A stretch of DNA of 64,000 nucleotides. Origin: Microglena sp. YARC (lineage: Eukaryota > Chlorophyta > Chlorophyceae > Chlamydomonadales > Chlamydomonadaceae). Each line of letters opens with the position of its first letter. The stretch's first letter is position 1. Shown in pieces: positions 1 to 64,000 of the stretch. The position numbers were made by a program, and so were the translations under genes. The notes under the pieces are model-generated. The model was not told where the DNA came from, made no database searches, and worked only from the letters and a program-made list of their open reading frames with translations. The stretch lies in NCBI GenBank assembly GCA_022414725.1, contig CM039463.1, positions 81,045,420 through 81,109,419 of the forward strand. Direction: 5' to 3'.

Positions 1-204
1 AGAGATGAAAAAAAGGAGTCAGAAAAAAGTTAGGAAAAAGTTGGCAAGGGGCCGGGGGGGCTGGGGGGGTGGGGGTACCCCCTGAGAAGGTGCCCAGAGT
101 ATCGCCGGACCCGGGGGTATGGATAGATCACGTGATCCCCTAATAGAAACCACTGCCTGATACCCCAACATGGGCCGTGCCTGACTTTCTATGGCCCCTG
201 GCAC

Positions 205-390
205 CCTCCTGTAATAATAATAATAATAATAATAATAATTTCTATAATTAAGAAGAAGATGAAGACGAAGAAGAAGAAGAAGATGAAGAAGAAGAAGATG
301 AAGAAGAAGAAGAAGAAGAAGAAGAAGAAGAAGAAGAAGAAGAAGAAGAAGAAGAAGAAGAAGAAGAAGAAGAAGAAGAAGAAGAAGAAA
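205..390. repeat. Trinucleotide tracts (AAT)n and (GAA)n
   Basis: AATAAT tract at about 213-238, then an interrupted GAA/GAT tract to 390. It produces a spurious poly-Leu frame on the minus strand. Confidence 0.95.
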
Positions 391-1020
391 AAGTGTCAAA
401 CAGTTTTTTCTGAAAAGTGCTGCATGTAGCTCAAGTGCTAAATAATGTACTCAAGTGCTAGATACAAAATAATAAGATATTGGATCGTGTGTATTTTGAT
501 CAGAATGCATAGATGTTAGATTGATTTTGATTGTTTTTGTAAACGCTTACATTTTTCCTGATAACTTGTTTTACTGCCGAAGACGGCGACCAGCCAAGTT
601 GCTTGCTGGAGCCCTGTACCCAAATTGAAGTTCAAGTTATAAAAAATAAATGCTTTGAGCAACAGCTTGGAGCTTACAAAAACCACTACTGCTGATAAAC
701 TGGCGACAGAGATTCACACAAAAGCTCAAAATTCACACCGCTAGAGCTGATTGATTGTGTAGCAAGATAGCCTGCTACTCGTCTATATCTCTGGTATGTG
801 TTCCTAAGGTTACATTGAGTTTATTGACATCTCGAGTTGCTTTGTCGATATGCCCTTTGGTCTAGAGTTCCGTTACACTTTTGCTGGAGTTGTTTGACAT
901 GAATGATTTCTTTCACCCGTGCTCTGGCCAAACTTGTAGCTAGCTAGTGCGTCTAAAATTTGAAATTAAATTTAAAATTACGGGCAAATCAATGCAACTG
1001 ACAGCTGTAGGCTAGACCCA
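391..1020. other. Non-coding left flank, with one dispersed-element copy
   Basis: No gene seen. About 545-635, in reverse orientation, resembles 45735-45825; both share GCCGTCTT(T/C)GGCAGTAAAACA. Confidence 0.5.
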
Positions 1021-1165
1021 TTAATAGTATTAAGGGAGCCCTGTCTTACAGCGGTAGGGAACGAGCTGCTACTTCACCTGGACAAAGCTACAAAGGCGGT
1101 TGACAGCGACCGCGAACACTAAAGCGCACCAATAGGGATTCAAACCCCGCACCTTCATCATTTCA
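1021..1165 (-). mobile_element. SINE-like fragment with box-B motif
   Basis: On the minus strand GGTTTGAATCC (1136-1146) resembles a pol III box B. The part at 1033-1100 (GGGAGCCCTGTCTTACAGCG…) recurs at 45390-45470. No clear box A. Confidence 0.45.
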
Positions 1166-1692
1166 ACGTTTGAATGGTGATAGTACTGATAATGACGGAA
1201 AAAGTCTGAAAAGACCATATCTACAATTTAAAGTTTTTAACCCCGGGGGGCATAATTCTGGAGGCTCATAGACCATGTAATAAATCAAAATATCCCCCAT
1301 GAGTCAAATGCAATATTATTTATGTCCTGACACACAAATATAATTTGCTTCATTCCTTTGGTCAGACTTCATGGGCACTATCTAAATCCCAGAAATCCAA
1401 TTGTCAGCCAGGTTTCAGCACACAAAAAGTGCTGTGCAAAATATGGAACACATCCCATCAGGAGCTTCAGCAACTTGCAGCATGAACTGAACATGCCCAT
1501 GCTCGGAATATAATCTTCTGGGTTAAGATTGCTACCCAAGGACCCGCATCAAGCAAGCTGGTGCGGGAAGGCATGAGCAGCCAATTGCTCTGACTGTCCC
1601 CAGACGCGCTTACTTGCATTAGCGCGCCGCTCGTCAGCACCCCGTCACCATCCACAGTCGAGCACAGCTAGCAGATTTCGCAGACCACCCAC

Positions 1693-2220
1693 CTGTCCTT
1701 AGCGCGTTCCACGAAGCTTGTGTAGGGGATATGCATGTTCGTCTCTGACTCTTCCTCGAGCTCGTCTCTCAACTTTTTGACTTGGGCTTGCTGAAGAAAT
1801 GGGGCAGAACAGTCTGTCTACTTGTTCTGGATGAATTCGGTTCATTCAAAGCGTACCTGAAGAATATCTTGCGCCAACAACGTCGTAGACGCAGTCTCGC
1901 TATTTGAGTCCGAAGTAGAGATATTGCGACTTGAATAGGCTAATGCAATGACTTCCCGACCAATACCCCCTGTCAAGAACTCCTTCGAGCATATTTTCGG
2001 GGCGAGGCCAAGGCCAAAAGATTTGCCGACTAATAGCAAGGCTCGAAAACCTAATTGTTGCGTGTGCGGCATGGGGCCTAGATTAGAGCGTTGAGATATG
2101 TGCCCTAGGCCGCTTAACAGCCTGGGGGTTCTCTCAGAGTTTTCGCACAGTTCCACTTCAATATACTTCGCGGTCAACAGACACGTTAGCAGTACAATGG
2201 CCTGCCCCAAAGCCGTTTCC
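1693..2220 (-). CDS. Unrecognised two-exon gene fragment, minus strand
   Basis: Two segments splice in frame: exon A ending at 1857 (…TTLLAQDILQ, donor CAG|GTACGC) and exon B 1790-1693 (QQAQVKKLRDELEEESETNM then HIPYTSFVERAKD, acceptor TTTCAG|, donor CAG|GTGGGT). The 66-nt intron fits. Exon A is open from about 2220, with an in-frame ATG at 2072; a TGA lies just upstream of 2220. Exon B reads into TAG after CEIC if not spliced again. Exon B looks like a charged helix. I do not recognise the family. It could be a small gene, the end of a larger one, or a decayed copy. Confidence 0.4.
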
Positions 2221-2264
2221 ACTCATGGTCACCTCCGCGGAGGCCTCCGCCTCCAGTACGCTTA

Positions 2265-2415
2265 TTCAGGTGAGGGGATGATTTGGGAGTTGAGTTTTCG
2301 AAAAATGCCGTACGTCGGACTTCGCATCTCAGATTTCGCCTGAAATCTGAGAAGATTTGGCCTGAGAACAATTACGAAGGCTGACCTCAGAACCCAATTC
2401 ATCCCCTGAATTGCT
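2265..2415. mobile_element. Degenerate MITE related to 20584-20757
   Basis: Begins near TTCAGGTGAGGGGATGATTT and ends CAATTCATCCCCTGAATTGC, i.e. imperfect versions of the terminal repeats of the intact element at 20584. An internal inverted repeat around TCTCAGATTT/AAATCTGAGA is clear. Confidence 0.6.
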
Positions 2416-3375
2416 GAAAGGCTATGTAACCAAGTCCAGGTTCAAGGGTTGTTCAAAACGTTATGTTCCATGACACGTCTCACCCCTGGACTATAACAAC
2501 TAACTAATACGTGCTCAGGGCACGATTGTTGGTTTTATGATTCTAAAAACTCACTCACTCCCTCTCACCTTCCCAGAGTTGGCTGAAAAAGCATGTAAAA
2601 TGCAATCTACCAGGACAGCTTCAGGTAGACTCCATATGCTTTCATCAGTTGTACACACACCAGAATGACGGAGTAAGAATAAGAAGTAACAATTACATCT
2701 CAAGTTGAAGTTAAATCACCTGCATAGCACAAACTCTAGGCCCCCGTTATTTACAATTTTCCAGGTTCCAGGTTCAGTTCACCAGTGTTTATTTTATGTA
2801 CTGCCCATCCCAATATTGGGGTTTGGCAAGTCTATTTAGCCTATTTGGCTCCGCCTTAAGTCCTTAACCGGCTAAACTGTTAAAAACACACAATGCACCA
2901 GTGTAACAAATACGAAGTACACCCTAGTGTTAACTCTAGGGAGTCATTTTTCTCCATTTTGTCAATTCTGCGCACTTTTAAAATTATGGAATGAAAGTAT
3001 ATCTTTTCACCCCAAAGGATGGGTATACTTGTAATAGCCTAGCAAACGCAAGTATACCATGAAAAATGAGAGCAAGAGGGTATAAACGGAGCAAGTACCT
3101 TGCGAGCAGTTTTGTTTGCAACTAAAGGAACCAGTGTCTCTACATAGCACTATGGTACGCCCAGCAGCTATGTGCACTCCCCAGCTGAGGCGTACGAGAG
3201 GGGGGGGAGGGTCCCCTTAACACCATGCCCCTCCAGGCATCAGCTTTTTTTGCTACTTGCAGCTTTTTAAGGCTCTTGAGTCAATCCCCCACGTAGCTCC
3301 CCCAAAACACCAAGGTAAATAATTGAGAAATAGTGCTCTATATAACCCCTTCAAGAAAAACCATGCTTGCTTGCA
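2416..3375. other. ESF1 3' flank / 3' UTR region
   Basis: No coding evidence. It contains decayed pieces of the CATA-tailed dispersed family (2790-2880 and near 2435-2500). Confidence 0.5.
2751..2755 (-). terminator. Candidate ESF1 poly(A) signal (TGTAA)
   Basis: TTACA on the plus strand is TGTAA on the ESF1 strand, the usual chlorophyte poly(A) signal, about 620 nt past the stop. A second TGTAA lies at 2693-2697. Choice between them is inference. Confidence 0.45.
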
Positions 3376-3524
3376 TCAAAAGGTGGTGGCTTTCTTTTTC
3401 TTGCCACTCTTGGATAATTCTTCTGCCGCTGCGGCTTCGCTCTGCTGCGCCTTTCGCTTCATCTTGTTCACCATGGCTTTCATCTCCATCTGTCGCGTCG
3501 CGGCATCTTTATCAACACATTGCG
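3376..3524 (-). CDS. ESF1: ESF1 exon 17, C-terminus (aa 878-926)
   Basis: Encodes MKAMVNKMKRKAQQ, an Ala/Glu run and a final SGKKKKATTF before TGA. The basic tail fits a nuclear/nucleolar localisation signal. Acceptor CCCCAG. Confidence 0.88.
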
Positions 3525-4519
3525 CTGGGGTGAGAATCACGCCAAATTGAATAAAGCACACAACACACTGTAGCATATATATATATACAGGGGGGGGGGG
3601 GGGGGGCAGAAAGACAGATTTTGGACCGCATGTTCAATGTGGTGTCCGATTCAGATGGGAGTTGGAACTGTGGAGTTTCATACAAAACGAGGGGGGAAAT
3701 AAAGTTAAAAAACAAGTTTTTTTACCCCCCCCCTCCTAAAACCCGCTTACCTCACCCTACCCCCCCTAAAATGGGGGTCTTTCGAAAAATCTTTTCTAGC
3801 CCATTCCAGTTATGCTCTTGCATCTTTCATGGGGTTGCCCAAACGTGATTTATCGCAAAGTTAAGATTTGAGCCGCTTTGGGTGAAAAATACTTGGACCC
3901 CTCTAACTTTTGTACAACTTTATTTTTGGCAAAAAAACTGTTTTTTGTATCCTGAGGATATGCTATATTTAAAGCGAAGATTGTTTCGGTTCAGTCCATC
4001 AAAGCTTTTTATTTTGAAGCCCTTCCGATCACGGTTGGGCAAGTCCCTCTAGCCTATTTGGCCTACCCCTGGACTGAAACATACATACATACATACATAC
4101 ACACACACAACCACAAGACAACATTGCCTCCCACCATCCTCATCTCTTTACATTACATTAAATTACATTACATTACATTACATTACATTACATGTTAAAG
4201 TCTACTTGACACCGCGAGGGTGTATGAGACTGTATGCTTTAAACAAAAAGAAAAAGCACCCACAAAGCAAATCTCTGTGTCTTTGGCTAGCACAAGGAGA
4301 CCCATCCTTATGGGTAAAAGTCAATACAAAACGAGCTCTATTTCAAAGGGCACCACAGGGCATGCACGCATGTCCCTGTAGCACTGAGCTACTACTAGAC
4401 TTCAAACAAACATCCTGCCTTTCTCACCGACAAAATCCTCTGCTTTCTTTGGCTTGTGCCAGTATTTGTGTGTGTGCGACACGTCACAAATTGAGTGACT
4501 TGGTGCGACCCCAGTGCGA

Positions 4520-4559
<40 letters not shown>

Positions 4560-7500
4560 TGGGCTTCATGTTACCCAACAATCCTAAAATCAGGCTTGTG
4601 ACGCAACTTTTGCCTCAGAACTGGACATACAAAAACTGGCTAGCCAAGGAGAGACATCCTTTCATTCCAAAAATCCTTACATTCCGAAAAACAGAACCTC
4701 TTTGGACCGCCTACCAAATCGCAAACTGGATACCAACCTCGAAAAACACCAAATCCCTGATTGCTACCATAAGACCCTCTTTCTGAAACGAAAAAATCTC
4801 ACCTTTATCAACAATAGTTGTCACGGCAGCACTCTCTTTAGCTGGCTTCTCGCCAGCTTCCTTGACCAGCTGTTGCTGCACCTTGGCACGCTTCTTTGAA
4901 ATCTTCTTCATCAATACTTCGGAGTCCTTGTTCTTGGCAAACCTGTAAAGCAGTTCATTTGTAGAAAATGGGTTTGCTTTGTTTGTTTGTTTGCTGTGTT
5001 GGTTGGTTGGTTGGTTGGTTGGTTGGTTGATTTGTTGATTGATTGGTTTATTCATTGGTTGGTTGGTATATATTTTTTCCCGTTTGTTTGATCTAGTTTG
5101 ATCCAGTTTGATCTAGTTTGATCTAGTTTGATCCAGTTTGATCCAGTTTGATCTAGTTTGATCTAGCTTGATCCAGTTTGATCCAGTTTGATCGAGTTTG
5201 ATCTAGTTCGATCCAGTTTGATCCAGTTTGATCAAGTTTGATCCAGTTTGATCCGATTTGATCTAGTTTGATCCAGTTTGATCCACTTTGATCTAGTTTG
5301 ATCCAGATGGATCCAGTTTGATCCAGTTTGATCCTTTGTTTGTTAGTTAGTTTGTTTCATTGTTCTGTTTATTTGTTGGTTAGTCTGATGATGGGTTGGG
5401 ACATAGGTGGCTAGATTTATTGACCCTAAAAGCAATGGGTTGGCACGTACTCGGCTAGATTTGTTGACCCTAAAAGGAATAGGTTGGCACGTAGGTGGCT
5501 AGATTTATTGACCCTAAAATCAACCCCCAAAGGCTCTAACATAGCACCCCCATTACACCTAGGTGCATAATTTAGCACTTAAATACAACATGCTATAATG
5601 TTACATGCTTGTTTAGCACTTTAATGCTACATGCTTATTTAGCATGTAAATGCATCAAGTAGCTCTTGAAGATGCTTGTTGCATTCAAACTTGTAGCACC
5701 AACTTGTAGCCCTACTTGTAGCAGCTTCAAGCAGGTAATTGTTTTTTAAAAATGAAAGTGGGTTTATTCTAGCCTTATGGTTCTAAGCCTCCTCCAGGGA
5801 CAGCGTTTTATTGCTTTTTGTAGCTTTTATAGCCTTACATAGCTTTTTAGGGCCATTTAGGGTACATTTTTATAGCGAGAATTTTGCCACCACGGGGACA
5901 AAATCAGCGATCGCTATATAAAGCGGAAATAAAAAGCCCTGCCTCCAAGAAAACCCTGCGCACCTGGGGTCGGTGGGGTCGAGGGCGAAGTCAGATGACC
6001 TGAACATGTCACCAAAGCGTGGGTCCTCCAAGTTCACTTCAAAGCCTTCAGCCGGCGCCTCCCCCTCAACTCCTGCCGTAGTCCCAGCCAGAGCAGCCTG
6101 GGCCCGAATGTCTTCGTCATCACTGCCCTCATATGCTGCTCTCCTCTCGGCTTTCTTCAGCTCCCTCTTCTCCTTCTTCGTCAGTTTACGCCCCAAGTCC
6201 CCCCCTGCCGCCCCCCCGTCCTCAGCCCCCATGGTGGGCAGTACGAAGAGCAGCGGCCCCCCCACCCCGGGACACATCCCGTAAGGCTGCGTCATCCATC
6301 AATAGAAGCTCCAGCTCGGCTTGCTTCATCTTATCTTCGAGAGCCTTCTGCTTAGCCTCTGCCTTGCTCAAAGCGACCTTGTCTGTTTCATCTTTACCCT
6401 TGCCCTTGCCTCGCTTCCCACCCGCATCCTCCTGCTCAGAGTCAGCCTCGCTGTCGACCGCTGCGAAGGCATCAAAGTCATCATCCGCATCCTGTGATGG
6501 ACACGTCAAGCAAATTTGAAAATTTAAGAAAAAAATAGTATGATGGGCTTTGTTTTGGTGTGGAATGGCTTGGGGAAGGTGAGGTGGGGTGGGGTGGGGT
6601 GGGGTGGTTTGGCTTGGCTTGGGTTGCGTTGGGTTGGTTGGTTTGTTTTGGGGTGGGTTTGGTTTGGTTTGGTGTGGCTTGGGGAAGGTCCCCTTGCCCT
6701 TGCCTTGCTTCCCACCCGTATCCTCCTGCTCTGAGTCAGCCTCGCTGTCGACTGCTGCAAAGGCATGAAAGTCATCATCCGCATCCTGCAATGGGCATGT
6801 GAAGCAGATTTTAAAATTTAAGAAAAAACAGTATTATGGGCTTTGTTTTGGTGTGGAGTGGCTTGGGGAAGGTGAGGTGGGTTGGGGTGGGAGGGTTTGG
6901 CTTGGTTGGGTTAGGCTGGGATTGGTTTGGTGTGGCACAGGCATCAAAGTCATAATCCGCATCCTGCGATGGACACGTCAAGCAGAATGGGCATGATAAG
7001 CATATTTGGAAATCTAAGGGTAAACAGTATGACAGGGTTTGTTTTGTTTTGGTGTGGAGTGGCTTGGGAAAGGTGAGGTGGGGTGGGTGGGGTGGGATGG
7101 TTTGGCTTGCGTTGCGTTGGTTTGGTTTGGCCTGGGTTGGGCTGGGTTTGGTTTGGTTTGGTGTGGGTTGGGAAAGGTGATGTAGGGTTGGGCGGGAGGA
7201 TGGTTTGGCTTGGTTGCGTTGGTTGGTTGGGCTGGGTTTGGTGTGGCTTGGGGAAGGTCCCCTTGCCCTTGCCTCGTATCCACCTGCTCAGAGTCAGCCT
7301 CGCTGCCAACCGCTGCAAAGGCCCAGGTCAACTCAATCACTAACAGATAGCCAAGCAACAGGTACAGCAATATCTGCCGGTTAAGAGATGCCTTCAATTT
7401 TTTTTTTGAAATTTAAACATCCAAGAATTGTCACAATGACCTCTAAGGACGTGCCCAGTGGGATTAAGGGAACCGGATCGTAAGTATGCGCTGCTCGAGC

Positions 7501-10500
7501 CAACATCGCATCAAGATACCAGTTACCGTGCCGGTCGACGACCCTCCGGACGGGCCCAAGCGCACTTAAGATGGTTTGAACCCCGCACCTGCCTCGATAT
7601 TTCCCCTTTGCTCTGCCACTGAGCCATTCGGTTCTGGTCAGTGATTAGAGATGCTTTTTCATAAGTAAACGGGCTGCCCCCCCTCAACCTCACGGCTCGT
7701 AACAAGGCAACCTATTTATTTACATAAGTAAACGGGCTGCCCCCCTCAACCTCACGGCTCGTAACAAGGCAACCTATTTATTTACATTAGTAAACGGGCC
7801 GCCCCCCTCAACCTCACGCCTCATATCAAGGTGTACTCTTTATTAACACAAGTAAAAGGGCTGCCCCCCTCAACCTCACACCTCATATCAAGGTGTACTC
7901 TTTATTGACACAAGTAAACGGGCTGCCACCCTCAACCTCACGCCTCGGAACAAGGCGAACTATTTATTAACACAAGTAAACGGGCCGCCCCTTAACCTCA
8001 CGCCTCGGAACAAGGCGTACTATTTATTTACACAAGTAAACGGGCTGCCCTCCTCAACCTCACGGCTCGTAACAAGACAAACTATTTATTTACACAAGTA
8101 AACGGGCCGCCCCCCTCAACCTCACACCTCGTAACAAGACATACTCTTTATTCACATAAGTAAACGGGCTGCACCCCTCAACCTCACGCCTTGTAACAAG
8201 GCGTACTATTTATTTATTTACACAAGTGAAACCTTGTAGATGGGGCCAACGCAATCACTAACAGATAGCTTAGAGAGGTCTGCACAGAGCCCACTTTTCA
8301 AAATCTTTGATTTTTTTGGCGTCCACCCAACGAGCACGTTGTCGCTTTAATTTTGATTTTAATTCAAATATAAAAATCACGTCTTGTTTGGACATACCTT
8401 GAATAAGGGATTTGTATTTGAATTCAAATTTACAAATCATGCCTGGTTGTAACATACTCCACCTACCTTGAAGAAGGGATTTGTATTTGAATTCAAATTT
8501 ACAAATCATGCCTGGTTGTAACATACTCCACCTACCTTGAAGAAGGGATTTGTATTTGAATTCAAATTTACAAATCATGCCTGGTTGTAACATACTCCAC
8601 CTACCTTGAAGAAGGGATTTGTATTTGAATTACAAATTAAAAATCATGCCTGGTTGTAACATACTCCACCTACCTTGAAGAAGGGATCGTCGAAGGCACC
8701 CTCGTCCCCTAAATCTGCAGCAGCCCCTGCCTTCTTGGGAACATGATCAATCAGCTCCTCTCCGAAGTCCTCACTGTCAAATAAGATGGGATGGGGTGGG
8801 ATGGGGTGAGGTGGGATGGGATGGAGTGAAGTGGGATGGGATGAGATGGGGTGGCAGTGGCATTTGTTTCATGAAGAGTTTGGGGATCAAAATTTGAATT
8901 CAAAATCTGCAGCAGCCCCCGCCTTCTTGGGTAAATGGTCCACCAGCTGTCAACTGTCAAATGAGATGGGGTGGAGTGAGGTGGGATGGGGTGGGGTGAG
9001 GTGGGATGGGATGGGTGGGACGGGATGGGATGGGATATCCCCTACCAACACCCTCCCCTTGCACCCACCTGCCCGATGACAAGCTATCAACTTGGCGCCC
9101 CTTTTTCAGAGCCTTCTTGGCCTCTTCTCCCTGCATCCTCTCCCCCTCCACCCCCAATTTCTAACCTGTGCCCCTACCAACCACCCTCCCCTTGCACCCA
9201 CCTTCCTGATGATGAGCTATCAACTTGGCGCCCCTTTTTCAGAGCCTTCTTGGCCTCCCTCCCTGCATACTCTCCCCCCTTCACCACCACTTTCTAACCC
9301 TGTACCTCTGCCAACCACCCGCCCCTTGCACCCACCTTCTGGATGACGAGCTATCAGCTTGGCGCCCCTTTTTCAGAGCCCTCTTGGCCTCCCCCCCTCC
9401 CCCCTCCACCCCCACTTTCTAACCCTGCACCCTACCAACCACCCGCCCCCTGCACCCTCCACCCCACTTTCTAACCCTGTACCCCTACCAAACACTTGCC
9501 CCCTTGCACCCACCTTCCTGATGGCGAGCTATCAACTTTGCGCCCCTAAATCAGAGCCTTCTTGGCCTCCCCCCTCCCCCCTCCACCCCCACTTTTAACC
9601 CTGTGCCCCTACTACCACCCGCCCCTTGCACCCACCTGCCCGATGACAAGCTATCAACTTTGCGCCCCCTTTTCAGAGCCTTCCTTGGCTTCCCCCCTCC
9701 CCCTCCTCCCCACTTTCTCACCCTGTACCCCTACCAAACACTTACCCCCTGCACCCTCCACCCCCACTTTCTAACCCTGCACCCCTACCAACCACACTCC
9801 CCTTGCACCCACCTCCCCGATGACGAGCTATCAACTTGACGTCCCTTTTTGGGGCCTTCTTGGCCCCTCTCGCTGCACCCTTTTCCCCCTCCACCCCCAC
9901 TTTCTAACCCTGCACCCATACCAAATACCCTACCCTTGCACGGCCTTCACCCCTCCCTGCTTCCCCCTGCACCCTATTCCCTCTCCACCACCATTTTAAA
10001 CCCTGTCCCCCTACCAAACACCCTCCCTTTGCACCCACCTTCCTGATGACGAGCTATCAACTTGACGCCCCTTCTTCAGAGCCTTCTTGGCCTTCTTGCG
10101 CTCTTTCTTCTTCCTCAAGTAACTGTCCCATACAGTCTCACCACGTCGTTCCTGCTCCTCACGCTTCTTCGCTATCATCTTCTCGCCTAGTGACTCCAGG
10201 CCTGCAAGGGATAAGGAGGATGAAGATAAGGAAGAGGATAAGGATGAGGAGGATGAGGATGAGGAGGATGAGGATGAGGGGGATGAGGATGAGGGAGGGC
10301 AGTCACAGGTGTTTTGTTTTGTTTTGTTCCATTCTGTAACGAAACTTATACTTGCTCCTCACGCTTCTTCGCTATCATCTTCTCGCCTAGTGACTCCAGG
10401 CCTGGAAGGGATGAGGATGAGGATGCGGAAGGGCAGTCAGAGGTGTTTTGGTTTGGTTTGAAATGTACTACGTAACTAAACTCATACTTGCTCCTCCCGC

Positions 10501-13500
10501 TTCTTTGCCAACCATCTTGCTTAGTGACTCCAGGCCTGGAAGGGATGAGGGTGATGATGATGAGGATGATGGGGATGAGGAAGGGCAGTTGCAGGTGTTT
10601 TGTTTTGTTACGTATTGTAACCAAACTCATACTTGCTCCTCACGCTTCTTCGCTATCATCTTCTCGCCTAGTGACTCCAGGACTGGAAGGGATGAGGATA
10701 AGGAGGAGGAGGAAGGGGAGTCACAGGTGTTTTGCTTTGTTTTGTTACGTACTGTAACTAAACATACTTGCTTTTCACACTTTTCAGCCATCATCATCTT
10801 GCCTAGCGAAATGAGTCGTATGTGCGTATGAGTGTGTGGATGTATGTGTGTATGTGTGTATGTGTGTGTGGATGTATGTGTGGATGTGTCTATGTATCAC
10901 TAAGAATATTCTCATTTGTTAGCTTCTTACCTCCGCCACTGTAAGTGGTTGAGATCTGGGTCCTGCTCTAGGGGGTTTAATACCTACGCCACCAAAACGG
11001 TGGCTGGGAGTTTGGTTTGTTTGTCCTCAACACACCCCTGATGTAATATTTTTATTGTTTTGTGGGTGCTTTTTCTTTTTGTTTAAAGCACAGAGTCTCA
11101 TACACCCTCGCGGTGTCAAATAGACTTTAACATGAAATGTAATGTTATGTAATGTGTGTATGTGTATGCCTGTGCGTACATACATGGCCAAGCAGATGTC
11201 CATCTTGAGAGGGACTCACTAGGCATGAAGATGACCTCCGGGGTTAAGGCCTAAGGTACGCATACGTAGGCATGTGTGTATGTGTGTATTTGTGTGTACA
11301 TGTGTGTATATGTGTGTATGTGCGTACATACATGGCCAAGCAGATGTCCTTCTTGAGAGGGACTCACTAGGCATGAAGATGACCTCCGGGGTTGAGGCCT
11401 TAGGTACGCATACGTAGGCATGTGTGTATGTGTGTATTTGTGTGTACATGTGTGTATGTGTGTGTATATGTGTGTATGTGCGTACATACATGGCCAAGCA
11501 GATGTCCTTCTTGAGAGGGACTCACTAGGCATGAAGATAACCTCCGGGGTTGAGGCCTTAGGTACGCATACGTAGGCATGTGTGTATGTGTATGTGTGTA
11601 TATGTGTACATGTGTGTATGTGTGTGTACGTGCGTACATACATGGCCAAGCAGATGTCCTTCTTGAGAGGGACTCACTAGGCATGAAGATGACCTCCGGG
11701 GTTGAGGCCTTAGGTACGCATACGTAGGCATGTGTGTATGTGTGTACATGTGTGTATGTGTGTGTATGTATGTGTATATGTGTGTATGTGTGTATACGTG
11801 TGTATGTTTGTGTACATGTGTGTATATATGTGCATGTGCGTACATACATGGCCAAGCAGATGTCCTTCTTGAGAGGGACTCACCGGGGATGAAGGTGACC
11901 TCCGGGTTGAGGCCTTAGGTATGCATACGTAGGCTTGTGTGTATCTGGTATGTGTGTGTATGTATGTATATGTGTGTTTATATTTGTGTACATGCGTACA
12001 TACATGGTCAAGCATATGTGCTTCACGAGAGGGACTCACCCGGCATGAAGGTGACCTCCATTTGGGGTTCACTTCATCAATAATTTTTCAGTGTTTAGGG
12101 TTTAAACCCTAAAACCCTAAACCCTCACTTCATCAATACTTTTTCGTTTTAAGCCCTTCCTATCACGGTTGGACAAGTCCTTTTAGCCAATTTGGCCTAC
12201 CCCTGGACTGGAACATATATAAATACATACATGCATGCATCGGATGCATTTGGCCTACCCCTGGACTGTAACATACATACATACACACCAGTTGAGTGTT
12301 ATTTGTTCAAATCTGAAAGTGGTTTTTTTCTAGCTTTGTGGTTTTAGGCCTCCTCCAGGGGCTGTGTTTTAGTGCTTTTTAAACCTTTTTGTTGCTTTTT
12401 GGGGCATTTTTCCTTCCCTTTTTACAGCGAGATTTGTTCTAATTTGGGGTCAAAACTAGTGATCGCTATATATAGCGGGAAGAGAAATCCCTGATACACA
12501 CAGTGACTCACCGGGCATGAATGCATCACGGCCTACCCCTGGACTGTAAAATACATACAATCATACATACATACATACATACATACACACACACGCTCAC
12601 ATACATACTTACACACACACACACGCTCACATACATACATACATACATGCATGCATGCATGCATACATACATACATACACGCACACGCTCACATACATAC
12701 ATACGTACATACATGCATGCATGCATCAGATACATTTGGCCTACCCCTGGACTGTAACATACGTACACACAGTGACTCACCTGGCATGAAGGTGACCTCC
12801 ATGTCAATTCCTTCCTTCCCCTTGGTTCGACTCTTAATAGCACCGTTGTCCGCATCATCGTCATCATCATCGCTCTCTCCCTCCTCTCCTTCATCATCAG
12901 CATCTTCGTCGGCACCCCAGCTCTTGCCACCTGCCTTGGATGTGTTGTCTGCATCAACACCCCCACCCAGCAGCAGGGACCTGAAGTTGAAGGACAAGAG
13001 TGTTGCTTGTGAGACATCTTCAAAATATTGGTGAAATACTAATATCAGTACTACATCTCTTGCCACCTGCCTTGGATGCTTTGTCTGCCCCCCCCCCCCC
13101 CCACACACACACACAGCAGCAGGGATATGAAGCCGAAGGACGAGGGTACTGCTTGTGAGACATCTTCAAACTATTGGTAAATTACCTAATATCAGTACTA
13201 TATCTCTTGCCACCTGCCTTGGATGCATTGTCTGCAACACCACCCCCACACAGCAGCAGGGATATGAAGCCGAAGGACATGAGGTTGCTTGTGAGACATC
13301 TTCAGACTATTGGTACTATCCAGGTACTATCCTAATATTGGTACTATCCTAATATTGCTACTACATCGCCGTCATCATTATAATCATCATTACCACCACC
13401 ACCATCATCATCACCATCATCACTACCACCACCATCATCATTACCACCACTACCATCATCACCACCACCACCACCATCAAAACCCCCAAAACGTAGTGCT

Positions 13501-16153
13501 CACCTGTACCGCGTTCTCAATGTCTCTGCATCCTCTTCTTGTCTGATGCCCTCCCCGAAGTCTTCATCGCCGTCATCACTATCATCATTACCACCACAAC
13601 CATCATCACCACCACCACCATCATTACCACCACCACCACCACCACCATCAAAAAACAAAAAGTGTAGTGCTCACCTGTACCGCGCTCTCAATGTCTCTGC
13701 ATCCTCTTCTTGTCTGATGCCCTCCCCGAGGTCTTCATCATCGTCATCACCATCATCATTACCACCACCTCCACCACCATCAAAACCAAAAAGCGTAGTG
13801 CTCACCTGTACCGCGCTCTCAATGTCTCAGCATCCTCTTCTTGTCTGATGCCCTCCCCGAAGTCTTCATCGTCCTCCTCTTCAGATCCCAGGTAAGCAGC
13901 GAAGTCAGCATCCTTTACCTCATCTTGAGTCATCCTGCAAGGTACATGGTAGTGATCATCAGCAAGCTCATTGTGTGTGTGTGTTAGTGTGTGGAGGTAT
14001 GTGTGTGTGGCTCCAATCCAAGTTAAGCAGCTAAGTCAGCATCCTGCACCTCATCTTCAGTCATCCGGCAAGTGAGTGTGTGTGTGTGTGTGTGTGTGAG
14101 TGTGAGTGTGTGGCGGTGTGTGTAGCGGTGTGTGTGTGAGCAAAGAACGCCTAATCCATCCATCCATTCATTCCATCCCATGCATGCATGTATGTACATA
14201 TGTATGTTACATTCCAGGGGTACACCGAATGGGGACTTGCCCAGCTGTGACAGGAAGGGCTAAAAAGAAAAAATATTGACGAACTAACCCCCCAAACAAT
14301 CGTGTTACCGACGGGGGTCTTGAGTTCGTGCTACAGTGATCATTTCATTATATAAAACAATTAAATCATTATCCCATGCGGCATCCTCGGTCATCCTGCA
14401 AAATGTATGGTGGTGGTCATCAGCAAGCTCAACGTGGTAGTGTGTGAGTGTGTATGTGACGGTGTGTGTGTGAGTGTGTACGTGTGTATGTGATGGTGAG
14501 TGTGTGAGTGGGGGTGAGTGTGTGTATGTGGCGGTGAGTGTGTGAGTGCGTCCTCGGCCATCCTGAAAGATTCATGGTGGTGGTCACCAGCAAGCTCAAT
14601 GTGGTAGTGTGTGCGTTTGAGTGTGTGCGTGTGTATGTGGCGGTGAGTGTGTATGTGGTGGTGAGTGTGTGAGTGTGTATGTGGTGGTGAGTGTGCGAGT
14701 GTGTATCTTGCAGTAAGTGTGTGAGTGGGTCCCAGGTCATTCTGAATGATTTGTGGTAAAAGACTGCCCCCCTTACCATCACCAACACCAAAGCATCCCC
14801 GCAGAGACCCTACACTCCACCATCCCTCCCTACCCATGCCTGCCCCCCTCAGCCCCTCACTCCCCCACCATCACCATCACCATCACCAAGCATCTCCGCA
14901 GAGACCCTACACTCCACCATCCCTCCCTGCCTCTGCCCCTGACTGCCCCCCTCACCCTCACCCCCGCACCATCACCAACATCAAGCATCCCCGCTAAGAC
15001 CCTAGGCACCACCATCTCTACCTGCTCTTGCCCATGACTTCCCCCCTCACCACCGCACCACTATCACCAACACCAAAGCTTCCCCGCAAAGACCCTTTAC
15101 TCCACCATATCTCCCAGCCCTGCCTTACACTCCCACTCACTTGCGATTCAAAACCTTCTTGCGCGAGTCATCCTCAGCATCCCAGGTTAGCTTGGGATCC
15201 GTGTGCTGAAGCGACATATTGAAGATGTCTGGGGCCACATATCCCGAGGGGATGCTATTAGCAGTGTCTCGAATCTGCATGCCACCAAATTCAAGTCATC
15301 ACAACGTCATCGATTTGCTATAAGTGTGCTGAAGTGACATACTGAAGATATCTGGGGCCTTGTATCTTGTGGGGGTGCTATTAGCAGTGTCTCAAATCTG
15401 CATGCCACCAAATTTTAGTCATCACAACGTGATCGATTTGCTATAAGTGTGCTGAAGGGACATATTGAAAATGTCTGGGGCCACATATCCTGATGGGATG
15501 CTATTAGCAGTGTCTCGAATCTGCATGCCACCAAATTCAAGTCATCACAACGTGATCGATTTGTTATAAGTGTGCTGAAGTGACATATTGAAGATGTATG
15601 GGGCCTTGTATCTTGTGGGGGTGCTATTAGCAGTGTCTCAAATCTGCATGCCACCAAATTTTAGTCATCACAACGTGATCGATTTGCTATAAGTGTGCTG
15701 AAGGGACATATTGAAAATGTCTGGGGCCACATATCCTGATGGGATGCTATTAGCAGTGTCTCGAATCTGCATGCCACCAATTTTTAGTCATCACAACGTC
15801 ATCGATTTGCTTTAAGTGTGCTGAAGTGACATACTGAAGATGTCTGGGGCTTTGTATCTTGTGGGGGTGCTATTAGCAGTGTCTCAAATCTGCATGCGAG
15901 CGAAATCTAGTTACCATGACCGTGCTCATGAACAAATCAGTGCTCATGATCAAACCCGTGCTCATGCCCAATCCTAATTCCGTGCAAATGCCCTAACCCC
16001 ATGCCCAAACCCAAGCTCATGCCCACAACTGTGTTCATTACCATGCTCATCACCAAACCCGCGCTCATGACAGTGCACATGACCAAACCCTTGCTCATGA
16101 CTCAACCTTGCTCATGAGTCCACCTGTCTAAAAAAAAAAAAAATCCAAATATA

Positions 16154-16192
<39 letters not shown>

Positions 16193-19100
16193 CCCCCCCC
16201 CAAGACTCCCTCCAAACACCCAATAGCCCCCTTCGCCCCCCCCATAAGTGGCAAAACAGCCTAGGCATACACATCTGTCGAACCTGCCTCCTCGTCTCAT
16301 CCTACCCATCCCAACCCCATCCACCCTTGCTCATGAGCCCACCTTTCTCACAGAGAAACACACACCCAAATCCGTGCTCATGACTAAACCCTTGCTAATG
16401 ACTAAACCCTAGTTCATGACTAAACCCTTGCTCATGACTAAACCCTTGTTCATGACTAAACCCTTGTTCATGACTAAAATCTTGCTCATGACTAAACCCT
16501 TGCTCATGAACCCACCTGTCTCTCAGAGAAGTCTTGCTCATCAGCGACAAACCGAAGGTCGAACTTGCATGCGGAGCGTTCAAACTCAAGGCCGTCACAC
16601 TCGTTATAGACGTGCAGAGAGGTAGCTATGGAGTCGAACTCAGCGATTGCGTAGTAGTACCTACACAGCAGAGAATGCAAGTATGTATGTGTGTTACATG
16701 TATGTATGTATGCATGTATGTATGCATGCATGTTACATGTATGTATGCATGCATATATGTATGTATGTATATTACATGCATGTATGTATGAATGTATGTT
16801 GTATGTATGTATGTTGCAGTTATTTATGTATATCACTGGTGTATGTATGTATGTATGTATGTATGTATGTATGTGTGTAAGTGTGCATGCATGTATGTGT
16901 GTCTGTCACTGGTATATGTAAGTGTGTACGTTAAAGTGCTTTCAATCTGAGGACCCATGGTCCAGTGTTGACAAGACTTTCGTCTGCTATGTGACCTGGT
17001 GTGCCATGTATTATATTGTAGAATTAAATGATCACTGTAGCACAAACTCAGGGCCCCCGTCGGTAAAACGATTGCTTGGGGTTCACTTCATCAGTGTTTT
17101 TCTTTTTAAGCCCTACCTATTCATAATTGGGCAAGTCCCTTCATCCCATTTGGCCTACCCCTGGACTGCAACATACATACATACACCATGTGCAGCAGAT
17201 GACTATAAAAGGTCTTATCAACGAAAGCCCCTCAGGAACCACTCACCTCTGTTAGGCTCGCGTTGTACTGCTCACCATGTATCGTTCTGCCTATTCAAAT
17301 GCATGTTACAGAGCAGGGGTAGCAAAATAGGACTCGCTCATGCTCCACCACACACAATCACAAACACAATCACAAATGCTCCACCATACATTATCACACG
17401 CACAATCACAAATCTGTCTGTCTCGCTGTCTGTTTGTATGTTACAGGCCAAAAAGGGACTTGCCCAACCGTGACAGGAGGGGCTAAGGGGACTTGCATGA
17501 ACGTTACAGGAAGGCCTAAAGGAACTTGCCCGACCGTGACAGGAGGGGCTAAAGGGACTTGCCCAACCGTGACAGGAACGGCTGCAGAGACTTGCCCAAC
17601 CATGACAGGAAGGGCTAGAAAGCCTTCTCACCTGAGCTTGGCTTTCTCATACATGGCCAATCTTTGTCGATCCAACTCAGTCTCTTCGTCGTCACTTTCA
17701 CTGTCACTTGCTTCATCGGACTCCTGACCACCTCCCTCCTTGTTCTTCTTCGCCTTGGGCTTGAAGATTCGCTACGCGTGGGGGTGAGGGTGGGGGGTGG
17801 AGGGGCGAGAGGGAGGTGGGAGGGGTTGGGTGGGGGTGGGGTGGTGGGGGGGGGGAATTCTTCTGAGTCGTCACTTGTACTGTCACTTGCTTCATCTGAC
17901 TCCTGACCACCTCCATCTTAGTTTTTCTTCGCCTTGGGCTTGAAGATTCGCTACGCGTGGGGGTGAGGGTTAGAATGGGTTGGAGGGGTGAGGGAGGTGG
18001 GAGGGGGGTGGGGATGGGGTGGGTGGATTGTGCTGAGTCGTCACTTTCACTGTCACTTGCTTTATCTGACTCATGGCCACCTCCATCTTTGTGCTTCTTT
18101 TTACATGCTGTATTTGTACAACAAGTGTGATCTATTTTTTTAATATGCTGTATTTATATAAATAAAAGCAACATATAATATGCTGTATTTATACAACAGA
18201 TATGATTTAATATTTTAATATGCTGTATTTATGTAAACAAATACAACATATAATATGCTGTATTTATACAACACGTATGATGTAATATTTTAATGTGCTG
18301 TATTTATTTAAATAAATACAACATATAATATGCTGTATTCATACAAATAAATACAGCATATAATATGATGTATTTATACAATACATATGATGTAATATTT
18401 TAATATGCTGTATTCATATAAATAAATACAGCATAAAATATGCTGTATTTATACAACACATACGAAGATACGATGTAATCTTTTAATATGCAGTATTTAT
18501 ATAAACAAATACAGCATATAATATGCTGTATTTATACAACAAATATAATGTATTTCTGTGTATTTATATAATTAATAAAACATATAATATGCTGTATTCA
18601 TATAACAAATATGAAGTATTTATATAAATAGATACAACATATAATATGGTGTATTTGTACAACAAATATGATGCATTTATATAAATAAATAAAACATATA
18701 ATACGCTGTATGTATACGACAAATATGATGTAATTATATAAATAAATACAACATATAATATGCTGTATTTGTACAACAAATATGATGTATTTATATAAAT
18801 AAATAAAACATATAATACGCTGTACGTATACGACAAATATGATGTAATTATATAAATAAATACAACATATAATATGCTGTTTTTATAACCCACCTGAGGG
18901 CCTAATTCAGCCTCCTCAGCCATCCTCTCAATGCCGTAGTCAGAGGGGTACACAGTAACGCGCTTCACTTGTCCGTCCAGTGGTTTGAAGGAGTTCAGAA
19001 CAGCGTACATGTCCACAGCGGTTACGTGTTCCCAGTCAATATCAACGATGGCAATCCTGGAGCAGAGCGGGTTGGGTTGTGGTGGGCTGAGTTGGGTGTG

Positions 19101-22100
19101 GTGGGTTGAGTTGGGTGTGGTGGGTTGAGTTGGGTGTGGTGAGTTGAGTTGGGTGTGGTGGGTTGAGTTGGGGGTGGTGGGTTGAGTTGGGTGTGGTGGG
19201 TTGAGTTGGGTGTGGTGGGTTGAGTTGGGTGTGGTGGGTTGAGTTGGGGGTGGTGGGTTGGGTCAGTTGAGGGTTTGGTGGGTTGAGTTGGGTGGGTTGA
19301 GGGTGTGGTGGGTTGGCTTGGCTTGAGGGTGTAGTGGTGTGGCGGTGGTGGTATATAAATGCCAATTTCAAACAGCACATCTCCAACAAACCTACCATCT
19401 CGTCTCAACCGTCGCTGGAATCTCCTCATTAAGGTTGGCAGCCAGAGCCCCTCCACCCACCCCATCTCCCTTGCAACCTCAGTGCTTACACATATCCCAA
19501 ATATATCCCCCCCACCCCCCCCACCCCCCCCACCCTCCATACACCCCACAATCCCCTCCAAACACCCACAAACCCCTCCTAACACCCCATAAACCCCTAC
19601 AAACACCTTGAAGTGGCAAAACAGCCTGGCATACACCTCCGGCAAACCTACCTCCTCGTCTCTTCCGTCGTTGGGATCTCCTCATTAGGGTTGGCAGCCA
19701 TAGCCCCCGCGCCCCATTCGCTCTCATCAAGTTCCTCCTCCTCTTCCTCTGCCTCCTCGGAAGACTCAGAAGAATCTTTCGATAGCTTGGAATCATCACT
19801 CTCACCTTCCCCTCCCTCATCATCACTATCATCACTGCTGCTGCCGCCTGCAAATTTGTGGGTAATAGGTGTTAGATATTGTTTGTGGGGGGGTGGGGTG
19901 GGGTGGGGGTCTTGGATAGTGCTGGATAGTTTGGAGTCGTCAGTATTACCATCCCCTCCCTCATCTTCACTATCATCACTGCTACTGCCGCCTGCGGGCT
20001 TGTGGGTGATACGTGTTAGAGATTGTGTGTGTGTGTGCGTGCGGGTGGGTGGGTAGAGAGAGGGCAAGGGGGGGATGGGCGGGTGTCGGTAGGGTGTGTG
20101 TGTGTGTGTGTGTGGATATAGGAACACTTTTTCCCTGTTCCATTTTTTAATACTGGATATACATGCCACAATAAAAAGTGCTTGGAATTTGAGTTTGAAT
20201 TTGAGTTTGAATTTGGGACGCTTTTCCAATCTTGTTACGCCAATCAATTTTGCCCATCTTGCCCATCTTGCCAATCTAGTGCGATATGATGCAAAACTCA
20301 CCAGCAATGCCTCTGGCGTGCATGAACAAATACAAATATTCATACAAATAAAAACTGTGCAAAACTCATCAATCATGTTTCTGGCGTGTATGAGTTTTTT
20401 AAAAATAAATAAACGGTGCAGAACTCATCAGCCATGCCTCTGGCGTGCATGAACAAATATTATAAAATAAATCAACGGTTGAGAAATCACCAGGCATACC
20501 TTTGGCCAGCATGAATGAATTCATACATATAATGAACTGTGCAAAACTCACCAGCCATGCCTCCAGCGCGCATGACAAAATATTATAGCAATTCAGGGGA
20601 TGAACTGGAAAAACCATTTCCGCGAGAACTCGTACTTAGTACTTCGTCGAGAATTTTGGCCTGAAAATCCGAGAATTTTTGACAATTTGGCCTGAATTCT
20701 CAACAATTCTCGACGAAGTTCAAACCGCATGTCCAGTTCATCCCCTGAATTGCTATAAAGTAAATAAACTGTGCAAGACTCACTAGCCAAGCCTCTAGCG
20801 TGCATGAATGAATACAGACAAATACAAAATGGTGCAGATCTCACCAGCCATGCCTCTGATAAATATTTTACGATAAATAAACGGTGCACAACAAATAAAT
20901 GATGCACAACAAATATTTAAAGTAAATAAACGGTGCCAATCATACCTCTGGCATGCATGAATAATACAAGATAATAAGTAGGTTGTAGAAATAGAAAAGA
21001 GTTTATTAAAAATTAGATTAAATTTAAAAAAGTAAAACAGTTGAGATCTCGCCAATCATGCCTCTGGCGCGCATGAATAATAAATACATACGGTTCAGAA
21101 CTTACCAATCATACCTCTGGCGCACACAAATAATACTTATTTTAAAATAAATAAACGGTGGACAACAGATATTTTAAAATAAATAAACGGTGCAAATCTC
21201 ACCAATCGTGCCTCTTGCTCGCATGAATAATAAAAAATAAGACGGTTCAGAACTCACCTATCATGCCTCTGGCGCGTATGAAAACACAATTGCAAATAAA
21301 TATACGGTGCTAATCATGCCTCTGGCGTGCGCGAAAACATAATTACGTATAAAGTAACGGTGCAAATCTCACCAATCATGCCTTTGGCACACACGAATAA
21401 TCATAATTTTAAATAAATAAACGGTGCACAACAAATATTATAAAATAAATAAAACATTTCAGAACTCACCAATCATGCCTCAGGCTCGCACGAACAAATA
21501 GTTCCAAATAAATAACGCCAGATATTTAAAAATTAATAAGCGGTGCAAATCTCACCAATCATGCCTTTTGGCACAAACGAAATAATCATAATTTTAAATA
21601 AATAAACGTGCACAACAAATATTATAAAATAAATAAAACATTTCAGAACTCACCAATCATGCCTCAGGCTTGCACGAACAAATAGTTCCAAATAAATAAC
21701 GCCAGATATTTAAAAATTATTAAGCGGTGCAAATCTCACCAATCATGCCTTTGGCACACACGAATAATCATAATTTTAAATAAATAAACGGTGCACAACA
21801 AATATTATAAAATAAATAAAACATTTCAGAACTCACCAATCATGCCTCAGGCTTGCACGAACAAATAGTTCCAAATAAATAACGCCAGATATTTAAAAAT
21901 AATAAGCGGTGCAAATCTCACCAATCATGCCTTTGGCACACACGAATAATCATAATTTTAAATAAATAAACGGTGCACAACAAATATTATAAAATAAATA
22001 AAACATTTCAGAACTCACCAATCATGCCTCAGGCTTGCACGAACAAATAGTTCCAAATAAATAACGCCAGATATTTAAAAATAAATAAGCGGTGCAAATC

Positions 22101-25100
22101 TCACCAATCATGCCTTTGGCACACACGAATAATCATAATTTTAAATAAATAAACGGTGCACAAAAAATATTATAAAATAAATAAAACATTTCAGAACTCA
22201 CCAATCATGCCTCAGGCTTGCACGCACAAATAGTTCCAAATAAATAACGCCAGATATTTAAAAATAAATAAGCGGTGCAAATCTCACCAATCATGCCTTT
22301 GGCACACACGAATAATCATAATTTTAAATAAATAAACGGTGCACAACAAATATTATAAAATAAATAAAACATTTCAGAACTCACCAATCATGCCTCAGGC
22401 TTGCACGAACAAATAGTTCCAAATAAATAACGCCAGAAATTTAAAAATAAATAAGCGGTGCAAATCTCACCAATCATGCCTTTGGCACACACGAATAATC
22501 ATAATTTTAAATAAATAAACGGTGCACAACAAATATTATAAAATAAATAAAACATTTCTGAACTCACCAATCATGCCTCAGGCTCGCACGAACAAATAGT
22601 TCCAAATAAATAACGCCAGATATTTAAAAATAAATAAGCGGTGCAAATCTCACCAATCATGCCTCTGGCACGCATGAACCTCAAGCGCGCCTCATCCTCA
22701 ATCCCACCACCTTCCTCCTCCTCCTCCTCCTCTTCTTCTGACTCGGCATCTTCGCCCTTAAGCTCCTCTTCCTCCTCTTCCTCTTCCTCCACCACCTGCT
22801 CTGCCTCCTTCCCCTTCTTTCCCTTCTTCTTTTTCTTCTCCCCCCCAGAGCCGTCAACGCCGGTGCTTTCCTTCTCCCCCTCAGCTTTCTTCCCCTTCTT
22901 CTCGCCCTTCTGCTTTTGTCCCTTCTCCTTTGCCTCAGGCTCCTTGGACTTGGGCACCTTCACCTTGCCCTCCGCTTCTGCTTCCTCCTCCTCGTCGTCA
23001 TTCTTCTCTTTGCGAAACTCATCCTGAGAAGACGTAGGTGGGGTAGAAGGTTGTTGTGTTGGGTGGTTGGGCTGGGGTGGGAGGGCAAGGGCAAGGGCGG
23101 GTGAGCGGGTTTGGGCAGGGGATGGGGCGGGTTGGTTAGGGATGGTTGGGGCTGGGGTGGGAGGGCAAGGGCGGGTGTGCGGATTTAAGCAGGGGGTGGG
23201 GCGGGTTGGGATGGGTTGGGGTGCGTGCGTGGGGCTGGGGTAGGAGGGCAAGGGCGGGTGGGAGGGAGTCGGCAGGGGGGTGGGTTGGGGGAATATAGGA
23301 GCACTTTGCCCCATTTTACAATATGCCTCATCTGCTTCCCTGCCCCCCCTGTTGCCATTCTTTCGAGTCCCTCATCCACAACACAACACACACAACATCC
23401 CCCCCCCCCCCCCTCACCACCACACACACACTCCCCACCCTACCCACCACTCACCAATAGACTATGCACCCACAGACTAGGCCCCACTTTCCCCGGCTAA
23501 CCCTTGATAGCATCGAATCCTCAAGAATATTTGAGGTTGGGCAAGTTCCTTATATAGTTATTTGAATAGCTAGGGACCGGCATATCGTATGATTTTGACC
23601 AAAGGCAAGTATGATATCATATGATATCGTATGATATCATATGATGACACGATATTGTATGATATCATACTGCCGTTCCCTGGTTATAGTCCAGGGGGGT
23701 GGCTTAACTGGACTCTGAACATACAGGGCTACTCTTTTTGGCCTTTCTGAGCAGCTTCTTGGCAGCTTCCTGCGCCAGCCACTGAGCTAGAACCAAATAT
23801 AACAGCACTTTTGACAGCTGACTGTGTTAGCTGCAAGGTAGCAGCTTCTAGGTAGCTTCCTGGGCCAGCAACTGAGCTACACCCACCTATGGCAGCACTC
23901 TTGACAGCTGACTGTGCTAGCTGCAAGGTGCCCTAAGTTTCTGAGCAGCTTCTAGGCAGCTTCCTGTGCCAGCCACTGAGCTAGACCCACATATGGCAGC
24001 ACTTTTGACAGCTAACTGTGCTAGCTGCAAGGTAGCAGCTTATAGGCAGCTTCCTGGGCCACCACTGAGCTACACCCACCTATGGCAGCACTTGTGACAG
24101 CTGACTGTGCTAGCTGCAAGGTGCCCTAGGTTTCCGAGCAGCTTCTAGGCAGCTTCCTGGGCCAGCCACTGAGCTAGACCCACATATGGCAGCACTTTTG
24201 ACAGCTGGCTGTGTTAGCTGCAAGGTGACCTAGGTTGCATTAGCTTAGGCTGAATAGCCAGGCAGAGGAGCTGCCCAGAAGCTGCTGCTGGAAGCAAAAA
24301 AAGAAAAGCACTGATAGCCAGTTGATAGCTTACATATACAAACACCATATATTCTATTTTCCGCTACGAGCAGAAGCTTCTAGGTGGATTCCCTGGCTTG
24401 CTACCGTGCCAAAACTAAAGCAACGGTGTGCACCTGGGAGCTGGCATAATCATCGTGCCTGTACTATTGAAATTGTGGGGCTTAGCCAGGTGGCTGGCTC
24501 ATGGAGCTGCCTAGAAGCTGCTGCTCGTGATTACAAAATAAAAGGTACCATAGACGCTAGGCCACACCTCATCCTTGAAGGCCGCAATCTCCAATGGACC
24601 CCCCCCCCCCCCCCCCCCCCACCCCCCCCCCACACACACACACACACACTCCCCCCCCCCCCCCCCCCAACGCACACACACCCTTCTCCCCCTCCTCCCT
24701 TACCTCATCCTTTAGGCGGTAGAAGCTGCGTAGCTCGTCACTCTTCTTGGTTGCTGCTACCTACGCAGGCAGCAAGCAGGGCAAATGGCACTTCAGACAA
24801 AAACATATAAGTACATGAAACTTCCGGCAAAAATACATAACTAAATAAAATAAATGACACTTCAGGCAAAAACAAAACTAGCACCTCACCCAAGCACCCT
24901 GCACCTCTTGACCTGCATTTATACCTGCACCTCTCACCCTAGCACTCTGCACCTCTTGACCTGCATTCATACCTGCACCTCTCACCCTGCACCTCACCCT
25001 AGCACCCTGCACCTCTCAACCCGCATTTATACCTACACCTCTCACACTCCATTTACACCTGCACCTACCACCCTAGCACCCTGTACCTCTCACCCTAGCG

Positions 25101-27481
25101 CCCTGCACCCCACCCTAGCACCCTGCACCTCCCCCGGCATTTCTACCAGCACCTCCCCCCCTAGTCTGTGCACACCTTTCTACCGCGCTTATCGACCAGT
25201 GTTTTCGCTTGGAATTCCGGGTCCTTGAACATGCCTACATGTTGGAGGAGCATAGGGAAGCATGTGTGAGTGTTGTAAGTATAATTACATGTAATAATGA
25301 CATACGAGTACCAGAATCGAAATGAGAGTTTTAGTTATAATTACATGTTATAATTACATGTGAGTACCAGAATTATAATTACATGTAAGCATCATGTGTG
25401 AGTGTTGTAATTATAATTACATGTACTAATTACATATGCGTACCAGAATTGTAATGAGAGTTACAGTTATAATTACATATAAGAATTATATGTGAGTGCC
25501 AGAATTATAATGAGTGCTATACTTATAATAACATGTACTAATTATATGTGAGTACCATAATTGCAATGAGTGCTATGATTATAATTTACATGTCATAATA
25601 ATATGTGAGTGTTATAATTATAATCACATGTAAGAATCATATGCGAGTACCACAGCTGTAATAACACGGCAGAATTATATGCGAGTACCAGAATTGTAAA
25701 AACATGTAAGAATTATATGCGAGTGTTAGAATTATAATCACATGTAACAATATAATCACATGTAATAATTACAGTACAGCGAGTAATAGGATTATAATAA
25801 CACGCAATGATCAGATGTGAGTGTTATAATTATAGTAACATGTAAGAATTATATGTGAGTGTTAAAATTATAATTAAATGTAAGAATCAGATGTGAGTGT
25901 TATAATTATAATTACATGTAATAATTATTTGTGACTATTATAATTATAATGACATGTCAAAATCATATGGTAGTACTATAATTAAAATAACATGTACTAA
26001 TTATATGCGAGTATTATAATTATAATAACATGAAATAATTATGTGCGAGTATTATTATTATAATAACTCGTCATAATTATAAGTGAGTATTATAATTATA
26101 ACAACATGTAAGAATCAGATGCGAGTATTATAATTATAATTACATGTATAAATTATATGTGACTATTGTCAATCATAACACAGCACACTGGAGCGGTAAT
26201 GGCAAATATATCCAAGTACTCACTATATCCAATATATTCAATATATCCAAGTATATATCCTATGCCATGTAGGTGTGGATTGAGTTGTTTGTTTGTGTAG
26301 CGTAGCGGGAGTGGGGTTGGGGTTGGGTGAGGATGTTTTGTAGTATATGGCTGATGCATAGCCATCTCTGCTACACAACAAACAGCCACACAAATGTGTA
26401 GTCTTTATGCAGATGTTTTGTTGCTCGTTTACTCGCTGCTGCTGCTGCTGCTGAGGGTGATCATCATGGTTGGCTAATGGTTTGCATGAGAGTCTTTGTC
26501 GTGGCGGTTGACCTGGACCAAGCCTAAACACCCCTGCATGTGCGTACACATTGAATAAACACATAGGAGGTATGCCAACATTAATTTACATGCTGATGCT
26601 GATGCTGTTGCTGATGAGGGTGATCATCATGGCTGGATCATGATTGGCATGAGATTCTTTGTTGTGGCGGTTGCCCTGGACCAAGCCTGAAGGGTAGCTC
26701 TTGCACGTGCATGTGCGCATGGAGCAAACACGCAAGAGGCAGGCCCACATGAATGCATATGCTGCTGTTGCTGCTGCTGATGATGAATATGTTCAACATG
26801 GCTGGTTCAAGGGTGGCGTGGTAGTCCTGGTTGTGGTGGCTGTCCTGGACTAATCCTAAAAGGCAGCCCTTGCACGTGTGTTTACACATGGAGCTAATAC
26901 ACAGGAGGCAGGCCCACATGAATGCATATGCTGCTGTTGCTGTTGCTGCTGTTGCTTCTCATGATGATGAATATGTTCAACATGGCTGATTCGAGGGTGC
27001 CGTGGGAGTCCTGGTTGTGGTGGTTGCCCTGGAATAAACCTATAGGGTAGCCCTTGCACGTGCGTGTGCACATGGAGCTCCCACCCTAACACAGGAGGCA
27101 GGCCCACATGAATGCATATGCTGCTGTTGCTGTTGCTTTTGCTGCTGCTGTTGCTGCTCATGATGATGAATATGTTCAACATGGCTGGTTAAAGGGTGGC
27201 GTGGGAGTCCTGGTTGTGGTGGCTGCCGTGGACTAACCCTAAAGGGCAGACCCTCCATGTCCCAAGCACACATGGAGCACACTTCAGGCTCTTTATCGGT
27301 GGTAGTACATGCCTGCAAAACGCTTGTCGATTTCCAGCTTCGTCTTGTTCTTAGGAAAGCTGGAAAATCGTGGGTCGTTGTGCATGGCAGCGAAACGCTC
27401 ATCTCCACGACCATCTTGGCCCCTGCCGCCTGCCGGGCCGCCTGGGGCTCCTGTCTTGCCCTTCCCTTTGCCCTCTACCAT
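3376..27481 (-). CDS. ESF1: ESF1: nucleolar pre-18S rRNA processing factor, 17 exons, 926 aa
   Basis: Esf1 family proteins are nucleolar and act in the small-subunit processome during early pre-rRNA cleavages that yield 18S rRNA. Exons in transcript order (high to low coordinate): 27481-27313, 25234-25176, 24760-24704, 23023-22654, 19847-19652, 19056-18894, 17771-17632, 16660-16516, 15274-15141, 13934-13806, 12980-12781, 10201-10039, 8773-8674, 6491-6266, 6204-5964, 4942-4803, 3524-3376. They sum to 2781 nt, and reading phase agrees at all 16 junctions. Family hallmarks are the N-terminal DERFAAMHNDPRF and KLEIDKRFAGMF (about 32-59), VDKRGRK, a long acidic/KE-rich insert (96-280), the Esf1 RRM-like block (284-433, with IAIVDIDWEHV, YPSDYGIERM and ECDGLEFE), and a C-terminal NUC153-type motif FEVNLEDPRF...FALDPTDPRF (about 805-832) before a basic tail. 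The start is the first in-frame ATG, just before the conserved N-terminus. Assignment is by remembered family motifs; no search was run. Confidence 0.93.
4010..4102 (+). repeat. CATA-tailed dispersed element (family A)
   Basis: AAGCCCTTCCGATCACGGTT…GGGCAAGTCCC…TTTGGCCTACCCCTGGACTG ending in (ACAT)n. Other copies: 12150-12260, 17058-17180, 61458-61530 in the same sense; 14200-14305, 45255-45325 and 54040-54145 reversed. Confidence 0.8.
4145..4265 (-). repeat. TTACA-tailed dispersed element (family B)
   Basis: Contains GACACCGCGAGGGTGTATGA and AAACAAAAAGAAAAAGCACC followed (on its own strand) by a (TAATG)n-type tail. Its mirror copy is at 11060-11155. Confidence 0.75.
4522..4559. repeat. Poly-C run of 38
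   Basis: Uninterrupted C tract in ESF1 intron 16 (poly-G on the transcribed sense strand). Confidence 0.95.
4803..4942 (-). CDS. ESF1: ESF1 exon 16 (aa 831-878)
   Basis: FAKNKDSEVLMKKISKKRAK then VQQQLVKEAGEKPAKESAAV. Completes DPTDPRF across the junction and starts the basic C-terminal helix. Acceptor TTACAG, donor AAA-G|GTGAGA. Confidence 0.9.
4993..5340. repeat. GGTT tract and 10-bp GTTTGATC(C/T)A minisatellite
   Basis: A (GGTT)n tract at 4999-5030 is followed by about 24 units of the 10-mer GTTTGATCYA from about 5087 to 5335, with point changes between units. Lies in ESF1 intron 15. Confidence 0.92.
5750..5935 (+). repeat. Dispersed element (family C), copy 1
   Basis: About 185 bp alignable by eye with 12295-12495: GCCTCCTCCAGGG near the start, and GTGATCGCTATATA/GCGATCGCTATATAAAGCGG at the end, where CGCTATATATAGCG forms a palindrome in copy 2. 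Confidence 0.65.
5964..6204 (-). CDS. ESF1: ESF1 exon 15, NUC153-type motif (aa 751-831)
   Basis: GDLGRKLTKKEKRELKKAER then an acidic segment and EGFEVNLEDPRFGDMFRSSD, FALDPTDPR. The DPRF...FALDPTDPRF signature corresponds to the NUC153 domain. The preceding intron (6205-6265) is only 61 nt, by far the shortest in either gene. Confidence 0.9.
6266..6491 (-). CDS. ESF1: ESF1 exon 14 (aa 676-751)
   Basis: DADDDFDAFAAVDSEADSEQ, a Gly/Lys stretch, then KALEDKMKQAELELLLMDDA, matching the family's (A/K)E..LL(M/L)(D/M)D segment. The donor CGG-G|GTGGGG was chosen because it alone keeps the frame into exon 15; this boundary is the least certain. Confidence 0.85.
6520..7330 (-). repeat. Copies of ESF1 exon 14 5' end in GGTTTGG-rich intron
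   Basis: Copies of the exon 14 start at about 6700-6800 (GACTTTCATGCCTTTGCAGC on the ESF1 strand), 6945-6975 and 7260-7325. Between them lie T/G-rich tracts (GGTTTGGTTTGGTGTGG). The exon-14-like acceptor is altered to TTGCAG in the first copy and retained as TCGCAG in the next. Confidence 0.85.
7440..7645 (-). mobile_element. tRNA-derived SINE-like element
   Basis: On the minus strand TGGCTCAGTGG (7616-7626) fits pol III box A and GGGTTCAAACC (7573-7583) fits box B, about 35 nt apart as in a tRNA head. An unrelated body follows to about 7440. It is not a functional tRNA: no acceptor-stem pairing was found. Confidence 0.65.
7661..8232. repeat. About 63-bp tandem repeat, nine units
   Basis: Units of GTAAACGGGCTGCCCCCCTC…AACAAGGC…TATTTATTTACA in ESF1 intron 13. 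Single related copies occur at 32940-33005, 33165-33235, 33372-33450 and reversed at 58378-58440, so a dispersed element has been tandemly amplified here. Confidence 0.9.
8385..8673 (-). repeat. Copies of ESF1 exon 13 3' end with donor
   Basis: Four units of about 73 bp repeat the exon end CCCTTCTTCAAG|GTAGGTGG plus following intron (TTGTAACATACTCCACC on the plus strand). A further 5'-end copy lies upstream at 8905-8970. Confidence 0.9.
8674..8773 (-). CDS. ESF1: ESF1 exon 13 (aa 642-675)
   Basis: SEDFGEELIDHVPKKAGAAA then DLGDEGAFDDPFFK. The D-D-P-F-F motif is conserved in Esf1. Acceptor TGACAG, donor AAG|GTAGGT. Confidence 0.92.
8774..9050. repeat. GGGATGGGAT tracts and exon 13 5'-end copy
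   Basis: GATGG-type repeats (8785-8860, 8965-9040) flank a copy of the exon 13 start at 8905-8970 that keeps the TGACAG acceptor. Confidence 0.8.
9051..10038 (-). repeat. Copies of ESF1 exon 12 3' end with donor
   Basis: At least six units (near 9060, 9200, 9330, 9510, 9630, 9820) repeat the last 50-60 nt of exon 12 (AAGGCTCTGAAGAAGGGGC… and the AAG|GTGGGTGC donor), separated by C-rich intron. Periods of about 120-190 bp. Confidence 0.93.
10039..10201 (-). CDS. ESF1: ESF1 exon 12 (aa 588-642)
   Basis: LESLGEKMIAKKREEQERRG then ETVWDSYLRKKKERKKAKKA. The W-(E/D)-x-(Y/F)-L-x-K-K-K-E-(K/R) motif is a strong family marker and probably forms a basic helix. Both ends are serially duplicated into the adjacent introns. 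Confidence 0.94.
10202..10820 (-). repeat. Copies of ESF1 exon 12 5' end with acceptor
   Basis: Four units (10345-10410, 10490-10545, 10630-10700, 10765-10810) repeat the acceptor and exon start (GGAGTCACTAGGCGAGAAGA), each followed by a GATGAG-type tract and GTTTTGTTTTG. They diverge with distance from the real exon. Confidence 0.93.
10821..11160. repeat. GTAT microsatellite and family B element (11060-11155)
   Basis: TGTGTATGTG tract at 10825-10890, unremarkable sequence to 11059, then a family B copy (GCACAGAGTCTCATACACCC … GTAATGTTATGTAATG). Confidence 0.8.
11161..12065 (-). repeat. Copies of ESF1 exon 11 3' end with donor, in (GT)n-rich units
   Basis: Six units near 11205, 11345, 11511, 11670, 11870 and 12035 carry GGGACTCACTAGGCATGAAG (minus: exon end plus GTGAGTC donor), joined by TGTGTATGTG tracts and GCGTACATACATGGCCAAGC. 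Periods are about 140-200 bp. A seventh copy is at 12500-12530. Confidence 0.92.
12093..12125. repeat. Telomere-like motif, copy 1
   Basis: GTTTAGGGTTTAAACCC then TAAAACCCTAAACCCT: plant/green-algal type telomeric units in inverted arrangement. Nearly identical 33-bp motif at 59484-59516. Confidence 0.85.
12150..12780. repeat. Family A copy, family C copy 2, and ACAT/GCAT microsatellites
   Basis: Family A 12150-12260; family C 12295-12495; family A tail fragments with (ACAT)n and (ATGC)n tracts 12530-12765, ending at the exon 11 donor. Confidence 0.8.
12781..12980 (-). CDS. ESF1: ESF1 exon 11 (aa 521-588)
   Basis: SLLLGGGVDADNTSKAGGK, an acidic run of Asp/Glu, then GIDMEVTFMPG, matching the family's D-M-E-V-x-W/F-x-P-G motif. 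Acceptor CTTCAG, donor CAG|GTGAGT. Confidence 0.92.
12981..13320 (-). repeat. Copies of ESF1 exon 11 5' end with acceptor
   Basis: Two units (about 13065-13150 and 13210-13290) repeat CACCCAGCAGCAGGGA… and GCTTGTGAGACATCTTC (plus strand), period near 150 bp. Confidence 0.9.
13365..13805 (-). repeat. Copies of ESF1 exon 10 3' end with donor, in (CAT/CAC)n
   Basis: Two units (13497-13570 and 13670-13740) repeat the last 70 nt of exon 10 with donor, separated by CCACCATCATCA tracts. Period about 135-175 bp. Confidence 0.92.
13806..13934 (-). CDS. ESF1: ESF1 exon 10 (aa 478-521)
   Basis: DADFAAYLGSEEEDDEDFGE then IRQEEDAETLRARYR. Family equivalent of the MDFQAYLASSS...RYR segment. Acceptor TTGCAG, donor AG|GTGAGC. 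Confidence 0.92.
13935..14760 (-). repeat. Copies of ESF1 exon 10 5' end with acceptor, in (GT)n
   Basis: Partial exon-start copies near 14025-14075, 14385-14402, 14550-14572 and 14730-14750 lie among GTGTGTGAGTGTG tracts. A reversed family A element occupies about 14200-14305. Confidence 0.82.
14765..15135. repeat. About 105-bp C-rich tandem repeat, four units
   Basis: GCATCCCCGCAGAGACCCTA and CTCCACCATCCCTCCCT recur near 14790, 14885, 14985 and 15080 in ESF1 intron 9. Confidence 0.85.
15141..15274 (-). CDS. ESF1: ESF1 exon 9 (aa 434-478)
   Basis: IRDTANSIPSGYVAPDIFNM, then QHTDPKLTWDAEDDSRKKVL and NRK. The T.WD..D..R...LNRK motif follows the RRM-like block in the family. The acceptor ATGCAG and exon start are repeated five times in the intron upstream. 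Confidence 0.93.
15275..15895 (-). repeat. Five copies of ESF1 exon 9 5' end with acceptor
   Basis: Period about 122 bp. Each unit includes the acceptor ATGCAG, about 80 nt of exon, and intron TCATCACAACGT(G/C)ATCGATTTG. Two sequence types alternate (…GGCCACATATCC… and …GGCCTTGTATCTTG…), suggesting duplication of a dimer. Confidence 0.95.
15896..16515. repeat. TGCTCATGACTAAACCC repeats, poly-C, exon 8 donor copies
   Basis: Short degenerate units related to the sequence next to the exon 8 donor (TTGCTCATGA then CCCACCTGTC) fill the start of ESF1 intron 8; donor-like copies near 16110 and 16340. A C tract of about 40, interrupted once by G, is at 16156-16200. Confidence 0.8.
16516..16660 (-). 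CDS. ESF1: ESF1 exon 8, end of RRM-like block (aa 385-433)
   Basis: YYYAIAEFDSIATSLHVYNE then CDGLEFERSACKFDLRFVAD. It matches the family's YYYAVVxCDS...ECDGxEFE...DLRFIPD pattern. Acceptor GTGTAG, donor CAG|GTGGGT. Confidence 0.95.
16675..16925. repeat. (ATGT)n microsatellite
   Basis: ATGTATGTATGC-type tract directly upstream of the exon 8 acceptor in ESF1 intron 7. Confidence 0.95.
17058..17620. repeat. Family A copy and 40-bp tandem amplification of its core
   Basis: Intact family A copy 17058-17180. From 17445 to 17620 five reversed units of about 39 bp repeat GGGACTTGCCCAACCGTGAC plus AGGAGGGGCTAA. Confidence 0.85.
17632..17771 (-). CDS. ESF1: ESF1 exon 7 (aa 339-385)
   Basis: RIFKPKAKKNKEGGG, then an acidic serine stretch and TELDRQRLAMYEKAKLR. 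The basic-acidic-helical linker sits inside the RRM-like block, as in other Esf1 proteins. Acceptor GCGTAG, donor AG|GTGAGA. Confidence 0.9.
17772..18100 (-). repeat. Copies of ESF1 exon 7 5' end with acceptor
   Basis: A near-complete copy at 17865-17980 keeps the GCGTAG acceptor; a partial copy lies at 18035-18100. GGGTGGGG tracts separate them. Confidence 0.9.
18100..18893. repeat. AT-rich minisatellite (TAATATGCTGTATTTATA units)
   Basis: About 55-65-bp units of TAATATGCTGTATTTATACA … ATAAATAAATACAACATA. It abuts the exon 6 donor, whose following intron bases TTTTTATAACC are AT-rich. Confidence 0.9.
18894..19056 (-). CDS. ESF1: ESF1 exon 6, start of RRM-like block (aa 284-338)
   Basis: Encodes IAIVDIDWEHVTAVDMYAVL, then NSFKPLDGQVKRVTVYPSDY and GIERMAEEAELGPQ. 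This is the most diagnostic Esf1 segment (family pattern: W...D.....NSFKP.GG.....YPS.FG.ERM). Confidence 0.95.
19060..19480 (-). repeat. GGTTGAGTTGGGTGTGGT minisatellite and exon 5 3'-end copy
   Basis: An 18-20-bp unit repeats from 19070 to 19330. At 19380-19470 there is a copy of the last 75 nt of exon 5 (minus strand), retaining a GT at the donor position (G|GTAGG). Confidence 0.88.
19490..19620. other. C-rich tract
   Basis: CCCACCCCCC-rich intron sequence between the exon 5 copy and the exon 5 donor region; nothing else seen. Confidence 0.7.
19652..19847 (-). CDS. ESF1: ESF1 exon 5, Ser/Asp/Glu-rich (aa 219-284)
   Basis: Begins GGSSSDDSDDEGG and ends NEEIPTTEETRR, leading into the RRM-like block. 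The acidic serines are potential CK2 sites by composition only. Acceptor TTGCAG, donor AG|GTAGGT; phase 1 in, phase 2 out. Confidence 0.88.
19880..20130 (-). repeat. Copy of ESF1 exon 5 5' end with acceptor; GT tract
   Basis: A copy at about 19905-20020 repeats GGCAGTAGCAGTGATGATAG (minus) with the acceptor changed to CCCGCAG. TGTGTGTG tracts follow. Confidence 0.88.
20280..22653 (-). repeat. Long array of ESF1 exon 4 3'-end copies with donor
   Basis: About 25 copies of the exon 4 end (minus: CGTGCCAGAGGCATGATTG|GTGAG and variants). From about 21400 to 22640 they form a 180-187-bp dimer repeated about seven times: one half reads CATGCCTTTGGCACACACGA, the other CATGCCTCAGGCTTGCACGA (plus strand), both next to TCACCAATC. 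AAATAAATAA spacers separate them. Copies beyond 21300 are more diverged. Confidence 0.94.
20584..20757. mobile_element. MITE with 26-bp perfect terminal inverted repeats
   Basis: Left end 20584-20609 and right end 20732-20757 are exact reverse complements (inner part ATTCAGGGGATGAACTGGA). The interior has a second inverted repeat (CTCGTACTTAGTACTTCG; TTCTCGACGAAG). No coding capacity. A degenerate relative is at 2265-2415. It sits inside the exon 4 copy array. Confidence 0.88.
22654..23023 (-). CDS. ESF1: ESF1 exon 4, acidic and KE-rich (aa 96-219)
   Basis: Low-complexity charged segment: DEFRKEKNDDEEEE, a Lys/Glu-rich middle, then runs of Glu, ending EDEARLRFMRARGMIG. The donor G|GTGAGA and the codons before it are copied many times in the following intron (20280-22653). 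Confidence 0.87.
23030..23470. repeat. GGGTTGGGTGGG-type tract
   Basis: Four loosely repeated 60-70-bp units (GGTGGGAGGGCAAGGGCGGG) in ESF1 intron 3, then C- and CA-rich sequence. Confidence 0.8.
23570..23698. mobile_element. Palindromic ATATCATATGATATC MITE-like element
   Basis: Starts CTAGGGACCGGCA and ends TGCCGTTCCCTGG, imperfect terminal inverted repeats, with a nearly palindromic ATATCATATGATATCGTATG core. Related copies at 35486-35635 and 43830-43990. Confidence 0.75.
23735..24300. mobile_element. AGCAGCTTCT…AGAAGCTGCT element, tandem copies
   Basis: Five units of about 105 bp (GAGCAGCTTCTAGGCAGCTT…GACAGCTGACTGTG). The array ends GGAGCTGCCCAGAAGCTGCTGC, the inverted counterpart of its start. 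Pieces also at 24365-24395 and 24490-24530, and a complete single copy at 61893-62065. Confidence 0.85.
24600..24670. repeat. Poly-C and CA tracts
   Basis: C runs of 20 or more separated by ACACACACAC, 35 bp before the exon 3 donor region of ESF1. Confidence 0.95.
24704..24760 (-). CDS. ESF1: ESF1 exon 3 (aa 77-95)
   Basis: A 57-nt exon encoding VAATKKSDELRSFYRLKDE. The LRSFYRL motif matches the family's L-(K/R)-x-(F/Y)-Y segment. Acceptor GCGTAG, donor GAG|GTAAGG; phase 0 at both ends. Confidence 0.85.
24885..25170. repeat. CACCCTAGCACCCTGCACCT tandem repeats
   Basis: Degenerate units of 20-60 bp including CCTGCATTTATACCTGCACC; ESF1 intron 2. Confidence 0.85.
25176..25234 (-). CDS. ESF1: ESF1 exon 2 (aa 57-76)
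   Basis: Encodes MFKDPEFQAKTLVDKRGRK, completing the conserved Esf1 N-terminal block. Acceptor TGTAG|GC, donor AAG|GTGTGC. Confidence 0.88.
25260..26170. repeat. ATTATAATTACATGTAAT minisatellite, about 900 bp
   Basis: About 45-bp degenerate units with ATTATAATTACATG and ATATGTGAGT motifs in ESF1 intron 1. Confidence 0.9.
26420..27285. repeat. About 170-bp repeat with GCTGCTGTTGCTGCT core, five units
   Basis: Each unit has CACATGAATGCATATGCTGC, a (GCT/GTT)n run, ATGATGAATATGTTCAACAT, GTCCTGGTTGTGGTGGCTG and CTTGCACGTGTGT. ESF1 intron 1, close to exon 1, but no exon 1 sequence recognised in the unit. Confidence 0.9.
27313..27481 (-). CDS. ESF1: ESF1 exon 1 (aa 1-57)
   Basis: Gly/Lys-rich N-terminus followed by the conserved DERFAAMHNDPRFSSFPKNK and the KLEIDKRFAG motif. 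Ends in phase 1. The only donor that joins exon 2 in frame is GC (CAG|GCATGT), so intron 1 appears to be a GC-AG intron. Confidence 0.88.
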
Positions 27482-27892
27482 GCTTCACTAGTCCAAGTAG
27501 TAAAGGCCACGGCGCGAAAGAAAGAAAGAAATTCGGCACAATGTAGCGTGGGAAGAGACGAGAGGGTTCAGAGATCAATGAGACTGGCACCGGCGTCGAA
27601 TCACAGTTGTGCGTCAAGGCATGCATAGTTGGTTGGGTCGGTCATGCCCGATGCCCGTTGGAGCAGGAGCCTGGACCGGAATCAGTTGGGTCGGTTGGAT
27701 CGGTTGGAAATCACCCACTGCAGTGGCTACTGGAAATCACCCTTATCGCCAGGGCCCGAAATCGGAGCTTCCTTTCGTTGAGTGTATAAATCCCAGGCTG
27801 CGCTGCGCAATTCAGTAGCCTGATTGTTTCCCCACCTCGACCTTCCTACCTTATCTTTTATTTGCTTTTGCGAAGGCTGCGCAGCATCCACC
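27482..27892. promoter_or_regulatory. Bidirectional promoter between ESF1 and TIC110
   Basis: Only 411 bp separate the two start codons, so both promoters and both 5' UTRs must fit here unless an upstream leader exon exists. On the TIC110 side TATAAA is at 27785-27790, about 100 bp before the ATG. No TATA box is seen on the ESF1 side. The region has G/C-rich and GGTTGG-type motifs (27630-27720) and none of the intron-type tandem arrays. Confidence 0.7.
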
Positions 27893-28039
27893 ATGCTTGG
27901 GAAGCAGACCCAGTCATGCCTTCTGGCTAAGCGAAGCTTATCGACCCGATTCGCTCTTATCGGAGGCCGCAGTCGAGGTGCAGTGCGAATCAGCGTGCAG
28001 GCCATGGCCGAGATGGACATGGCGCCTGCTGCCAATCCT
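27893..28039 (+). CDS. TIC110: TIC110 exon 1, transit peptide (aa 1-49)
   Basis: MLGKQTQSCLLAKRSLSTRF followed by a Gly/Arg/Ser-rich stretch without acidic residues up to VRISVQA, typical of an algal plastid transit peptide. Donor CCT|GTAGGT. Confidence 0.85.
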
Positions 28040-31000
28040 GTAGGTCCTTCCCCTCTGCTTCCAATTGCGCAACTGCAAGGCGCTTTATCGCCCCATTAGA
28101 ATACCTCTAATTGTCGAGGTGGAGGGTCGACCCCATCCACTGCTGGCATGTCCCATGTATGGGTGTACTCCAAATTTAAGACGGGGGGTTCGGGATGTCG
28201 TTGGGGACGGGCCACAAGGGGGTGCTGCCCCGCCTTGTTCTGATCTCGCCCGGGACTCGTAGTCTCGAGTTACGATCATTATAGTTGCGAGGCTTCACAT
28301 GGGTCCTGGGTGCTTGGTGACAGCTCAGGTGGGTCTCGTGCGTCGGTGGGTGGGGCCCATGGGAGGCATGCTAATTATGCGACCAAGCGATGTCAGACGA
28401 CGGTTCTTGAAGCGAGGTTAGGGGTAGCCGAGGGTCCAAGCTATGGGCCCATGTGGGGGGCTATCAGTCCAGTCCAGTCGGGCTGCTTGTTGTGGATCGC
28501 TTCAGGAAGCACGACAACAGTATCAAGGCGCCTGAGCACGCTTGTAAGCCGACTTAGCCTGGAGGCATGTGCAAATATCGGTGCAGGCAGTTATAAATGT
28601 CGGCAAAGGCGTGGTAAAACGACGGTGCAGGATAGTAGAAACGTCGGTGAAGGTGTGGAAACACGGAAACACGTCAGCACCATAGCTTATTTTAGTCATC
28701 TGCATGTCCTCCCTCTGCTTGGAGTTAGCCTCAGCCTTGACTTCAATCCCACCTGGCAGTCTGAGGGCAGTTAGCAGCTTTAGTTGCTCACCACCCTGTT
28801 TCCATGCCCCAAGCCACCATCCCTTTTACTATCCATGCCATCATGCTTCATGCCATTACAGCCCTTGCCACCTCCCCTACCCCCACTAGCCCATGCAACC
28901 CTGCTTCCATGCACCTAGCCCATGTCAACCTAGCCCCCCTAGCACCACAAGCCTATGCCACCTCCCCTAGCCTCCCTAGCCCTCCCACGTCACTGACATA
29001 CCTGCACACCTGATATACCCACCTGATTCCTATCCCAGTCCACCCATGCTTTCATGCTACCATACCCATCTCCCCTAGCCCCCCTAGCACCCCCCCATGC
29101 CACTGACACACCTGCACACCTGATATACACAACTGATCCCAATCCCAGTCCACCCATGCTATCATGCTATCATACCCACCTCCCCTAGCCCCCCATGTCA
29201 CCAACCTACATGCCTTATCCCGATCCCATCCCCTACCCCAGCAACCTTTTAAGATGTAAGTGCTTGATGAAACCTTGAACCCCACCACACCAACACCACA
29301 CCCAAACCCTGATACAAATCCTACCACCACTCCATTACACCAACACCACACCAACACCCTGATACAACCCCCCCCCACACCCCTCCACACCAACCCCACC
29401 AACCCTTGAACCCACCCAGACCACACCAATCCCATCCCCTGCCACCAACCCTTGAACCCCACCATCCCAATCCCATCCCCTTCCACAGCCACCTTTCAAG
29501 ATGGAGGTTCTTGAGGAGGGCAATGTGAAGCCCTTTGCTTGTCCTCTACCGCTGGAGCCCATGCAGCACACCTCACCAACACTACCAACCCTTGAACCCC
29601 ACCACACCCACACCACACCCATACCACACCCACACCACACCAGTCCCTTCCCCTGCCACCAACCCTTGAGCCCCACCACACCCACACCAATCCCATCCCC
29701 TTCCACAGCCACCTTTCAAGATGGAGGTTCTTGATGAGGGCAATGTGAAGCCCTTTGCTCGTCCTCTGCAGCTGGAGCCCATGCAGCACAGCACACCAAC
29801 CCCACCAACCCTTGAACCCCACCACACCCACACCAATCCCATCCCCTTCCACAGCCACCCTTCAAGATGGAGGTTCTTGAGGAGGGCAATGTGAAGCCTT
29901 TTGCTCGTCCTCTGCCACTGGAACCCATGCAGCAGACGCTTTCCAACATCCCCCTCATGGTCTTCTACCCCGCTCTCCTGGCCGCGGTGGGAGTTTTTGG
30001 GTTCACGGGATTGATGGCCGGAAAAAGCATGCCTGGTACGTTGAAGGGTTGATTAGTGAGCCTTGCTGGGGTGGGAGCTTTTGGGTCCACGGGACCAATG
30101 GCCGAAAAAACATGCCTGGTATGTTGAAGGTCAAAGGGTTGATTAGTGAGCCACGCGTGGGTGGAAATTTTTTGGGGTTCACGGGATATATGGCCGGAAA
30201 AGGCATGCCTGGTACATTTAAGGGTTGATTAGTGAGCCTGGCTGGAGTGGGAGTTTTGGGGTTCACAGGATATATGGCTGGAAGAAACATGCCTGGTATG
30301 TTGAAGGTCAAAGGGTTGGTTAGTGAGCCACGCGTGGGTGGGAGTTTTGGTGTTCACGGGATAAATGGCCGGAAAAAGCATGTCTGGTATGTTGAAGGGT
30401 TGATTAGCGAGACTGGCTGGGGTGGGAGTTTTGGGGTTCACGATTTTGGCCCAAATTTACGCAAAAAAAAATGGCCATAAATGGCCTTAAAAGCTATACA
30501 AGCTTTGAAACTACTGTGAAAATGCTGTGTAAAACAATGATGATAGAAAAAACATCCCTGCTCATGTGGCTTGCTTGGTCAGAGATAGGTGACGGGCTGT
30601 GTAACTGACATATGGGCATTGACCCATTGGAGGACTCAACAAGGTGCCTGGACCATGCCCCAAAGTTGTATCGGGGGGGGGGGGGGGGGGGGGGGGGGGC
30701 TCGATTATAACTTTTGCAGATAAAATCTAAACATGGCTAATTAACTGAATAATTGATTTTTGTGTTAGCTTGAATATCACTCACAAATGCTCTTACCTGG
30801 CCGTGGCAAAGGTCATCCACTTGCAAATGCACAAACATGGTTGAGATAAAGTTTGTCCACTAACAAATACTAGTACATGATCATGATAAAGTCTATCCAC
30901 TCGCTAAGTCACGCACATGGTCATGATAAAGTTTATCCATGAACAAATAATAGTACTTGATCATGATAATATTTATCCACTTGCTAAGGCGCATACATGT

Positions 31001-34000
31001 TCAATACACACTTTATCCTCTAACTAATGTGTGCACATGGTAATGCCCTCTTTTTACAACAAATGCCAATGCTCTCTATTTACGGCAAATGCCAGTGCCC
31101 TTTTCCTACCCTAGTGAGCCTCACAATCAAACTTCAGAGAAACAACGTCGTAAACAAACGTCATCAGCTCACAACCTGATCTACAAATTTAACAATCCTG
31201 AATGCGCCTCGCGTCCTTCTGTTTACACCGACACCAAGGACATCGCTGCGTATGGAACAGCAGCTCTGCTAGCCGTCGGTGCTGCTGCCGTAGCTGTCCA
31301 ATGGAAGAAGATCAATCAAACTCCGTCACACACGTCATAAACTCACAACCTGATCTACAAACTTAACATCCCTGAACACACCTCTCGTCCTTCAGCTGAC
31401 ACCGACACCAAGGGCATCGCTGCGTATGGAACAGTAGCTCTGCTAGCTGCTGCTGCTGTTGCTGTCCAAGGCAAGAAGATCAATCAAACTCTACAAACAA
31501 ACATTATGTACTCACAACTTGATCGACAAACTGAACATCCCTGAATTCATCTCACGTCCTTCAGTTGACACCGACACCAAGGACATCGCTGCATATGGAA
31601 CAGCTGCGCTGCTGGCCGCTGGTGCTGCTGCCGTCGCTGTGCAAGCAAAGAAGATCCGGGACTCAGCTACCATTGTGGACCTGTACAACCAGATTGTGGA
31701 CCTGGGGGATCCCACCACTCTGACCAGTGACATTGTTGCGGGCGTGGGCTCTAAATATGGCATCAACCTCCAGAAGGAGGAGCTGGATGGGTTGCAGCGT
31801 GTGTACGGGGAGTACCTATCATGTGTCATCCCAAAAGGAGACACGCAGCTGATGTGCGTGACAGCAGGGGACAGGGGGGGAGGGGGGGGGGGGGGGGGGG
31901 GGGGGGGCATCGTTGCGGGCGTGGGGTCTAAGTATGGCATCAACCTCCAGAAGGGGGAGCTGGATGGGCTGCAGTGTGTGTACGGGGAGTATCTATCATG
32001 TGTGTCATCCCAAAAGGAGACACGCAGCTGATGTGCGTGACAGCATGGGAAAAGGGGGGGGGGGGGGGGGGTAAAGTGTTGCGGGCGTGGGCTCTAAATA
32101 TGGCATTAACCTCCAGAAGGAGGAGTTGGATGGATTGTAGCGTGTGTACGGGAGTACCTGTCATGTGTCATCCCAAAAGGAGACTCACAGCTGATGTGCG
32201 TGACAGCAGGGGGGTGGGGGGTGGGGGGGGGGTTGTTGCAGGTGGGGATCTAAATATGGCATCAACCTCCAGAAGGGGGAGCTGGATGGGCTGCAGTGTG
32301 TGTGCGGGAAGTACCTACCACGTTTCATCCGAAAGGAGACACGCAGCTGATGTGCGTGATAGTGGGGAGGGGGTGGAAGGGGGGGGAGGGAGGGGAAGGG
32401 GGGAGTACTTGTCAGAGAGGCAGGAGGAGGGGGTGGTAATCTCAATGAATGGTTATGTCTAGTTAAATGCCGTGAAGCGTGCTGTACTTTTCGACCTACA
32501 CTACTCATACGTTTGGACATACATATGAGTATACATTTAAGAGAGAAATAAACATACTTATGAATATATGTATGAATGTATGAATGTATGATCATACGTT
32601 CATATGTCGGCCCAACCCTAGTTATGTCAATAGAAGTAAAGATCTCTCTAAGAAAACAACTAAGAAACATCGATCACCACATGGGTTGTGGGTAGGTGAA
32701 TTGTTACTTTATTGCAGATGCTACTTAAATGCTGCTTGAAACAATGGAAGCTTTGTTTTTCCAAAAATAGTAATATTAAATATTAACATTAAATTCGGCT
32801 TTGGGCTGTGGGGGTGATGAGCCTCAGAAGCTAATGGCGTTTATGTCTATAAATGGTAGTCTCAGTAGGGCTATGAACTTATCATGGAACTAAGAAACGC
32901 CAATCACTGCATGTTGTCCGCTGCAGGGGTTGGCCCCAGTGCAAGCAAACGGGCTGGCCCCATCAAGCTCACGCCTCATGATAAGGCGTTTATAATATCT
33001 GTGTATTTATTTATTTACTTATCTACGCCGCAGGGGTGATGAGCCTCAGAAGCTGGTGGTTTCATGTCTATAAATGGTAGTCTCAGTAGGGCTATAATCT
33101 TATATTGGAACTAAGAAACACCAAGCACCACATGTTGTGCGCTGCAGGGGTTGGCCCCAGTGCAAGCAAACGAGCGGATCCCTCTCAACCTCACGCCTTG
33201 TGTTAAGTTGTACCGGTATTATTTATTTGTTTACGCAGGGGTAACGAGCTTTATAAGCTAGTGGTGTTCATGTCTATGAATGGTAGTTTCGGTAGAGCTG
33301 TAAAGTTATCTTGAAACTAAGAAACACCAAGCACCATCCGTTGTGCGCAGCAAGGGTTGGCTTCAGTGCAAGCAAACGAGCGGATCCCCCTAAACCTCAC
33401 GCCTTTTGATAAGTTGTACCGGTAATATTTATTTATTTATTTATTTATTTACGCAGGGGTACTGAGCTTTATAAGCTGGTGGTGTTCATGTCTATGAATG
33501 GTAGTTTCAGTATAGCTATACACTTATCTTGAAACTAAGAAACGCCATGCATCATCTATTGTACGCTACAGGGGGGATGAGCCTGATAGGCTGATTTATT
33601 GATTTACATTTGATCCTCACTGATTGATTTATTGATTTACATTAGATCCTTACTAATTCATTTACATTTGATCCTTACTGATTAATTTATTGATTCACAT
33701 TTGATCCTTACTGATTGACTGATTGGTTTACATTTGATCCTAACTGATTGGTGTATTGATTTACATTTGATCCTTACTGATTGATTTATTGGTTTACATT
33801 TGACCCTAACCGATTGATTTATTGATTTACATTTGATCCTAACTGATTGACTGATTGGTTTACATTTGATCCTAACTGATTGATGTATTGATTTACAATG
33901 CAGGGGGGATGAGCCTGAGAAGCTGATTGCTTTCATGACAGCATTGGGGCTGACAGATGAGCAGGCTGCTCCAATGCATTTGGAGATTGGGGCCAAGTTC

Positions 34001-34861
34001 TACCGAGACGGCTTTGAGTCAAAGAGCAGGACGCTGCAGAACTTGAACCGCAGGGTGGGTGGTGGTGGCTGTGGGTGGGTGGGTGGCGGCGCTAGCTGGT
34101 GCCTTGGTGTTGGGTTACGGAGGGCTTGGGTATGGCTGGGAAGGGGAGGTTGAACCGCGTGGGTGGTGGTGGCTGTGGGTGGGTATGGGTCAAGGCCTTG
34201 CTTTTTTGGTCAGGGCAAAGGCTAACCCTGTAGAGGTTTTGGAGGTTGTTTCATAGTGCCAGCAACTTCTCCTCCACTGAAGTACAGTTATGATATGCTG
34301 CAGTGTGGAGGGACAGTGCAGGCTGGGTGGTGATGGCGCTAGCTGGTCCTCAAATTATGGGGGATGAGGCAAGGCATGGATCCTCACAATATATGCATTC
34401 CAACATGTGTGTATGTGCGTGTGTTCGAGATTCACATTTTATAATTTTGCATGTGTGCATGTGTGTCTGAGCATGTGTCTTGTCCTCAATCATGTGTCAT
34501 CAATCATGTCTCCACCTCCTGCAGGCCTTTCAGCGCCTTATGTCTGTGTCCTTAATCGTGTGTCATCAATCATGTGTCATCAATCATGTCTCCACCTCCT
34601 GCAGGCCTTCCAGCGCTTTGTGTACGTGTCCTCAATCATGTGTCACCAATCATGTATTCTCCCCCTGCAGGCCTTTCAGCGCCTTGTGTACGTGTCCTCA
34701 ATCATGTATGTGTGTGTGAGCATTCATGCGTGTGTGTGTGTGAGAGAGAGAGGGCATTCATGCATGTTATGTGTGTGTGTGTGAGCATTCATGCGTGTGT
34801 GTGTGTGAGAGAAAGAGAGGGCATTCATGCATGTTATGTGTGTGTGTGTGAGCATTCATGC

Positions 34862-34894
<33 letters not shown>

Positions 34895-34936
34895 GGCATT
34901 CATGCATGTTATGTGTGTGTGTGTGAGCATTCATGC

Positions 34937-34969
<33 letters not shown>

Positions 34970-36434
34970 GGCATTCATGCATGTTATGTGTGTGTGTGTG
35001 AGCATTCATGGGTGTGTGTGTAAGGCCATTCATGCATGTTATGTGTGTGTGTCCGTGCCATTTGTGTGAATGCCATTAAAATTCAAAATCTCCTCCTCCT
35101 GCAGGCCTTCCAGCGCCTTGTGTATGTGTCCTCAATCATGTTTGGTGACCAGAGGGCTTCTGTGCTGACTCCTTGGGGCCAAAACTTTAAGCTGACTGAT
35201 GCCCAGCTCTTTGTGGCTCGTCGCGACAATGCCAAAGCCATTTTCAAGTCACAGCTTGAGGCCCGTGGTCTCGGATTCCCTGCTGATAGGTGGGTGCATG
35301 GTGTACAGATGAGGAGAGGGGAGAAAACTTGATGTGGGCACCACCCACCCAAGACACTCCCTCCCTCTGAATCACCCACTCACTCACCCACCACACCCCC
35401 TCACACTCACCCCCCCCCCCACACACAAAAAAAATCAATTTTCGAGTCACAGCTGGAAGCCTGTGGCCTCGGATTCCCTGCTGATAGGTAGGGAACGGCA
35501 ATATCATATCATGTCATCATACGATATCATATGAAGACGGCAGTCTGACTAGGCTGAAGTTACCATTTATATACAATATCATATGATGCAATACTTGCCT
35601 TTGGTCAAAATCAATGAGACCTAGGAACAACTGAACCTTCATGCGCTGCAGGAGACCCAGGCACAGATGAAGCTGATAAATCCCCCCCCCCCCCCCACAC
35701 ACACACACACACACACACACAATCACACACACAATCACACATACACAGTTTTTATCTCTTGCTCTATCATGTGCACCCATCTCTAACATATCCGCCTAAA
35801 CTGTCCAAGCCCCCCTTCATGTGCTGCAGGAGGCCCAGGTGCAGCTGAAGGTGATGGATGAGAGTGGTCTGGTGATGCCTTTTTGGCGAAACATGCTACC
35901 TCAGTAAATTCCTTTCTACGGTCTCCCTTTAATGTCCACGTTCTGCTATGGTGAATCGGCCTGACAAGTCGTTCCTCCCCCTCCCCCAACACCATCAAGG
36001 ACAATCCCACCCTCTCAGCCACCCACTCAACCACCCATTTAGTCACCAACTCAACCACTCACTCAACCACCCATTTAGTCACCAAATCAACCACTCACTC
36101 AACCACCCACTCCCCACTCCCCCAACAGGGCCTTCCTTCAGGAGCTGCGAGAGAAACAGACACAGCTAAAGCTGATGGATGAGAGCGCAGAGGAGGTGGC
36201 TAAGGAGTGCTCAATGGCCCATGTAGAGGTCATGCTGCGACGTGCAATGGATTGCATCAAGGGAACAGGTGAATGGTGGGGGGTGGAGAGGGAAGAGGGG
36301 GCAGCTGAAACTGGTGGATGCGAGTGAAGAGGAGGTGGCTAAGGAATGCTCCATGGCCCATGTAGAGGTCATGCTGTGACGTGCAATGAATTGCATCAAG
36401 GGAACAGGTGAATGGTGGGGGAGGTGGAGAGAGA

Positions 36435-36476
<42 letters not shown>

Positions 36477-39034
36477 GGTGTGAGGGAAAGGGCGGAGAGG
36501 GGAGAGGGGGGCAGCTGAAACTGGTGGATGCGAGTGCAGAGGAGGTGGCTAAGGAATGCTCAATGGCCCATGTGGAGGTCATGCTGCGACGTGCGATGGA
36601 TTGCATCAAGGAAACAGGTGGATGGTGGGGGGGGCGGAGGGGAGTGGTCGTGAGGTAGGGGTCTGGCAGGGGATGGGGCTGGGGGGAAAGGGGGTAGTGA
36701 TTGGATTTTTGCCACCGGGCAAGTCCCGAGACCGAGATTCTGCCGGTGGGGCCACACACACACACACTCGCCCCCCACACTCACTCACTCCACCACCACA
36801 ACCACCTCCACCACCACCACCACCCCTGGCAAGCAAGTCCCGAGATGCTGCCGGTGGGGCCACACACACGCACGCTCGCCCCCCACACTCACTCACTCCA
36901 CCACCACAACCACCACAACCACCTCCACCACCACCACAACCACCCCCGGCAGGCAAGTCCGAGATGCTGCCGGTGGGCCACACACACACACGCTCGCCCC
37001 CCACACTCACTCACTCCACCACCACAACCACCCCCACCACCACCCCCGGCAGGCAAGTCCCGAGATGCTGCCGGTGGGGCCACACACACACGCTCGCCCC
37101 CCACACTCACTCACTCCACCACCACAACCACCACAACCATCTCCACCACCACCACCACCACCCCCGGCAGGCGAGATGCTCCCGAGAACCACCACAACCA
37201 CCTCCACCACCACCACCACCTCCACTCCACTCCACTCACCGCCCACACACAGTAACTCCACCACCACCACCACCACCCGCTCGCCCCCCACCTCACACAC
37301 TAACTCCACCACCACCACCCCCGCCAGGCAAGTCCCGAGATGCTGCTGGGGCTTGCGCGGTTCTGAAGGAGGTGCTCAACTACTCGCGCCAGCTTTCCGC
37401 ATTGGCGGGTGACGAGTCCCTTATCCCCGGCCTGGGGCCCGTGAACATCCATGGCAGTGTCCTTCTAGACCCGGCGCATAGCAAGGCCAGGGAGCTGCGG
37501 GAGCTGTTCAAGACGTTCTTGGATTACTATCTCACAGCTGCTGGAGAGTTCACTGAGGAACTGGTGGCTGACACCAAAGACATGCAGGTCAGTGCCCTAC
37601 CTCTCCCCTACCCAGCCCCCCTCTTCCCGCCCCCTCCCTCTCCCCTCAACCCTCCCCTGTTCACCCCCACCCCCACCCCTCTACAAGCCATGTACTATGA
37701 CAATCGTCATGGGCAGGCCAGTGTTCACTGAGGCTCTGGTGGTTGACACCAAGGACATGCAGGTCAGTGACCGGCCTCTCCCTTATCTACACACACACTC
37801 TCCCCGCACCCTCCCCCCCCCCCTCCCCTCTTTACCCCCACCCCCCTTATAGTGCATGACGATTGCCATAAGCCGGCCAGTGTTCACTGAGGAACTGGTG
37901 GCTGACACCAAAGACATGCAGGTCAGTGACCTACCTCTCCCCTACCCAGCCCCCCTCTTCCCGCCCCCTCCCCTCCCCTCAACCCTCCCCTGTTCACCCC
38001 CACCCCCACCCCCCCTATTTCCATGTACTATGACAATCGTCATAGGCAGGCCAGTGTTCACTGAGGCTCTGGTGGTTGACACCAAGGACATGCAGGTCAG
38101 TGACCGGCCTCTCCCTTATCTACACACACACACTCTCCCCGCACCCTCCCCCCCCCTCCCCTCTTTACCCCCACCCCCCTTATAGTGCATGACAATTGCC
38201 ATAAGCCGGCCAGTGTTCACTGAGGAACTGGTGGCTGACACCAAAGACATGCAGGTCAGTGACCTACCTCTCCCCTACCCAGCCCCCTCTTCCCGCCCCC
38301 CTCCCCCTCCCTCAACCCTCCCCTGTTCACCCCCACCCCCACCCCCCCTATTTCCATGTACTATGACAATCGTCATAGGCAGGCCAGTGTTCACTGAGGC
38401 TCTGGTGGTTGACACCAAGGACATGCAGGTCAGTGACCGGCCTCTTCCCTTATCTACACACACACTCTCCCCGCACCCTCCCCCCCCCTCCCCTCTTTAC
38501 CCCCACCCCCCTTATAGTGCATGACAATTGCCATAAGCCGGCCAGTGTTCACTGAGGAACTGGTGGCTGACACCAAAGACATGCAGGTCAGTGACCTACC
38601 TCTCCCCTACCCAGCCCCCCTCTTCCCGCCCCCTCCCCCTCCCCTCAACCTCCCCTGTTCACCCCCACCCCCACCCCCCTATTTCCATGTACTATGACAA
38701 TCGTCATAGGCAGGCCAGTGTTCACTGAGGCTCTGGTGGTTGACACCAAGGACATGCAGGTCAGTGACCGGCCTCTCCCCTATCCACAGACGAACACTCT
38801 CCCCGCCCCCGCCCCCTCCCCTCCCCTCTGCACCCCCACCCCCCTTATAGTACATGACAATCGCCATAAGCCGGCCAGTGTTCACTGAGGATCTGGTGGC
38901 TGACACCAAGTACATGCAGGGGAGTGTCCTACTTCTCCCCTCCCCACCCCACCCCTCCCCTTCCCTCCCCTCCAACATGCACACACTCCCCTCCCCTCCC
39001 TTCCCCCCTTCCCCTGACCATCCCTTCCCCCCAT

Positions 39035-39112
<78 letters not shown>

Positions 39113-40593
39113 TTATTTCTACCGTGTGTGCCCATCTCTGACCCATTAGCCATAACCTGCCTTGCACCCCCCTACAGGCTTTCATGTGTATCCCTCCTCT
39201 CCCCCTCCCTCCCCTCACCCCACCTCACCTCACTTCCCTAATTATCTCACTCTACCATGTGCACCCATATCTGACCCCCCCCCCCCTCTCTTACCCACCT
39301 ACCACCCGTCACGTCCCCCCCCCCACACAGACACAAACACTAACACCACCCGCCCCCCCCCCCCCCACTCACCAACCTACCAACCCTCACGCCCCACAAA
39401 CACACTCACCACCTGCTCCCCCCCCCACACACACACACACTCACCCACCCACCTACCAACCATCCCCCCCCCCCCCCCCCCCTTCACACACACACACAAA
39501 CACCAAACGCTCCTCCCCACCCACCCACTCACGCACGTGCCACCCATCACGACCCCCACACCCACACACCACCCGCTTACCCATTACCACCACCACCACC
39601 ACTCCCAGGCCATCATGTGCATCCCAGCTAGGGACGCCTCCTACCTCCAGGACGAGGTATCAGCTGGGCTGTACAAGGAGCTGCTCCGTGCTGAAGTGTT
39701 GAGCAAGCGGATAGATGAGGCACCAGCCACTGTGCTACAGGCCTTGTGTCAGAAGGTGAGAAGGTGGTGGTGGTGCAGGTGGTGGTGGGTGTGGGTTGAG
39801 GTGGTAGTGGTGGGTGTGGGTGGAGGTGGTGGTCCGTTGCACAGTGTCCAGGTCAACACGCGGTGATAGCGCAAGGTGTTGAGCACTGCTCCGTGCTGAA
39901 GTGTTGAGCAAGCGGATAGATGAGGCACCAGCCACTGTGCTCCAGGCCTTGTGTCAGAAGGTGAGAAGGTGGTGGTGGTGCAGGTGGTGGTGGGTGTGGG
40001 TTGAGGTGGTAGTGGTGGGTGTGGGTGGAGGTGGTGGTCCGTTGCACAGTGTCCAGGTCAACGCGCGGTTATAGCGCAAGGTGTTGAGCAGTGCTGCGTG
40101 CTGAAGTGTTGAGCAAGCGGATAGATGAGGCACCAGCCACTGTGCTACTGGCCTTGTGTCAGAAGGTGAGCAGGGTTCTACATTTTATCAAATTGGTCAG
40201 CGCTTAAAGCGCACAAACGTCAAATTGGTCAGCGCTTTACAATACTAAAAGCTCAAAAACTGCGTGCAGCGACCACAGGGGGTTGAAATAACTGCGCAAA
40301 ACGCGCAGTGGGGCTCAAAAAGCGTGCGCGAAATTGCGCTGCGACTGTGCTACAGGCCTTGTGTCAGAAGGTGAGTCCCTAACTAGATGCCAGTGTCTTG
40401 TTTTTTAGAATTCAAGGGCGTCTTTTGCCCTAAACGTGCACACCTGAGGGTCGCACGGGGGTCACACCTGGGTTGCACAATTGGCGACCAGTCGCACTCA
40501 AAAAAACTGGTAGATGGCTTAAAGTATTTGATTTATAAAAGATGGTTTCTGACTGGCTGGCTGTTTCTTGGTTCTGAATTAATTGTGTATCTT

Positions 40594-40630
<37 letters not shown>

Positions 40631-41196
40631 GCTGCCTAACTTGGTCTTTCTTAATAATAACTTATTAATGTATGGTGCGCTTTTCCCCTGAGGCCGCCAT
40701 GGAGCTTTACAAGGACATGTTGGAAGTGGATGTTGATCTATATCACTATATGTACACAGTGACCCTAACCCTACCTTGTCTCTTGCGAAGGTGCACTTCT
40801 CCCCTGAGGCAGCCATGGAGCTGCACAAGGACATGCTAGGAGTAGATGTTGATGTATATGTGCACCATATGACCCTAACCCTACCTTGTCTCTTGCAAAG
40901 GTTCGCTTCTCCCCTGAGGCAGCCATGGAGCTGCACAAGGGCATGCTGGAAGTAGATGTTGATGCATATGTACACCATGACCCTAACCCTACCTTTTCTG
41001 TCTCTTGCGAAGGTTCGCTTCTCCCCTGAGGCAGCCATGGAGCTGCACAAGGAGCTTTACAAGAACAAGCTGAAGAATGTGTTGGAAGCTAAGCAGGTTC
41101 TGAGTGACGCCGATGAGGCTGACCTGGCGCGAGTGCGACGCATCCTGTGCTTGACTAATGAGGTGGCGCAGAAGGTGGGTGGAAGGACAAAGGGGT

Positions 41197-41248
<52 letters not shown>

Positions 41249-41566
41249 ATCCTTTACAAGAACAAGCTGAAGAATGTGTTGGAAGCTAAACAGGTTCTCA
41301 GTGGTGCTGATGAGGCTGACCTGGCGTGAGTGCAACGCATCCTGTGGCTTGACTAATGAGGTGGCGGAGAAGTTGGGTGGGAGGACAGGGGGGGAGGGGG
41401 GGGGGGGGGCAGGGCGCATCCTTTACAAGAACAAGCCGAAGAATGTGTTGGAAGCTAAACAGGTTCTCAGTGGTGTTGATGAGGCTGACCTGGCGCGAGT
41501 GCAACGCATCCTGTGCTTGACTAATGAGGTGGCACAGAAGGTGGGTGGGAGGACAGGGGGGGGGAG

Positions 41567-41619
<53 letters not shown>

Positions 41620-43119
41620 ACATCCTTTACAAGAACAAGCTAAAGAATGTGTTGGAAGCTAAGCAAGTTTCTCAGTGACGCTGATGAGGCCACGACCTGG
41701 TGGGAGTGCGATGCATCCTTTGCTTGACTTATGAGGTGGCGCAGAGGGGGGTGGAAGGACAAAGGGAGGGGGGGGGGGGGGGGGGGGATACACAATTTAA
41801 CAACTATTTAAGTCAGCACGGTATTAAAAATTAAAGCCTTTGGTATACTGAATTACTCACCATCTTCTGCGATCAGGGCCAGCTAGATGTTGCGGGGAAG
41901 AACTTGGGTGCTGTGATCATTGCCATGTATGACCTAGGCATCAAAGCTGTACATTCCTTCCCTAAACTCTAAAACCTTAAGTTAACTGAACAATACAACA
42001 TTGTTTGTTTGTTTTTTTGTTTCACCACCAGTGCACACCCCCACCCCCTATAACCCTATGCACCATCTTCTGCAATCAGGGCCAGCTAGATGTTGCGGGG
42101 AAGAAGTTGGCTGCTGTGATCAGTGCCATCTACAACCTGGGCATCACGGCCGTGTATTCCTTCAAAAAACGCTAAAACCTTTGTTTAACTGAACAATACA
42201 CTATCTTCTGCAATCAGGGCCAGCTAGATGTTGCGGGGAAGAAGTTGGGTGCTGCGATCAGTGCCATCTATGCCCTAAGCTTCACGGCTGTGTTTTCCTT
42301 CCCTGAACTCTAAAACTTTAAGTAAACTGAACGGTACACCATTCTCTGCAATCAGGGCCAGCTAGATGTTGCGGGGAAGAAGTTGGGTGCTGTGATCAGT
42401 GCCATGTATGACCTAGGCATCAAAGCTGTGTTTTCCTTCCCCAAACTCTAAAACCTTAAGTTAACTGAACAATACACCATTGTCTGTTTGTTTGTTTCAC
42501 CACCAGTGCACACCCCCACCCCCTATAACCCAATGCACCATCTTCTGCAATCAGGGCCAGCTAGATGTTGCGGGGAAGAAGTTGGGTGCTGTGATCAGTG
42601 CCATCTACAACCTGGGCATCACGGCCGTACATTCCTTCCGAAAGCGCGAAAACCTTAGTAAAAACTGAATAATACACCATGTTCTGCAATCAGGGCCAGC
42701 TAGATGTTGCGTGGAAGAAGTTGGGTGCTGTGATCAGTGCCATCTACAACCTGGGCATCACGGCCGTACATTCCTTCCGAAAGCGCGAAAACCTTAGTAA
42801 AAACTGAATAATACACCATGTTCTGCAATCAGGGCCAGCTAGATGTTGCGGGGAAGAAGTTGGGTGCTGTGATCAGTGCCATCTACGACCTGGGCATCAA
42901 CGTAGTTCCCGAGGGAGAGCTTGTCCGATTAGACAAGACCATGAAGGACCTGCGACTGGACAAGGACGTGGCTGTGATGGTGGTAAAGAAGGTCACCATT
43001 GAGAAGTTCCGCAGCTACATTAAGGAGGTGCAGAAGGCGGCGGAGGCCCAGGACCAGAATCAATGCGCCCAAGTGATGAAGAATTTGGTTCAGTTTAACG
43101 CATTGGTAAGTGCCCCCCC

Positions 43120-43150
<31 letters not shown>

Positions 43151-43423
43151 GCACACACACACGTACACGTACATACGCACACACTCATGCACACAAATAC
43201 GCACACATGCACATACAAACATACTTGCATACACTCATGCACACATACACACACATACACATACACCCTCAAGACACGGATGTGGCTGTGGTGGTGGTGA
43301 AGAAGGTCGCTATCGAGAAGTTCAGCAGCTACATTTAGGAGGTGCAGAAGGCGGCGGAGGCCCAGGACCAGAATCAATGTGCCCAAGTGATGAAGAATTT
43401 GGTTCAGTTTAACGCATTGGTAA

Positions 43424-43459
<36 letters not shown>

Positions 43460-46400
43460 CCCCCCCCCACACACACACGTACACGTACATACGCACACAC
43501 TCATGCACACAAATACGCACACATACTCGTATGCACACACACACACACGTACACGTACATACGCACACAAATACGCACACATGCACATATGCACACACAT
43601 ACACATGCACATACAAACATACTTGCATACACTCATGCACACATACACACACGTACACATACACCCTCAAGACACGGCTGTGGTGGTGGTGAAGCACTTC
43701 TATCGAGAAGTTCAGCAGCTACATTTAGGAGGTGCAGAAGGCAGCAGAGGCTCAGGACCAGAATCAATGTGCTCAAGTTATGAAGAATTTTGTTCAGTTG
43801 TACGCGTTGGTAAGTAGGCAAAGTAGGAACTTAGGCGAATCATATGATGTTGGCCAAGAGCGAGTATGGTATTATATGATATAATACAAATTGCACTATG
43901 TGATATTGTATATAAATGGCAACTGTAGCCTAGTCAGACTCCCAGCATCAGATGATATCATATTGTGCAGTATGATCTCATATATATTCAGTGCCCCCCC
44001 CCCCCCCCCCCCCCCTCACACATACACACGCACATACACACGCACACTCACAAATACACACTCATACACAGACGCTCATACACACATAAATACACACGCG
44101 CACATACACGCACTTAAATACACACACACTCAAATACACACACGCGCGCACATAGACACACACATACACACACAAATACACACGCACATACACAAACATA
44201 CTGATGCAGGCACACCCTACACCCACATCCAGGCCTGACATTCTCCCCCTCCTCCTCAGGTGGTGACCCCAGTGCTGGATAAGGTGAAGGGAACAGATGC
44301 TGCCAAGAAGGAGTTAGCGGACATACTAATGCAGGCACACTCTACACCCTCACCCTACACCCACCCCGCACCCTACATACACGCATGCACACACACACAT
44401 ACACACACATGCAGACTCACAAACACACCCACACATCCTCAAGCTATGAATCCCCTCCTCAGGTTGTGACCCCAGTGCTGGATAAGGTGAAGGGAACAGA
44501 TGCTGCCAAGAAAGAGTTGATAGTCATACTGATGCAGGCACACCCTACACCCACCCCCAGGCCTGACACTCGCTCCCCCTCCTCCTCAGGTGGTGACCCC
44601 AGTGCTGGATAAGGTGAAGGGAACAGATGCTGCCAAGAAAGAGTTGATGGTCATACTGATGCAGGCACACCCTACACCCACACCCAGGCCTGACACTCGC
44701 TCCCCCTCCTCCTCAGGTGGTGACCCCAGTGCTGGACAAGGTGAAGGGAACAGATGCTGCCAAGAAAGAGTTGGCGGAGATACTGATGCAGGCACACCCT
44801 ACACCCACACCCAGGCCTGACACCCGCTCCCCCTCCTCCTCAGGTGGTGACCCCAGTGCTGGACAAGGTGAAGGGAACAGATGCTGCCAAGAAAGAGTTG
44901 GCGGAGATACTGATGCAGGCACAGCAAGAGGCGGCTAAAGAGGATGCTGCTAAGGCTGCCAAGAAGGAGGGCAAGTCAGGTGAGTGTGGGGGGCAAGGTT
45001 GAGGGGTGGGGAGGGCAAGGCAGCGGGGTGTGGGTGGGAAAGGTTGAGGGGTGCGGGGGGCAAGGCAGGGGGGTAGGGAGGGCTTGGTTGAGGGGTGGGG
45101 AGGGCAAGGCAGGTAGGTGGGGAGGCTGCCAAGAAGGAGGGCAAGTCAGAGGGGTGTGGAGTGCAAGGCAGGGGGATAGGACACTGGCCTGTACAGAGCT
45201 GATTGGCAAGCTCCACTATGATAGGATTATCTTGCTTGTATGTATGTACGTTGTTACAGTCCCGGGTAGTCAAGTAGGCTTCAGGGACTTGCCCAACCTT
45301 GATATCAGAAGGGGCTAAACAGGCTGAAGGACAAATACACAGAAAAATAGACTAATACAAAAGTAATGATACCGCCTGGTTGTGCGTGGTATTACGGGAG
45401 CCCCGTCTTACTGTGGGAGAGAATGGGCTGCTACTTTACCTGGAAAAAGCTACCATGGCGGTTATCAAGAAAACTAGTTACCCAACCATTTATTGGATGT
45501 GGTAACATTCACCTCGTCACCGAATTTGGCCTGAAAATTTGTAAGCAGGCAAAGGGGGCGAAAACGAAGTATCGCTGTTCTTTTTTTTTTCGTTCGGCCA
45601 TCAGACGATGAAGCAAAGGGCATTAAGCTACCAGCTGTTGATCCCTTGTGGTAGCTGAGAACCTGCAAAAAGTAGCCGAGTCCACGAAAAGCTGTGGTAG
45701 GGCTTGGGCAAGTCACTGTCTGCTGAGCTAAACTTGAACTTGAACTTGGTTACATAGCTTCAGCCAGCAATTTGGCTGCTCGCCGTCTTTGGCAGTAAAA
45801 CAGTTATTACCAGGAAATGTAAACTCGAACAAATCACTTTTTTCTTTCTTTTTTCTTTATTCTTTCCCTCCTTTTTCTGAATGATAAAAAACAGTACACA
45901 AAAAAACATATCATAACCTATCAACAAAGACTCCAGTCTCTTTATCCATTCATGGAAACCCTGCTGAGCGAAGCTAGGGTATGATAATGAGGGCATGAAG
46001 CTTCGGTAGTCGCTCCGCTAGGGTGTACAGGTGATCTTCGTGGACAGGACGCCTGCAGGGGGGGGGGGGGGGGGGGGGGTATGATAAAGCTAGCTCAGGA
46101 GGCTGTGACTCGGCCAAGGCGGATGTTGCACACAATATAAGAGACACATAGGCACACAGGCTATCGTGTAGGTGCGCCACAGGATGACAGAAACTAATGC
46201 GCCCTCATTACGTAATGACAGAAACTGATGTACCTTCACCACTTAATGACAGAAACATTGACTATACTTGTTTATCAGTTGTACTCTCTTCTGTTTAAAT
46301 TCAAATTCAAATTCATAATATCGACTGTACTTGTTCTTCAGTTTCACTCTCTTTTGTTTAAATTTAAAATATAATGTCAGAAACTGATGCGCCGACATTA

Positions 46401-49400
46401 CAGAATGTAAGAAACTAAGGCGCCCTCATTACACAATGACAGAAACTGATTGCGCCCTCACCACATAATGACAGAAAAACTGATGCGCCCTCACCACATA
46501 ATGACAGAAATAATTACTGATGCGCCCTCACCACATAATGACAGAAACTGATGCGCCCTCACCACATAATGACAGAAAACTGCGCCCTCACCACATATGA
46601 CGGAAACTGATTGCGCCCTCACCACATAATGACCCGCCCTCAGAAACTGATGCGCCCTCACCACATATGACAGAAAACTGATGCGCTGATGCCCCTCACC
46701 ACATAATGACAGAAACTGATGGCCCTCACCTCATAATGACAAGAAAAACTTGATGCGCCCTCACCACATAATGACAGAAACTGATGCGAAACTGATGCGC
46801 CCTCACCACATAATGACAGAAACTGATGAATGAATGACAGAAACTGACCACATAATGACGAAACTGATGCCTCACCACATAATGACAGAAACTGATGCGC
46901 CCTCACCACATAATGACAAAACTGAAACTTGACCGCCCTCACATAATGACAGAAACGATGCGCCACTCACCACATAATGACAGAAACTGATGCGCGCCCT
47001 CACCACATAATGATGCAGACAACTGATGCGCCCTCACCACATAATGACAGAAACTGATGCGCCCTCACCACATAATGACAGAAACTGATGCTGATGCGCC
47101 CTCACCACATAATGACAGAAACTGATGCGCCCTCACCACATAATGACAGAAACTGATGCGCCCTCACCACATAATGACAGAAACTGATGCGACAGAAACT
47201 GATGCGCCCTCACCACATAATGACAGAAACTGATGCGCCCTCACCACATAATGACAGAAACTGATGCGCCCTCACCACATAATGACAGAAACTGATGCGC
47301 CCTCACCACATAATGACAGAAACTGATGCGCCCTCACCACATAATGACAGAAACTGATGCGCCCTCACCACATAATGACAGAAACTGATGCGCCCTCACC
47401 ACATAATGACAGAAACTGATGCGCCCTCACCACATAATGACAGAAACTGATGCGCCTCACCACATAATGACAGAAACTGATGCGCCCTCACCACATAATG
47501 ACAGAAACGCCCCTCACCACATAATGACAGAAACTGATGCGCCCTCACCACATAATGACAGAAACTGATGCGCCCTCACCACATAATGACAGAAACTGAT
47601 GCGCCCTCACCACATAATGACAGAAACTGATGCGCCCTCACCACATAATGACAGAAACTGATGCGCCCTCACCACATAATGACAGAAACTGATGCGCCCT
47701 CACCACATAATGACAGAAACTGATGCGCCCTCACCACATAATGACAGAAACTGATGCGCCCTCACCACATAATGACAGAAACTGATGCGCCCTCACCACA
47801 TAATGACAGAAACTGATGCGCCCTCACCACATAATGACAGAAACTGATGCGCCCTCACCACATAATGACAGAAACTGATGCGCCCTCACCACATAATGAC
47901 AGAAACTGATGCGCCCTCACCACATAATGACAGAAACTGATGCGCCCTCACCACATAATGACAGAAACTGATGCGCCCTCACCACATAATGACAGAAACT
48001 GATGCGCCCTCACCACATAATGACAGAAACTGATGCGCCCTCACCACATAATGACAGAAACTGATGCGCCCTCACCACATAATGACAGAAACTGATGCGC
48101 CCTCACACATAATGACAGAAAACGCCCTGATGCGCCCCTCACCACATAATGACAGAAACTGATGCGCCCTCACCACATAATGACAGAAACTGATGCGCCC
48201 TCACCACATAATGACAGAAACTGATGCGCCCTCACCACATAATGACAGAAACTGATGCGCCCTCACCACATAATGACAGAAACTGATGCGCCCTCACCAC
48301 ATAATGACAGAAACTGATGCGCCCTCACCACATAATGACAGAAACTGATGCGCCCTCACCACATAATGACAGAAACTGATGCGCCCTCACCACATAATGA
48401 CAGAAACTGATGCGCCCTCACCACATAATGACAGAAACTGATGCGCCCTCACCACATAATGACAGAAAACTGATGACCACACATGACAGAAACTGATGCG
48501 CCCTCACCACATAATGACAGAAACTGATGCGCCCTCACCACATAATGACAGAAACTGATGCGCCCTCACCACATAATGACAGAAACTGATGCGCCCTCAC
48601 CACATAATGACAGAAACTGATGCGCCCTCACCACATAATGACAGAAACTGATGCGCCCTCACCACATAATGACAGAAACTGATGCGCCCTCACCACATAA
48701 TGACAGAAACTGATGCGCCCTCACCACATAATGACAGAAACTGATGCGCCCTCACCACATAATGACAGAAAACTGATGCGCCCTCACCACATAATGACAG
48801 AAACTGATGCGCCCTCACCACATAATGACAGAAACTGATGCGCCCTCACCACATAATGACAGAAACTGATGCGCCCTCACCACATAATGACAGAAACTGA
48901 TGCGCCCTCACCACATAATGACAGAAACTGATGCGCCCTCACCACATAATGACAGAAACTGATGCGCCCTCACCACATAATGACAGAAACTGATGCGCCC
49001 TCACCACATAATGACAGAAACTGATGCGCCCTCACCACATAATGACAGAAACTGATGCGCCCTCACCACATAATGACAGAAACTGATGCGCCCTCACCAC
49101 ATAATGACAGAAACTGATGCGCCCTCACCACATAATGACAGAAACTGATGCGCCCTCACCACATAATGACAGAAACTGATGCGCCCTCACCACATAATGA
49201 CAGAAACTGATGCGCCCTCACCACATAATGACAGAAACTGATGCGCCCTCACCACATAATGACAGAAAAACTGATGCGCCCTCACCACATAATGACAGAA
49301 ACTGATGCGCCCTCACCACATAATGACAGAAACTGATGCGCCCTCACCACATAATGACAGAAACTGACAGAAACTGATGCGCCCTCACCACATAATGACA

Positions 49401-52400
49401 GAAACTGATGCGCCCTCACCACATAATGACAGAAACTGATGCGCCCTCACCACATAATGACAGAAAACTGATGCGCCCTCACCACATAATGACAGAAACT
49501 GATGCGCCCTCACCACATAATGACAGAAACTGATGCGCCCTCACCACATAATGACAGAAACTGATGCGCCCTCACCACATAATGACAGAAACTGATGCGC
49601 CCTCACCACATAATGACAGAAACTGATGCGCCCTCACCACATAATGACAGAAACTGATGCGCCCTCACCACATAATGACAGAAACTGATGCGCCCTCACC
49701 ACATAATGACAGAAACTGATGCGCCCTCACCACATAATGACAGAAACTGATGCGCCCCTCACCACATAATGACAGAAACTGATGCGCCCTCACCACATAA
49801 TGACAGAAACTGATGCGCCCTCACCACATAATGACAGAAACTGATGCGCCCTCACCACATAATGACAGAAACTGATGCGCCCTCACCACATAATGACAGA
49901 AACTGATGCGCCCTCACCACATAATGACAGAAACTGATGCGCCCTCACCACATAATGACAGAAACTGATGCGCCCTCACCACATAATGACAGAAACTGAT
50001 GCGCCCTCACCACATAATGACAGAAACTGATGCGCCCTCACCACATAATGACAGAAACTGATGCGCCCTCACCACATAATGACAGAAACTGATGCGCCCT
50101 CACCACATAATGACAGAAACTGATGCGCCCTCACCACATAATGACAGAAACTGATGCGCCCCTCACCACATAATGACAGAAACTGATGCGCCCTCACCAC
50201 ATAATGACAGAAACTGATGCGCCTCACCACATAATGACAGAAACTGATGCGCCCTCACCACATAATGACAGAAACTGATGCGCCCTCACCACATAATGAC
50301 AGAAACTGATGCGCCTCACCACATAATGACAGAAACTGATGCGCCCTCACCACATAATGACAGAAACTGATGCGCCCTCACCACATAATGACAGAAACTG
50401 ATGCGCCCTCACCACATAATGACAGAAACTGATGCGCCCTCACCACATAATGACAGAAACTGATGCGCCCTCACCACATAATGACAGAAACTGATGCGCC
50501 CTCACCACATAATGACAGAAACTGATGCGCCCTCACCACATAATGACAGAAACTGATGCGCCCTCACCAACATAAGACAGAAACTGATGATCACCACATA
50601 ATGACAGAAAATGATGCGCCCTCACCACATAATGACAGAAACTGATGCGCCCTCACCACATAATGACAGAAACTGATGCGCCCTCGTTTAATGACAGAAA
50701 CTGATGCGCCCTCACCACATAATGACAGAAACTGATGCGCCCTCACCACATAATGACAGAAACTGATGCGCCCTCACCACATAATGACAGAAACTGATGC
50801 GCCCTCACCACATAATGACAGAAATGATGCGCCCTCACCACATAATGACATGATGTAGACCTGATGCGCCCTCACCACATAATGACAGAAACTGATGCGC
50901 CCTCACCACATAATGACAGAAATTGATGCGCCCTCACCACATAATGACAGAAACATCGACTCTACTTGTTCTTCAGTTTGTACTCTCTTCTGTTTAAATT
51001 CAAAAGATAATGACAGAAACTGACGTACCCTCACCACATAATGACAGGAACTGATGTACCCTCACCTCATAATGACAGAAACTGATGTACCCTCACCACA
51101 TAATGACAGAAATTGATGCGCCCTCACCACATAATGACAGAAACATCGACTCTACTTGTTCTTCAGTTTGTACTCTCTTCTGTTTAAATTCAAAAGATAA
51201 TGACAGAAACTGACGTACCCTCACCACATAATGACAGGAACTGATGTACCCTCACCTCATAATGACAGAAACTGATGTACCCTCACCACATAATGACAGA
51301 AATTGATGCGCCCTCACCACATAATGACAGAAACATCGACTCTACTTGTTCTTCAGTTTGTACTCTCTTCTGTTTAAATTCAAAAGATAATGACAGAAAC
51401 TGACGTACCCTCACCACATAATGACAGGAACTGATGTACCCTCACCTCATAATGACAGAAACTGATGTACCCTCACCACATAATGACAGAAATTGATGCG
51501 CCCTCACCACATAATGACAGAAACATCGACTCTACTTGTTCTTCAGTTTGTACTCTCTTCTGTTTAAATTCAAAAGATAATGACAGAAACTGACGTACCC
51601 TCACCACATAATGACAGGAACTGATGTACCCTCACCTCATAATGACAGAAACTGATGTACCCTCACCACATAATGACAGGAACTGATGTACCCTCACCAT
51701 ACAGTGACAGAAACTGATTTACGCTCACCTCATAATGACAGAAACTGATGTACCCTCACCTCATAATGACAGGAACTGATGTACCCTCACCACACAGTGA
51801 CAAAAACTGATGTACCCTCACCTCATAATGACAGAAACTGATTTACCCTCACCACACAGTGACAGAAACTGATGTACCCTCACCACATTATGACAGAAAC
51901 CGACATGCCCTCACCACATAATGACATAATTGACATACCCTTTGTTCCCCCCTGCCCTTCCTTGGTGTCCAGATGATAAGACTGCTGAAGCAGGGGGAGA
52001 GGCTGTCCCTGGGGTGGCGACAGAGGCTGAAAAGGCCTCGACTCTGAAGAGCATGCAGAGTGCTATGAAGGTGTGCAGAATAGGGGGAGGGAGGAGTCTG
52101 GTGTTGGGGGGGGGGGGGGTCGCAAAAAGGGTCGACGATTTTGAAGAGCATGCAGAGTGCTATGAAGGTGTGCATAAAAGGTGTGTGTGGGGGGGGGAGG
52201 GGGGGTCTGGTGTTAGTGGGGGGTTCGACGTAAATTATAAATGTACACTCATCTAAATTGCCATGTAATTACAATATAATTACCAAACATACAATATAAT
52301 TTTACACACATACACACACACTCCACCCAATACGTACACGCACTCCACCCAAAACACAAATACACACACACTCAACCCAATACATACACATACACACAAA

Positions 52401-55400
52401 CTCCAACCAACACACTCCATGTATACAATCCACCCAATACACACACACTCCACCTTACACACTCCATATACACACCCCACCCAATACACACACATACACA
52501 CACACTCAACCCAATACATACACATACACACACTCAACCTAATACACTCCATATACACACTCAACCCAATGAGCAGGCTAGCCGAGGGGAGTACACTGAG
52601 GAGGAGAAGAAGGCCCAGAAAGAGATCAGCCTCAAGGATGCCATGGAGCCTGACATGAAGGACAAGTTGTATAAGCAGTTCCTAATGATCACCATGCAAG
52701 GCGGTAGGTCATGGGTGGGCTTGTTTATGGAGTGTGTTGGGTGGCGTGTGTGTATGTGTGTTTACATACATGCATACATACATACATACATACATACATA
52801 CATACATACATGCATACATACATACATACATGCATACATACATACATACCCCTGGACTGAACATACATACCTGCTACATGCAGACGAGACCAAGGATTTG
52901 CCTTTGGGGGGTAAATATACCAAACTAGTATACTTAGTATGATCCCTATTGCAACAAAAGCGAACTAGTATACTGTAAGCTACTCAGTATGATCCCTTTT
53001 GTGACATTACCGAAATAGTATACTGTAAGCTACTCAGTATGATCCCTTTTGTAACAATATCGAACTACATGTAGGTGAGGCCAAGGATTTTCCTTATGTT
53101 TATTCATACACATAGCGCAAATATCATGTGTATTCATACATACACAAACATACATACACACACATACACATACATACATACACATACACATACATACCCC
53201 TGAACTGAACATATATACATACCCCTGTACTGAACATACATACCTGCTATCTGCAGGTGAAAACAATGATTTACCTACATAAATACATACATACCCCTGG
53301 ACTGCACATATACATACATACATACATACATACATACATACATACATACCCCTGTACTGCACATATATACATACATACATACATACATACATACATACAT
53401 ACATACATACATACATACATACCCCTGTACTGCACATACATACATGCATACATACATACATGCATACATACATACATACTTACATACATACATACATACA
53501 TACCCCTGTACTGCACATACATACATACATACATACATACATACATACATACATACATACATACATACATGCATACATACATACCCCTGAACTGAACATA
53601 CATACCTGCTTCATGCAGGAGAGACCAAGGATTTGCCTTTGGGCGGCATGGAAACTGCAAAGAAGAAGAAGAAGGAAGAAACTTCTAAGGAGGGACAAAT
53701 GGCAAGGCTCCAGCAATGGAGTGAAATCCTTGGAATGTCGCAGGTATGTATGTATGTATGTATGTATGTGCAGTCCAGGGTTGGGTATGTTTGTATGTGC
53801 CGTCTAGGGGTGGGTATGTATGTATGTGCAGGAGTATGTATGTATGTTCAGTCCAGGTGTGGGTATGTATGTGCAGGGGTAAGTGTGTACGTTCCGTCCA
53901 GGGGTGTTTGTGTTTGTATGTATGTATGCGTTTGTGTTTGTATGTGTTTGTGTTTGTATGTATGTATGCGCAGTCCAGGGGCAGGCCAATTATGCTAAAT
54001 AGACTTGCCCGACCTCAACATTGGGAAAGTGTGTATGTATGTAACAGTCCAGGGGTAGGCCAAATAGGCTAAAGGGACTTGCCCAGACGTGACAGAAAGG
54101 GCCTAAAAGAAAAGGCATTGATGAACTGAACCCCAAACAATTGTAAGCAGGAATGCCATCACCGCCAACATGTACACCACCCACCCAACCACAGCACAAC
54201 ACCCACCTAAACCCTAAACTCTTCCAAAACAAACCAAAGCAACTAAAACAAAACAGTACACAACATAACCCACCACCTGCACCGCTCCCTAACCACCTCA
54301 CCAGATAGAGGTAGCTTCGGCCGACAACACATTAGCCTAGGATGCTTACAAGCGGCAAGCCGGACAAAACAAAACTTTCCCAAAACAAAACAAACTAAAC
54401 AAGCAAACAAAATTGGCAAGCAATTCAGAACATAACAAAATCCATCGCTTTGACCGCTCCCTCACCAGATGGTAGTAGCATCGGCCCACAGCACATTACC
54501 CGGGGATACTTACAAACAGCAAGCCACACAAAACAAAACTCTTCCGATACAAAACAAACAAAATAAACAACCAAAATTGGCAAGCAATACAAAAGATAAC
54601 AAAACCTATCGCTCCCTCTCTAGATGGAGGTAGCTTCGGCCCACAACACATAAGCCGAGGATTTGTAAAAGCAGCCAGCCAAACAAAAAAACAATACAAA
54701 ACAATACAATACAAAACCCACTCCCTTCACCGCACTCTCACAACCCCACCAGATAGAGGTAGCTTCGGCCGACAACACATTAGCCTAGGATGCTTACAAG
54801 CAGCAAGCCAGACAAAACAAAACTTTTCCAAAACAAAACAACCATAACAACTAAAACAAAACAATACCAAATGAAACCCAACACCTGCAACGCTCTCTCT
54901 CTAGATGGAGGTAGCATCGGCCCACAACACATTAGCTGAGGATACGTGCAGGCAGCAAGCCAGACAAAACAAAACTCTTCAAAAACTAACCAAAACAACC
55001 AAAACAATACAAAACAGTACAAAACAATACAATGCAAAACAAACATTGCAAAGCAAAACAAAACCCACCACCTGCACCGCTCTATTACCACCTCCACAGA
55101 TGGAGGTAGCATCGGCCCACAGCACATTAGCCGAGGATGCGTACAAGCAGCAAGCCAAGGAGGTAATGAGCTCTGGTCCTTTGAACGAGGAGAAGAATAA
55201 GTACCTGGAGTCCATGCAAGCGCAGATGGGTCTGACTAAGGAAACCTCTGAGAAGGTGCGCGTTGGTTTCGTGATAATATACACGTGTGGGTGGGTTACG
55301 TGAGCGTCTTGGTTACGTGATAATATACACGTGTGGGTGGGTTACGTGAGCGTATTGGTTACGTGATAATATACACGTGTGGGTGGGTTACGCGAGCGTA

Positions 55401-56082
55401 TTGGTTACATGGGAATATACATCTGTGGGTGGGTAGGGGTAGGGGGGGGGGGTATGTTACAGTCTAGTAGAGTAGCCAAATGGTATCAAGGGGCTTTACC
55501 ACCAGTGGTATGGGGGGGGGTGGGGGGGGTTGTATGTATGTTCCAGTCTAGTTGTAGCCAAATGGTATCAAGGGACTTGACCACCAGGGGTATGATGGTT
55601 GGGGTGGGGGGGTATCTATGTTACAGTCTAGGAGTAGCCCAATAAGAAGAAGTACCTGGAGTCCATGCAAGCGCAGATGGGTCTGACTAAGGGGGCTTCT
55701 GAGAAGGTGTGCGTTGGTTATTTAAGCGTATTGGTTATATGGGAATATACATGTCTGGGTGGGAAGGAAGGGGGATCCAATAGTAGTCACATGGTATCAA
55801 GGTACTTGACCAGTGGTGGTGGTGGTGGGTGGTTGGGGGGGGAGGGGGGGGGTATGTATGTTACAGTCTAGGAGAAGCCCAAGAAGAAGAAGTACCTGGA
55901 GTCCATGCAAGCGCAGATGGGTCTGACTAAGGAAACTTCTGAGAAGGTGCGCGATGGTTTTGTGATAAAATACACGTGTGGGTGGGTTACGTGAGCGTAT
56001 TGGTTTCGTGATAATATACACATGTGGGTGGGCGTCTAATGCAACACGGCAAGGAAACCCAACCCAATGTACCTTCCCCCCC

Positions 56083-56128
<46 letters not shown>

Positions 56129-59100
56129 CACAAACAACTAGACTAATCCCCTCCCCAATTCCTGTGTGTGTTCCCTCAGGTGTTGAAGGAGGTGCGCATC
56201 TAGGTTTACGGTACCTCAAGCCCTGTGATGGAGGATGGCTCTTGCTTGAAGCTGGAGCGTATAATGCAACACCGCGAGGGAAACCCAACCCAACTTCCCA
56301 TCCACACACACACGCACACACAGACGAACAACTAGACCAATCCCCTCCCCAATTCCTGTGTGTGTTCCCTCAGGTGTTGAAGGAGGTGCGCATTGAGGTT
56401 TACGGTACCTCAAGCCCTGTGATGGAGGATGGCTCTAGCTGGAACTTGGCGCGTATAATGCAACACCGCGCAGAGGGCAAGACCCTAGAAGGCGTGGTGG
56501 AGGAGGTGACCAGGCGAAACCTGTACAGGCGGGAGCTGGGTCAGCAAGTGACTGATGGTGAGTGTGGTTAACAAGCACGTGCAAAACAAACCTGTAAGGC
56601 TTATGAGGCAAAGAGGGTGGATATCTTCGGGATAGCTCCCAGGTCAGGTTAATGTAGGTAGATCTCATTTGCAAATCACATCCCATCCACCCACTGCTTA
56701 TCATGTAGGTAGATCTCATTTGCAAATCACATCCCATCCACCCACTGCTTATCAAAACCTGTACCGGCGTGAGCTTGGAAAGCAAGTGAGTAGGGGACTG
56801 ATGGTGAGTGTGGTCTACCAGCACATGCACAACAAACTATCAGGCCTATGAGGCAAGCATGCCCCATCCAAAGCATGCCCCATCCACCCACAGTGTATCA
56901 AAACATGTACCGGCGTGAGCTAGGACAGCAAGTGACTGATGGTGAGTGTGGTCTACCAGCACATGCACAACAAACTATCAGGCCTATGAGGCAAGCATGC
57001 CCCATCCAAAGCATGCCCCATCCACCCACAGTGTATCAAAACCTGTAAAGGCGTGAGCTAGGACAGCAAAATCCAAAGCATGCCCCATCCAAAGCCTGCC
57101 CCATCCACCCACAAGGCAAGCATGCCCCATCCAAGGCAAGCATGCCCCACCCACCCACAGTGTATCAAAACCTGTACAGGCGTGAGCTAGGGCAGCAAGT
57201 GAGTGATGGTGAGTGTTTTTCTGTCATGTATGATGCCGTCAGATTTTATCACCACTTAGCAAGAAATTGAAATTGTTGCATCTGTGTAATACATTCACTC
57301 ACAGGATGTTAAGTAAAGGACACCATAGCGTAAGCCGAAGCTAGAAGTAGTCACCGTTACCAGTTAGCAAGTCATTACTATCCCAGTAAGCCTGGAAAGT
57401 ACCTAATTTTTTGAAAATGTCGAATTTTTCCCTCGCCCGCCCCCCCCCCGCGGCCCCAAACTTTGGAGGACCATTACTTTTTTTCTACTGGGCCAAATTA
57501 AGAAATTCAGCCAAATTCTTCATTCTCTCTCTTTAATATCCACTAAGTTGGAGGATTGTGTCATTTTTGTTAGAAGTTGCCCCCCCCTCTGCCAGTTAAC
57601 ATAATAATTTGTGCGCCTTCAGCATGTAGCCTGTTTGTTGCGACTGATGGTGAGTGTGATTCATAATCATTATCACAACAAGACTATCAGGCCTATGAGG
57701 CAAAGAGGGTGGATATCCTCCGGATAGCATATAAGACATATAATTGTTTATATTTGTTGCTGTTCATATTTGGTAACAAAATTGTAAATGAAATTTTAAA
57801 TCAGCTCATACTATTCAACCCTCCCCCCTCGATGTTTGTTCTTCAGGCACCGGCGAGGCAGATTCTGAGTTCCTATTGACCTGACTTCTTTTTATATTTG
57901 TTGACATGTAATTGTTTGTATTTGTTGTTGTTTGTATTTTTTGACATATAATTGTTTATATTTGTTGGCATAAAATGTAAATTAAATTTGAAATCAGCTT
58001 AAACTATTCAACCCTCCCTCCCATGTATTTGCCATTCAGGAACCGGCGAGGCAGATTTAGAGTTCCTTTTATATTTGTCGACATATAATTGTTTATATTT
58101 GTTGGCATAAAATTGCTTCTATTTGGTGCTGTTTATGTGTGTTGATATATAATTGTTTATATTTGTTGATATATAATTGTTTATATTTGTTGATATATAA
58201 TTGTTTATATTTGTTGAAATATTATTGTAACTGCAATGAAAATCAGCTCAAACTTCTCACACCTCCCCCCTCGATGTTTGCACTTCAGGAACTGGCGAAG
58301 CAGATTCTGAGTTCCTTTTGACCAAGCTTCCAGAGGCCTTGGAGTTGGACAAGAAGAAGGTGAGAAGCTTTTTCTATAAATAAATAAAAGTCTGTGTTAA
58401 GAGGCGTGAGGTTGAGTGGGCCAGTCCGGGAGAACTACTTACAGAACTGCTGGATACTCAGATATTTTTTTGGGGGGGGGGGGGGGGGGGGGGGGGGGTC
58501 AGGACTACAAGGGTGCTTTGGTGACCAAAACACGCACACACCAGCACACACATACAACTATACAAGTGAACACGTTGGCTCCTGTTACAGGTACAGCCTC
58601 GACTGGCCGTACTTTGACGTGTGATAAATTAGTTGTTTAGCAACAACCCACCACAACCACCACAACCACTGCAGTAGCACTACTGCACGGACACACACAC
58701 ACACCTCCCTCGCACACGCTCACACGCACAAACACACACAGAATTTGTGGTTTGAGCTTGTCTTCGGTCAACTCTGGCCTGTCTATGACAGTGTAATGAA
58801 ATAGAAACACACACCCATGCACACACACACCCTATACCCAAAACCAAAACCACAATCTACACCCACAACCTGCACCCATAACCTACACCCACAACCCAGA
58901 ACTACACACACAACCAACAACCCACCCCCTACACACACAACCTACACCCATACCCACAGATTGAGCGTGTGATTAAGGAGATGGTCGGCTCTCGCCGACG
59001 AACCCTGTTGGTCCAAGCTGTCAGCCAGGTTCGCCAGAAGAGGCCCGTTGATGCGGTAAGTCCATAAGTGTTTTTGTGTACATACACACTCACAAATTAA

Positions 59101-61867
59101 CACAAATTCACGCACACAAACTCGCACGAACAAACATGTACACACACAGGCTGTAGCCAGGTTCGTCAGAAGAGGCCCACTGATGCGGTAAGGCCGTAAG
59201 TGCTGCAAAGCAGTAGGCACGGTAATTACCTTAATATGACCTCACAATAACCATGCTCTTGCCATACACTTGCCATACACTTACCATACACATACCATAC
59301 ACTTACCATACACATACCATACACACACCATACACTTACCATACACATACCATACACTAACAATACACTTACCATAAACTTACCCAAGGTCGAATATTGG
59401 ATGGATACTCAGAAGCAAGTTGCAATAAAATATCTTCTTTCATTCACCACATTGGAAGCGGCACCCATGAGCGAATGCACCAAGTTTAGGGTCTAAACCC
59501 TAAAACCCTAAACCCTGGCATTAATCGCAGTGCCTCACCCATGAGCGAACAGTACAACACAACTCGCGTCTGCGTGTGTCCCTGTGCACATGGTGTCTCT
59601 CAACAACTTGATAAATTCAACAACTACACCCCTTGGCAATCACATAGCTGTACTGCAGTACAGCACCTCACGCCTGCATGTGTCCCTGTGCACAAGGGTG
59701 TCCCACAACAACTTGATCAGTGTAACGGCTGGACCCTTTGGCTAACACAAGGCAGAACTGCAGTACAACACAACTCACGCCTGCATGTTTCCCTGTGCAC
59801 ATGGGTGTCCCTCAGTGCTTGGATCAATTCGACAACCAGACCTCTTGGCGATCACATAGCTGTACTGTAGTACAACACAACTCACGTCTGCGTGTTTCCC
59901 TGTGCACATGGGTGTCCCTCAGTACCTGGGTCAGTGTATCAACTGGACCCTTTGGTCGTCACATAGCAGTACTGCAGTACACCACAACTCACGTCTGTCT
60001 GTGTCCCTGTGCACATGGTGTCCCTCAACAACTTGGCCAATTCATCGACTACACCCCTTGGCGATCACATAGCAGTGCTGCTGTACAACACACCTCATGC
60101 CTGCTTGTATTTCTGTGCAGATGGTTTCCCTGAACAAGTTGATCAATTAAACGACTAGACCCCTTGGCCATTACATAGCAGTACTGCAGTACAACACAAC
60201 TCACGTCTGCTTGTGTTCCTGTGCAGATGGTGTCCCCCAACAACTTGATAATTTCAACAACAACACCCCTTTGGTCGTCACAAAGCAGTACTGCAGTACA
60301 ACCCAGCTCACGTCTGTTTGTGCTCCTGTGCAGATGGTGTCCCTCAACAGCTAGGTCAATTCAACAACTGGACCCTTTGGTCGTAACATGGCAGTACAAC
60401 ACAACTCCCGTCTGCTTGTGTTCCTGTGCAGATGGTGTCCCTCAACAACTTGATAATTTCAACAACTACACCCCTTTGGCCATCACATAGCAGTACTGCA
60501 GTACAACACAACTCTCGCCTTTTTGTGTCCCTGTGCACATGGTGTCCCTCAACAACTTGATCAATTCAACAACTAGACTCCTTGGCGATCACAAAGCAGT
60601 ACTGCAGTACAACACACCTCACGCCCGCATGTCTCCCTGTGCACATGGGTGTCCCTCAGTGCCTGGATAAGTGTAACGACTGGACCCTTTGGCCGTTACA
60701 TAGCAGTACTGCAGTACAACACAACTCACGCCTGCTTGTGTTTCTGTGCAGATGGTGTCCCTCAACAACTTGATCAGCTGCAACAAGGTGATGCCAGAGA
60801 ATGGCCCCATGCCATGGAACGAGCAGCAGGAGATTAACGATGTGTTCCAGGCCTACTGTGGAAAGGTGGGTTCTCGACTAAATTTATATTAATCAGCGGG
60901 GTGGGGTGGGTGGGGGTTGGAGCTGGTCTAGGCACCCTGCCATGGAATGAGCAGCAGGAGATAAACGATGTGTTCCAGGCCTACTGTGGAAAGGTGGGTT
61001 CTCAATTAAGCTTATATCAATCAGCGGGGGGTTTGGGGGACAGCCCGTCTCACTGGGGTCGCACAGAGTCACTCAATTTGCGACGCGTTGCACGCAAAAC
61101 AAACTGATCAAATTACTGTTATGAATCTCAGCCCCTCCAAAAGTTGCAACAAAGTGATGCCAGAGAATGGCACGCCATGCTATAGAACGAGCAGCAGGAG
61201 ATTAACGATGTGTTCCAGGTCTACTGCGGAATGTTGGGTTCTCGATTAAACTTACTAGGGCTGAGCCCGTCGTACTGAAGGCAGGCCTACTGTGGAAATG
61301 TGGGTTCTCAATTAAACTTGTATTAATCAGCGGGTCAGCGGGTCAGAAGGCAGCCCGTCGCACTGGGGTCACACAGAGTCGCTCAATTTGCAACGCATTG
61401 CACGCGAAACAAACTGGTCAAATTACTGTAATGGATCTCAGCCCCTCTTAAACATATGGTCCTGACCTTGATTGTTTGAGGTTGGGCAAGTCCTTTTAGC
61501 CAAAGTGGCCACCCCTGAATTGTAACATCCATGCATCACATACAATTGCATGGACAAAACTAAACATGTTGAGCAGTGCAACGTGAGCCTGACAGAGATG
61601 AGTGGCTCCTGAGGTGCTCCCGTAGTATACCGGTAATACAGACATACATACAAACATACTTACTTGAATGCATACACACATACATATATACTTGCATACA
61701 TACTTAACACACCCACGCATATCCCTTTGCCCACATAGGTGACAGACACCAACAAGCAGTGCACTCTGCAACAACTCCTTGGCTTGAGCGATGATGAGGC
61801 GAATGAGCTGAGAAACGCCAGTCAAACAGAGGAGGAGCTTCGGGACGAGAACGAGGTTTTCTTCTAG
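27893..61867 (+). CDS. TIC110: TIC110: chloroplast inner-envelope import/scaffold protein, 20 exons, 1056 aa
   Basis: Tic110 sits in the inner chloroplast envelope. Its large helical stromal domain binds incoming transit peptides and stromal chaperones. Exons: 27893-28039, 29855-30035, 31565-31853, 33904-34054, 35105-35289, 36129-36268, 37328-37587, 39609-39755, 41013-41174, 42833-43105, 44844-44979, 51973-52070, 52577-52703, 53619-53743, 55100-55255, 56374-56557, 58289-58359, 58960-59055, 60752-60865, 61739-61867. They sum to 3171 nt with consistent phase and GT-AG ends throughout. Layout: transit peptide (1-37, VQA before the likely cleavage site), two N-terminal membrane helices (about 82-104 and 117-136), then an all-helical domain. 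Plant-like motifs include AFQRLVYVSSIMFGD, LVVTPVLDKVKG (plant: LVVTEMVADIKG), MVSLNNLISCNKVMP and QQLLGLSDDEA. The ATG context is CCACCATGC. Length is close to the roughly 1000 aa of land-plant Tic110. Confidence 0.94.
28040..29260. other. TIC110 intron 1, low-repeat part
   Basis: 28040-28790 shows no repeat or exon. Two copies of a 120-bp C-rich unit (CACACCTGATATACCCACCT) lie at about 28990-29090 and 29095-29200. Confidence 0.7.
29270..29854 (+). repeat. Copies of TIC110 exon 2 5' end with acceptor
   Basis: Two full 5' copies start at about 29490 and 29717 (each CCACAG|CCACCTTTCAAGATGGAGG and about 80 nt of exon), plus a partial older one near 29240. CACACCAACCC tracts separate them. Confidence 0.94.
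29855..30035 (+). CDS. TIC110: TIC110 exon 2, first membrane helix (aa 50-110)
   Basis: KMEVLEEGNVKPFARPLPLE, then hydrophobic IPLMVFYPALLAAVGVFGF (first membrane helix). Acceptor CCACAG, donor CTG|GTACGT. Both ends are copied in the flanking introns. Confidence 0.88.
30036..30450 (+). repeat. Five copies of TIC110 exon 2 3' end with donor
   Basis: Period about 60-90 bp. Each carries GTGGGAGTTTTTGGGTTCAC…GGCCGGAAAAAGCATGCCTG|GTA(C/T)GTTGAAGG. The last copy loses the donor. Confidence 0.93.
30672..30699. repeat. Poly-G run
   Basis: Run of 28 G in TIC110 intron 2. Confidence 0.95.
30780..31060. repeat. CATGATAAAGTTTATCCACT repeats
   Basis: Four to five units of about 60 bp (CATGGTCATGATAAAGTT…ATCCACT…) in TIC110 intron 2. 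Confidence 0.85.
31125..31564 (+). repeat. Two upstream copies of TIC110 exon 3 5' end
   Basis: Copies at about 31170-31330 and 31340-31500 repeat CACAACCTGATCTACAAA…CACCGACACCAAGGACATCG. The first has its acceptor AG changed to TG (TTCTG|TTTACACC); the second keeps CAG but changes ADTDTKG. Period about 175 bp. Confidence 0.94.
31565..31853 (+). CDS. TIC110: TIC110 exon 3, second membrane helix (aa 110-206)
   Basis: IAAYGTAALLAAGAAAVAVQ is the second Ala/Gly-rich membrane helix; then IVDLYNQIVDLGDPTTLTSD and YGINLQKEELDGLQRVYGEY begin the helical domain. Acceptor TTCAG|TTGAC, donor GAT|GTGCGT. The third and only fully in-frame of three 5' copies was chosen. Confidence 0.9.
31854..32410 (+). 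repeat. Three downstream copies of TIC110 exon 3 3' end with donor
   Basis: Copies at about 31908-32040, 32080-32205 and 32230-32360 repeat GGGCTCTAAATATGGCATCA … CACGCAGCTGAT|GTGCGT; each donor is followed by a G-rich run. Period about 150-170 bp. Confidence 0.94.
32790..33600 (+). repeat. Five upstream copies of TIC110 exon 4 5' end
   Basis: Near 32808, 33028, 33237, 33463 and 33570: GCAGGGGTGATGAGCCTCAG…AAGCTGGTGG…TTTCATG. Each of the first four also carries a copy of the GGGCTG(CC)…CTCAACCTCACGCCT element. Similarity to the real exon decays irregularly; the most distal has GTGGGG in place of the CAG acceptor. Confidence 0.88.
33590..33900. repeat. TGATTGATTTATTGATTTACATTTGATCC repeats
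   Basis: About nine units of about 32 bp (ACTGATTGATTTATTG + ATTTACATTTGATCCT) directly upstream of exon 4. Confidence 0.92.
33904..34054 (+). CDS. TIC110: TIC110 exon 4 (aa 206-256)
   Basis: GDEPEKLIAFMTALGLTDEQ, then AAPMHLEIGAKFYRDGFESK. Equivalent to the plant segment with ALGIDEPDAAAMHMEIG. Acceptor ATGCAG, donor AGG|GTGGGT. Confidence 0.92.
34490..35104 (+). repeat. Three copies of TIC110 exon 5 5' end; (GT)n(GA)n higher-order units
   Basis: Copies with CTGCAGGCCTTTCAGCGCC at 34523, 34603 and 34670, period about 70-80 bp. From 34700 to 35060 four units of about 90 bp alternate TGTGTGTG, GAGAGAGA and GGGCATTCATGCATGTTATG. Confidence 0.93.
35105..35289 (+). CDS. TIC110: TIC110 exon 5 (aa 257-318)
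   Basis: AFQRLVYVSSIMFGDQRASV, then LTPWGQNFKLTDAQLFVARR. Highly similar to plant AFMRLVYVSALVFGD...PW...KVTDAQ. Acceptor CTGCAG; ends in phase 2. Confidence 0.95.
35425..35640. repeat. Exon 5 3'-end copy and palindromic MITE-like copy
   Basis: 35433-35490 repeats TTTTCGAGTCACAGCTGGAA…GCTGATAG|GTAGG (exon 5 end with donor). From 35491 the ATATCATATGATG element (GGGAACGGCA start) follows, fused precisely to the exon copy. Confidence 0.85.
35641..36128 (+). repeat. Two upstream copies of TIC110 exon 6 5' end; CAACCACTCACT tract
   Basis: Copies near 35645 (CTGCAGGAGACCCAGGCACA) and 35825 (CTGCAGGAGGCCCAGGTGCA). CTCAACCACCCATTTAGTCA repeats at 36015-36110. Confidence 0.85.
36129..36268 (+). CDS. 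TIC110: TIC110 exon 6 (aa 318-365)
   Basis: AFLQELREKQTQLKLMDESA then EEVAKECSMAHVEVMLRRAM. The first copy is used: later copies have a stop (CTGTGA in the copy at 36300) or lack the acceptor. Confidence 0.9.
36269..36640 (+). repeat. Two downstream copies of TIC110 exon 6 3' end with donor; poly-G
   Basis: Copies at 36298-36390 and 36508-36620 (GCAGCTGAAACTGGTGGATG…AACAG|GTGAATGG). The first contains CTGTGA, a stop in the exon frame. A run of about 37 G lies at 36439-36475. Confidence 0.94.
36705..37327 (+). repeat. Five upstream copies of TIC110 exon 7 5' end
   Basis: Starts near 36720, 36831, 36953, 37053 and 37170 (GGCAAGTCCCGAGATGCTGC), each followed by CCGGTGGGGCCACACACAC and CTCACTCACTCCACCACCAC. 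The acceptor is destroyed in the two most distal copies (ACCGGG and CTGGCAAG). Confidence 0.93.
37328..37587 (+). CDS. TIC110: TIC110 exon 7 (aa 365-451)
   Basis: KSRDAAGACAVLKEVLNYSR, LSALAGDESLIPGLGPVNIH, ending EFTEELVADTKDMQ. Plant counterpart contains ARGVGPISLIGDE. Acceptor CGCCAG, donor CAG|GTCAGT; that donor end recurs seven times with an intact donor in the next 1.2 kb. Confidence 0.92.
37588..38930 (+). repeat. Eight downstream copies of TIC110 exon 7 3' end with donor
   Basis: Copies near 37721, 37880, 38055, 38215, 38388, 38548, 38716 and 38881, spaced alternately about 160 and 173 bp. Two types alternate: TEELVADTKDMQ and TEALVVDTKDMQ, so a dimer of about 333 bp has been reiterated. 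All keep CAG|GTCAGTG except the last (CAG|GGGAGTG). Confidence 0.96.
39035..39608. repeat. (CT)n tract, exon 8 5'-end copy, C/CA-rich tract
   Basis: CT run 39036-39108. At 39167-39190 CCCCTACAGGCTTTCATGTG is a short copy of the exon 8 start. C-rich and ACAC tracts follow to the exon. Confidence 0.88.
39609..39755 (+). CDS. TIC110: TIC110 exon 8 (aa 452-500)
   Basis: AIMCIPARDASYLQDEVSAG, then LYKELLRAEVLSKRIDEAPA. Helical repeat segment; phase 0 at both ends; acceptor TCCCAG, donor AAG|GTGAGA. Confidence 0.92.
39756..40380 (+). repeat. Three downstream copies of TIC110 exon 8 3' end with donor
   Basis: Copies at 39880-39960, 40092-40166 and 40340-40370 (GCCTTGTGTCAGAAG|GTGAG). First two with GGTGGTGGTG tracts, period about 205 bp. 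Confidence 0.95.
40590..41012 (+). repeat. Three upstream copies of TIC110 exon 9 5' end; (CA)n
   Basis: Copies at 40675, 40791 and 40900 (TTCTCCCCTGAGGCAGCCAT), period about 110 bp, each followed by TGTACACCATGACCCTAACC. (CA)n at 40595-40629. Confidence 0.94.
41013..41174 (+). CDS. TIC110: TIC110 exon 9 (aa 501-554)
   Basis: VRFSPEAAMELHKELYKNKL, then NVLEAKQVLSDADEADLARV and RRILCLTNEVAQK; plant pattern HFDAQKAGAIHEEIYRQKL...LLRLRVMLC. Acceptor GCGAAG, donor AAG|GTGGGT. Confidence 0.93.
41175..41790 (+). repeat. Three downstream copies of TIC110 exon 9 3' end with donor; poly-G
   Basis: Copies at 41250-41375, 41422-41540 and 41625-41745 (CTTTACAAGAACAAGCTGAA … GAG|GTGGC…AAG|GTGGGTGG). Each is preceded by a G run (41211-41246, 41396-41410, 41581-41617; also 41769-41788). 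The copies carry frame-breaking indels. Confidence 0.95.
41870..42832 (+). repeat. Six upstream copies of TIC110 exon 10 5' end with acceptor
   Basis: Starts at 41877, 42080, 42218, 42355, 42555 and 42694 (real exon 42833); period about 138 bp or about 200 bp where a GTTTGTTT/CACCACCAGTGCACACC insert is present. Each keeps ATCAG|GGCCAGCTAGATGTTGC and about 65 nt of exon, then switches to intron at ATCA(C/A). Confidence 0.96.
42833..43105 (+). CDS. TIC110: TIC110 exon 10 (aa 555-645)
   Basis: GQLDVAGKKLGAVISAIYDL, LDKDVAVMVVKKVTIEKFRS, ending MKNLVQFNAL; plant pattern ELKKMIAFNTLVV. The seventh copy of the 5' half is used; it is the only one that continues into the rest of the exon. Confidence 0.93.
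43106..43815 (+). repeat. Two downstream copies of TIC110 exon 10 3' end with donor; CA tracts
   Basis: Copies at 43275-43421 and 43672-43811 (AAGAATTTGGTTCAGTTTAA…TTG|GTAAGT), both with TAG at the ACATTTAG position in the exon frame. C runs and ACACAC tracts with CATACACTCATGCACACA between. Confidence 0.95.
43830..44000. mobile_element. Palindromic ATCATATGATATC MITE-like copy
   Basis: Shares TATATAAATGGCAACTGTAG, CCTAGTCAGACT and ATGATATCATAT with 35486-35635 (there in the opposite orientation). Ends in a C run. Confidence 0.65.
44000..44843 (+). repeat. Four upstream copies of TIC110 exon 11 5' end with acceptor
   Basis: Starts at 44260, 44463, 44590 and 44717 (real exon 44844); the last three are exactly 127 bp apart. 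Each retains CTCAG|GT and about 75 nt of exon up to ATGCAGGCACA. ACACAC tracts before them. Confidence 0.96.
44844..44979 (+). CDS. TIC110: TIC110 exon 11 (aa 646-691)
   Basis: VVTPVLDKVKGTDAAKKELA, then an Ala/Lys/Glu-rich tail. The fifth copy is used; earlier copies stop matching after ILMQ. Donor TCA-G|GTGAGT opens the 7-kb intron 11. Confidence 0.92.
44980..45180 (+). repeat. GGCAAGGTTGAGGGGTG repeats and exon 11 3'-end copy
   Basis: 40-45-bp G-rich units; at 45125-45152 GCTGCCAAGAAGGAGGGCAA repeats the exon 11 end without a donor (TCAGAGG). Confidence 0.88.
45250..46165. other. TIC110 intron 11, dispersed elements
   Basis: Reversed family A fragment 45255-45325; SINE-like body 45385-45475 (shared with 1033-1100); element 45735-45825 shared with 545-635; poly-G 46058-46079. 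No exon seen. Confidence 0.65.
46180..51930. repeat. 31-bp minisatellite (about 4.5 kb core) with 190-bp higher-order extension
   Basis: Core unit of 31 bp built from ACTGATGCGCCC, TCACCACATAATG and ACAGAA, roughly 145 units between 46440 and 50950. The left 700 bp has many indels and truncated units, the middle is nearly uniform, with isolated breaks near 48110, 48470 and 50570-50870. From 50954 to 51660 a 190-bp composite (six minisatellite units plus CATCGACTCTACTTGTTC…TTTAAATTCAAAAG) is repeated four times exactly 190 bp apart. A diverged form of that spacer is at 46250-46375. Final units use ACTGATGTACCC. Confidence 0.96.
51973..52070 (+). CDS. TIC110: TIC110 exon 12 (aa 691-723)
   Basis: DDKTAEAGGEAVPGVATEAE then KASTLKSMQSAMK. 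Acidic/Ala-rich linker in the poorly conserved middle of the protein. Acceptor GTCCAG, donor AAG|GTGTGC. Confidence 0.85.
52071..52576 (+). repeat. Copy of TIC110 exon 12 3' end; CACACTCCACCCAATAC repeats
   Basis: 52138-52172 repeats GAAGAGCATGCAGAGTGCTA then TGAAG|GTGTGC. From 52295 to 52570 CACTCCACCCAATACACACA-type units run up to the exon 13 acceptor. Confidence 0.92.
52577..52703 (+). CDS. TIC110: TIC110 exon 13 (aa 724-766)
   Basis: ASRGEYTEEEKKAQKEISLK, then DAMEPDMKDKLYKQFLMITM; plant: EITLKDDLPDRDRIDLYKTYLLYC. No junction copies were seen for this exon. Confidence 0.9.
52704..53618 (+). repeat. Three upstream copies of TIC110 exon 14 5' end; (ACAT)n arrays
   Basis: Copies at about 52872 (ATGCAGACGAGACCAAGGAT), 53068 (ATGTAGGTGAGGCCAAGGAT) and 53252 (CTGCAGGTGAAAACAATGAT). 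(CATA)n tracts with embedded CCCCTGTACTGCACAT cores derive from family A tails (53285-53600). Confidence 0.92.
53619..53743 (+). CDS. TIC110: TIC110 exon 14 (aa 766-807)
   Basis: GETKDLPLGGMETAKKKKKE, then LQQWSEILGMSQ. Acceptor ATGCAG, donor CAG|GTATGT. The donor leads directly into an ATGT microsatellite. Confidence 0.88.
53744..54145. repeat. (ATGT)n with family A core fragments, then intact reversed family A
   Basis: GTCCAGGGGTGGGTATGTAT-type units 53745-53990; complete reversed family A copy 54040-54145 ending near AACCCCAAACAATTG. Confidence 0.85.
54295..55099 (+). repeat. Five upstream copies of TIC110 exon 15 5' end with acceptor
   Basis: Copies starting near 54304, 54470, 54625, 54754 and 54905 (AGATGGAGGTAGCATCGGCC…CAGCAAGCCA), period about 130-165 bp, followed by AACAAAACAAAAC tracts. 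The Tyr codon region differs and all stop matching after CAAGCCA. Confidence 0.95.
55100..55255 (+). CDS. TIC110: TIC110 exon 15 (aa 808-859)
   Basis: MEVASAHSTLAEDAYKQQAK, then KYLESMQAQMGLTKETSEK; plant: IVNIHVGLAEQAFRQQAEVI...LQKQVGLP. Acceptor CCACAG, donor AAG|GTGCGC. Confidence 0.93.
55256..55960 (+). repeat. Two downstream copies of TIC110 exon 15 3' end with donor
   Basis: Copies at 55645-55710 and 55885-55950 (AAGTACCTGGAGTCCATGCA…GAGAAG|GTG(T/C)GCG). The donor-side intron (GTGATAATATACACGTGTGG) is itself repeated three times at 55270-55420. Confidence 0.95.
55961..56373 (+). repeat. One upstream copy of TIC110 exon 16 5' end; CA tract
   Basis: Copy at 56180-56280 (CCCTCAG|GTGTTGAAGGAGGTGCGCAT then TAG, a stop) extends 100 nt into the exon to the TAATGCAACACCG region. 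(CA)n at 56085-56125. Confidence 0.94.
56374..56557 (+). CDS. TIC110: TIC110 exon 16 (aa 860-921)
   Basis: VLKEVRIEVYGTSSPVMEDG, then LARIMQHRAEGKTLEGVVEE and RNLYRRELGQQVTDG; plant pattern REKLFKKTVSDIFSSGTGE. Acceptor CCTCAG, donor ATG|GTGAGT. Confidence 0.92.
56558..57215 (+). repeat. Four to five downstream copies of TIC110 exon 16 3' end with donor
   Basis: Copies at 56755-56815, 56902-56950, 57041-57070, 57170-57215 (AACCTGTACCGGCGTGAGCT…GTGACTGATG|GTGAGTGT), spaced with CATGCCCCATCCACCCACA; a last fragment at 57640-57660. Confidence 0.93.
57216..57720. other. TIC110 intron 16, unremarkable part
   Basis: No exon or clear repeat apart from the short exon-end fragment near 57640-57735. 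Confidence 0.5.
57721..58288 (+). repeat. Two upstream copies of TIC110 exon 17 5' end; TTTATATTTGTTG repeats
   Basis: Copies at 57846 (TTCAGGCACCGGCGAGGCAG) and 58037 (TTCAGGAACCGGCGAGGCAG); period about 190-250 bp. Between them ATATAATTGTTTATATTTG units. Confidence 0.94.
58289..58359 (+). CDS. TIC110: TIC110 exon 17 (aa 921-944)
   Basis: TGEADSEFLLTKLPEALELD then KKK; plant TGEFDETEVYQTIPSDLSID. Acceptor CTTCAG, donor AAG|GTGAGA. Confidence 0.92.
58360..58959. repeat. TIC110 intron 17: poly-G, CA and ACCCACAACC tracts
   Basis: Reversed GCGTGAGGTTGAG… element 58378-58440; G run of about 27 at 58472-58498; ACACACAC tracts 58690-58740; CCTACACCCACAACC repeats 58845-58955. Confidence 0.85.
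58960..59055 (+). CDS. TIC110: TIC110 exon 18 (aa 945-976)
   Basis: IERVIKEMVGSRRRTLLVQA then VSQVRQKRPVDA; plant LSNSLVQAVALLRQRNSKG. Acceptor CCACAG, donor GCG|GTAAGT. Confidence 0.92.
59056..59400 (+). repeat. Copy of TIC110 exon 18 3' end; CATACACTTACCATACACAT repeats
   Basis: 59147-59195 repeats GTAGCCAGGTTCGTCAGAAG…ACTGATGCG|GTAAG. CATACACTTAC/CATACACATAC units at 59260-59390. Confidence 0.93.
59484..59516. repeat. Telomere-like motif, copy 2
   Basis: GTTTAGGGTCTAAACCC then TAAAACCCTAAACCCT, one visible difference from 12093-12125. Confidence 0.85.
59540..60751 (+). repeat. Eleven upstream copies of TIC110 exon 19 5' end
   Basis: GTGCA(C/G)ATGG boundary at 59584, 59689, 59795, 59902, 60009, 60115, 60221, 60329, 60426, 60533 and 60639 (real 60746): period 105-108 bp except one of 97. 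Each has about 25 nt of exon (ATGGTGTCCCTCAACAACTT) and intron AGCAGTACTGCAGTACAACA. Acceptor AG is AC in seven copies and AG in four (60115-60426). Confidence 0.96.
60752..60865 (+). CDS. TIC110: TIC110 exon 19 (aa 977-1014)
   Basis: MVSLNNLISCNKVMPENGPM then PWNEQQEINDVFQAYCGK; plant VLSLNDLLACDKAVP...W.V..EL.D.Y..Y. Acceptor GTGCAG, donor AAG|GTGGGT. Confidence 0.94.
60866..61320 (+). repeat. Three downstream copies of TIC110 exon 19 3' end
   Basis: Copies at 60932-60993 (donor kept), 61142-61235 (donor changed to GAATGTTGGG) and 61282-61310 (GAAATGTGGG). GCACTGGGGTC/GTCACTCAATTTGC blocks repeat with them. Confidence 0.94.
61458..61738. repeat. Family A copy and ACAT tract before exon 20
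   Basis: 61458-61535 carries GGTTGGGCAAGTCCTTTTAG; CATACATACA-type tract 61640-61705. Confidence 0.7.
61739..61867 (+). CDS. TIC110: TIC110 exon 20, C-terminus (aa 1015-1056)
   Basis: CTLQQLLGLSDDEANELRNA then TEEELRDENEVFF and TAG; plant LQYLLGIDDSTATALREM...NFVF. The family's typical C-terminal Val/Phe ending is present. Confidence 0.94.
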   Translation: MTDTNKQCTLQQLLGLSDDEANELRNASQTEEELRDENEVFF

Positions 61868-61892
61868 ATGCATGGATCAGGGTTTTTATTTT

Positions 61893-62065
61893 CGGTTTTT
61901 CATAGCAGCTTCTTGGCAGCTCCCTGAGCTGGCCACTGGGCTACACCGAACTATTTCAGCTGTTCTGGACTGCTGATTATGCCAGCTTGAAGGTGCTCGA
62001 GGTTGCACCAGGTTTGTCCCCGTCAGGGGAGCTGCCTAGAAGCTTCTGCTCGTAGCTGAAAAGAA
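61893..62065. mobile_element. AGCAGCTTCT…AGAAGCTTCTGCT MITE-like element
   Basis: Starts near AGCAGCTTCTTGGCAGCTCC and ends GGGGAGCTGCCTAGAAGCTTCTGCT in inverted form; about 165 bp, non-coding. It is the single-copy form of the array at 23735-24300 and lies just after the TIC110 stop. Confidence 0.82.
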
Positions 62066-64000
62066 AAGCACTGGCATGAAACGAACCATAACTCAATGAT
62101 GATGATTAGGGCTTTGAGACGAATGGATGATGATTGGCACATCACAGCCTGTCACAGGGTATCTCAACCTACTGTGGCATGTACTTCAAGGATCATGCCC
62201 AACAATTCTTGGACTTAGATGCCAGCACTGCAGCAGAATAGCTGTAGAAGCTTTGTTTAATTGGTTCCGTATTCTGTCAAATTGAATTGATTACTGAGTA
62301 TATCACCCTTCAGGCTGATCCCCGTCTACGGGCAGAGTAAACGTGGGTTGTATAAACGCTACTGCATCACTCTCTCGAGTACAGGATGCAATCACGTAGG
62401 GTCTATTGGAAGACTGCAGTCTCTGAGCCCCCTCGTTGGTGTTAGTTATTATTTCGGACAGCAGCAGCCTTTACTCTAGAACCATTGTAGATGTCGGGTG
62501 GTGTGGCGTGAGGACTAGCACAGGGTAGGGTTCCCTTATCTTTTATTTTTGCTCCTGGATTGAAAGGAGTGTCTTATAATAAAAAAATATATACTACGTT
62601 CAGTAGCCCCAGTTGTAAAGAATTATGGCATTCGATTCCAATTTTGAGCGGAGCCCCAAGAGCCATCCCGTTGTCCGCCTGTTGTGACATGTTGCCGGCC
62701 GTGGTAACCCTGGCCCTGTCGTAAACCCTGGCTTCGATCCGCTGCACTTGATTTAGGTGCCACCTGCCGCTCCAATAGCCAACAATCTCACATTTTTTCT
62801 ACGGCGCTTGAAGCTGGCACGACCTGAAACTAGCTTGTGCGTCTGGAAGTTCGCACGACAGGCATTTCTATGCACCTGCAAGCTTTGCGTTTGCCCCCAT
62901 GGCTGGCTACTAGAGCTGGTGGGAATCTGCCAAGAGCAGTCCAACAAATAGGACCATGGGACAAGATGGAAATTGTTCTGATATCACTCACGAGTCCTAT
63001 CATGTACTACCTGTCGGGGTTCCCATGGATAGTAACCCTCAGGTACGACCTTATACCCGCTACTTAATTGCTACTAGTGACAGCCTGTGTAACTTATTCC
63101 GAGCTCTCATATACATGTTGACTCACTCTTATAATTGCTGCAAGCTTGGCAGTTGTGCAATGCTGCGAGCTTGGCAATAGTGTAGTACTGCAAGCTTGGC
63201 GGTTTTATAGTGCTACACTTGGAAATTGTGTGGTGCTGCAAGCTTGGCAGTTGTGTATTTTGATCAGGGTGCTTTGATTTCAAATTTGTATGCTACTGTC
63301 AAAAACAGCAAGCCGTCGAATTTCTGGCTAGAGCTATATATGCAAATCCAGTGTCTACAGAAGACAGCGAGCGGCCCTACTGCAAGATTGAGCCAATTTT
63401 AAGTTTGCATTTTTATTTACAACCTCACCAAAAGTGTATACGGTACACAATAAATTACAAGCCTGGATACTAAACTCGATCAGATACCAAGTCATAAAAC
63501 ATGTAGTTAGTTAGTTCTAGTTAGTTTCTTCAAAAATGTAATTTTACCAAGTAAAATGGGGCAAAATTAAGCTCGGCTTACAGTATGTGAGCAATAAATC
63601 GAAATACATTTTAAATGCTGGTTTCAAACCCATCCTCCGGCAACTCTGAAGGAACGATTCATGTGTACAAAACAGGCCAAGAATGTGAACTAATGCTGCA
63701 CAATCTTACACAGCTTCCGGCGCTGCGACTGGAACGATTCGTGTGGACTGAACAAGCGAGAGTATAGTGATATCTGGCGACATTATTGTGAACTAAAGCT
63801 GCACAATAAGGTGAGGACCATCTAACCCACACTTCTTGTGGCTATATTAGCCATCATTTCAAGCATACACCCCTCGATATTTGTAATCAAGTGTTGGGGT
63901 ATGGTTCACTCCAGTGTAACGACCCAGATTCGTTACTAAGCCATTGCGACATTCGCCTAAGAAGTTATATAGATGTCCCAATACTGACTCCCTTAGTACA
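62066..64000. other. Right flank without recognised gene
   Basis: Mixed-composition DNA. Short open frames around 62750-62950 on both strands have no recognisable domains. GCAAGCTTGGCAGTTGTG is repeated about four times at 63140-63260. Beyond this I see nothing assignable. Confidence 0.5.
62614..62618 (+). terminator. Candidate TIC110 poly(A) signal (TGTAA)
   Basis: First TGTAA after the TIC110 stop, about 750 nt downstream; a MITE-like element (61893-62065) would lie inside this 3' UTR. Position is inference from the chlorophyte consensus. Confidence 0.4.

What the first reader, a model, noticed from the sequence alone, without database searches (positions are those of the whole stretch)
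3376..61867. Exon-intron junctions of two unrelated neighbouring genes are serially duplicated into their introns
Seen directly: 17 of 20 TIC110 exons and about 10 of 17 ESF1 exons have partial copies next to them. The copies follow a rule. Exon 5' ends plus acceptor are repeated upstream; exon 3' ends plus donor are repeated downstream. Each unit holds only one splice junction, so it cannot become a complete cassette exon. Array sizes run from 1 to 11 for most exons, and about 25 for ESF1 exon 4. Inference: introns grow by tandem duplication whose window straddles the exon edge, and splicing keeps the copy contiguous with the exon body. I know of no described system with this density and polarity.
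Basis: partly seen in the sequence, partly recalled or inferred. Interest (0 to 1): 0.9.

Follow-up and report, generated by a model that had tools for sequence, protein, structure and literature searches.

The report
Exon edges caught in tandem duplications
In this green alga short stretches of DNA are copied side by side throughout the introns, and the copying runs over exon edges as readily as over intron sequence, so real splice sites sit beside near-identical decoys that splicing apparently has to ignore.

Summary
I rebuilt both genes (TIC110, 20 exons; ESF1, 17 exons). 17 of 20 and 10 of 17 exons have edge copies in neighbouring introns, up to 11 and 25 per edge. All 150 same-strand edge copies lie on the predicted side; none carries both edges. 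Three further genes agree: 209 of 209 in five genes.

The interpretation needs changing. Polarity follows from geometry: a tandem duplication over an exon edge that leaves the exon body intact must look like this. Edges are not preferred: with simple repeats masked, 57 of 110 edges carry copies, 55.5 expected from random intronic points. Copies drift nearly neutrally; exons are constrained. Simulated blind duplication gives similar substitution rates, but too few edges with copies relative to introns.

What stays unusual is the density, and that decoys keep strong splice sites: 36 of 98 acceptor and 60 of 112 donor decoys score at least as well as the real site. Splicing would have to choose by position, as in exon definition; no RNA was available to show it.

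The parts
3376..27481 (-). ESF1 gene, 17 exons, 933 aa (pre-rRNA processing)
   Evidence: spliced alignment and homologs
27893..61867 (+). TIC110 gene, 20 exons, 1056 aa (chloroplast inner envelope translocon)
   Evidence: spliced alignment and homologs
29202..29947 (+). TIC110 exon 2 acceptor-edge copies (3), approximate span
29977..30426 (+). TIC110 exon 2 donor-edge copies (4), approximate span
31182..31656 (+). TIC110 exon 3 acceptor-edge copies (2), approximate span
31731..32391 (+). TIC110 exon 3 donor-edge copies (3), approximate span
36163..36657 (+). TIC110 exon 6 donor-edge copies (2), approximate span
37545..38959 (+). TIC110 exon 7 donor-edge copies (8), approximate span
39681..40410 (+). 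TIC110 exon 8 donor-edge copies (3, spacing 205, 96-99% identical), approximate span
41055..41786 (+). TIC110 exon 9 donor-edge copies (3), approximate span
41837..42900 (+). TIC110 exon 10 acceptor-edge copies (6), approximate span
42959..43849 (+). TIC110 exon 10 donor-edge copies (2), approximate span
44220..44923 (+). TIC110 exon 11 acceptor-edge copies (4), approximate span
54265..55158 (+). TIC110 exon 15 acceptor-edge copies (4), approximate span
56517..57248 (+). TIC110 exon 16 donor-edge copies (3), approximate span
59550..60785 (+). TIC110 exon 19 acceptor-edge copies (11, spacing 98-107), approximate span
60776..61339 (+). TIC110 exon 19 donor-edge copies (3), approximate span
20261..22679 (-). 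ESF1 exon 4 donor-edge copies (25), approximate span
15201..15929 (-). ESF1 exon 9 acceptor-edge copies (5, spacing 123), approximate span
13463..13879 (-). ESF1 exon 10 donor-edge copies (2), approximate span
12918..13303 (-). ESF1 exon 11 acceptor-edge copies (2), approximate span
11179..12802 (-). ESF1 exon 11 donor-edge copies (7), approximate span
10153..10722 (-). ESF1 exon 12 acceptor-edge copies (3), approximate span
9028..10093 (-). ESF1 exon 12 donor-edge copies (6), approximate span
8426..8687 (-). ESF1 exon 13 donor-edge copies (3, spacing 69), approximate span
6397..7003 (-). ESF1 exon 14 acceptor-edge copies (2), approximate span
7656..8216. example of an array wholly inside an intron (period 62, 9 copies), the commoner class; the rows above give 24 of the 42 edges with copies found

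Best explanation
This genome undergoes frequent local tandem duplication of short segments (spacings here 44-538 bp, median 138.5), blind to gene structure. Duplications inside exons or over whole exons are removed by selection. Those in introns, and those straddling one exon edge, survive because the copy contiguous with the exon body still gives the normal protein. Serial events and unequal exchange then make arrays. The extra copies are intron; they drift nearly neutrally, yet for a long time keep splice sites about as strong as the real one. Splicing therefore has to take the innermost acceptor and the innermost donor, the pair closest across the exon (exon definition). Shown: copies, polarity, drift of copies, constraint on exons, no overall edge preference. 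Inferred: removal by selection, use of the innermost sites, the exon-definition reading, and the DNA mechanism (slippage, template switching or repair of staggered nicks; none tested).
For: 1. Edge copies in all five genes counted: same-strand edge matches 98 acceptor upstream and 111 donor downstream, none on the wrong side, none with both edges.
2. Edges are not preferred overall: masked test 57 of 110 edges against 55.5 expected from random points in the same introns, odds ratio 1.08. Density mostly follows the gene: gcvP 2 of 16 edges, control 16 of 100; ileS 9 of 14, control 61 of 100.
3. Copies drift, exons do less: exon-copy mismatches by codon position 6.9, 6.7, 13.8%; copy-copy 11.3, 12.5, 15.6% (ungapped, copies at least 70% identical to the exon).
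4. Spacings ignore the reading frame: 45, 50, 53 of 148 in the three classes modulo 3.
5. Core GT/AG of decoys mismatch at 26 of 420 sites (6.2%, five genes), like codon positions 1+2 (322 of 4720, 6.8%, window genes; p = 0.69); no extra decay.
6. Eight simulations of blind duplication with selection on exons: 582 of 583 edge matches with right-side polarity (largely built in), codon positions 8.0, 8.6, 13.2%, core 7.1%, intron side 14.4%; observed core 6.2%, intron side 12.8-14.1%.
7. Decoy strength: 36 of 98 acceptor and 60 of 112 donor decoys score at least as well as the real site (22 of the 60 come from ESF1 exon 4); at 21 of 32 and 18 of 32 edges some decoy does.
8. Units look local: of 40 genome matches to the TIC110 protein, 32 lie in this locus; the other 8 are 35-62% identical paralog pieces (35 of 522 candidates scored, coding parts only).
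Against: No RNA: use of the innermost sites rests on protein continuity only. Young copies (>= 90% identity) are in excess at edges: 43 against 31.4 expected, z 2.3. Simulations reproduce only part of that, and give fewer edges with copies than intronic points (196 of 304 against 489 of 640; 281 of 456 against 717 of 960), while the genome shows them about equal, so a residual edge excess of about 20-25% is unexplained. CHLH2 alone shows excess at edges (8 of 12 against 28 of 100; masked 6 of 12 against 22 of 100), and a complexity-filtered form of the first test did too (35 of 70 against 88 of 250). A first single simulation gave 22 of 128 mismatches at decoy cores, well above the eight later runs. 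Decoys are somewhat weaker on median than real sites (8.2 against 9.0 bits, 8.6 against 10.2). Copy-copy divergence is slightly biased to third positions. The whole-exon deficit is weak evidence (24 edge arrays, 0 whole, about 2 expected). A ChlH paralog on C1493 gave wrong-side and two-edge matches, but its exon model was unusable. The one acceptor looked at in the C2 ChlH gene had no copy.
Confidence: 0.83

Rival explanations
1. An edge-directed process: duplication is targeted to exon-intron junctions (for example by transcription, R-loops, nucleosome edges or spliceosome-coupled breaks).
For: Excess of young copies at edges, 43 against 31.4 expected; CHLH2 8 of 12 edges against 28 of 100 random points; simulations fall short of the observed edge-to-intron ratio.
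Against: Overall no excess: 57 against 55.5 expected; 84 of 108 longer-period arrays touch no edge; gcvP edges lie slightly below its intron background (2 of 16 against 16 of 100).
Confidence: 0.1
2. The copies are real alternative exons: units are spliced as extra exons or create new introns, as in the potato RdRp case, so repeated peptides in the predicted protein are genuine.
For: The automatic model P0001 includes such peptides; one potato duplication over an intron-exon boundary became a new intron with RNA support (PMC4974935, abstract and results section read); decoy sites are strong.
Against: Spacings are not multiples of 3; copy-copy mismatches are nearly even over codon positions; the alignment driven by homologous algal proteins alone leaves these peptides out.
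Confidence: 0.1
3. Mobile introner-like elements or satellites inserted at exon edges.
For: One intronic array (7656-8216) has 63 matches genome-wide, itself included, so some intronic repeats are dispersed.
Against: Edge units consist of the local exon and intron itself; off-locus matches to the TIC110 protein are diverged paralog pieces. Direct DNA searches with edge arrays did not complete.
Confidence: 0.03
4. Assembly artefact.
For: Tandem repeats do cause assembly and annotation errors (PMC6868369, abstract read).
Against: Copies differ (71-99% identity to the exon) and divergence follows codon structure; same pattern in four separate places of the genome.
Confidence: 0.02

Closest known systems
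[quoted passage not shown] potato RdRp case (PMC4974935)
   Same: A tandem duplication crosses an intron-exon boundary and duplicates acceptor, polypyrimidine tract and exon start.
   Different: One event in one gene, and there the upstream acceptor stayed in use and a cryptic donor made a new intron; here 43 of 70 edges in two genes carry copies, on both exon sides, with the innermost site inferred to be used.
Satellite DNA (tandem repeats with monomers above 10 bp) and long introns of Chlamydomonas relatives (PMC8226300)
   Same: Tandem arrays are part of the DNA of related algae.
   Different: That paper reports median intron lengths of 198-343 bp (passages read); the introns here have medians of 1356 and 1223 bp, and arrays run into exon edges.
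Exon definition with competing splice sites in human (PMC9225289)
   Same: With long flanking introns, sites closest across the exon are favoured (abstract).
   Different: In human the upstream acceptor preference is only reduced under exon definition (section on 3' splice sites read); here intact proteins would need the downstream acceptor past decoys of similar strength.
Introner elements (recalled, from no call)
   Same: Repetitive sequence at many introns of one genome.
   Different: Here the edge units are derived from their own exon edges; no dispersed family was seen for them.

Membership tests
Tandem (minisatellite-like) repeat arrays | direct head-to-tail local copies | tested here: met
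   164 of 166 matches direct; median spacing 138.5
Tandem (minisatellite-like) repeat arrays | unit private to the locus | tested here: inconclusive
   TIC110 protein search: 32 of 40 genome matches in the locus, the rest 35-62% paralogs, but only coding parts were searched and 35 of 522 candidates scored
[quoted passage not shown]
   AG kept in 52 of 64, GT in 74 of 84 copies
[quoted passage not shown]
   no RNA and no close relative's DNA held
Tandem cassette / mutually exclusive exon duplication | whole exon with both splice sites duplicated | tested here: not met
   0 of 209 edge copies in the five counted genes carry both edges
Tandem cassette / mutually exclusive exon duplication | copies keep coding constraint | tested here: not met
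   copy-copy mismatch 11.3, 12.5, 15.6% by codon position, nearly even
Introner elements | dispersed homologous copies at many genes | tested here: inconclusive
   not seen with the TIC110 protein; direct DNA searches with edge arrays did not complete
Exon definition | sites closest across the exon are used | not testable with these tools
   inferred from intact frames only
Exon definition | long introns flanking short exons | tested here: met
   intron medians 1356 and 1223 bp; internal exon median 162 nt, 51 exons of five genes

The most novel reading that the evidence does not exclude
In this alga exon definition is close to absolute: the spliceosome ignores nearby acceptor and donor sites of similar sequence strength (210 found in five genes alone) and takes the innermost pair. 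That makes duplicated splice sites selectively neutral, lets tandem duplication enlarge introns from exon edges, and gives a natural genome-scale experiment on splice-site choice by position alone.
Probability: 0.35. Interest if true: 0.75.

Novelty: new variant of a known kind. Interest (0 to 1): 0.5.

Why it matters
Splice-site competition is usually studied with built constructs or alternative-splicing databases. Here a genome offers many natural duplications of complete splice sites, on both sides of exons, with strength nearly constant and mainly position varying. It also shows how introns can lengthen from exon edges at no apparent cost, supplies raw material for intron gain, and warns that automatic proteins from such genomes can contain false repeated peptides (TIC110 here: 1330 aa predicted against 1056).

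Tried and rejected
Considered and rejected: edge-targeted duplication as main cause; cassette exons; mobile elements; assembly artefact. Selection against decoy splice sites was looked for and not found: decoy cores decay no faster than codon positions 1 and 2.

The first unmasked control (43 of 70 edges against 151 of 250 intronic points) was replaced by a simple-repeat-masked one, because introns hold many short-period repeats; both give the same answer. With a complexity filter on the first test edges looked enriched (35 of 70 against 88 of 250), but exon sequence biases that filter. Exon interiors gave 14 of 120. Unmasked controls for the other genes: CHLH2 28 of 100, gcvP 13 of 60, ileS 53 of 100.

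Dropped before counting: the first two 'exons' of the CHLH2 alignment (spurious); the two edges of a doubtful 40-nt ESF1 intron (exons 14/15) in the masked test, though not; the C2 ChlH gene, of which only one acceptor was looked at (no copy); a second ileS place (C1:14705117), not studied; and the C1493 ChlH paralog, whose model had an internal stop and an exon of 1 nt. Its 17 matches were 4 acceptor upstream, 2 donor downstream, 6 with both edges, 2 donor upstream, 1 acceptor downstream, 2 interior.

Led nowhere: Rfam (gathering threshold) and tRNA scans of the window (no hits); comparison with related algae's DNA (none held); species name. The assembly is 568 Mb and by protein similarity lies in or near Chlamydomonadales; PMC11228838 gives 532 Mb for Chlamydomonas ICE-L (passages read), so I name no species.

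Paper searches: 9 of 10 used, each showing a capped list. I saw no title or abstract start in those lists reporting exon-edge arrays at this density; that is not a full search of the literature.

Full report
The window lies in a 568 Mb assembly of 2390 contigs and holds two head-to-head genes. Homolog searches name them TIC110 and ESF1; the best named hits, apart from proteins of the same genome, are green algae, Chlamydomonadales first. I wrote a spliced protein-to-DNA aligner and aligned profiles of the algal homologs, leaving out the same genome's automatic models. A few edges were corrected by hand, with those automatic models as a guide. TIC110 has 20 exons and ESF1 17, both open over their full length. 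In these models all introns are GT-AG except ESF1 intron 1 (GC-AG).

Each exon with 60-nt flanks was compared with the sequence on both sides. Of 166 matches with at least 12 nt of exon, 65 carry the acceptor edge and lie upstream, 85 carry the donor edge and lie downstream, 14 direct matches carry no edge, and 2 are inverted. None carries both edges, and no direct match is on the wrong side. 17 of 20 TIC110 exons and 10 of 17 ESF1 exons are affected. The largest arrays have 11 and 25 copies.

It is not special to these genes. I took three further genes from the same genome, chosen only as conserved families: a second magnesium chelatase H gene (CHLH2, 7 exons modelled), glycine dehydrogenase (gcvP, 9 exons) and an isoleucyl-tRNA synthetase (ileS, 8 exons). 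They add 9+7, 5+0 and 19+19 acceptor and donor copies, all on the right side, besides 7 direct matches without an edge. Edges with a copy: 8 of 12, 2 of 16 and 12 of 14. Over five genes, 209 of 209 direct edge copies obey the polarity. Two more ChlH places were seen and not counted: one acceptor of the C2 ChlH gene had no copy, and a C1493 copy could not be modelled.

Polarity alone does not show a mechanism. A tandem duplication whose unit covers an acceptor necessarily puts the copy upstream of the intact exon, and one covering a donor puts it downstream. The informative question is whether edges are hit more often than other places. With short-period repeats masked, edges carrying a copy against random intronic points were: TIC110 26 of 38 and 139 of 200; ESF1 14 of 30 and 51 of 100; CHLH2 6 of 12 and 22 of 100; gcvP 2 of 16 and 16 of 100; ileS 9 of 14 and 61 of 100. 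Pooled, 57 observed and 55.5 expected. Overall, edges are neither hot nor protected. Among 108 arrays of period 30 or more, 84 lie wholly in introns, 24 cross one edge and none crosses two. Coverage by such arrays ranges from 0 to 0.80 in twelve further 10-kb stretches, some of which overlap CHLH2 or the C2 ChlH gene.

The copies evolve nearly as neutral intron. Exon-copy mismatches are 6.9, 6.7 and 13.8% at codon positions 1, 2 and 3, as expected if the exon changes mainly at silent sites and the copy everywhere. Copy against copy it is 11.3, 12.5 and 15.6%. Spacings fall evenly in the three frame classes (45, 50, 53 of 148). The splice dinucleotides of decoys differ at 26 of 420 positions, as at codon positions 1+2 (322 of 4720; p = 0.69), so there is no sign of selection removing decoys.

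A simple model reproduces most of this. I simulated blind tandem duplication with point mutation, rejecting duplications inside or over whole exons, keeping the innermost copy as functional and protecting coding positions (eight runs). 582 of 583 edge matches had the observed polarity, which is largely built in. Mismatches were 8.0, 8.6, 13.2% by codon position, 7.1% at decoy cores and 14.4% on the intron side; observed are 6.2% at cores and 12.8-14.1% on the intron side. A first single run had given 22 of 128 at cores. The model gives fewer edges with copies than intronic points (196 of 304 against 489 of 640; 281 of 456 against 717 of 960), whereas they are about equal in the genome, and young copies are in excess at edges (43 against 31.4). 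Slower decay of exon-derived pairs explains part: the share of matches at or above 90% is 0.42 at edges against 0.35 in simulated introns, and 0.75 against 0.58 observed. A modest edge excess remains open.

The biologically striking point is splice-site choice. Scored with a position weight matrix from the other real sites, 36 of 98 decoy acceptors and 60 of 112 decoy donors (22 of them at ESF1 exon 4) are at least as strong as the real site; at 21 of 32 acceptor edges and 18 of 32 donor edges some decoy is. Median scores are 9.0 and 10.2 for real acceptors and donors, 8.2 and 8.6 for decoys, about -1 for random intronic AG and GT. At most affected edges strength alone cannot single out the real site; position can. 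Taking the sites closest across the exon is the rule reported for human sites in long introns (PMC9225289, abstract and one results section read), except that human acceptors still lean upstream. Intact proteins in this alga would need the opposite for acceptors. I infer this; no RNA was available.

The public automatic model of this gene (P0001) contains repeated peptides that match intronic copies, and a potato duplication over an intron-exon boundary did become a new intron (PMC4974935, abstract and results read). The nearly even codon positions and the frames argue that this is not the rule here.

Verdict: real, strong and present in every gene counted, but explained mainly by blind tandem duplication plus selection. 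Its value is as a natural experiment on splice-site choice and as a route of intron growth. On checking I lowered confidence from 0.85 to 0.83, since the locality of units was tested on coding parts only.

Noticed in passing
27481-27893: TIC110 and ESF1 are head to head with 411 bp between start codons. Consecutive or near-consecutive locus names of the orthologs in Edaphochlamys (HYH03_018413/018414) and Volvox africanus (Vafri_13622/13624) suggest the pair is conserved.
   Followed up: partly
27313-25234: ESF1 intron 1 appears to be GC-AG, with GCATGT both at the donor and just after the acceptor.
   Followed up: no
6245-6204: ESF1 exons 14/15 are separated by only 40 nt near poly-G tracts: a very short intron or a sequence indel.
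   Followed up: no
27893-61867 and 3376-27481: Introns hold many poly-G and poly-C runs of 10 nt or more (25 in TIC110, 9 in ESF1) but only 1 and 2 poly-A/T runs; such runs might promote the duplications.
   Followed up: no
7656-8216: This intronic array has 63 matches across the genome, itself included, many at 93-95% over about 59 nt, so it contains a dispersed repeat.
   Followed up: no
44980-51972: TIC110 intron 11 is 6993 bp, far longer than the others.
   Followed up: no
G000:C1:171154965-171164279, C1:140354300, C383:14023: Diverged TIC110 paralog exons (35-62% identity) exist elsewhere in the genome; their surroundings could not be fetched.
   Followed up: partly
L017, L135, L010 (C1493:3589-18500): A ChlH copy whose C2 counterpart has one 3.1 kb exon is broken by repeated exon pieces; its 5' half aligns with many small gaps while its 3' half aligns without gaps and looks constrained. 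Pseudogene, intron-bearing paralog or unpolished contig.
   Followed up: partly
27893-61867: The EukProt protein P0001 for this gene contains stretches derived from intronic copies and lacks genuine exon parts.
   Followed up: yes
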